A DNA stretch of 28,948 nucleotides from a virus, in the IMG/VR virus record IMGVR_UViG_3300008267_000258, positions 1-28,948 of that record; one strand, 5' to 3'. The notes beneath the pieces are model-generated. The model saw nothing but the letters and a program-made list of their open reading frames with translations, searched no databases and was not told where the DNA came from. How positions within the stretch are numbered: position 1 is the stretch's first letter; every line of letters starts with the position of its first letter. Positions 1-28,948 of the stretch are shown in pieces. Both the position numbers and the translations under genes were made by a program.

Positions 1-1
1 T

Positions 2-187
2 GTAGAACTCATTAAAGGAGGTAAACAAGAGGACTTTACCCGTGAGATCATACAGTTTGTTTCTAGTAAAAAACTTCTTACTTACTATGAATGTAAGTAC
101 TTATTTAAATATGGAGTGTTAGAACATCCTTTAGAATACTTTAATGACAACATTCTTGGAAAGTTTTTCACCAAAGACTTTGAATAA
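2..187 (+). CDS. C-terminal end of an unidentified phage protein (5' partial)
   Basis: An open frame enters from the left edge and stops at TAA 185-187, giving the last 61 residues, which end in GKFFTKDFE. The piece is rich in aromatic and charged residues (for example TYYECKYLF and LEYFNDNILG) and has no recognisable motif. The next gene begins 11 bases after the stop, behind an AATATTTATAA box. It carries no tag or linker motif of the kind seen in later genes, so it may belong to the replication block that continues with primase. The protein cannot be named from this fragment. Confidence 0.6.
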   Translation, partial: VELIKGGKQEDFTREIIQFVSSKKLLTYYECKYLFKYGVLEHPLEYFNDNILGKFFTKDFE

Positions 188-196
188 TATTTATAA
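186..196 (+). promoter_or_regulatory. AATATTTATAA start-proximal box
   Basis: An exact copy of the 11-base box lies 2 bases before ATG 199. It is one of twelve copies or near-copies placed directly before start codons. It may be a late promoter element or a translation-initiation element; the sequence does not decide. Confidence 0.6.
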
Positions 197-198
197 TT

Positions 199-597
199 AT
201 GGACAATTTTGACTTGAAACAATTTTTAGTAGAGAATAAAATAACTTCTAATTCTCGTTTAGGTGAAATTAAAGCCATCCCTAAAAATACAGGAATGAAA
301 ATAGATTTATTATCTTTTATTAAACAAAACCAAGATGAAATCGCTAAGGAGATAGGGGCAGTCCGTTTAGAAGATATTGAGATGGATACTTTAAATAATC
401 CATCAGCATTAGCATGGGTTAATATTGATCTTGAGGATGAGGAGGATGAAGTAGAAGGTGGAGGAGAATATATGTATGGAGTATCATTTAGCTATCCTGA
501 GGATGTAGATGATAATTTTAGAGGTGAAAATGGTGATAAACCAAAGGAAATAACAGTAGCAGGAAAAAAAATAATGTATATTAATTATAATATTTAA
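199..597 (+). CDS. Small tagged protein, predicted head-packaged
   Basis: This 132-residue acidic protein has unknown function. Residues 1-23 form the tag MDNFDLKQFLVENK... ending RLGE, shared with the next two genes and with three near 21-23 kb. The tag is followed by IKAIPKNTG (residues 24-32). By analogy with T4 capsid-targeting sequences, cut by the prohead protease after (L/I)xE, I infer cleavage after E23, leaving about 109 residues. The rest has an acidic stretch (LEDEEDEVEGGGE) and a predicted beta-rich end. No catalytic motif is visible. It heads a three-gene group (199-1609) closed by a terminator. The start is fixed by tag conservation. Confidence 0.85.
   Translation: MDNFDLKQFLVENKITSNSRLGEIKAIPKNTGMKIDLLSFIKQNQDEIAKEIGAVRLEDIEMDTLNNPSALAWVNIDLEDEEDEVEGGGEYMYGVSFSYPEDVDDNFRGENGDKPKEITVAGKKIMYINYNI
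265..294 (+). repeat. E-IK-x-x-P-x-N-T-G linker, copy 1
   Basis: It encodes E|IKAIPKNTG directly after the tag (LGE). Hydrophobic-x-E followed by IK is the shared form of this linker in the window, and it is a proposed prohead-protease cleavage site. Confidence 0.7.
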
Positions 598-600
598 TAA
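589..600 (+). promoter_or_regulatory. Variant start-proximal box AATATTTAATAA
   Basis: This is the box with one extra A, 2 bases before ATG 603. It overlaps the end of the preceding gene, so the element is kept even where genes nearly touch. Confidence 0.5.
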
Positions 601-602
601 CT

Positions 603-1256
603 ATGGATAATTTTAATTTAAAACAATTTTTAGTAAAAAACAAATTAACTGAAAATTCTCGTCTAGGTGAAATTAAAGCCGTCCCTGGAAGTACAGGAAC
701 TACAAGATTCGTAGACCTAAAAGTTGGTGATATCATTACTCCTAAAATGTGGGACAAACAAAAATTTATTAATGATGGTTGGTTTGGAACGGAGTTTATG
801 AGGGAGGCGGGTTGGTTTGGAATTGAAGCTTATAATAAAACAATACAAGACTCATATCTTATACAATCTATGTTTTTTGCTGAAGAAGATGAAGACTTTG
901 AAGCTGATTGGCAGGTTAGTTTAAATTCAACAACCACAGGTAAAAGTTTTAATGTAATAGGAGACTCAACACCATTAGAAATCTTAAATAGTCTTTTGAA
1001 AGATGGATATAAAGTTGTTAGTCCTAATACTTTAGAAGAAATTAAAGCCGTTCCTGGAAATACCGGGATAAAAAATGCATTAGATTTTACATTTGAAGAG
1101 GCAAAAGGTAAAATGGTTTTCATAGAAATAGATGAAGATGGGGATGACTCTAAAGAATACATGCAAATTAATACTTTAGATGATTATAACAGCTTAAAAA
1201 ATGTTATTGCTAGTTATTCCAAATCAGGAATTTTAAGTGATTATTATATTAACTAA
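603..1256 (+). CDS. Tagged two-part protein, predicted head-packaged polyprotein
   Basis: This 217-residue protein has unknown function. It starts with the tag MDNFNLKQFLVKNK... RLGE and linker IKAVPGSTG (residues 24-32). A second linker, LEE|IKAVPGNTG, begins after E146. If both sites are cut, the products are residues 24-146 (Trp-rich, with two WFG segments) and 147-217 (acidic, beta-rich). Tag and first linker are nearly identical in DNA to the preceding gene, which suggests tandem duplication followed by replacement of the cargo. No enzyme motif is visible. Cleavage is inferred from the T4 model. Confidence 0.85.
   Translation: MDNFNLKQFLVKNKLTENSRLGEIKAVPGSTGTTRFVDLKVGDIITPKMWDKQKFINDGWFGTEFMREAGWFGIEAYNKTIQDSYLIQSMFFAEEDEDFEADWQVSLNSTTTGKSFNVIGDSTPLEILNSLLKDGYKVVSPNTLEEIKAVPGNTGIKNALDFTFEEAKGKMVFIEIDEDGDDSKEYMQINTLDDYNSLKNVIASYSKSGILSDYYIN
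669..698 (+). repeat. E-IK-x-x-P-x-N-T-G linker, copy 2
   Basis: It encodes E|IKAVPGSTG immediately after the N-terminal tag, with LGE before the proposed cut. Confidence 0.7.
1038..1067 (+). repeat. E-IK-x-x-P-x-N-T-G linker, copy 3
   Basis: It encodes E|IKAVPGNTG in the middle of the 217-residue protein, with LEE before the proposed cut. It divides the protein into two cargo segments. Confidence 0.7.
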
Positions 1257-1263
1257 TTTTTTA

Positions 1264-1274
1264 TATATTTATAA
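1264..1274 (+). promoter_or_regulatory. Start-proximal box TATATTTATAA
   Basis: This one-base variant of AATATTTATAA lies 2 bases before ATG 1277, at the same spacing as the copies before 199, 603, 3395, 10499 and 23834. Confidence 0.55.
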
Positions 1275-1276
1275 CT

Positions 1277-1609
1277 ATGGACAATTTTGACTTAAAGAAA
1301 TTCTTAGTAGAAAATAAAGTAACTACTAACTCTAAAATGATAAACGAAGAAACTACTATACCTAAAGATAAAATAGAAGATTATATCGTCCAGTACAGTT
1401 GGGACGATACTGTAGAAAGACAAGAACGAGGGAATACCCTTTTCCCAGGATTCGGCAAAAAGAAAGCAGAAATGGAAGAACAATTTCCCGGAATTAAAAT
1501 GGCTGCTCACAACTACTGTAAGATGTATAACGGAACAGATGGCAAAATTAAATTTGCTTGTAAAGAAAGCATCTTAAGTTCGGTGAATGCACGTGATTTT
1601 CAAGCTTAA
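1277..1609 (+). CDS. Small tagged protein, predicted head-packaged
   Basis: This 110-residue protein is the third in a row with the MDNFDLKKFLVENK tag. Here the tag ends in MINE (E24) and runs into ETTIPKDK instead of the IK..P..TG linker, so the tag is kept without the linker. The body contains GNTLFPGFGKKKAEMEEQFPGIK and two cysteines in a basic end. The function is unknown. An intrinsic terminator follows about 30 bases after its stop, making it the last gene of its block. Confidence 0.8.
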   Translation: MDNFDLKKFLVENKVTTNSKMINEETTIPKDKIEDYIVQYSWDDTVERQERGNTLFPGFGKKKAEMEEQFPGIKMAAHNYCKMYNGTDGKIKFACKESILSSVNARDFQA

Positions 1610-1637
1610 AAACGAACTGTAAAATAATTAAAATTAA

Positions 1638-1661
1638 GCTTGGGAAACCAAGCCTTTTTTT
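1638..1661 (+). terminator. Intrinsic terminator
   Basis: GCTTGG (1638-1643), loop GAAA and CCAAGC (1648-1653) form a perfect 6-bp stem with a stable tetraloop, followed by C and seven T. It ends the 199-1609 block. Confidence 0.85.
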
Positions 1662-1668
1662 GTATATT
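1658..1668 (+). promoter_or_regulatory. TTTTGTATATT box before primase
   Basis: It overlaps the T-run of the terminator and ends 6 bases before GTG 1675. The same 11 bases occur at 23274 before the kinase, and a one-base variant occurs at 9352 before the metallophosphoesterase. It is a candidate promoter or leader element of enzyme genes. Confidence 0.4.
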
Positions 1669-1674
1669 CACCAA

Positions 1675-2592
1675 GTGATAGATCAACTTTTAATATCGCT
1701 TGTAGACTCGGTTCTAGGTAGTGGTAATAAAACTGCTCGAAATAATAAAGCATATAAATGTCCCTTTTGTAATCACCACAAGTTAAAATTAGAAATTAAT
1801 TTTAGTGGTAATGATAAAGGTGAAAATCCATGGCATTGCTGGGTATGTGATAAAAAAGGTAAAAAATTATCTACCTTATTTAAACAAGTAGGAGCATCAT
1901 CTGACAAAATGGCTGAGTTAGGTAGCTTGGTGAAATCCAATAATACCGAAACAGTTATTCAAAGTAATACTATAAAATTACCTAAAGAATTTAAACCTAT
2001 TTCTGATGTATCATCTAAAGATGTTATTGGTAAACATGCTTTAAAGTACCTAAAAGATAGAGGATTAACCAAAGCCGACATATTAAGATACAATGTTGGT
2101 TACTGTGAGGAAGGACGATATACTAATATGGTTATTATACCTAGTTACGATGAATTAGGTAATCTAAACTATTTTGTTTCTCGCTCATTTATATCTTCAA
2201 ATAAACTAAACCCTCCAGTATCTAAAGATATAATTGGGTTTGAATTTTTTGTAAATTGGAAATCACCTATTGTGTTGTGTGAGGGAGCATTTGATGCTAT
2301 ATCAATTAAACGAAATGCTATACCTTTATTTGGTAAGATTATCTCTAAAACATTAATGAAAAAGATAGTAACTTCATCTGTAGAGAAAGTATATATTGCT
2401 TTGGATAAAGATGCTATTAAGTCTGCTTTAGAGCATTGTAAAACATTAATGGATTATGGTAAAAAAGTCTATTTAGTTGAAATGGCTGATAAAGATCCAA
2501 ATGAATTAGGGTTTTTAAATTTTACAAATATTATCCAACAAACTCCAGTTTTAACTTACGATTTATTACTTAAGAAAAAAATAATGTTATGA
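1675..2592 (+). CDS. DNA primase, T4 gp61-like (CHC2 zinc finger plus TOPRIM)
   Basis: It synthesises RNA primers for lagging-strand replication. About 305 residues. An N-terminal zinc-binding domain has CPFCNHH and HCWVC clusters. A TOPRIM domain has the acidic motif LCEGAFDAIS and the metal-binding YIALDKDA, then a conserved DPNELG near the end. No ATG is near the 5' end. GTG 1675 is chosen because it precedes the conserved IDQLL..SVLGSG start and follows a TTTTGTATATT box; TTG 1660 inside the terminator T-run is the alternative. The gene overlaps the next by 4 bases (ATGATAG), suggesting coupled translation of primase and nuclease. Confidence 0.9.
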   Translation: MIDQLLISLVDSVLGSGNKTARNNKAYKCPFCNHHKLKLEINFSGNDKGENPWHCWVCDKKGKKLSTLFKQVGASSDKMAELGSLVKSNNTETVIQSNTIKLPKEFKPISDVSSKDVIGKHALKYLKDRGLTKADILRYNVGYCEEGRYTNMVIIPSYDELGNLNYFVSRSFISSNKLNPPVSKDIIGFEFFVNWKSPIVLCEGAFDAISIKRNAIPLFGKIISKTLMKKIVTSSVEKVYIALDKDAIKSALEHCKTLMDYGKKVYLVEMADKDPNELGFLNFTNIIQQTPVLTYDLLLKKKIML

Positions 2593-3383
2593 TAGAACAA
2601 AATCAAAATGTAAAAAAAGACAAAAAACTTAATCGCATCGTTGAATTTACTGATGATGCTAAGCAAATTACCATTTTAGATACTCGTTATTACCAACGCA
2701 AAGAAGGTGTTTTTTACCCATCAGTAACATATGTACTGTCCTCCTTCCCCAAAGATAAATTTTTTGAAAGCTGGATTAAAGATGTAGGACATAATTCTGA
2801 TATTATCATGCGTAGAGCAGGAGATGAAGGTACTCAAGTACACAATGCTATTGAAAACTTCTTAGCTGGAGAAGAAATTCAATGGTTAGATGATAATGGT
2901 AAAGCTAAATATTCTCTTGAGGTATGGAAAATGATTCTTAAATTCGCTGACTTCTGGAAAACACATAAACCAACATTAATTGCCTCTGAATGGCACTTAC
3001 TTTCAGATGAATTACAAGTAGCAGGTACAATTGATTTGGTAGTAGAATTAAATGGCAAATTGTGGTTATTAGATATTAAAACCTCAAATTCATTACATGA
3101 TACTTACGATTTACAACTTGCTTGTTATAAACAAATGTGGAATGAGTCATTTGATCAAAAGATTGAGAACGCTGGTATCTTATGGTTAAAAGCAGCTACT
3201 CGTGGTGCTGACAAATCAGGTAAGAAAATTCAAGGTGAGGGATGGCAACTTAAAGAAATGAACAACACCTTTGAAAACAACATTCAAGCATTTAAAAACC
3301 TATTTGAAATATTTAAATTCAAAAATCCAGATTTAAAACCATACTCAGAATTATTCCCTACATCTATTAAGTTAGATGTATAA
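2589..3383 (+). CDS. PD-(D/E)XK nuclease, RecB/Cas4-like family
   Basis: A 264-residue single-domain nuclease. The RecB-type core is visible: E in SEWHLLSD, GTID (D149) and LLDIKTS (D162, K164), followed by a QLACYKQMW motif typical of this fold. An upstream segment (YPSVTYVLSSFP, then RAGDEGTQVHNAIE) matches the N-terminal part of phage exonucleases of this family. The product probably degrades or processes DNA ends during replication or recombination. It is translationally coupled to the primase (ATGA overlap). No four-cysteine Fe-S cluster is seen, so it is not a full Cas4 or AddB type. Confidence 0.85.
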   Translation: MIEQNQNVKKDKKLNRIVEFTDDAKQITILDTRYYQRKEGVFYPSVTYVLSSFPKDKFFESWIKDVGHNSDIIMRRAGDEGTQVHNAIENFLAGEEIQWLDDNGKAKYSLEVWKMILKFADFWKTHKPTLIASEWHLLSDELQVAGTIDLVVELNGKLWLLDIKTSNSLHDTYDLQLACYKQMWNESFDQKIENAGILWLKAATRGADKSGKKIQGEGWQLKEMNNTFENNIQAFKNLFEIFKFKNPDLKPYSELFPTSIKLDV

Positions 3384-3392
3384 TATTTATAA
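3382..3392 (+). promoter_or_regulatory. AATATTTATAA start-proximal box
   Basis: An exact copy 2 bases before ATG 3395. It overlaps the stop codon of the preceding nuclease gene. Confidence 0.6.
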
Positions 3393-3394
3393 GT

Positions 3395-5896
3395 ATGGAA
3401 TTATCCTTGGAAAATATACTTAATGAAGTAGATAAAATACCTGGTGGATTAGCAAAAGGAAAAACTTTAGACGATATTGCTAAAAAACATAATGTTGAGA
3501 AAGATGAATTAGAGAAACAACTTGAAAAAGGTATTAAAGTTGAAGCCGAACATACTACTGATAAAGCAGCCGCTAAAGAAATAGCTATGGATCATCTGTT
3601 TGAAGATCCTAAATATTACGATAAGTTATCTAAAATTGATGAAGGTACTTGTGGTTATAATGCTGATGTTAAAACAGGTAAAGAATTTAAAACTCCGGGT
3701 GGTATTAAAATGAAAAAAGACCCTTACGGGTTATCTGCTTTTGCTATTGAATTAGTTAAAGAATTTAATAATGATGTAAATGAAGTAGGAGAATTATCAT
3801 CTACCCCTTATGATTATGTTAAACGTTCTGATGATTTAGAATTAGATGGAAATGAATTATTTGGTACTGTAGTATATGATTTTTCGGCTGGGAGTGTTTT
3901 TTATGATGTCATTTTTGAATATGACTATGATAGTGAATTAGGTAAAAACATTGTTAAAGTAGATTTTACTGCTAATGAGTCATATGAAATGACTAATACA
4001 AACGAGCCATATAAAATAATGGCTACTATATTTTCAATTATTAAGAAAGAATTAGCTAACAACATAGTTAAAGACAATCTAGATATTTTACTTTACACTC
4101 CAGCTGAAACTAAAACTAAAGGTGGAGAAGCAGTTAGATTAAGAGGTATTAATCAACGAAACGAATTATATAAAGCGTTTTTTAAGAAAAATATACCTCA
4201 TGTTAAAATGGAGGAAACACCAAATGAAACTCGTTTTTATTTAAAAGAAAATCAATTAAATGAGGCTGTTCGTTGTAAAGCACTCCATAATACACCTCAA
4301 AATGAATTAATACCTTTTATCAAATCACTTACTCAGTTTATGGATAGTGATATTGAAATTCGTCCTTTACCTAAAGTAAAATTTGTTGACGATGAGTCTA
4401 ATGCTTCTAAAGTATTGGGTAAAACAGCATATTATGATCCACAAAATTGCGCGATTACTTTATATATAACCGATAGACACCCTAAAGACATACTCCGTTC
4501 GTTTGCTCATGAGATGATTCATCATATGCAAAATATGCAAGGAAGATTAGGTAATATTAGTACACAAAATGTGAATCAAGATGATAATTTAAAAGGATTA
4601 GAGGAAGAAGCTTACCAGTTAGGAAACATATTACTTCGTAGCTGGGAAAATTCTCAAGACCAACTTGATGAGATTAAACTCCAACCTAAAAATACAGGAG
4701 TAGGTAGTAAATTGAAAGTAAATTTTAAATTAGATCCTTCTTATTTTTTTTACCCTAAAGATATAAAATCAATAAATGATGTTAATGAAAGACACTTTGG
4801 TGGGTGGGTAAGTTCTAAAGATTTACCTAAAATGCAAGGTATGTTATATAGAGATGATTCATCTATGGCTATATTAACTATCATACTTACCGATACAAAC
4901 ACACCATATGAGCATCTTGAGGCTTGGAAAAATAAACTAGATAATCTTAATATTCCATATACAGATAAAATTCTAACTCAGGGACGTAATTTTGGAATTA
5001 CAGGTATAGATGTTAATAAGTATATAATTCTAAATATTGAACAATCTACTAATGAAATTAAAGTCCAACCTAAAAACACAGGAGTGGCTGGTGCTCTAAC
5101 CTCTGAAGAAAAAGAATGGATTGGTAATCAAGTATATACTGTTGATCGCTTTTACTCATCTGATAACACAGATTTAGATTCTGATACTCCATTAGAATAT
5201 GTATTTGTCACTAGAAAAGAGATAGAAGATGAGATAGAAGGCGAATACAGGACCCCTAAAGACTTAGAACTTTTTGATTCTATTCATAGAAAATTAAAAA
5301 ATAAAATTTATACCTTTAATCATGGGCACGATCCTAACATAAAAAAATATCCTGAAGATTATGATCTTCGAGATGCAGTAGTAAGAGCTGAATATAGCAA
5401 TAATAATCCAGAATTAACAATTACTATATCTGATAGACTAGATGGTAGCTACGGCTCAGAATACGGTGCATTTGATAAAGATACAGGAGAATATCTTCAA
5501 TATTCTGATTTAGATAAAATTGGTAAAGTTGATGAAATTAAAGTTCAACCTAAAAAAACGGGGATAAAAGGAAAAATAAATCTTGAATTTTTCCCTAATG
5601 ACCTTAAAATCAAATCATATTCTGATATCTATGATTTTATGAAACTTTCACCTAAGAATTTCCTACCAGGAATAATAAAACTTAAAAATTTCCCATTAAT
5701 GTTTGCTGAAATATTTACAAATAATGAAGGTGAAATTTCAATGGATTTGGAGGCTAATTCAAATTATCCTGAACGATATGATATATGGGTACAAAGATTA
5801 AAAGATTTAGGTATTCCTTTCAAGATGAATCATCCATATATTGAGGATATAAATATAGAAAAGAATTTTAATATAGAAGTTAACCCTATAAGCTAG
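3395..5896 (+). CDS. Multidomain tagged polyprotein with HExxH peptidase motif
   Basis: 833 residues. Tag MELSLENILNE (1-11). Residues 12-78 resemble the small phage domain DUF5661 (KVEAEHTTDKAAAKEIA, then DHLFEDPKYY). Residues about 131-285 form a domain resembling the product of 12900-13505. NQLNE290|A is a gp21-type site. Residues 291-426 hold a zincin-like peptidase: HEMIH at 372-376 with a downstream LEEEAYQLG that could give the third ligand. Linkers IKLQPKNTG, IKVQPKNTG and IKVQPKKTG follow E426, E554 and E714 and delimit three C-terminal modules; the first and third look paralogous. I infer head packaging and processing into several proteins. Peptidase activity is a motif-based inference. 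Confidence 0.85.
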   Translation: MELSLENILNEVDKIPGGLAKGKTLDDIAKKHNVEKDELEKQLEKGIKVEAEHTTDKAAAKEIAMDHLFEDPKYYDKLSKIDEGTCGYNADVKTGKEFKTPGGIKMKKDPYGLSAFAIELVKEFNNDVNEVGELSSTPYDYVKRSDDLELDGNELFGTVVYDFSAGSVFYDVIFEYDYDSELGKNIVKVDFTANESYEMTNTNEPYKIMATIFSIIKKELANNIVKDNLDILLYTPAETKTKGGEAVRLRGINQRNELYKAFFKKNIPHVKMEETPNETRFYLKENQLNEAVRCKALHNTPQNELIPFIKSLTQFMDSDIEIRPLPKVKFVDDESNASKVLGKTAYYDPQNCAITLYITDRHPKDILRSFAHEMIHHMQNMQGRLGNISTQNVNQDDNLKGLEEEAYQLGNILLRSWENSQDQLDEIKLQPKNTGVGSKLKVNFKLDPSYFFYPKDIKSINDVNERHFGGWVSSKDLPKMQGMLYRDDSSMAILTIILTDTNTPYEHLEAWKNKLDNLNIPYTDKILTQGRNFGITGIDVNKYIILNIEQSTNEIKVQPKNTGVAGALTSEEKEWIGNQVYTVDRFYSSDNTDLDSDTPLEYVFVTRKEIEDEIEGEYRTPKDLELFDSIHRKLKNKIYTFNHGHDPNIKKYPEDYDLRDAVVRAEYSNNNPELTITISDRLDGSYGSEYGAFDKDTGEYLQYSDLDKIGKVDEIKVQPKKTGIKGKINLEFFPNDLKIKSYSDIYDFMKLSPKNFLPGIIKLKNFPLMFAEIFTNNEGEISMDLEANSNYPERYDIWVQRLKDLGIPFKMNHPYIEDINIEKNFNIEVNPIS
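4670..4699 (+). repeat. E-IK-x-x-P-x-N-T-G linker, copy 4
   Basis: It encodes E|IKLQPKNTG, with LDE before the proposed cut, at the C-terminal edge of the HExxH domain. Confidence 0.7.
5054..5083 (+). repeat. E-IK-x-x-P-x-N-T-G linker, copy 5
   Basis: It encodes E|IKVQPKNTG. The residues before the proposed cut are TNE, the one copy with a polar residue at the usual hydrophobic position. Confidence 0.65.
5534..5563 (+). repeat. E-IK-x-x-P-x-N-T-G linker, copy 6
   Basis: It encodes E|IKVQPKKTG, with VDE before the proposed cut. It opens the last module of the 833-residue protein. Confidence 0.7.
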
Positions 5897-5898
5897 TT

Positions 5899-6477
5899 AT
5901 GGATAAAAAAGAAAATGTTTTAAAAAAAGAGTTTAAACAAAAAGACGTACAACGATTAAGAAATTTATTAACTAAAAAATACGGTGATAAAACTACTGTA
6001 GGGGTTGGTTATACTAAACAACAAGAATTCCATAGTGAGGGAGATGTTTGGGAGGAGGATGGCCGTCAATGGACTATTAAAAATGGTGTAAAACAAAATA
6101 TTACTAAAATGGATGAGGCCAAAAAAGTCCACGTTATGCCTTTATTTTGTCCTTGCTGTAAACAAATAATGAAAACACACCGAGATAAAAATTATTATTT
6201 GATTCATAAAAAATGTCTTAATTGTGTTGTTGATTTTGAAACTGAGTTACGTCGAATTGGTGCTTGGGAAGAATATCAAAATCGAATTCATAATTCGGAA
6301 ATTGATTCATTCATTACTGAATTTAAAGCTTGGGTAGAAGATAGTTTAACTGAATCAAACCAAGGATTTGTTTCTGAGGATGGCCATGTTGAAACATGGA
6401 AAGGTGGACCTGATAAGCAACGAGTAGTAGATGAGTTACATAAAACTATCGAATATTTGTCTTCCTTGAAGAAGTAA
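5899..6477 (+). CDS. Conserved-type phage protein with zinc ribbon
   Basis: A 192-residue protein with CPCC (C84, C87) and CLNC (C106, C109), a four-cysteine zinc-ribbon pattern separated by a basic segment. The N-terminal half contains a VWEEDGRQWTIKNGVKQN segment, and the C-terminal end has GHVETWKGG and a helical tail. No hydrophobic-x-E tag is present, unlike its neighbours, so it is probably not packaged by that route. It starts 2 bases after the 833-residue gene and is likely co-transcribed. The function is unknown; a structural or nucleic-acid-binding role is possible. Confidence 0.8.
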   Translation: MDKKENVLKKEFKQKDVQRLRNLLTKKYGDKTTVGVGYTKQQEFHSEGDVWEEDGRQWTIKNGVKQNITKMDEAKKVHVMPLFCPCCKQIMKTHRDKNYYLIHKKCLNCVVDFETELRRIGAWEEYQNRIHNSEIDSFITEFKAWVEDSLTESNQGFVSEDGHVETWKGGPDKQRVVDELHKTIEYLSSLKK

Positions 6478-6487
6478 ATATTTATAA
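6477..6487 (+). promoter_or_regulatory. AATATTTATAA start-proximal box
   Basis: An exact copy 5 bases before ATG 6493, beginning on the last base of the preceding stop codon. Confidence 0.6.
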
Positions 6488-6492
6488 CGGAT

Positions 6493-6858
6493 ATGGACTT
6501 TGCCAAATTTATTTCTTACTTACTTCATTCCAGAACTCAGGCTCACGTCTATCACCTTCAAACACCATCTTATGCTGCTCATAAGGCATTAAATGAATAT
6601 TATGATGGTATAGTTGACTTAATTGATGGACTAATTGAGTCGTATCAAGGTAAGTATGGTATTGTAAAAGGATACTCTAATTTTGGTTTAATGGAATATG
6701 AAAGTTGTGAGGAAATTCAAAATTATTTTAAAGCACTTGCTAGTACTATTGAATCTGGAAAAGAAGAATTACCTCAAGACAGTTATATACAAAATCAAAT
6801 TGATGAAGTGGTTACATTAATTAATTCAACTTTATATAAACTAACTTATTTAAAATAA
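6493..6858 (+). CDS. Dps/ferritin-like four-helix protein
   Basis: A 121-residue, mostly helical protein. Residues 16-49 have H18, H30, D45 and E49. The 12-15-4 spacing equals that of ferroxidase residues H51, H63, D78 and E82 of E. coli Dps, in a similar context (AHVYHLQTPSYAAHKALNEYY). I recall related phage proteins under a domain of unknown function (DUF5856). It lacks the DNA-binding tail of bacterial Dps and is shorter than the usual 160-170 residues. A possible role is iron or oxidant handling; a purely structural four-helix bundle is the alternative. It is preceded by an AATATTTATAA box and is followed by the next gene after 1 base. Confidence 0.75.
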   Translation: MDFAKFISYLLHSRTQAHVYHLQTPSYAAHKALNEYYDGIVDLIDGLIESYQGKYGIVKGYSNFGLMEYESCEEIQNYFKALASTIESGKEELPQDSYIQNQIDEVVTLINSTLYKLTYLK

Positions 6859-6859
6859 A

Positions 6860-8065
6860 ATGTATTACATGCCTGTATATAAACCTAAAGTAAAAAATAT
6901 TTACGATAGTTTAACTTTACCTAGAAAAGAATCTATGATGAATGAACTAGGATTTAATAAGATGTATGCTGTATACAATTATGGTGAACTACCCACTAAA
7001 ATACAAGAAGAAGTAAATAAATATCTTACTAATTTAGATATACAAGAAAGTGAAGATGATCAATCGATGCAACGCCAATTATTTGATCAAAATCCTTTAA
7101 TTATTTTTAAATCAAAAGAAGATTTAAATAAAGCAATTGAAAGTCTTCAGGACCCTAATAACTATGGATCTTATCTAAAACAATTTAGGTCACAAGATCC
7201 TAAATTAGATAAATACATTAAAGGATTACTAGAACCTCCAGGCAATCCAGGCCAACGTAAAGCATTACTTAATAAACGCAGAGAGGAATTAAATGATCCT
7301 AATTTTGAATGGACTAAAAATACTACAGATAATCAAGTACAATTAATTAAAAAGTATTTTGAAACTAAACCTAGCCGTTCTATACTTGATTTTGAAAAAG
7401 TAGATGAAAACTCATTGATGTTTTCTTTATCTAAAAATACTTTAACTAAAATAAATATAGAAAAAATAGTATCTACTGTATTAAATAACGTTGGAATAAC
7501 TAATTATAAAATGACTACTAAAAAAACTCCCAAAGACATTACTAAAGAAAACTTGTTAAAAGAATTAATAAGTAAGGTTGTTTCTGAGAAAAAAATGACT
7601 CCCGCTCAAAAGAAAAAACGTGGTGAAATATATGATGCGTTAATTGATAGTGGTATGCCTTCTAAAAAAGCAGGTCCTATTGCTACCTCTAGAGCAATGA
7701 AAGAAGGTTTTCCTGATTTAAATGATGATGGTGAAACTACATACGCTGATGTTTTAATAGGTCGTGGAGTTAAACTTAAAAAAGAAGATATCGACTTAGG
7801 TCACGAGGATGATGAGCCTCATATGTTAAAAGCAAATGTATATCGCATAGCTAAATATGCTATTGAATTATACAAAATGCTTGACAAATATGATAAAATG
7901 AATGTTGAGGTTGATTTTCCTGATTGGTGGCAAGAAAAAATTCATTTGACTAAAGATTATTTAGTAAAAGCTAAACATTATCTAGATTTTGAAGAAAAAG
8001 AACCTTCACTAGATGCTATGTTAGGAGAGGAAGAAAAAAAAAAGGTAAAAGATACATCCCTTTAA
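6860..8065 (+). CDS. Phage protein with EF-hand-like loop; may continue by -1 frameshift
   Basis: 401 residues in the zero frame. The N-terminal half (about 1-220) is unrecognised. Residues 244-285 (MTPAQKKKRGEIYDALI, then MPSKKAGPIATSRAMKEGFP) lead into DLNDDGETTYAD (286-297), with D/N/D/G/D at EF-hand loop positions 1, 3, 5, 6 and 12. A C-terminal helical domain follows (GHEDDEPHMLK, then DFPDWWQEKIHLTKDYL), a type often seen in phage virion proteins. Near the end the frame crosses A10 (8034-8043), including the slippery heptamer A-AAA-AAG, and stops after only seven more codons, while the -1 frame stays open into the next ORF. No tag is present. Confidence 0.8.
   Translation: MYYMPVYKPKVKNIYDSLTLPRKESMMNELGFNKMYAVYNYGELPTKIQEEVNKYLTNLDIQESEDDQSMQRQLFDQNPLIIFKSKEDLNKAIESLQDPNNYGSYLKQFRSQDPKLDKYIKGLLEPPGNPGQRKALLNKRREELNDPNFEWTKNTTDNQVQLIKKYFETKPSRSILDFEKVDENSLMFSLSKNTLTKINIEKIVSTVLNNVGITNYKMTTKKTPKDITKENLLKELISKVVSEKKMTPAQKKKRGEIYDALIDSGMPSKKAGPIATSRAMKEGFPDLNDDGETTYADVLIGRGVKLKKEDIDLGHEDDEPHMLKANVYRIAKYAIELYKMLDKYDKMNVEVDFPDWWQEKIHLTKDYLVKAKHYLDFEEKEPSLDAMLGEEEKKKVKDTSL
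8034..8045 (+). other. Possible programmed -1 frameshift site (A10GG)
   Basis: The zero frame reads GAA AAA AAA AAG GTA, containing A-AAA-AAG (8038-8044), the heptamer used in E. coli dnaX. A purine-rich AGGAGAGGAAG lies just upstream, like the stimulatory Shine-Dalgarno of dnaX. The -1 frame is open through 8046-8130 and joins the 8131 ORF in phase. A homopolymer length error (one A missing) is the alternative. Confidence 0.45.
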
Positions 8066-8130
8066 CATTTACATTTTCTAAAGATGTAAAAGATACTTTT
8101 GGAGAAAATTTTAAATATTTTGGAGGTATA

Positions 8131-8745
8131 ATGTATGCTGATCCATTAGTTAAAACCGCTTTAGGGCAATTAACTAGAGGTAGAAAAACATACGATACTA
8201 CTAAAGGATATTCTGATTTAACTACTTTGATTGATGATAAAATGCCTCAACAAATTAGAATGTCTTTTAAAAAAGGATTAGAAAATTCTAAACCGGTTCA
8301 AGTAGGTGCTAGAAAAATGTTACCTATTGATTTAAATATTACTAAAAACGAAAGTGGTGATTATATCATTAAAAATCCATACTTAGATAAGCTATCAGAA
8401 ATTAAAGTTAAACCTAGAAATACAGGAACTGTTAAAAGGTATGATGCTACATTTGAAGTAGAAAACGATGATTTAGGAAGCGGTTGGTTTTTGGGTAGTT
8501 TATCAATTGATAAATCACCCCAATTAGACTCTATAGGTTCATTTGTTACTGCCCAATATACTCCTGAAAAAGATATGATGAGAATAGAATTTTATGATGA
8601 AGGGTCAAACGTATTTAAAGATTTTTTAGATAAAAATAAAATTAAATATGACATCTTTTTACCTTCTATGCATTATAGTAGTAATTTTAATTGGTTTGAT
8701 ATAGATAATGTCTCTAAATATTTTAACATTACCATAAAAAAATAA
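8131..8745 (+). CDS. Module-bearing protein, probably the -1 frame continuation of the previous gene
   Basis: 204 residues from ATG 8131, but the frame is open upstream to the A10 run and encodes a plausible extension (KRYIPLTFTFSKDVKDTF). A GGAGGT (8122-8127) lies 3 bases before ATG 8131 and could allow independent initiation. LSE90|IKVKPRNTG is the linker. Residues 100-204 form a beta-rich module that resembles the first and last linker-delimited modules of the 833-residue protein, ending in a similar FNI-type strand. If translated alone it would lack the head-targeting tag that other linker-bearing proteins have. The function is unknown. Confidence 0.7.
   Translation: MYADPLVKTALGQLTRGRKTYDTTKGYSDLTTLIDDKMPQQIRMSFKKGLENSKPVQVGARKMLPIDLNITKNESGDYIIKNPYLDKLSEIKVKPRNTGTVKRYDATFEVENDDLGSGWFLGSLSIDKSPQLDSIGSFVTAQYTPEKDMMRIEFYDEGSNVFKDFLDKNKIKYDIFLPSMHYSSNFNWFDIDNVSKYFNITIKK
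8398..8427 (+). repeat. E-IK-x-x-P-x-N-T-G linker, copy 7
   Basis: It encodes E|IKVKPRNTG, with LSE before the proposed cut. Confidence 0.7.
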
Positions 8746-8747
8746 AA

Positions 8748-9329
8748 ATGACACGCGCCGAAATAAAAGACTTGATTCGACAAGCATATACTAAAGCATC
8801 AGACACTGCTACTCCTCCCCCTACACCTCAAGAGGAAAAACCAAGTGCTAATGTTTTAAAATTCCCTATTGTTGCTCGTTTCCCTGAAATAGATAAAGTA
8901 TTACTACAGTTAATGACTGATCAATACGGTGTGTTTATTAAAGATATAGAATGGGTAGCTCCTAAACCTACAACTTTCCGTATTAAATTAGCTAATAACC
9001 AATATTTTTATTTAACTTATGGTGATAAGTCATGGACTGCTCAAGTTGAAGGTAAAAAGTATTATCTATTAAATATTAGAGAAGAAGAAAGAGCAATGGA
9101 ATCTTTAGCTCGAATTTTAAAATATGGTGGTGAAAAAACAGAAGAGGATAAAATGGTAAGTAAAGAACCAGATGCTACTTCAGTTACTGGTGATTCACAA
9201 GCTATAAGTCCTTCCCCTGAAGTACTAGGTAGAGAACCAGAAGGTGTAGATGTTAATCCGGATGAATTTGAACCGGCACCTGAGGAAACACCCGCACCTG
9301 AAGAAGAAACTCCTGAAGAAGAAGCATAA
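8748..9329 (+). CDS. Small protein with acidic Pro/Glu-rich tail
   Basis: 193 residues. A helical start (MTRAEIKDLIRQAYTKA) and a Pro-rich linker precede a compact domain at about 37-130 (VLKFPIVARFPEIDKVLLQL, then YGDKSWTAQVEGKKYYLLNI). From about residue 135 the protein is low-complexity and very acidic, ending in a PE-rich stretch. The N-terminus resembles the tags in being an amphipathic helix but has no hydrophobic-x-E site, so I do not count it as tagged. The function is unknown; a virion or scaffold-associated role is a guess from context. It starts 2 bases after the preceding ORF. Confidence 0.75.
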   Translation: MTRAEIKDLIRQAYTKASDTATPPPTPQEEKPSANVLKFPIVARFPEIDKVLLQLMTDQYGVFIKDIEWVAPKPTTFRIKLANNQYFYLTYGDKSWTAQVEGKKYYLLNIREEERAMESLARILKYGGEKTEEDKMVSKEPDATSVTGDSQAISPSPEVLGREPEGVDVNPDEFEPAPEETPAPEEETPEEEA

Positions 9330-9351
9330 AAGCTTGGAGATATAAAATAAG

Positions 9352-9362
9352 TTTTGTATTTT
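9352..9362 (+). promoter_or_regulatory. TTTTGTATTTT box before metallophosphoesterase
   Basis: A one-base variant of the TTTTGTATATT box found before the primase and kinase genes, here 15 bases before ATG 9378. Confidence 0.35.
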
Positions 9363-9377
9363 AATGTATAAAAAATA

Positions 9378-10472
9378 ATGGCTGAAACTAAAGTTCTAAC
9401 ATCTGAAGTTGTAAGTAGAATTATAACCGTTGATGACCTTCTAAATGTATATAGTATATCTTTAGAAGAATGGGAAATTGAAAAACAAGTAGTTAATACT
9501 TGGGAAGTTGGAGCAAAAGGACCTGATGGTGCTATTGTAACTACTCCTTTATTTCAAGTTAAAGTATGGTTAAAGAAAAAACAAGTTGCTTATGACTTGA
9601 ATATTCTAAGAAAACAATTTATTGAAGATATAAAAGCATTATCTCCAACTGTTAAAATTAATCCTAAAAACCTTACATTAGGTAAAGGTAAACTGTTAGA
9701 AGTTAATATTTTTGACTTACACTTTGGTAAAGTAGCATGGCATGAGGAAGTTGGTGAAAATTATAACATTGATATTGCAACTCAACGATTCAATGATTGT
9801 ATTGATTATTTTGCCGAAACATATAAAAACTTTAATATAGTACAGATTTTATTCCCTATATCAAACGATTTCTTTAACTCAGACCGTTCTCATCCTTTTA
9901 ATAGCACAACATCAGGTACACCACAAGAGGAAGATACAAGATGGCAAAATACATTTAGAAAAGGTAGAGAATTACTCATACAGGGTATACAAAAATTATC
10001 CCAATTAGCCCCAGTAGTGGTTAAAGTAATTCCTGGTAATCACGATTATGAACGTAGTTTTTATTTAGGTGATTCATTACAAGGATGGTTCCACAATGAT
10101 GAAAATGTGACTATTGATAATGGAGCTAGTCCTCGTAAATATTTTGTATTTGGTAAGTGTTTAATTGGTTTAACACATGGTAACAATGAAAAAACTACTG
10201 ATTTGCCTATGATTATGGCTCAAGAAAATCCTGTAGATTGGGCTATGACTGCTTACCGAGAATTTCATTTAGGTCATTTACACCATAAAAAAGAAACACA
10301 ACTTAGATCTACTAATGAATATCAAGGTGTAATTATTAGACATATGAGCTCACTTTCAGGCACAGATAGTTGGCACCATAAAAAAGGATATGTTGGTGCT
10401 CGCAAATCAGCTGAGGCATATTTGTGGGATTCTGAAACTGGTTTAATAAACCAGACGTACTATAATATTTAA
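9378..10472 (+). CDS. Metallophosphoesterase (calcineurin-like)
   Basis: A 364-residue protein with the metallophosphoesterase metal-binding motifs in order: DLH (D113, H115), SNDFFN in place of the usual GD-x-x-D/N motif, GNHDYE (220-225), THGN (H267) and GHLHH (299-303). The family hydrolyses phosphomono- or diesters with two metal ions; the substrate is not evident. The N-terminal 85 residues resemble a small DNA- or protein-binding extension. The G-to-S change in the second motif keeps the metal-ligand position. It has no tag or linker, has its own TTTTGTATTTT box, and sits alone between two packaged-protein blocks. Confidence 0.88.
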   Translation: MAETKVLTSEVVSRIITVDDLLNVYSISLEEWEIEKQVVNTWEVGAKGPDGAIVTTPLFQVKVWLKKKQVAYDLNILRKQFIEDIKALSPTVKINPKNLTLGKGKLLEVNIFDLHFGKVAWHEEVGENYNIDIATQRFNDCIDYFAETYKNFNIVQILFPISNDFFNSDRSHPFNSTTSGTPQEEDTRWQNTFRKGRELLIQGIQKLSQLAPVVVKVIPGNHDYERSFYLGDSLQGWFHNDENVTIDNGASPRKYFVFGKCLIGLTHGNNEKTTDLPMIMAQENPVDWAMTAYREFHLGHLHHKKETQLRSTNEYQGVIIRHMSSLSGTDSWHHKKGYVGARKSAEAYLWDSETGLINQTYYNI

Positions 10473-10485
10473 AGTAAGATCTTTG

Positions 10486-10496
10486 AATATTTATAA
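10486..10496 (+). promoter_or_regulatory. AATATTTATAA start-proximal box
   Basis: An exact copy 2 bases before ATG 10499, heading the overlapping run 10499-14800. Confidence 0.6.
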
Positions 10497-10498
10497 GT

Positions 10499-11380
10499 AT
10501 GGAAAAACTCTACCAGCTAATTAAAGAGACACTATCTTACAAATTAGATGATTGTAATTGCAAGAATGATAAAACTACAGCTCCCTTAATTAACGAGTCT
10601 AAAGTTACTGTTGCCCCTATATCTGAAAATCTTAGGTACCACGTTGAACACCAAATTCCTGTTACTGAAAATATTTTTAGAGCAGGAAGTAAATCACACG
10701 TTTCTTTAATTTTAGAAACTCGTATTCTACACGAATTAGGAGTTATAAAACTTTTAGGCAAAGATAAATGGCTGTTTGAAAATACTGATTTAGGTAAATA
10801 CGATGACTTTGAAGGTAAAATGGTACCTTTAGATTTACCTTTAATTATGGAAGAGGAACGTCGACCTAGTAATATACACGATGAAGAAACTTTATTTAGT
10901 AATTTATTTACCTGGGCTGGGGGTAAACCATTTAAAACTATTACCAATGCAAGGGACTTAATGTTTGATTTTAGAAAAGATCCTTTGGTTACTATAGAAG
11001 TTTTAAAAAGTGTAAAAGGCGGCGACGATATACCTCAAGCATATCTTACATCTTTACAATATTATGCTAAACAGTATGGTAAAACTCTTAATGAATCTGA
11101 TGATAAAAAGAAAACACCTCCAATTGGTAAACCAAAACGTGGTGGTTCTAAAAAATTCTACGTTTATGTAAGAGATAAAGGTAAAGTTAAGAAAATATCA
11201 TTTGGTGATACTACTGGTTTATCTGCTAAAATTAATAATTCAAAGGCAAGAGCTGCTTTTTCTAAAAGACATGATTGCCCAAATAAAAAAGATAGAACAA
11301 AAGCATCATATTGGTCATGTCGTTTACCAAGATATGCTAAATTATTAGGTTTAAAATCATCATTTAGCGGTTTCTGGTAA
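10499..11380 (+). CDS. Tagged two-domain protein with basic C-terminal domain
   Basis: 293 residues. Tag MEKLYQLIKE (E10), with further gp21-like sites at LINE33 and LNE199. Residues about 45-125 (PVTENIFRAGSKSH, then LGKYDDFEGKMVPLDLP) resemble a short domain I associate with marine phage and virus proteins. After LNE199|S comes a Lys-rich domain (GGSKKFYVYVRDKGKVKKISFG, then CPNKKDRTKASYWSCRLPRYA) with two conserved cysteines, likely nucleic-acid-associated. The proposed cut lies exactly between the two domains. It overlaps the next gene by one base (TAATG). The function is unknown; packaging is inferred. Confidence 0.85.
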   Translation: MEKLYQLIKETLSYKLDDCNCKNDKTTAPLINESKVTVAPISENLRYHVEHQIPVTENIFRAGSKSHVSLILETRILHELGVIKLLGKDKWLFENTDLGKYDDFEGKMVPLDLPLIMEEERRPSNIHDEETLFSNLFTWAGGKPFKTITNARDLMFDFRKDPLVTIEVLKSVKGGDDIPQAYLTSLQYYAKQYGKTLNESDDKKKTPPIGKPKRGGSKKFYVYVRDKGKVKKISFGDTTGLSAKINNSKARAAFSKRHDCPNKKDRTKASYWSCRLPRYAKLLGLKSSFSGFW

Positions 11381-12903
11381 TGATAAAACTTATAGATATA
11401 TTAAACGAGGTTACACTTCCTGCTCCTAAATTTCCCTTACCTTTTAAAAGTGGGGGGGTTAATTTAACCGGAGAAGCGGCTTGGAATAAGTGGAGAAGAT
11501 GGGCTGATATAAATAGAAAAGATAAGTATATTGATGATGTATTAAATACTATTAAAAGAAATAATTATCAAACTACTCAACGACAACTAGATGTACTTGT
11601 AAGGTGGTTTAGTGGAGTACGAGAATCATTATTAGAGGCAAAGAAAAAACGAGATAGATGTCTTCGTATTGCCGATCGCAAATACAAAGAACCTAGTGCT
11701 TATAAATCGGGTGCTGCCGAAAGATGTCGTCAAGGTGATATTTGGAAAGGTATTAAAGAAAATTGGCAAGATACTTCTTGGGAAAATAAAAAAAGCCAAA
11801 AAGTAACATTGCTTCAACTTTTAGATATTATTAAAGATTATCCTATTACACAAGCACCTATTGAAAAAATTAAAAAAATAATTATTAAAAAAGATACAGG
11901 AGGTATTGAATCAGATAGGTTAAATAAAGTTGATTTTAAACATCCTATTATTGTAGTTGTAGATGATCAAAATAATTTTAAATATATTTTAGATGGTAAT
12001 CATAGAGCTAATAAAGCTATAGACATTGGATTAAAATCTATACCTGTTAAACTAGTGAATATTAAAAAACTACCACAAGAATTTCAGGATGTTTTAAAAG
12101 AAGAATTAAATAACAATCATAATCAAGATAGTATTAAACAACTATTTAAAAATATACCTGAATTATCTGCTATAGGAACAGTAGAACAGTACACTAAATA
12201 TTTAGAAACTATATTTCCTAATAGTAAATTAAAAGAAATTGTATATCATGGTGGTACTTTAGACCCAAAAGACAGAGGTAAAGACTCCTTTACAGGAGAA
12301 ATAGGTGGTAAGCACGGACTATACTTTACAGGTAGTTCGGGAAGAGCTAAAAGCTATATAAAAGCAGGAAGTAAGGATTATATGTCAAAAAGTAAAATTT
12401 ATTCTGCTTTATTAAATATTCAAAACCCATTAGACAAAAAAATATGGTCAAAATGGAAATTCGGTGCCGACACTATAACCGATGAAGGGTTAAAACAAAT
12501 GAAAGAAACTAATTCAGATGGCATTATAGTTACTGATGTATTTTCTAAATACACTAATATACAGTATAATACACAGTATGTAGTTTTAAGTATAGATCAA
12601 GTACATATACTAGGTTCCTCTGAAGATATAGAAGGATTTAAAAAATACGTAAGTAAAATAATTAATGAAAAACTAATTAGAGAAAAAACAAAAGAAACTC
12701 TCCGTACTTGGTTTAAACGTCAAGGTCCTAAAGGTAAAGAAGGTGGTTGGATAGACTGTAATGCTCCTGATGGTAAAGGTGGATACAAAGCATGTGGTAG
12801 AAAGAAAGGTGAAAAACGAGCTAAATATCCTGCCTGTAAAGCAACAGCAGCACAATGTAAAGCACCAGGTAAAGGTAAAACATGGGGTAAAAAATCAAAA
12901 TGA
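11380..12903 (+). CDS. Tagged ParB-like / ADP-ribosyltransferase-like fusion, T4 Alt analogue
   Basis: 507 residues. Tag MIKLIDILNE (E10). Residues about 88-126 are a Cys-containing basic segment (RDRCLRIADRKY, then RCRQGDIWKG). Residues about 140-225 look like a ParB/sulfiredoxin-type domain with DGNHRANKA (D205, H208, R209). Residues 285-415 match ADP-ribosyltransferases of the PolyVal type: VYHGG (H290), GLYFTGS (Y315) and QYVVLSIDQV (Q399), an H-Y-Q arrangement. Residues 438-507 are a basic Cys domain (GGWIDC, ACGRKKGEKR) of DUF5872 type. T4 Alt is likewise a tagged, head-packaged ADP-ribosyltransferase that modifies host RNA polymerase, so a similar role is plausible. Activity is unproven. 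Confidence 0.85.
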   Translation: MIKLIDILNEVTLPAPKFPLPFKSGGVNLTGEAAWNKWRRWADINRKDKYIDDVLNTIKRNNYQTTQRQLDVLVRWFSGVRESLLEAKKKRDRCLRIADRKYKEPSAYKSGAAERCRQGDIWKGIKENWQDTSWENKKSQKVTLLQLLDIIKDYPITQAPIEKIKKIIIKKDTGGIESDRLNKVDFKHPIIVVVDDQNNFKYILDGNHRANKAIDIGLKSIPVKLVNIKKLPQEFQDVLKEELNNNHNQDSIKQLFKNIPELSAIGTVEQYTKYLETIFPNSKLKEIVYHGGTLDPKDRGKDSFTGEIGGKHGLYFTGSSGRAKSYIKAGSKDYMSKSKIYSALLNIQNPLDKKIWSKWKFGADTITDEGLKQMKETNSDGIIVTDVFSKYTNIQYNTQYVVLSIDQVHILGSSEDIEGFKKYVSKIINEKLIREKTKETLRTWFKRQGPKGKEGGWIDCNAPDGKGGYKACGRKKGEKRAKYPACKATAAQCKAPGKGKTWGKKSK

Positions 12904-13505
12904 TAAAATTAATAGAAATATTAAATGAAATAGCTGATTCACCATATTCACTGTATTCTCCTAGTTATCATAAAGAAGGTAATTTTAGTAATTACGTTGA
13001 TTATGAGTTTATAACTGATACTGGAAAAGAATATTATGTTCGATTTAGTAGTAAATGGAACGGCCGAAGTAAACAACAAGATCAAAAATATAACTGGGGA
13101 ACTGAATTAACTTTTTTTCCTAAAGCATTTAAAACTACTCCTAAAACTGAAGAAGGTGGTGAAAATTTTGGAAAAATTTTAGCAACTGTAGGTAAAGCTC
13201 TTAAAGAATATATTGCTACATACAAACCAGAGTACGTATTTTGGAAAGGAATTAAAGGTCATGAAGAACAAGTTACTGGAGATTCTACTAAAAGACAAAG
13301 AATTTATAACATGGTTATGGATAAAATGTCTAAAGGAATAACAGGATATACTCCTATAAAAGGAGATAAACTTTCTGGCATTATAACTAACAGTGAAATT
13401 CCCGTACCCGGGGCAAATAAAATATTTGCATACCCTGAAGAACCTTCATTTTATGATGAGGCAGAAGCTAAAGCTAAAGTATCAAGATTTAATTTACAAC
13501 GATAA
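12900..13505 (+). CDS. Tagged small protein of a domain shared with the 833-residue polyprotein
   Basis: 201 residues. Tag MIKLIEILNE (E10), almost identical to that of the preceding gene. The body alternates beta strands (YEFITDTGKEYYVRFSSKW) with a helix (FGKILATVGKALKEYIATY) and a KRQRIYNMVMDKM segment. The same order of elements occurs at about residues 131-285 of the 833-residue protein, so the two are probably paralogues. No catalytic residues are evident. It overlaps both neighbours (ATGA and TAATG). The function is unknown; packaging is inferred from the tag. Confidence 0.85.
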   Translation: MIKLIEILNEIADSPYSLYSPSYHKEGNFSNYVDYEFITDTGKEYYVRFSSKWNGRSKQQDQKYNWGTELTFFPKAFKTTPKTEEGGENFGKILATVGKALKEYIATYKPEYVFWKGIKGHEEQVTGDSTKRQRIYNMVMDKMSKGITGYTPIKGDKLSGIITNSEIPVPGANKIFAYPEEPSFYDEAEAKAKVSRFNLQR

Positions 13506-14311
13506 TGATTAAATTCTCAGACATATTAAATGAAGCTTTAAATCAACAACAGATTGTTGATGTAGCTAATGAATTTATAAATTCTAAAAATTATAATCCT
13601 AATCATGACTGTAAACGTTCTACTTTTGAATTTATAAAATGGGTTAAAAAGAATAAAGGATTTGAACCTAGTGTCTTATTATTAGCTCCTCCTAAAGATA
13701 CTAAAAAATTTCCTGGTAAAAGCGGAGATGGAGATTCACATATATTTGCTATTATAAATGGATTTGGAATTGACTTTACAGCTAACCAATTCCCCGGAGT
13801 ATCTGAACCTTTAAAAATTACACCTGAAACTCAAATACCTTTAGAATATAAAAAGATAGGTGGTTATTATACATTATATCCCGATTGGTTTGAAAATGGT
13901 AAAACATCATTAAAAACTAAGTTTAATAATTTACCACAATGGTTTCGTGATGGATTTGAAAAAGAAGGATTTAAACCTGAATTAAACGAAGCTGACCCAA
14001 AAGTAGGCACTGGCAAAAAACCTAAAGGATCATCTCGTCGTTTATACACAGACGAAAATCCTAAAGATACAGTTAGTATTAAATTTAAAACTGTTCAAGA
14101 TATTAAAGATACATTATCTAAAACTTCATTTAAATCTAAACCCCATGCTCGCCAATCTCAAATTATAAATTTGATTCATCAACGAGTAAGAGTAGCTTAC
14201 GGTAAAGCAAAAGATCCTGAAGTAAAAGCAAGATTAAAACGTGCTTTAGATTATATTGAGGGACGTAAAGAAGCATCTAAAAGAAAAACCCAACAACTTA
14301 AAAATGATTAA
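13505..14311 (+). CDS. Tagged Cys-His-Asp hydrolase candidate with basic C-terminal domain
   Basis: 268 residues. Tag MIKFSDILNE (E10). Residues 11-155 contain DC36KRSTFEF, DSH79IFAI and IDFTANQF (D90), an order and context reminiscent of papain-like, transglutaminase or NlpC-type folds; a thiol peptidase or amidase is possible. PELNE162|A is a clear internal gp21-type site. Residues 163-268 form a Lys/Arg-rich helical domain (GSSRRLYTDENPKDTVSIKF, then HARQSQIINLI) probably binding nucleic acid. Cleavage would separate the two parts after packaging. It overlaps the next gene by 8 bases. Enzyme class is a low-certainty inference. Confidence 0.85.
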   Translation: MIKFSDILNEALNQQQIVDVANEFINSKNYNPNHDCKRSTFEFIKWVKKNKGFEPSVLLLAPPKDTKKFPGKSGDGDSHIFAIINGFGIDFTANQFPGVSEPLKITPETQIPLEYKKIGGYYTLYPDWFENGKTSLKTKFNNLPQWFRDGFEKEGFKPELNEADPKVGTGKKPKGSSRRLYTDENPKDTVSIKFKTVQDIKDTLSKTSFKSKPHARQSQIINLIHQRVRVAYGKAKDPEVKARLKRALDYIEGRKEASKRKTQQLKND

Positions 14312-14543
14312 ATTCTCAGACATACTAAACGAGGATAAAGAATATCCACCATACATGTACTCACCAATAGGATTTGGTTGTCATGTTTGTAAGTACCATT
14401 ACATTGAAAACGAAAAACATATGTGCTCAAATAAACAATATCAAGTATATATGGGTACTAAAGAATTAGTAGATAATGAAGGTAACCCAATTAAAGACCC
14501 TTCAAAGTGGTGTTCAAATTGGTTTATGCCTAAAGGCAAATGA
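14304..14543 (+). CDS. Tagged four-cysteine small protein
   Basis: 79 residues from ATG 14304. A longer in-frame ATG at 14256 exists, but the tag MIKFSDILNE starts at 14304 and is nearly identical to the previous gene's, which fixes the start. The body has CHVC, HMCSNKQYQ and WCSNWF, so four to five cysteines spread as in small high-potential iron-sulfur or zinc proteins. It ends in CSNWFMPKGK. Metal binding is inferred and the function is unknown. It overlaps the preceding gene by 8 bases and the next by 4. Confidence 0.8.
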   Translation: MIKFSDILNEDKEYPPYMYSPIGFGCHVCKYHYIENEKHMCSNKQYQVYMGTKELVDNEGNPIKDPSKWCSNWFMPKGK

Positions 14544-14800
14544 GACCCTATACCGACATAGAAGTTACAGACGAATATATTATACGCGAATTTAGCGATA
14601 ATATCGATCCAATTGAACTTTTATGGCACCGTGATGATGAACACAGGACAATTGAAATTATCGGCGATACTGACTGGAAACTGCAATTAGAAAACCAGTT
14701 ACCTACCTCTATAAATCAACCTATACACATTCCTAGACACGAATGGCATCGTGTAATTAAAGGAACAGGTACATTAAAACTTAAAATACATAAATATTAA
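14540..14800 (+). CDS. Small cupin-like protein
   Basis: An 86-residue, beta-rich protein. WHRDDEHRTIEII and IPRHEWHRVIKGTG place histidines and acids as in a compact cupin (double-stranded beta helix), a fold that can bind a metal ion. It has no tag, although it sits inside the overlapping run of tagged genes (ATGA overlap with the preceding one). The catalytic role is unknown. Confidence 0.75.
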   Translation: MRPYTDIEVTDEYIIREFSDNIDPIELLWHRDDEHRTIEIIGDTDWKLQLENQLPTSINQPIHIPRHEWHRVIKGTGTLKLKIHKY

Positions 14801-14801
14801 C

Positions 14802-14811
14802 ATATTTATTA
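14802..14811 (+). promoter_or_regulatory. Variant start-proximal box ATATTTATTA
   Basis: A diverged copy of the box 3 bases before ATG 14815, in the short gap after the cupin-like gene. Confidence 0.4.
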
Positions 14812-14814
14812 TAT

Positions 14815-16812
14815 ATGGTTAAGTTCCATTCATTATTAAAAGAGTTTATATTATCTGAGTTTTCTGATAAGATACTCAAACAGATGCTTGATCTGTACAA
14901 AAAACAAAAACCTAACTTAGATGATGAACAAATTCTTTACTATGTAAAGCGATTTGACCAAATTAAATCAGCATTAAAGAAAAAGGTTGAAGATAAAGAC
15001 CCAACTGTATTAGCGTTATTACCTAGAGATTTAAAATCTGATGATTCATTAAAAAAGAATTTTTATTTAGAAATTACTAGATATAAAAAATTTGATGAAT
15101 TAGAAAAATTAATTGATGGTGCTTTTTCTAAAGCTCAAGCTAAAAAGGAAAAAGAAGAATTAGTTAACAGTGCTGAAGCCGATGCTGATAAAATATATGA
15201 TAAAGATAATTTAGAAATATATAGAGGTGATGCTGAGCACAAATGTATTAAATATGGTAAAAACCAATACTATTCTTGGTGCATAGCTCGTACCCAAGGA
15301 AGTATGTACTCTGGATATCGCTTCCAGGGTGTAGGTGGAAAAAGCAGAATGTTCTATTTTGTTTTTGATAGAACACGCCCTGATAGAAAAGACGTAGGTG
15401 GTTTTGAAGATCCTTACCATGCTGTAGTAATACATGCTATGGAAAATGGGGAATACACTGTTACTGATGCTACTAATAGAGGAGACAAACCTGCTAAAAC
15501 CTGGGATGATGTAATAAAATTATTACCTGCTGAGTTAGGTAGTAAATTAAAAGGATTAGAATCTATATTTAAATATATTCCTCCAAGTAGTGAGGAAATT
15601 GCTCAAGCGGCAATGAAAGGTAAAAAATTATCTTTTGAACAATTTGCTGAATTATCATATGCTGATAAAAAAACATATGTTCAAGCAAATGCTGGTAACA
15701 GAAATATAATTGATTCTAATATATTTAAATCATTAGATTTAGATTTAAAAAATGAATGTATTAACTTTGGTAGAATATGTACTTTTGATGAATTAAAATC
15801 AAATGTTGGTCTTTTAAAAAGATATCCTGATTTTAGATTTACTAGATACCCTAAAGAACCATTACCATATCCTTTTATTCCTTATTTAAAAGATGATTTA
15901 CAACAAAAATATCTAGCGGAATTTGAAGACGAGTATTTAACTTTTGATGAAATTGAAAAATATTTCTCTGATACTACTGTAAAGAAGTATATTGATAAAC
16001 AAATTAAAAAGTTTGGATTTTTACCTCCCGAGGCTGAAAAATTCATGAGTTCATCTCAAAAACAAGTATACAACTTATATAGTATATCTTTTAAAGACAT
16101 CAGTTACAGTACTAATCCAGATATTGAAAATAGTACAATGGCTCCCTTACGTTTAGTAAGTGTTGCCCCTATTTCAGCACAAACATATAATGATTTATCT
16201 ACTCAAGAACGTAAATTATATCTTGAATTAGTTGATAAATTATTTGAACAAGGTAACGGTGTGGAAAGACATAGTGATTTCTTCATGGGTGTACCTCAAA
16301 TGATACAAATTAATAATAAAGTATTTATGCTTTGCCCTACATCTACTAACTCAGATGTATTCTCATTAATAGATGAAAATGGTAAAGTAGTTAAAAATAA
16401 CATCTATACTTTAGAAATTTATAAAAATGGACGTGAAATAGAATATGATTCTACACCTGCTGGACCCATATATAAAATTTCAGGACAAAGAACATGGTAT
16501 TTACCTCAAACCGAATATGATAGATTAAAACTATTAGATGAGGATGGGGACGAAATTAGATTTGATATGAACAACTTAGAAGAAAATAACGAATTAGTTA
16601 AAAAATTCCAAAAATTAGCAGGTATACAGACAGAAAATGAGGTTAAACCAGCTGTTGCTCCTCCAACAACTAAACCTAAACCTGGAACTAAAAATCCTTT
16701 AATTCCTCCTCCATCAGCACCTAAAAAAAGACCAGCTAAAGCTCTTAGTGAGGAAGATACACAAGAAATGATTGGAAAAATAATCCAACGTTTTAAAAAA
16801 CTACGCCAATGA
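14815..16812 (+). CDS. Large tagged protein, predicted head-packaged or structural
   Basis: 665 residues. N-terminus MVKFHSLLKE (E10), with a second site at ILSE15. Residues about 130-230 form a recognisable segment, YSWCIARTQGS followed by MFYFVFDRTRP and HAVVIHAMENGEYTVTDATNRGD, which I have seen as a recurring phage domain without assigned function. The middle contains repeated helical units, each with a P-x-x-x-x-Y or E-x-F pattern. Residues about 595-610 (LVKKFQKLAGI) are followed by a Pro/Lys-rich linker and a short basic end. It overlaps the next gene by 4 bases, suggesting equal expression of this pair. The function is unknown. Confidence 0.85.
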   Translation: MVKFHSLLKEFILSEFSDKILKQMLDLYKKQKPNLDDEQILYYVKRFDQIKSALKKKVEDKDPTVLALLPRDLKSDDSLKKNFYLEITRYKKFDELEKLIDGAFSKAQAKKEKEELVNSAEADADKIYDKDNLEIYRGDAEHKCIKYGKNQYYSWCIARTQGSMYSGYRFQGVGGKSRMFYFVFDRTRPDRKDVGGFEDPYHAVVIHAMENGEYTVTDATNRGDKPAKTWDDVIKLLPAELGSKLKGLESIFKYIPPSSEEIAQAAMKGKKLSFEQFAELSYADKKTYVQANAGNRNIIDSNIFKSLDLDLKNECINFGRICTFDELKSNVGLLKRYPDFRFTRYPKEPLPYPFIPYLKDDLQQKYLAEFEDEYLTFDEIEKYFSDTTVKKYIDKQIKKFGFLPPEAEKFMSSSQKQVYNLYSISFKDISYSTNPDIENSTMAPLRLVSVAPISAQTYNDLSTQERKLYLELVDKLFEQGNGVERHSDFFMGVPQMIQINNKVFMLCPTSTNSDVFSLIDENGKVVKNNIYTLEIYKNGREIEYDSTPAGPIYKISGQRTWYLPQTEYDRLKLLDEDGDEIRFDMNNLEENNELVKKFQKLAGIQTENEVKPAVAPPTTKPKPGTKNPLIPPPSAPKKRPAKALSEEDTQEMIGKIIQRFKKLRQ

Positions 16813-18977
16813 AGTTAACACAATTAGCTAAACAAGTAATTGAGGAAAAAATCCAACGTTTGAATGAGGTAGATTACGAGGAAATATTTTCTCCTGAAAC
16901 TATGTCTTTATTAAAAAAACAATCTAAAGACGAATTAGTAAAACTAGGAAAAAATTTAAGACAAATGATGAGTACAGCTAGTACATTACTTCCTGAACTT
17001 ATTGAAGCTGAACAACCTCATATTGATTTACTTGAGGAAATAGCTAAAGAAATTGTTACCCAAGCTTACCCTATCATTAAATATTCAAAAATTAAAATTA
17101 ATGCTAGTATAGGTAAAGGTGAACTTCCCCAAGGAATCCCAGATGAAGAAAAGGAAGAAGAGGAAAAAGAACAACCTGAGTTACCTCAACCTACTTTAAC
17201 TGGTGAGAAAAAACGCCGTATCATAAACGGAATTACTCAAGGTGCCTCTATCCGTGGCACTTTTGCATTCCTACTATTTAGAGAATATCTAGATGATCTA
17301 GGTGATGATATGATTAACCGTTACAACGAACTAATGAAATCTGTATTTGGTATTTATGATGATGAAAATGCTATTGCTCAGATGTTAGCACTATTAGCTC
17401 AAGGTCAAAAATCACAAGGGGGCGAATCTGAAGCTTACTATGATGAAGGAACAGAGACTCTTGTAATTAATGCTACAGCTATCTGTTTTCCAATGTTAGT
17501 TCACGAAATTGTAAAAGGATTATACGAGATACTATCATTACACGGATTTGGATCTGATGCTGAACAAAATAAAAAGATTGTAAGTAAAGTAGATAAATTA
17601 TCTAATGAACCCAATGATATACGTTTTGGTAAAATTATGTTTGATGCTATTAATAAAGTATATATTAAAAGTGAAATTAATGATACTAGAGTAAGAGAGC
17701 TTTTTTTTCCTGAAATGTATAAAATAGATGATGAAACTGAATTTGTTAATTTTGTTGCAAATGCACTTGAAAATAAACTAACATCTACTCAAGAAAAATG
17801 GGCAATGGATACTATGAGGGATATTGAGCGTGATTTAAAAGCTGATGATGCTAAAATTAACAAAGATATCCCTAATGATGAAGGTGATGAAGACGTATTT
17901 ACTGAAATTAAAGTTCAACCTAAAAAGACAGGATTAAATAATAAAATTAAAAAATTAGGTATAACTTTAGAAAAATATAACCTTAGTGGGAATGAAATAG
18001 GTAGCAAATATCCTTGGGTTTATGCCCAAGAAAAATTAAGTCCTACTACTAAAAAGAATGCTGAATATTTTTTTAACAACCTAAATATAACACCTACAAA
18101 AATATCTATTGGTTTGGTATATAGAGGATCATTATCTGATGAAGAATTTAATAATTTGTCTGATTTAGAAAAAATAAATAAATTAGAGACTGAACCAAAA
18201 GCAAAATCATTTTACATTGAAGGAAACTATAAAGGTACTCCTATTATTATAGCTAGAAAAGAAACACGTTCCCCAGCAGCCGGACAAACTTATTTAGTTT
18301 CCCCTTATGCTAAATTAAAATTTAATAATATTAAAGACCTACCAGCTAATGAAATTTTAGCTGCTTTAAAAATACCTAATGATGGGAATATTGATGAAAT
18401 TAAAGCTCAACCAGTTAATAGATTAATTAAGCCTACCAAAAAAGAAATCATAATTAATAAACCATATATAGACATGGATACTTCTTTTATAGAAGACTAT
18501 ATTTTAGATTATGGTGAAATTAGATTTGATATTGATTTTTTTAAATCTTCCCCGGAAATTCTTGTGAGCGGAGATGAAGATGCAATACGCGACTCCGAAT
18601 ATATTGATTTTATTTTAGATGGAAACTATAAGCTTTATTTTAATGAAGATAAAAAAGAAATTGATTATATTCTAACATTAAATGATCCTTTAAATATAAA
18701 AGATTATGCTCGAGATAGAGCAGAAATGTTATCTGATAATCCTGAAGACATAGACTTCCTTACAGAAGAAATTATGTTAGCTATAGAAACTATCCAAGAT
18801 AATATTCCTAAATACCTTGCTGCTAAAAATATATTAAAAGATAAGTTTACTATTATTAGTAATGATGAATTTAGTGTTATATTAACTTCTGATAGTCATT
18901 CATTACTTTATACTATGATAGAAAAACAAGATGGTTATTTTAATAAAAATGGAGAAATAGTAATTTATACTACATAA
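16809..18977 (+). CDS. Large tagged protein with two appended linker modules
   Basis: 722 residues. Tag-like start MKLTQLAKQVIEEKIQRLNE (E20). Residues 21-366 appear to be a core virion-type protein: an acidic Pro/Glu linker at 115-135, GASIRGTFAFLLFREYLDDLG, then a metallopeptidase-like but incomplete MLVHEIVKGLYEILSLHGF. Linkers FTE366|IKVQPKKTG and IDE530|IKAQPVNR add two C-terminal modules of about 164 and 192 residues. The first has GTPIIIARKETRS and AAGQTYLVSP; neither has a recognised motif. The modules may be cargo carried by the core and released by cleavage (inference). A terminator follows about 70 bases downstream. Confidence 0.85.
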   Translation: MKLTQLAKQVIEEKIQRLNEVDYEEIFSPETMSLLKKQSKDELVKLGKNLRQMMSTASTLLPELIEAEQPHIDLLEEIAKEIVTQAYPIIKYSKIKINASIGKGELPQGIPDEEKEEEEKEQPELPQPTLTGEKKRRIINGITQGASIRGTFAFLLFREYLDDLGDDMINRYNELMKSVFGIYDDENAIAQMLALLAQGQKSQGGESEAYYDEGTETLVINATAICFPMLVHEIVKGLYEILSLHGFGSDAEQNKKIVSKVDKLSNEPNDIRFGKIMFDAINKVYIKSEINDTRVRELFFPEMYKIDDETEFVNFVANALENKLTSTQEKWAMDTMRDIERDLKADDAKINKDIPNDEGDEDVFTEIKVQPKKTGLNNKIKKLGITLEKYNLSGNEIGSKYPWVYAQEKLSPTTKKNAEYFFNNLNITPTKISIGLVYRGSLSDEEFNNLSDLEKINKLETEPKAKSFYIEGNYKGTPIIIARKETRSPAAGQTYLVSPYAKLKFNNIKDLPANEILAALKIPNDGNIDEIKAQPVNRLIKPTKKEIIINKPYIDMDTSFIEDYILDYGEIRFDIDFFKSSPEILVSGDEDAIRDSEYIDFILDGNYKLYFNEDKKEIDYILTLNDPLNIKDYARDRAEMLSDNPEDIDFLTEEIMLAIETIQDNIPKYLAAKNILKDKFTIISNDEFSVILTSDSHSLLYTMIEKQDGYFNKNGEIVIYTT
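17904..17933 (+). repeat. E-IK-x-x-P-x-N-T-G linker, copy 8
   Basis: It encodes E|IKVQPKKTG, with FTE before the proposed cut, where the core of the 722-residue protein meets its first appended module. Confidence 0.7.
18396..18422 (+). repeat. Degenerate linker, copy 9
   Basis: It encodes E|IKAQPVNR, with IDE before the proposed cut. The TG end is lost, but the E-IK-x-x-P part is kept. Confidence 0.55.
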
Positions 18978-19047
18978 TTTAAATATGTATTATCATACAG
19001 ACTGATTCATAGCCAGTCGATTTAGAAATAAAAATTTTTTGAGATCT

Positions 19048-19076
19048 GTGGCCTCTATTTGGAGGTCACTTTTTTT
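19048..19076 (+). terminator. Intrinsic terminator
   Basis: GTGGCCTC (19048-19055), a 6-base loop and GAGGTCAC (19062-19069) form an 8-bp stem with one G-T pair, followed by seven T. The rest of the 18978-19102 gap shows only a weak 5-bp hairpin and no gene. Confidence 0.85.
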
Positions 19077-19082
19077 ATACGT

Positions 19083-19092
19083 ACATTTATAA
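19083..19092 (+). promoter_or_regulatory. Variant start-proximal box ACATTTATAA
   Basis: A one-base variant of the core box 10 bases before ATG 19103. The spacer holds AGAGG, one of the few Shine-Dalgarno-like sites in the window. Confidence 0.45.
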
Positions 19093-19102
19093 CACAGAGG
19101 AT

Positions 19103-20497
19103 ATGAATAAGAGAATTGTAATTGTAGGAGCAGGGGTTGCGGGTATCAATGCGGCAACCAAACTTGTAGATAACAACTACCCAGGCGAATTAATCACTAT
19201 TATTGATATGGGAAAAGACCCATACAATCGCAAACCCGAGGAAGTAATGACAGGCATGTTAGGTGCTGGAGGATGGTCTGATGGTAAATTGACTTACCAT
19301 ACAGCAATTGGAGGTCAATTATCTAAGTATTGTGGTGAGGAAAAAGCAATGGAACTAATGGATCAAGTTATTACTAACTTTAAACGTTTCCATCCTAAAC
19401 CAGAAGAAGTACAATGCTCAAACCCAGAAGCAGAACCTGATTTTATTAAACCACATTTTGGTTTACGATTATTCCCAGTATGGCACGTAGGTACAGATTA
19501 TCTATCTGAAATTGCTAAAAATTGGTATGATTATTTAGTTGAAAAAGGTGTACGATTTCATTGGGAAGCTAAAGTAACATCAATTTTATTTGATAAAAAT
19601 ATAGTATTTGTTAAAGAATTAAATCAATATGTTATTGATAAACAAGGTTTCCCTGATTTTGAAGTTTCATATGATAAACTTATTTTTGCAGTAGGTAAAT
19701 CAGGTATTGACTTTGCTCAAGAATTAGCTAACCAATATGAACTTCCAGATGAACCTAAGTCAGTACAAATTGGAGTTCGATTTGAAGCACCACAAAAACA
19801 CTTTCAGAAACTAATCGACATTAGTTATGATTTTAAACTTTATAGGAAATTTGAAGATAAAGGAGTATCATTACGTTCATTTTGTACAAACAATAATGCC
19901 GCTTATGTTGCTGTAGAAGAAACATATGGTGATGTTACTTACAATGGTCATGCTAAAAAAGATCCTAAATATTTAAATGGAATGACTAATTTTGGTATTA
20001 TTATGGAATTAAATAACATTAAAGATCCATTTAAATGGTCGCGTAATGTTGTAAATAAAATACAATCAAATGAAACTGGTTTATATTATAGTCCATCTCG
20101 TACTCCTTCAACAACATCAGAAGGTAATGGTGTAAGTGCAACCCAAATTAGTTGGTTAGGATTAATAGAAGTAATGGATGCGTTTGAAGGATATTTTGAA
20201 TATATTGTTAATTTTATTGATGATATGAAGAAAGTATTCCCAACACTAGAAGATGATTGGGGTATTTATATTCCTGAGGTAAAATATCTTTCACCTGAAC
20301 CTTTAGTAAGTTACAAAGACCTTAGTTTAACTAAATTTTCTAACGTACATTTCGTGGGTGATGCTTTAAGTGCAAGAGGAATTACAGTTTCTGGAGCACA
20401 AGCAATTTATGTTGCTGAATCTTTATTAGAGCAAAGCTCAATTTTAAATTACCATGATGATAAATGGTACGATGGTGATATAATCAATTTTATATAA
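19103..20497 (+). CDS. FAD-dependent oxidoreductase
   Basis: 464 residues. The N-terminus has the dinucleotide-binding motif VIVGAGVAGINAATKL (GxGxxG at 9-14). A second nucleotide-contact region is near LIFAVGKSG, and the C-terminal FVGDALSARGITVSGAQAIYVAESL matches the flavin-binding GD box that closes FAD dehydrogenases. The layout resembles uncharacterised FAD-dependent dehydrogenases (COG2509 type). The substrate is unknown. Such a full-length flavoenzyme is unusual in a phage and is best treated as an auxiliary metabolic or virion-maturation gene candidate. It has no tag or linker. It follows a terminator, so it probably starts a new transcript, and is followed 1 base later by a small gene. 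Confidence 0.88.
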   Translation: MNKRIVIVGAGVAGINAATKLVDNNYPGELITIIDMGKDPYNRKPEEVMTGMLGAGGWSDGKLTYHTAIGGQLSKYCGEEKAMELMDQVITNFKRFHPKPEEVQCSNPEAEPDFIKPHFGLRLFPVWHVGTDYLSEIAKNWYDYLVEKGVRFHWEAKVTSILFDKNIVFVKELNQYVIDKQGFPDFEVSYDKLIFAVGKSGIDFAQELANQYELPDEPKSVQIGVRFEAPQKHFQKLIDISYDFKLYRKFEDKGVSLRSFCTNNNAAYVAVEETYGDVTYNGHAKKDPKYLNGMTNFGIIMELNNIKDPFKWSRNVVNKIQSNETGLYYSPSRTPSTTSEGNGVSATQISWLGLIEVMDAFEGYFEYIVNFIDDMKKVFPTLEDDWGIYIPEVKYLSPEPLVSYKDLSLTKFSNVHFVGDALSARGITVSGAQAIYVAESLLEQSSILNYHDDKWYDGDIINFI

Positions 20498-20498
20498 T

Positions 20499-20732
20499 AT
20501 GACAACAAAATACGAATTTACAAAGAAATTGAAAAAAGCAGATGGTACAGTTGCTTATGTGTGGGAAGGTAAACTTCACAATTGGGAAGGTCCTGCTTTA
20601 ATCACTCCTGAAGGTAAAAAAGAATATTATATTCATGGAATCCAGTATACTGAGGAAAACTATAAAGAAGCATTGCGAAATAGAACTGGTATCCCTCCTA
20701 TGAAAGATCCACGATTTAAAACTAAGTTTTAG
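20499..20732 (+). CDS. Small hypothetical protein with MORN-like sequence
   Basis: 77 residues. Contains LHNWEGPALITPEGKKEYYI and HGIQYTEENY, a pattern of Trp/Gly/Pro-rich strands similar to MORN-type units seen in small phage proteins. It starts one base after the FAD gene and is likely co-translated. No tag. The function is unknown. Confidence 0.75.
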   Translation: MTTKYEFTKKLKKADGTVAYVWEGKLHNWEGPALITPEGKKEYYIHGIQYTEENYKEALRNRTGIPPMKDPRFKTKF

Positions 20733-20748
20733 TTTTCTGTAATTAGGT

Positions 20749-20759
20749 AATATTTATAA
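20749..20759 (+). promoter_or_regulatory. AATATTTATAA start-proximal box
   Basis: An exact copy 12 bases before ATG 20772, the longest spacing among the copies. Confidence 0.55.
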
Positions 20760-20771
20760 CAAAATATTATA

Positions 20772-21752
20772 ATGGATAACTTTGATTTACACAAGTATTT
20801 AAGAAATAACCCTTTATTGACTGAGTCAGTTGATAATAAACTAACCAAAAAGAAAGTAAAAGAAATGGTTAGAGAGATGGCTAAAGGAACTATAAATACT
20901 CCTGATGAAACTAACTTAAATAAAGCTATTGGAAATGCTCCTAACGTAGTAGCAAAATTATCTTTTATTAATCAACCTACGGAATTAGATGGCGCTTTTA
21001 AAGTTGCATTAGACTTTTCAGAACTTAAAAATGTTTCTAAATCTACAGTAATAGCTGCCCTTAAACGAGCTATGGATGAGTTATCTCCTGATTCTCAAGC
21101 TATTAATACTGTTGGTGATCCTATTGGACCTAATTCTAAAAACTTTGCAGGCCCTACACAAAGAGCTGATGGAACCTATGATGTAAGCAGTATGAAACCT
21201 ATTCAAACTATGAAAGAAGGAGAAATCAACGAAATGGCTCGTATTGCTAAACCTTCTAAATTAGCTGATGATTGGGAAGAAAAAATGGCTAACTTACCTG
21301 ACCGCTTTAAGAAAAGTACTCGTTTCGATCGTGTAATCAAGTATTTCCAAAAATATAAAGATAAAATTGGTCAACCTATTAACCCTAATACTGATCCTCT
21401 TACAGCAAAAGCAATTGATTTTTATGGTACTTTAGCCCACATTGCAGACGAGGAATTCCAATCATCAGATACAGCTAGTGCTGCACCTATCGTTTCTGCT
21501 TTAAAAGATGCTGGTGTTGTAGTTTCAGGTGATTTCGTAACCGAACCAGCTAAATACAGTAAAGAACCATCAGTACCTGGTGCTAAAGGAAGACCTAAAA
21601 CCGAAACCGGTTACTTCCAAAATGCTATGGCTAAGTTTAAAGAAGGTAACTATGAATTTTCTCCTGAAGAGCAAAACGCTTTAGAAAATATGGTTAAAGC
21701 ATTACAAGCTGCCTTGACTAAAAAACCTGAGCCAAAAGCTAAAAAGAAGTAA
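20772..21752 (+). CDS. Tagged Ala/Lys-rich protein, predicted head-packaged
   Basis: 326 residues. It starts with MDNFDLHKYLRNNPLLTES, a diverged form of the MDNFDLKQF tag. A possible site is LTE18|S. A stronger internal site is EINE154|M, dividing the protein into an N-terminal helical part and a C-terminal Ala/Lys-rich part that ends in KKPEPKAKKK. The middle contains LPDRFKKSTRFDRVIKYFQK. The composition suggests a DNA-associated internal head protein. The enzymatic role is unknown. The next gene starts 4 bases downstream with the same type of tag. Confidence 0.82.
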   Translation: MDNFDLHKYLRNNPLLTESVDNKLTKKKVKEMVREMAKGTINTPDETNLNKAIGNAPNVVAKLSFINQPTELDGAFKVALDFSELKNVSKSTVIAALKRAMDELSPDSQAINTVGDPIGPNSKNFAGPTQRADGTYDVSSMKPIQTMKEGEINEMARIAKPSKLADDWEEKMANLPDRFKKSTRFDRVIKYFQKYKDKIGQPINPNTDPLTAKAIDFYGTLAHIADEEFQSSDTASAAPIVSALKDAGVVVSGDFVTEPAKYSKEPSVPGAKGRPKTETGYFQNAMAKFKEGNYEFSPEEQNALENMVKALQAALTKKPEPKAKKK

Positions 21753-21756
21753 AGTA

Positions 21757-21831
21757 ATGGATTCATTTAACTTAAAGCAATTTCTGGTTGAGAACAAACT
21801 TACTGAAAACAGCAAGTTAAATGAAATAAAA
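21757..21831 (+). repeat. Tag cassette, duplicated copy A
   Basis: The first 23 codons plus the linker start. It shares uninterrupted identical stretches of 18 and 24 bases with 22563-22640. The nucleotide identity includes silent positions, indicating recent duplication or gene conversion of the tag. Confidence 0.7.
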
Positions 21832-22566
21832 GAACCAGATTTAATATTACTAGAAGCTGTTAGAGTTTCTAATCCTAAAGACCCGTTGTGGAATACTTAT
21901 CGCATACATGCTAATGATTTAGATATGAATGGATACACAGTAAGTATTCTCCCACAATCACAAGTGTTAGGTTCACTTATTTCTAAAATTATTGATCTTA
22001 AAAAACGTGGTGAGGTTGTCCCAACAACAGATACTAGCAATGATAGTTACATGTACAGATATATTTTAAAGTTATCTGATGAATCCGCAAACAACAACCA
22101 AGCTATACAAAAATTATTTACCGTTACTAAATTAACACCCAGCCCTGTCCCTAAAGCAGAAGCAGAAAAAATAAAACGCGATACAGCTAAAGCTGACATA
22201 AATTCATTTAAAAACAAAGGAGCATCAACAGCGGCTAAATCTACTTCTCAAAGTGCTCCTACTATGCCAGGTAAAGTTAAAGTAAAAGACTTACGTAGTT
22301 TAGCAACTGAACTATTTTCTGATGAAAATTTACAATTCTATGAAGAAGATGGTACTATAATGTTTGATCAATATGCTTTCCAATTATTAATGGCTTCTAG
22401 TTTACCCGACTCACTTAAAGCTGACTTCGACTTAGTTAACCGTGATAAAAATAATACTAAAGATCCATTAACTGGAGAAAAAATTCCATATGGGAATAAA
22501 ATAATTCCACCAACTTCTAAAATATATAAAACTTTATTTACATTTAAAGACGCTTTTAAACCATGA
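21757..22566 (+). CDS. Tagged protein, predicted head-packaged
   Basis: 269 residues. The tag MDSFNLKQFLVENK... KLNE (E23) is followed by IKEPD, a truncated linker without P-x-N-T-G. The body has a beta-rich region at 30-110, a Ser/Ala/Lys-rich linker at about 130-170 and a C-terminal region (KVKVKDLRSLATELF, then DPLTGEKIPYGNKI). No catalytic motif is evident. The tag DNA is almost identical to that of the next gene. The stop overlaps the next start by 4 bases (ATGATAG). Confidence 0.82.
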   Translation: MDSFNLKQFLVENKLTENSKLNEIKEPDLILLEAVRVSNPKDPLWNTYRIHANDLDMNGYTVSILPQSQVLGSLISKIIDLKKRGEVVPTTDTSNDSYMYRYILKLSDESANNNQAIQKLFTVTKLTPSPVPKAEAEKIKRDTAKADINSFKNKGASTAAKSTSQSAPTMPGKVKVKDLRSLATELFSDENLQFYEEDGTIMFDQYAFQLLMASSLPDSLKADFDLVNRDKNNTKDPLTGEKIPYGNKIIPPTSKIYKTLFTFKDAFKP

Positions 22567-22640
22567 TAGATAACTTTGATTTAAAGCAATTTCTGGTTAA
22601 AAACAAACTTACTGAAAACAGCAAGCTAGATGAAATTAAA
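22563..22640 (+). repeat. Tag cassette, duplicated copy B
   Basis: The partner of the copy at 21757-21831, identical in the codons for LKQFLV and for NKLTENSK. It encodes LDE|IK at its end. Confidence 0.7.
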
Positions 22641-22952
22641 GCTACTCCCAAAAATACAGGACTTGTAACCCCTAAACAACTAGCTACAGATTTAGTTAAC
22701 CAAACTCAACCTGATTTTGAAGAAGATGAATATATTGTTGTTTCAACCCCAATAAGTGAAGTAAATCCTAAATTTGTTAAATACCTAAAATCATTACCCA
22801 CCGATAACGATTATCCTTATCAAAGTGGTATAGCGACTTTTGATATTGTTTACAATGGCATTGAGTGGAAGATTATGTTTTATTTAATAGATGCTACGGT
22901 AAATAATGAAATTTATGATGAAGATATGATTATGTTTGAATTATCCTACTAA
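22563..22952 (+). CDS. Small tagged protein, predicted head-packaged
   Basis: 129 residues. The tag MIDNFDLKQFLVKNK... KLDE (E24) is followed by linker IKATPKNTG. The rest is acidic and beta-rich (EEDEYIVVSTPISEV, then GIATFDIVYNGIEWKIMFYL) with no enzyme motif. The stop TAA 22950-22952 is followed in the same frame by ATA ATG AAA and a further linker-module ORF, so the gene may once have been longer or may be read through. Confidence 0.82.
   Translation: MIDNFDLKQFLVKNKLTENSKLDEIKATPKNTGLVTPKQLATDLVNQTQPDFEEDEYIVVSTPISEVNPKFVKYLKSLPTDNDYPYQSGIATFDIVYNGIEWKIMFYLIDATVNNEIYDEDMIMFELSY
22632..22661 (+). repeat. E-IK-x-x-P-x-N-T-G linker, copy 11
   Basis: It encodes E|IKATPKNTG after LDE, directly behind the tag. 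Confidence 0.7.
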
Positions 22953-22955
22953 ATA

Positions 22956-22982
22956 ATGAAACTTCAACCAGCTAATACAGGT
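22956..22982 (+). repeat. Linker, copy 12 (M for I)
   Basis: It encodes MKLQPANTG, closest to copy 4 (IKLQPKNTG). The usual glutamate codon before it is replaced by the TAA-ATA junction. Confidence 0.6.
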
Positions 22983-23258
22983 GTCGGTAGTCAACTAAAT
23001 AAACAAGTTGACGTTGTATCTCGTGAAGAACAAGATGAGGATAGTTTTGAATACGTTGATGTTGAAAAATTAAAAAAAGAATTAAAATATAAATATTTTA
23101 CTGATTTATTTGATTCACCTAAAACATTTAATGATGGTTTACTTAGTTATCTTGGTGATATTGTAGATTTTGATGAGCCTGATAGCTATAAAAATATGAC
23201 TCTAAGAGAATTAATAAAAGATTTTAGGTTATGGTTTTTTAACTTTACTACAGATTAG
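22956..23258 (+). CDS. Linker-module ORF without its own tag
   Basis: 100 residues. It begins MKLQPANTGVGSQL, which is the linker with M in place of I, so this start lies inside a linker rather than at a normal gene start. It lies in the same frame as the preceding gene, separated only by TAA and ATA. The body is acidic and helical (YVDVEKLKKELKYKYF). It is probably the last module of a former or read-through polyprotein; independent translation from ATG 22956 is possible but no box or ribosome site precedes it. An intrinsic terminator overlaps its stop. Confidence 0.65.
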   Translation: MKLQPANTGVGSQLNKQVDVVSREEQDEDSFEYVDVEKLKKELKYKYFTDLFDSPKTFNDGLLSYLGDIVDFDEPDSYKNMTLRELIKDFRLWFFNFTTD

Positions 23259-23277
23259 GAAAACTAATCTTTCTTTT
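23253..23277 (+). terminator. Intrinsic terminator
   Basis: GATTAG (23253-23258), loop GAAAA and CTAATC (23264-23269) form a 6-bp stem followed by TTTCTTTT. The stem includes the stop codon of the preceding ORF. Confidence 0.75.
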
Positions 23278-23284
23278 GTATATT
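23274..23284 (+). promoter_or_regulatory. TTTTGTATATT box before kinase
   Basis: Identical to the box before the primase, and likewise fused to the T-run of a terminator. It ends 7 bases before ATG 23292. Confidence 0.4.
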
Positions 23285-23291
23285 ATAGATT

Positions 23292-23822
23292 ATGAAAATA
23301 GGTTTTTGTGGAACAATGAGTGTTGGAAAATCAACATTAGTAAATGCATTAAGTGAATTACCACAATTTGAAGGTTATCATTTTGCAACTGAACGTTCAA
23401 AATACTTACGTGATTTAGGTATTCCGTTGAATACGGATTCAACATTAAAAGGTCAAACAATATTTTTAGCTGAACGTTGTACTGAATTAATTTACGATAA
23501 AATGATTACTGATAGAACAGTAATCGATGTTATGGCATTTACATTATGTGCTTCTTCTATTTTCTATAATGATAAACACAAATTTGAAAACTATGCTAAA
23601 TTACTCATTTCAGAATATGATTACATATTTTATGTATCACCTGAAGGTGTTGAAATAGAAGATAATGGTGTTCGTGAAACAAATTCTGAATATAGACAAA
23701 CAATTGATAAAACAATTAACTATATTATTAATGCATATAAACCACTAATTAACAAATTTACCATCATTTCAGGTACAACAGATGAACGTGTACAAAAAGT
23801 ATTAGAAACAATAAAGTTCTAA
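23292..23822 (+). CDS. P-loop nucleotide kinase-like protein
   Basis: 176 residues. Walker A GTMSVGKST (G7, G12, K13, S14) at the N-terminus. TDRTVIDVMAFT supplies the acidic/DR motif of NadR- or thymidylate-kinase-like enzymes, and YDYIFYVSPEG is the following strand. The family phosphorylates nucleosides, nucleotides or nicotinamide riboside; the substrate cannot be read from sequence. It has no tag. Its own TTTTGTATATT box and upstream terminator suggest separate transcription from the packaged-protein genes. Confidence 0.85.
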   Translation: MKIGFCGTMSVGKSTLVNALSELPQFEGYHFATERSKYLRDLGIPLNTDSTLKGQTIFLAERCTELIYDKMITDRTVIDVMAFTLCASSIFYNDKHKFENYAKLLISEYDYIFYVSPEGVEIEDNGVRETNSEYRQTIDKTINYIINAYKPLINKFTIISGTTDERVQKVLETIKF

Positions 23823-23831
23823 TATTTATAA
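23821..23831 (+). promoter_or_regulatory. AATATTTATAA start-proximal box
   Basis: An exact copy 2 bases before ATG 23834, overlapping the kinase stop codon. Confidence 0.6.
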
Positions 23832-23833
23832 GT

Positions 23834-24190
23834 ATGAAATTATCTGATTTACGTAAATTGATCATTGAATCTGTCAATGAAGAAGTATTAGAGGAAGTAA
23901 AACCAGTAGATGAAGTTGGTTCATTCTACGTTGTAGAAAAACCTAAAAAAGGTTCAACCAAAGCAGACATTGTAAAAGAAATGACTGTGTTTGATAACAT
24001 TGACCCTAAAAGTGTATTAGGTGTTTATGCAAAAAGCCCTGCCGCTAACAAGCGAGCAGCTGAAGCTATTAAAGAAATGGCCCAAAGCATTAAAGACTTA
24101 GAATCATCTATGAATGAATTCCGTGATGCTCAAAAAGGCATTAATGAAAAGAAGAAAAGAGCTGCTGATATTATTAAAAAATTAAGATAA
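23834..24190 (+). CDS. Small tagged coiled-coil protein
   Basis: 118 residues. It starts MKLSDLRKLIIES, a tag-like amphipathic helix with I-I-E (E12) and further V-N-E and L-E-E sites within 22 residues. The C-terminal half (about 70-118) is a charged, probably coiled-coil helix ending in KKKRAADIIKKLR. It could be an internal head protein, a scaffold component or a small terminase-like protein, given its place two genes before the lysis-type pair and terminase; no motif decides. It overlaps the next gene by one base. Confidence 0.78.
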   Translation: MKLSDLRKLIIESVNEEVLEEVKPVDEVGSFYVVEKPKKGSTKADIVKEMTVFDNIDPKSVLGVYAKSPAANKRAAEAIKEMAQSIKDLESSMNEFRDAQKGINEKKKRAADIIKKLR

Positions 24191-24369
24191 TGACACTCAA
24201 AGAATTAAGAGAAATCATCAAAAAAGCTCTCAAGGAAAGCACTATTGACGTGCCCGGGGACCCTAATAAATTAACACCCCAACAAAAATCAGCAGAAATA
24301 TCTAAAGCTAGACGAACCACACGTAAACCTAAATTAGGCACAGCTGACGATCCTGTAGATTTTATTTAA
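24190..24369 (+). CDS. Very small tagged basic protein (59 residues)
   Basis: ATG 24190 overlaps the preceding stop (TAATG) and the frame ends at TAA 24367-24369. It starts MTLKELREIIKKALKES, an amphipathic tag with LKE16. The remainder is basic and Pro-rich (KARRTTRKPKLG), ending TADDPVDFI. The one-base overlap, the tag and normal codon use support a real gene. The function is unknown; it may be a small packaged DNA-associated peptide. Confidence 0.7.
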   Translation: MTLKELREIIKKALKESTIDVPGDPNKLTPQQKSAEISKARRTTRKPKLGTADDPVDFI

Positions 24370-24388
24370 ACCAATTAAAACTAGTTAT

Positions 24389-24733
24389 ATGAACAAAAGT
24401 ATTATTACCCTAACCATTGTTGTATCTATCATCCTAATCCTTATTAACCTAGGACTTAGACATGATAAAACTAACTTCCAGTCTCAAATAGACTCGTTAA
24501 ACCGAGCTAATGATTCTTTATTAGCTAAAGTTGAAGATAATCAAAAACTCATCCATCGTATCGATTCCTTGAATGCTGTGTTGGATAATGAGATTCAAAA
24601 CACTAAATTTAAATTGGGTGAGTTAAACGGTAAAGCAAATATTTATAAAAAATTGTACAATGAAGAACATAATCGTGTTGACACTATGTCTAATCCTGTC
24701 CTCGTTCGCGAATTCACAAACGCTTTCGATTGA
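24389..24733 (+). CDS. Membrane-anchored coiled-coil protein, i-spanin-like candidate
   Basis: 114 residues. One N-terminal transmembrane helix (IITLTIVVSIILILINLGL, residues 5-23) is followed by a long heptad-type coiled coil (QIDSLNRANDSLLAKVEDN, then RIDSLNAVLDNEI). This is the topology of an inner-membrane spanin (Rz). The 3' end overlaps the next gene by 74 bases in another frame, as Rz and Rz1 genes often do. No sequence homology is claimed; assignment rests on topology and gene overlap. Confidence 0.7.
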   Translation: MNKSIITLTIVVSIILILINLGLRHDKTNFQSQIDSLNRANDSLLAKVEDNQKLIHRIDSLNAVLDNEIQNTKFKLGELNGKANIYKKLYNEEHNRVDTMSNPVLVREFTNAFD

Positions 24734-25064
24734 TACCCAATGTTGTGTACCTTGTGCTACTTTGAAAAAAGCACTACTGGTTAAAACAGAAAGAGATTAT
24801 TTAAAAAATCAAATTGGAATCACTCGTGATTCTGTAACTCTTTTAAATGTTATTGTATCTCAACAAGATACATTGATTAAAAACAAAAACAATCAAATTG
24901 ATTTATATAAAAAGAATGAATTGAACTACGTTCAAATCATTGATAATAAAAATAAACAAGTTGAGTTATATGATAAAGCGTTAAAAACAGCTAAAAAAGG
25001 TATAAAAGTAGCATATGGTGTTGCTGTAGTATCTATTATTAGTGGTTTGCTAGTTGCACTATGA
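24660..25064 (+). CDS. Secreted or membrane protein overlapping the previous gene, outer spanin-like candidate
   Basis: 134 residues. The N-terminal signal peptide MKNIIVLTLCLILSSFANSQ ends in an ANSQ junction typical of Bacteroidetes signal peptidase I sites. A CC-x-x-C cluster follows (residues about 28-32), then a coiled coil (LKNQIGITRDSVTLLN, then KNNQIDLYKKNELNY). A C-terminal transmembrane helix (VAYGVAVVSIISGLLVAL) ends the protein. There is no lipobox, so this is not a classical Rz1 lipoprotein; a unimolecular spanin or another envelope protein is possible. The first 74 bases lie inside the preceding gene. It overlaps the terminase start by 4 bases. Confidence 0.72.
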   Translation: MKNIIVLTLCLILSSFANSQTLSIDTQCCVPCATLKKALLVKTERDYLKNQIGITRDSVTLLNVIVSQQDTLIKNKNNQIDLYKKNELNYVQIIDNKNKQVELYDKALKTAKKGIKVAYGVAVVSIISGLLVAL

Positions 25065-26653
25065 GTGAAAATATAGACTATAGAGAAATCATCAAGCAGG
25101 AATACATCAAATGTGTTCAGGACCCTGCTCATTTTATGAAAAAATACTGCCACATCCAGCATCCGCAACGTGGTAGAGTATTATTTAATTTATATCCCTT
25201 TCAATCTAAGGTATTACATTTATGGAGAGACAATCCATATTCTATTATCTTAAAATCAAGACAGTTAGGTATATCAACATTAGCCGCAGGTTATTCTTTG
25301 TGGTTAATGTTATTCCATAAAGATAAAAACATACTTTGTATTGCAACTAAGCAGGATACTGCTAAAAACATGGTTACAAAAGTACGTTTTATGTATGACA
25401 GTTTACCTTCATGGTTAAGAGAAAAAGATAAACCTATAGAAGATAGTAAATTAACATTAAGATTAAATAATGGTTCTCAGATTAAAGCAACATCTGCCTC
25501 TAGCGATGCTGGTCGATCAGAAGCCGTTTCTATGCTGCTTGTAGATGAGGCAGCATTCATTGAAAACATTGGAGAAATATGGGCATCAGCACAACAAACA
25601 CTAGCCACGGGTGGTGGAGCAATTGTACTTTCAACACCGTATGGAACTGGAAACTGGTTTCATCAAACATGGACTCGAGCAGAAGCAAAGGAAAATGATT
25701 TCCTTCCTATTAGATTACCCTGGTTCGTTCACCCTGAACGAGATGAAGCATGGAGAAAAAAACAAGATGAATTACTAGGTGACCCTAGATTAGCAGCACA
25801 GGAATGTGATTGCGATTTTAGTACTTCAGGTGAAGTAGTATTTTACCCTGAATGGTTAGATTTCATTAAAGAAACAACAATACGAGAACCACTCGAAAGA
25901 AGAGGAGTTGACCAGAATTTATGGATATGGGAACCTGCAGACTATACAAGAGATTATATGGTAGTAGCAGACGTAGCTAGAGGTGATGGTAAAGACTTTT
26001 CAACTTTTCACATTATGGATGTAGCAACTAATGTACAAGTTGCTGAATATAAAGGACAAATGTCTACTAAAGAATTTGGATATTTTCTAGTAGGTATTGC
26101 CACTGAATATAACCAGGCTTTATTGGTGGTTGAAAACTCATCTATTGGGTGGTCATCAATAGAATCTATTTTAGAAAGAGGATATAGAAATCTGTATTAC
26201 TCTCCCAAAGGAGGTGATACTTTAACAGTTGAGTCGTATTTTCAAAGATATGAAAATAATCCTAATCTAACTCCTGGTTTTACTATGTCATTAAAATCAC
26301 GCCCCCTAGTTATAAATAAATTTAGAGAATACATCGGAGATCGTTCTGTAATAATCCAATCAAAACGGTTATTAGAGGAAATGAAAGTGTTTATCTGGAA
26401 AAATGGACGAGCTGAAGCTCAAGGAGGATACAACGATGACTTAGTAATGGCTTTTGGTATTGGGATGTATCTAAGAGATACGTCATTACGTTTTCAACAA
26501 CAATCACAAGACTTAACAAGAGCCTCTCTTAATTCGTTTAAAGCAACCCAAATGAATTCTTCAGGAGTTTACTCACCCCGAACAGTATACGGTGATAATC
26601 CCTGGAGCATGAATGTAGGAACTGATAACGAAGACATTACTTGGCTCCTCTAA
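25061..26653 (+). CDS. Terminase large subunit (T4 gp17-like)
   Basis: The packaging motor ATPase and nuclease, 530 residues. ATPase domain: Walker A-type SRQLGIST (66-73), Walker B LLVDEAAF (D162, E163) and coupling motif LSTPYGTGNWF. C-terminal RNase H-like nuclease: VVADVARGDGKDFS (D304), LLVVENSSIGW and YNDDLVMAFG (D459, D460). Length and order fit T4 gp17, slightly shorter. It overlaps the preceding gene by 4 bases. The portal gene follows 19 bases later, an order shared with many T4-like phages. Confidence 0.97.
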   Translation: MSENIDYREIIKQEYIKCVQDPAHFMKKYCHIQHPQRGRVLFNLYPFQSKVLHLWRDNPYSIILKSRQLGISTLAAGYSLWLMLFHKDKNILCIATKQDTAKNMVTKVRFMYDSLPSWLREKDKPIEDSKLTLRLNNGSQIKATSASSDAGRSEAVSMLLVDEAAFIENIGEIWASAQQTLATGGGAIVLSTPYGTGNWFHQTWTRAEAKENDFLPIRLPWFVHPERDEAWRKKQDELLGDPRLAAQECDCDFSTSGEVVFYPEWLDFIKETTIREPLERRGVDQNLWIWEPADYTRDYMVVADVARGDGKDFSTFHIMDVATNVQVAEYKGQMSTKEFGYFLVGIATEYNQALLVVENSSIGWSSIESILERGYRNLYYSPKGGDTLTVESYFQRYENNPNLTPGFTMSLKSRPLVINKFREYIGDRSVIIQSKRLLEEMKVFIWKNGRAEAQGGYNDDLVMAFGIGMYLRDTSLRFQQQSQDLTRASLNSFKATQMNSSGVYSPRTVYGDNPWSMNVGTDNEDITWLL

Positions 26654-26663
26654 ATATTTATAA
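26653..26663 (+). promoter_or_regulatory. AATATTTATAA start-proximal box
   Basis: An exact copy 9 bases before portal ATG 26673, overlapping the last base of the terminase stop codon. Confidence 0.6.
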
Positions 26664-26672
26664 CAAACACAC

Positions 26673-28544
26673 ATGGCAGATACCAGTTTATTTACGCGGC
26701 TTAAACGATTATTTTCAACCGATGTTATCGTACGAAACATTGGGGGAGATGAATTAAAAGTCATAGACGTTAACAAAATTCAACAAGCAGGACAGGTTGA
26801 AACCAACTCACTAATCGATCGATTTACTCGATTACACTTAACTGGAGCAGCCCCTATTTACAACCCTGCCCTTAACTATCAAACATTAAGAACCCAATTA
26901 TATTCTGATTATGAGGCTATGGATACAGATTCTATTATTGCCTCTACATTAGATATTATTGCTGATGAGTGTACTTTAAAGAACGATATGGGGGAAGTAC
27001 TTCAAATCCGTTCTAGTGATGATGATATTCAAAAGATTCTTTATAACTTGTTTTATGATGTTTTGAATATTGAGTTCAATTTATGGTCTTGGATTCGCCA
27101 AATGTGTAAATATGGTGACTTTTTCCTTAAGTTAGAGATTGCTGAAAAATTTGGTGTATACAATGTTATTCCTTACACCGCATATAATATTATTCGAGAA
27201 GAAGGATACGATATTAAAAAACCAGCATCAGTAAGATTTAAATTTGACCCTGATGGATTATCAGGAGGTGGATCTAATGCCTCAGGTTATGCTTATACCA
27301 ACAGAACAGATAACGCTATTTATTTTGATAACTACGAGGTAGCTCACTTCCGTTTATTAACCGATGTTAACTATTTACCTTATGGCCGTTCATATATTGA
27401 ACCTGCGCGTAAATCGTATAAACAGATGGTGTTAATGGAAGACGCGATGCTTGTACATCGTATTGTTAGAGCGCCTGAAAAGCGCGTTTTCTACATGAAC
27501 GTTGGTAATATTCCTCCAAATGAAATAGATGCATTTATGGAAAAAACAGTTTCTAAAATGAAACGTACTCCATACATTGATCCTCAAACAGGCCAATACA
27601 ACTTGAAATTCAACATGCAAAACATGATGGAAGATTTTTATATTCCTGTTCGTGGTAATGATGCAACAACTAAAATTGAAACTACCAAAGGATTAGAATA
27701 TGATGGTATTCAAGACGTTATGTACTTAAGAGACAAAATGCTAGCTGCTCTTAAAGTACCTAAAGCGTTCTTTGGATATGATAAAGACTTAACAGGTAAA
27801 GCAACGTTAGCAGCTGAGGATATTCGTTTTGCTCGTACAATTGAGCGTATCCAAAAGATTATTTTATCTGAATTATATAAAATTGCTTTAATTCACTTAT
27901 ATTCTCAAGGATATAATAATGAAAGTTTAACTAACTTTGAATTAGACTTAACTACACCTTCTATCATTTATGATCAAGAAAGAATTAACTTGTTAAAAGA
28001 AAAAGTAGAATTAGCTCGTAACATCATTGATACTAAACTTTTACCTACAGACTGGATTTATGATAACATTTTCCACTTTAGTGAAGATGAGTATGATAAC
28101 TATAGGGATCTAATGCGCGAGGATATGAAACGTACTTTCCGTTTAACTCAGCTTGAAAGTGAAGGTAATGATCCTATTGAAACCGGTAAATCATATGGTA
28201 CACCACACGACTTAGCTGCTCTATATGGTGCTGGTAGATATGAGGCCTCTAAAAATGTTCCTGGTGGATACGATGAGGATGAGCCGTTATTAGGACGCCC
28301 TAAAGAAAAAGTATCTGATATTAATACTCAAGATAACGCGTTTGGTAGAGACAGATTAGGAACCAAAGCTATGAAAGTAGATGACCAAGAAACTTATGGT
28401 CCTACCCGACCACAAGCAGCATATGAGGCTAAAACTGCGTTGTTAAAGAACAGATCATTACTTGAAAGTTTAAACAAAAAACTAGCATTTGATGATGAAC
28501 AAAGGGCAGCCTCTTTATTAGATGAATCTAAAATTAAAGAATAA
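26673..28544 (+). CDS. Portal vertex protein (T4 gp20-like)
   Basis: 623 residues, close to T4 gp20 in length. It forms the dodecameric ring at the capsid vertex, where the terminase docks and the neck attaches. Typical segments are YEAMDTDSIIASTLDIIADE, MCKYGDFFLKLEI, HFRLLTDVNYLPYGRSYIEPAR, APEKRVFYMNVGNIPP and ALKVPKAFFGYDKDLTGKATL. The C-terminal 100 residues are acidic and low in order, as in the family. It is preceded by an AATATTTATAA box and lies between terminase and a further head-assembly gene. Confidence 0.96.
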   Translation: MADTSLFTRLKRLFSTDVIVRNIGGDELKVIDVNKIQQAGQVETNSLIDRFTRLHLTGAAPIYNPALNYQTLRTQLYSDYEAMDTDSIIASTLDIIADECTLKNDMGEVLQIRSSDDDIQKILYNLFYDVLNIEFNLWSWIRQMCKYGDFFLKLEIAEKFGVYNVIPYTAYNIIREEGYDIKKPASVRFKFDPDGLSGGGSNASGYAYTNRTDNAIYFDNYEVAHFRLLTDVNYLPYGRSYIEPARKSYKQMVLMEDAMLVHRIVRAPEKRVFYMNVGNIPPNEIDAFMEKTVSKMKRTPYIDPQTGQYNLKFNMQNMMEDFYIPVRGNDATTKIETTKGLEYDGIQDVMYLRDKMLAALKVPKAFFGYDKDLTGKATLAAEDIRFARTIERIQKIILSELYKIALIHLYSQGYNNESLTNFELDLTTPSIIYDQERINLLKEKVELARNIIDTKLLPTDWIYDNIFHFSEDEYDNYRDLMREDMKRTFRLTQLESEGNDPIETGKSYGTPHDLAALYGAGRYEASKNVPGGYDEDEPLLGRPKEKVSDINTQDNAFGRDRLGTKAMKVDDQETYGPTRPQAAYEAKTALLKNRSLLESLNKKLAFDDEQRAASLLDESKIKE

Positions 28545-28554
28545 TCTTTTTAAT

Positions 28555-28565
28555 AATATTTATAA
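28555..28565 (+). promoter_or_regulatory. AATATTTATAA start-proximal box
   Basis: An exact copy 3 bases before ATG 28569. Confidence 0.6.
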
Positions 28566-28568
28566 CAA

Positions 28569-28948
28569 ATGACTAAGCTCAAGCATAGCAAATATAAAAA
28601 TTCAGGGCTAATTTTTGAATTGCTTATTAGACAGGTAACAGCAGATACCATTTCTGGAAAGCAATCACCCGCTCTTGATATTATTAAAAAATACTTTCTT
28701 AAAAGTGAATTAAGTAAAGAATATAAATTATACGAATCATTACTAAAGAAATTACCTTTAAGTGAATCAACGGCTAATATCGTTATTAACACTATTTTAG
28801 AAACTTCTAAAAAACTAAACCGAGGTAATTTACGTAGAGAAAAATATAATTTAATTAAAGAAATTCGTGACAATTATAATTTGGATGAATTCTTTAAAAT
28901 TAAATTACCTAACTATAAGGCATATGCTGCTTTATATTCATTAATGGA
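28569..28948 (+). CDS. Helical protein after portal, 3' partial
   Basis: ATG 28569 opens a frame that runs off the right edge, giving at least 126 residues. The start MTKLKHSKYKNSGLIFELLI and RQVTADTISGK are followed by Lys-rich helices (LDIIKKYFLKSELSKEYKLY, then NRGNLRREKYNLIKEIRDN). I recall similar proteins next to the portal in T4-like marine phages without an assigned function. The position suggests a head-assembly role; scaffold and prohead protease genes would be expected further right. It has no hydrophobic-x-E tag. Confidence 0.8.
   Translation, partial: MTKLKHSKYKNSGLIFELLIRQVTADTISGKQSPALDIIKKYFLKSELSKEYKLYESLLKKLPLSESTANIVINTILETSKKLNRGNLRREKYNLIKEIRDNYNLDEFFKIKLPNYKAYAALYSLM

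Follow-up and report, generated by a model that had tools for sequence, protein, structure and literature searches.

The window, that is the whole 28,948-nt stretch of virus record IMGVR_UViG_3300008267_000258 analyzed here, carries 34 genes and comes from a T4-like virus that has a Flavobacterium phage among its relatives. Sixteen of the genes start with an N-terminal tag of one of three types (A, B and C). Genes are named by their first position, and G009 is a relative ~94% identical to the window. The relevant genes are the following.

199..597, + strand: type A tag (P1 Glu 23), junction and 109-aa module
603..1256, + strand: type A tag (Glu 23), 123-aa module, internal junction (Glu 146) and 71-aa module
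1277..1609, + strand: type A tag (Glu 24) and body
3395..5896, + strand: type B-like tag MELSLENILNE (Glu 11), DUF5661 match and, by eye, an HExxH segment; the C-terminal part consists of three junction-delimited modules of 128, 160 and 119 aa
8131..8745, + strand: untagged ORF with an internal junction and a 114-aa module
10499..11380, + strand: N-terminus MEKLYQLIKE, fitting the T4 rule (type B)
11380..12903, + strand: type B tag MIKLIDILNE
12900..13505, + strand: type B tag MIKLIEILNE
13505..14311, + strand: type B tag MIKFSDILNE, in whose last codon (13533) the homology to G009 breaks off
14304..14543, + strand: type B tag MIKFSDILNE, second ATG taken as start
14815..16812, + strand: type B tag MVKFHSLLKE
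16809..18977, + strand: type C-like tag, carrier, then two junction-delimited modules (164 and 192 aa)
20772..21752, + strand: diverged type A tag (LLTE, Glu 18)
21757..22566, + strand: type A tag (Glu 23); long-range homology stops at 21831, just past the tag
22566..22952, + strand: type A tag (Glu 23), junction and 105-aa module
22956..23258, + strand: module gene without a tag, beginning directly with MKLQPANTG, as do its counterparts in G009 and L119
23834..24190, + strand: type C tag
24190..24369, + strand: type C tag on a 59-aa protein
25061..26653, + strand: large terminase, untagged landmark
26673..28544, + strand: portal, untagged landmark

A first-pass annotation had assigned a T4-like capsid-targeting tag to 16 genes, and all 16 were recovered at their positions, each with [LIVMF]xE and its Glu at residue 9-26. 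Hydrophobic-x-Glu (hxE) occurred in 16/16 of these genes against a shuffle mean of 6.7, and 0/3000 shuffles reached 16. Because the 16 had been selected for the feature, the count over all 34 genes is the fair test, and here an N-terminal hxE was present in 21 genes versus 11.0 expected (0/3000 shuffles). The remaining 18 genes were at background, with [LIVMF]xE in 5 versus 4.3 expected, a value reached by 1346/3000 shuffles. Among the genes described earlier as untagged, the primase, metallophosphoesterase, FAD enzyme, terminase and portal contained no site; the nuclease (2589) and the kinase (23292) likewise lacked a tag, but each had one isolated site.

The type A tag (MDNFDLKQFLVENKLTENSRLxE) was found on 199, 603, 1277, 20772, 21757 and 22566, with that of 20772 diverged as noted previously. 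The type B tag (MIKLIDILNE) was found on 3395, 10499, 11380, 12900, 13505, 14304 and 14815, and the type C tag (MKLSDLRKLIIE-like) on 16809, 23834 and 24190; the starts of 14304 and 22566 were our choice, with further in-frame starts just upstream. Types A and B lay well above chance, and type C was a weaker, less secure signal. A helix resembling type C but without the Glu was present in 8748, whose family keeps the helix, often without hxE. In G009 a type C N-terminus adjoined genes read as baseplate genes. A search for the internal type C-like stretch of 6860 as an N-terminal tag elsewhere gave no informative homologue.

In T4 IPIII the capsid-targeting sequence is described as having hydrophobic residues at positions 4, 7 and 8 and Glu at position 10 (PMC9026906). 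This rule fitted 6/34 window genes, where the shuffle mean was 0.09 and 0/20000 shuffles reached 6. Scoring used the exact, unshifted rule; by reading, the type A tag matched the T4 positions after a shift of two. As a control, the rule was applied to two pieces of T4 (104 ORFs) and picked three, namely ipII, ipIII and also gp24, whose annotation states cleavage by gp21. In 80 related loci, which share kinship so that counts are not independent samples, 486 ORFs lay on the upstream side of the terminase; the rule fitted 21 of them (mean 1.5, max 6), although the one in L047 looked like a chance frame. Downstream it fitted 1/283 ORFs, by reading the start of the protease. It fitted just 4/217 ORFs in the examined 150 kb of Flavobacterium phage immuto and 1/233 in G001. 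The same 150 kb of immuto held type A tags at 1803, 103806, 117631, 118632 and 125241. The major capsid proteins displayed V-x-E in 19/19 rows (two being one protein), near the place of FLTE in T4 gp23. One tag of G009 had Asp at P1, a residue described as inhibiting processing in T4 IPIII (PMC9026906).

A search of relatives with the tag-core pattern gave at least 116 proteins. Outside the species of the window, hxE was present at the end of the long tag in 112/114 listed proteins (shuffle mean 25.6, max 40), and at one of two fixed distances in 109/114 (shuffle mean 6.0, max 16). Among the matches listed, P2 was free and conservation ended at P1, with none after it. The 114 listed bodies separated into 56 clusters or families (E<1e-3). 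The comparison supports well the earlier proposal of a T4-like targeting tag: IPIII positions 4, 7, 8 and 10 are matched by type B, while the hxE end of the long tag is kept in front of unrelated bodies. Type A tags from the window, G009 and three related contigs had a pS of 0.655 and a pN of 0.15 over 105 pairs, and on these values the possibility that they are merely recent duplications was dropped.

The same body was also found behind different tags. One body family of 14 members carried type A on 2 and type B on 12; another of 5 members carried type A on 3 and type C on 2. A swap of type B and type C on one body was seen by reading, and the body of 20772 had a type C tag in two relatives.

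The first-pass annotation had pointed to a gp21-type protease right of the window as expected support. The window stops before that place; in G009 an S77 gene lies right of the portal, at a place corresponding to beyond the right end of the window. A gp21-family protease (Peptidase_S77) was detected in 17/21 related records, and the four without it were fragments of the window species that end before its place. The S77 gene was located 4-5 kb past the terminase match in at least eight relatives, and eight further records also carried S77. A reading of the tags as a shared docking peptide for some other phage process, with the hxE end incidental, is therefore quite improbable, since conservation ends at the Glu with P2 free (among the matches listed), an S77 gene co-occurs and the T4 positions match.

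It is also unlikely that the tagged proteins are parts of the prohead core or scaffold, cut and lost after assembly, instead of injected effectors. Small head-cluster genes near the protease do have type C and type A-like N-termini, and some T4 core proteins are described as cut to fragments and mostly removed (PMC9026906). However, the bodies are highly diverse and differ even between ~94%-identical phages, which core parts would not be expected to do.

We consider it likely that these genes represent T4-type capsid targeting and S77 cleavage enlarged to an exchangeable cargo system, part of which is perhaps made as polyproteins. The hydrophobic N-terminal segment would dock each tagged protein on the prohead core, and such targeting is very probable. 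The S77 protease would then cut after hydrophobic-x-Glu and release the mature protein within the head; we regard this cleavage at the tag ends as highly probable. DNA would be packaged around the mature proteins, which would probably exit with it into the new host. There, they may act on the host, presumably against its defences, a role that we regard as rather probable. Two enlargements are read for the species of the window, the first being that tags and bodies recombine as cassettes at the tag end.

The cut-site context was repeated inside 603, 3395, 8131 and 16809, where internal junctions of the form hxE|IKxxPxNTG string modules of 67-192 aa into longer proteins. These polyprotein-like junctions, the feature least to be expected, and the untagged module gene 22956 were not part of the first-pass annotation. 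The junctions are the following.

1038..1067, + strand: E|IKAVPGNTG in 603; homology breakpoint at 1031
4670..4699, + strand: E|IKLQPKNTG in 3395
5054..5083, + strand: E|IKVQPKNTG in 3395, with Thr at P3 (off-consensus)
5534..5563, + strand: E|IKVQPKKTG in 3395
8398..8427, + strand: E|IKVKPRNTG in 8131; DNA homology to G009 ends at 8428
17904..17933, + strand: E|IKVQPKKTG in 16809
18396..18425, + strand: E|IKAQPVNRL in 16809 (degenerate)

At 24 places with the strict motif, orthologous places being double-counted, the preceding residue was Glu in 21 and Asp in 1, and the motif stood at the protein start in 2. Of 11 distinct internal junctions, 9 had one of LIVMF at P3 (p 5e-4 at a background of 0.294), the exceptions being one Thr and one Tyr. 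Modules were mobile between carriers: three have other carriers in the window than in a relative ~94% identical to it, and the same module was found alone behind a tag and inside a chain. Together, 8131 and 6860 matched one 528-aa ORF of G009 that ends just past the junction, and at 18395/18412 the homology of 16809 switched between two G009 genes. Altogether, 19/24 homology breakpoints were at tags or junctions. In G009, L108 and L109, a junction was also present in a head gene situated between those for the portal and the protease. The modules of the putative polyproteins were found solely in near relatives, and a search of viral contigs for relatives of the 3395 modules gave four near-identical contigs only. 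A single-sequence structure prediction for residues 381-833 of 3395 was uninformative on module folds (mean pLDDT 33.9).

As the second enlargement, modules are chained behind one tag, or joined to larger carriers or to one head-cluster protein, and the same protease could also cut the junctions, giving polyproteins of internal proteins; we give cleavage at these internal sites an even chance. The fuller reading, in which one tag loads a chain of anti-host modules that the prohead protease dices at the junctions, with tags and junctions as recombination points, falls slightly short of even. The diced pieces would be about the size of T4 internal proteins, and with such recombination points a phage population could reload its cargo module by module.

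A tentative but serious alternative is that the tags work as proposed while the IKxxPxNTG junctions are uncut flexible linkers and recombination points, the chains being packaged and injected whole, in the manner supposed for polyvalent proteins. Homology breakpoints do cluster at the junctions, and their codons are only moderately constrained (pS 0.445, pN 0.222; pN/pS ~0.5, vs 0.23 for the tag), so that junction DNA could persist as a recombination site. Large multidomain proteins that are probably injected have also been described (PMC5512222). However, a linker would need neither the Glu or Asp that precedes the strict motif in 22/22 non-start places nor the hydrophobic P3, and the occurrence of the same module behind a tag alone and within a chain is likewise against it. 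Very improbable is cleavage of the junctions by the HExxH segment of 3395 (HEMIHH, seen by eye), as proposed for peptidase domains of polyvalent proteins (PMC5512222), since junctions also occur in 603, 16809 and 8131, in which no HExxH was seen by eye, and the junction site matches that of the tag end.

The proposed cargo system resembles that of T4, in which gp21 acts on Alt and on internal proteins I-III, in its key positions, the hxE form of the cut site, the variable bodies and, in relatives, the gp21-family protease. It differs in that one stretch holds more tagged genes, the type A tag is longer and has a second site, and junctions occur inside proteins. A shared signal with changing bodies is also described for the hypervariable internal-protein sets of T-even phages (Repoila et al., 1994, as cited in PMC12373910 and PMC3012670), and for T4 Ip1-3 a block of type IV restriction enzymes has been reported; unlike those sets, the present one belongs to another phage group, is bigger and has chained modules. 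The window proteins share with polyvalent proteins of phages and conjugative elements a multidomain architecture and probable injection, and 11380 gave an ART-like match, though one below the Pfam cut-off; the polyvalent-protein paper itself draws an analogy to polyproteins (PMC5512222). Release is ascribed there to embedded peptidases, whereas the sites of the window proteins resemble those of a prohead protease. The prohead protease of Salmonella phage SPN3US cuts the propeptides of head proteins, in some cases at more than one site (PMC10052503). There the propeptide itself is cut up, whereas in the window the pieces between sites look like cargo.

Profile and family searches assigned almost none of the cargo bodies to known families, and the term host-takeover proteins therefore relies on the T4 precedent. 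In 11380, ParB-like and sub-threshold ART-PolyVal matches (26.2 bits vs the Pfam cut-off of 31.2) fell in a segment missing from G009, and the ART-like segment had two weak matches only when searched against PDB sequences (E 0.29 and 0.76). PADLOC gave no match for 10 window proteins. In phage collections, the matches to 14815, 3395, 16809 and 11380 were short or covered only part of the protein. Our literature searches retrieved no virion proteomics of a tagged phage and no prior report of this tag or junction.

If the proposed cargo system is correct, the tag would provide a sequence handle for many otherwise orphan proteins with which phages first enter the host, and polyprotein cargo processed in the prohead would be a new use of the head protease. 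Having almost no known families, the bodies would then offer new candidates for anti-defence proteins. A type A tag query matched only the four immuto records in a set of 50,697 phage records, indicating that this tag is narrow in cultured phages. The group itself is well represented in IMG/VR, where a terminase search gave at least 600 matches.

The window record (28,948 bases) is classed as linear and is probably a fragment. It derives from a T4-like phage whose terminase shares 60% identity with the Flavobacterium phage immuto enzyme, which makes a host within the Bacteroidota probable. The closest relative found was IMGVR_UViG_3300034103_001788 (G009; 70,303 bases), which showed 92-96% identity across most of the window and encoded both portal and protease.

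The first-pass annotation had named sixteen window genes whose products begin with a segment ending in hydrophobic-x-Glu (hxE). All sixteen were open frames with hxE near the start (16/16; shuffle mean 6.7). Since these genes were selected for hxE, the fair figure is that for all 34 window genes, 21 of which carried it against 11.0 expected (0 of 3000 shuffles). The segments comprise type A (MDNFDLKQF at the start, LxE at the end), type B (MIKLIDILNE-like) and a third, weaker helix, type C, which is the weak part of the capsid-targeting reading. In line with the proposed T4-like character of the tag, type B matched the T4 IPIII positions. Mutational work on IPIII, as described in PMC9026906, assigns positions 4 and 7 to targeting and positions 8 and 10 to processing. 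The corresponding T4 rule (hydrophobic residues at 4, 7 and 8, Glu at 10) picked 6 of the 34 window genes versus 0.09 expected. Among 104 ORFs of two T4 pieces it picked three as a control, namely ipII, ipIII and gp24, the last annotated as cut by gp21; Alt followed the rule by eye from its annotated start and was not picked by the scan, which made its own start choice. The rule was sparse in immuto (4/217 ORFs, 150 kb examined) and in the related contig G001 (1/233 ORFs), and is thus not general to all related genomes. A widespread family at 8748-9329 has an N-terminal helix similar to type C, with hxE in some members and absent from many.

Different tags were found on the same body. Of 14 sequences of one conserved body, two carried type A and 12 type B, the body of gene 20772 carried type A in three and type C in two of five, and a third body had type B or type C by reading. 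When nine of these 14 sequences were aligned, types A and B were in register, YLAE with ILSE; type A can therefore be read as a T4 pattern offset by two that has gained an extension and a second putative site. Silent sites of the type A tags had diverged strongly and the protein little: pS was 0.655 and pN 0.15 for the window, G009 and three related contigs (15 tags, 105 pairs), and 0.83 and 0.19 for the five window tags alone. One G009 tag had Asp at its end, which counts against the capsid-targeting reading.

A DNA pattern for the type A core, which includes the earlier of the possible sites (residue 12, Glu or Lys) and ends before the tag-end site, was scanned over viral contigs. ORFs of at least 109 new loci gave at least 116 proteins distinct over their first 50 residues; with the two that belong to the window's species excluded, 114 remained among the matches listed. 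Among these, 112 of 114 had hxE within 11 residues past the core (shuffle mean 25.6, maximum 40) and 109 of 114 had it at either of two constant spacings (shuffle mean 6.0, maximum 16). Aligned on the tag-end Glu, these 109 listed proteins had L, I or V at P3, a free P2 and no conservation past P1, where P1 and P3 are set by the selection of the 109. The 114 bodies that were long enough formed 56 clusters at E<1e-3 among the matches listed; the proteins stem from related phages and are not independent samples. Within the annotated phage collection, only the four immuto records matched the tag query; among bacterial genome contigs there was a single match, on a contig carrying the phage terminase. 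Four type A genes lay close together in each of two loci (L202 and L221), and one protein (L248) had a second full tag mid-protein. In L290 (3870-6623), on a contig binned as uncultured bacterium, a short terminase frame (276 aa) was followed by ORFs of 247 and 387 aa that looked intein- or homing-like by eye.

Across 80 loci surrounding related terminases, ORFs that follow the T4 rule numbered 21 of 486 on the upstream side (shuffle mean 1.5; one, in L047, looks like a chance frame within another gene) and 1 of 283 on the downstream side; for type A the numbers were 12 of 486 and 1 of 283. The gp21-type protease sought to the right of the window was recovered, with Peptidase_S77 in 17 of 21 distinct related records; the window itself ends before its place. 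By record set the counts were 8/8, 4/8 (three repeating the first set) and 8/8 (one being immuto's own IMG/VR copy), and in the first eight the domain lay 4-5 kb past the terminase match. The four records lacking it were window-species fragments ending before the protease, at window positions 25701, 6777, 23375 and 26989. In the major capsid protein alignment of the clade, V-x-E was present in 19 of 19 rows (L011 duplicating G001) near FLTE of T4 gp23, whose row is one column off. Two overlapping small genes precede the terminase (24389-25064); by eye, one encodes a membrane segment and the other begins like a signal peptide, so they may be a spanin-like pair. A dehydrogenase-like gene (19103-20497, phrog_12409), odd for a phage late region, lies in DNA that many relatives also keep upstream of the terminase. 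An untagged gene at 6493-6858 matched a starvation-inducible regulator (phrog_858, 3.1e-25), and G001 has a similar gene by eye.

Comparison with G009 placed 19 of 24 homology breakpoints no more than 20 bases from a tag or an internal junction (hxE followed by IKxxPxNTG). Tags and junctions, extended by this margin, make up 7.2% of the window; the starts of untagged genes caught 1 of 24. Without two tag-only matches the count was 15 of 20, and with neighbouring breakpoints merged it was 11 of 16 places. Some match ends arose because matches below 88% identity were dropped. Breakpoints elsewhere were 1622, 8734, 11760, 12690 and 23258. The segment 11760-12690, inside tagged gene 11380, has ParB-like and ART-like matches and is missing in the 204-aa G009 version; a 931-aa protein (L166/L167) has the same ParB-like part.

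A common targeting signal on changing bodies is already known in T-even phages, according to two sources (PMC3012670, PMC12373910). In the literature searched we met no report of the spread of the tag, of cassette exchange at its end or of junction-delimited chains. Pfam scanning of 14 of the 16 tagged window genes gave only DUF5661 in 3395 above cut-off, the ART-PolyVal match in 11380 being below it, and PHROGs, mostly of function-unknown families, matched 10499, 11380, 12900 and 22563 (24190 was outside the scan). The 52 body representatives of the 56 clusters among the matches listed hit ten Pfam and eight PHROG families, one member each and mostly weakly (E up to 0.01). In T4, three different type IV restriction systems are blocked, one by each of the three internal proteins (PMC12373910), and by analogy the tagged cargo may act against host defence. 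Packaging, cutting and injection of the tagged proteins are candidate steps suggested by sequence.

Together, the window and G009 had 24 occurrences of the strict IKxxPxNTG motif, with orthologous ones counted in both. It was preceded by Glu at 21 and by Asp at one, and began the protein at two; looser copies were present in 3395 and 16809. P3 was L, I, V, M or F at 9 of 11 distinct internal junctions (background 0.294, p 5e-4; the exceptions were one Thr and one Tyr) and at 6 of 7 in the window alone (p 0.003). The first junction listing restricted P3 residues and the strict one did not. Constraint on the junction codons was moderate, which weighs against the proposed reading.

The modules between junctions measured 67-192 aa, apart from one 10-aa remnant, and recurred in different settings. 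Window gene 199 has the module that comes second in G009 21164, the second module of 603 follows a tag with nothing else in G009 21928, and the 192-aa module that ends 16809 lies on another, 334-aa protein in G009. G009 37200 ends in a paralogue of a 3395 module, and G009 27457 ends directly past the junction where window 8131 continues with a module. ORFs 6860 and 8131 (6860-8745) match one 528-aa ORF in G009, the frame being broken between them in the window. The same junction was present in G009, L108 and L109 within a gene of the head cluster that lies between portal and protease. L115 had the portal and a junction-bearing head-cluster gene, and the protease was not found within its 4832-base contig. 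Also against the reading, window gene 22956 is a tagless module gene starting at MKLQPANTG, as in G009 and L119; its product would be either unpackaged, carried by a partner or acting in the infected cell.
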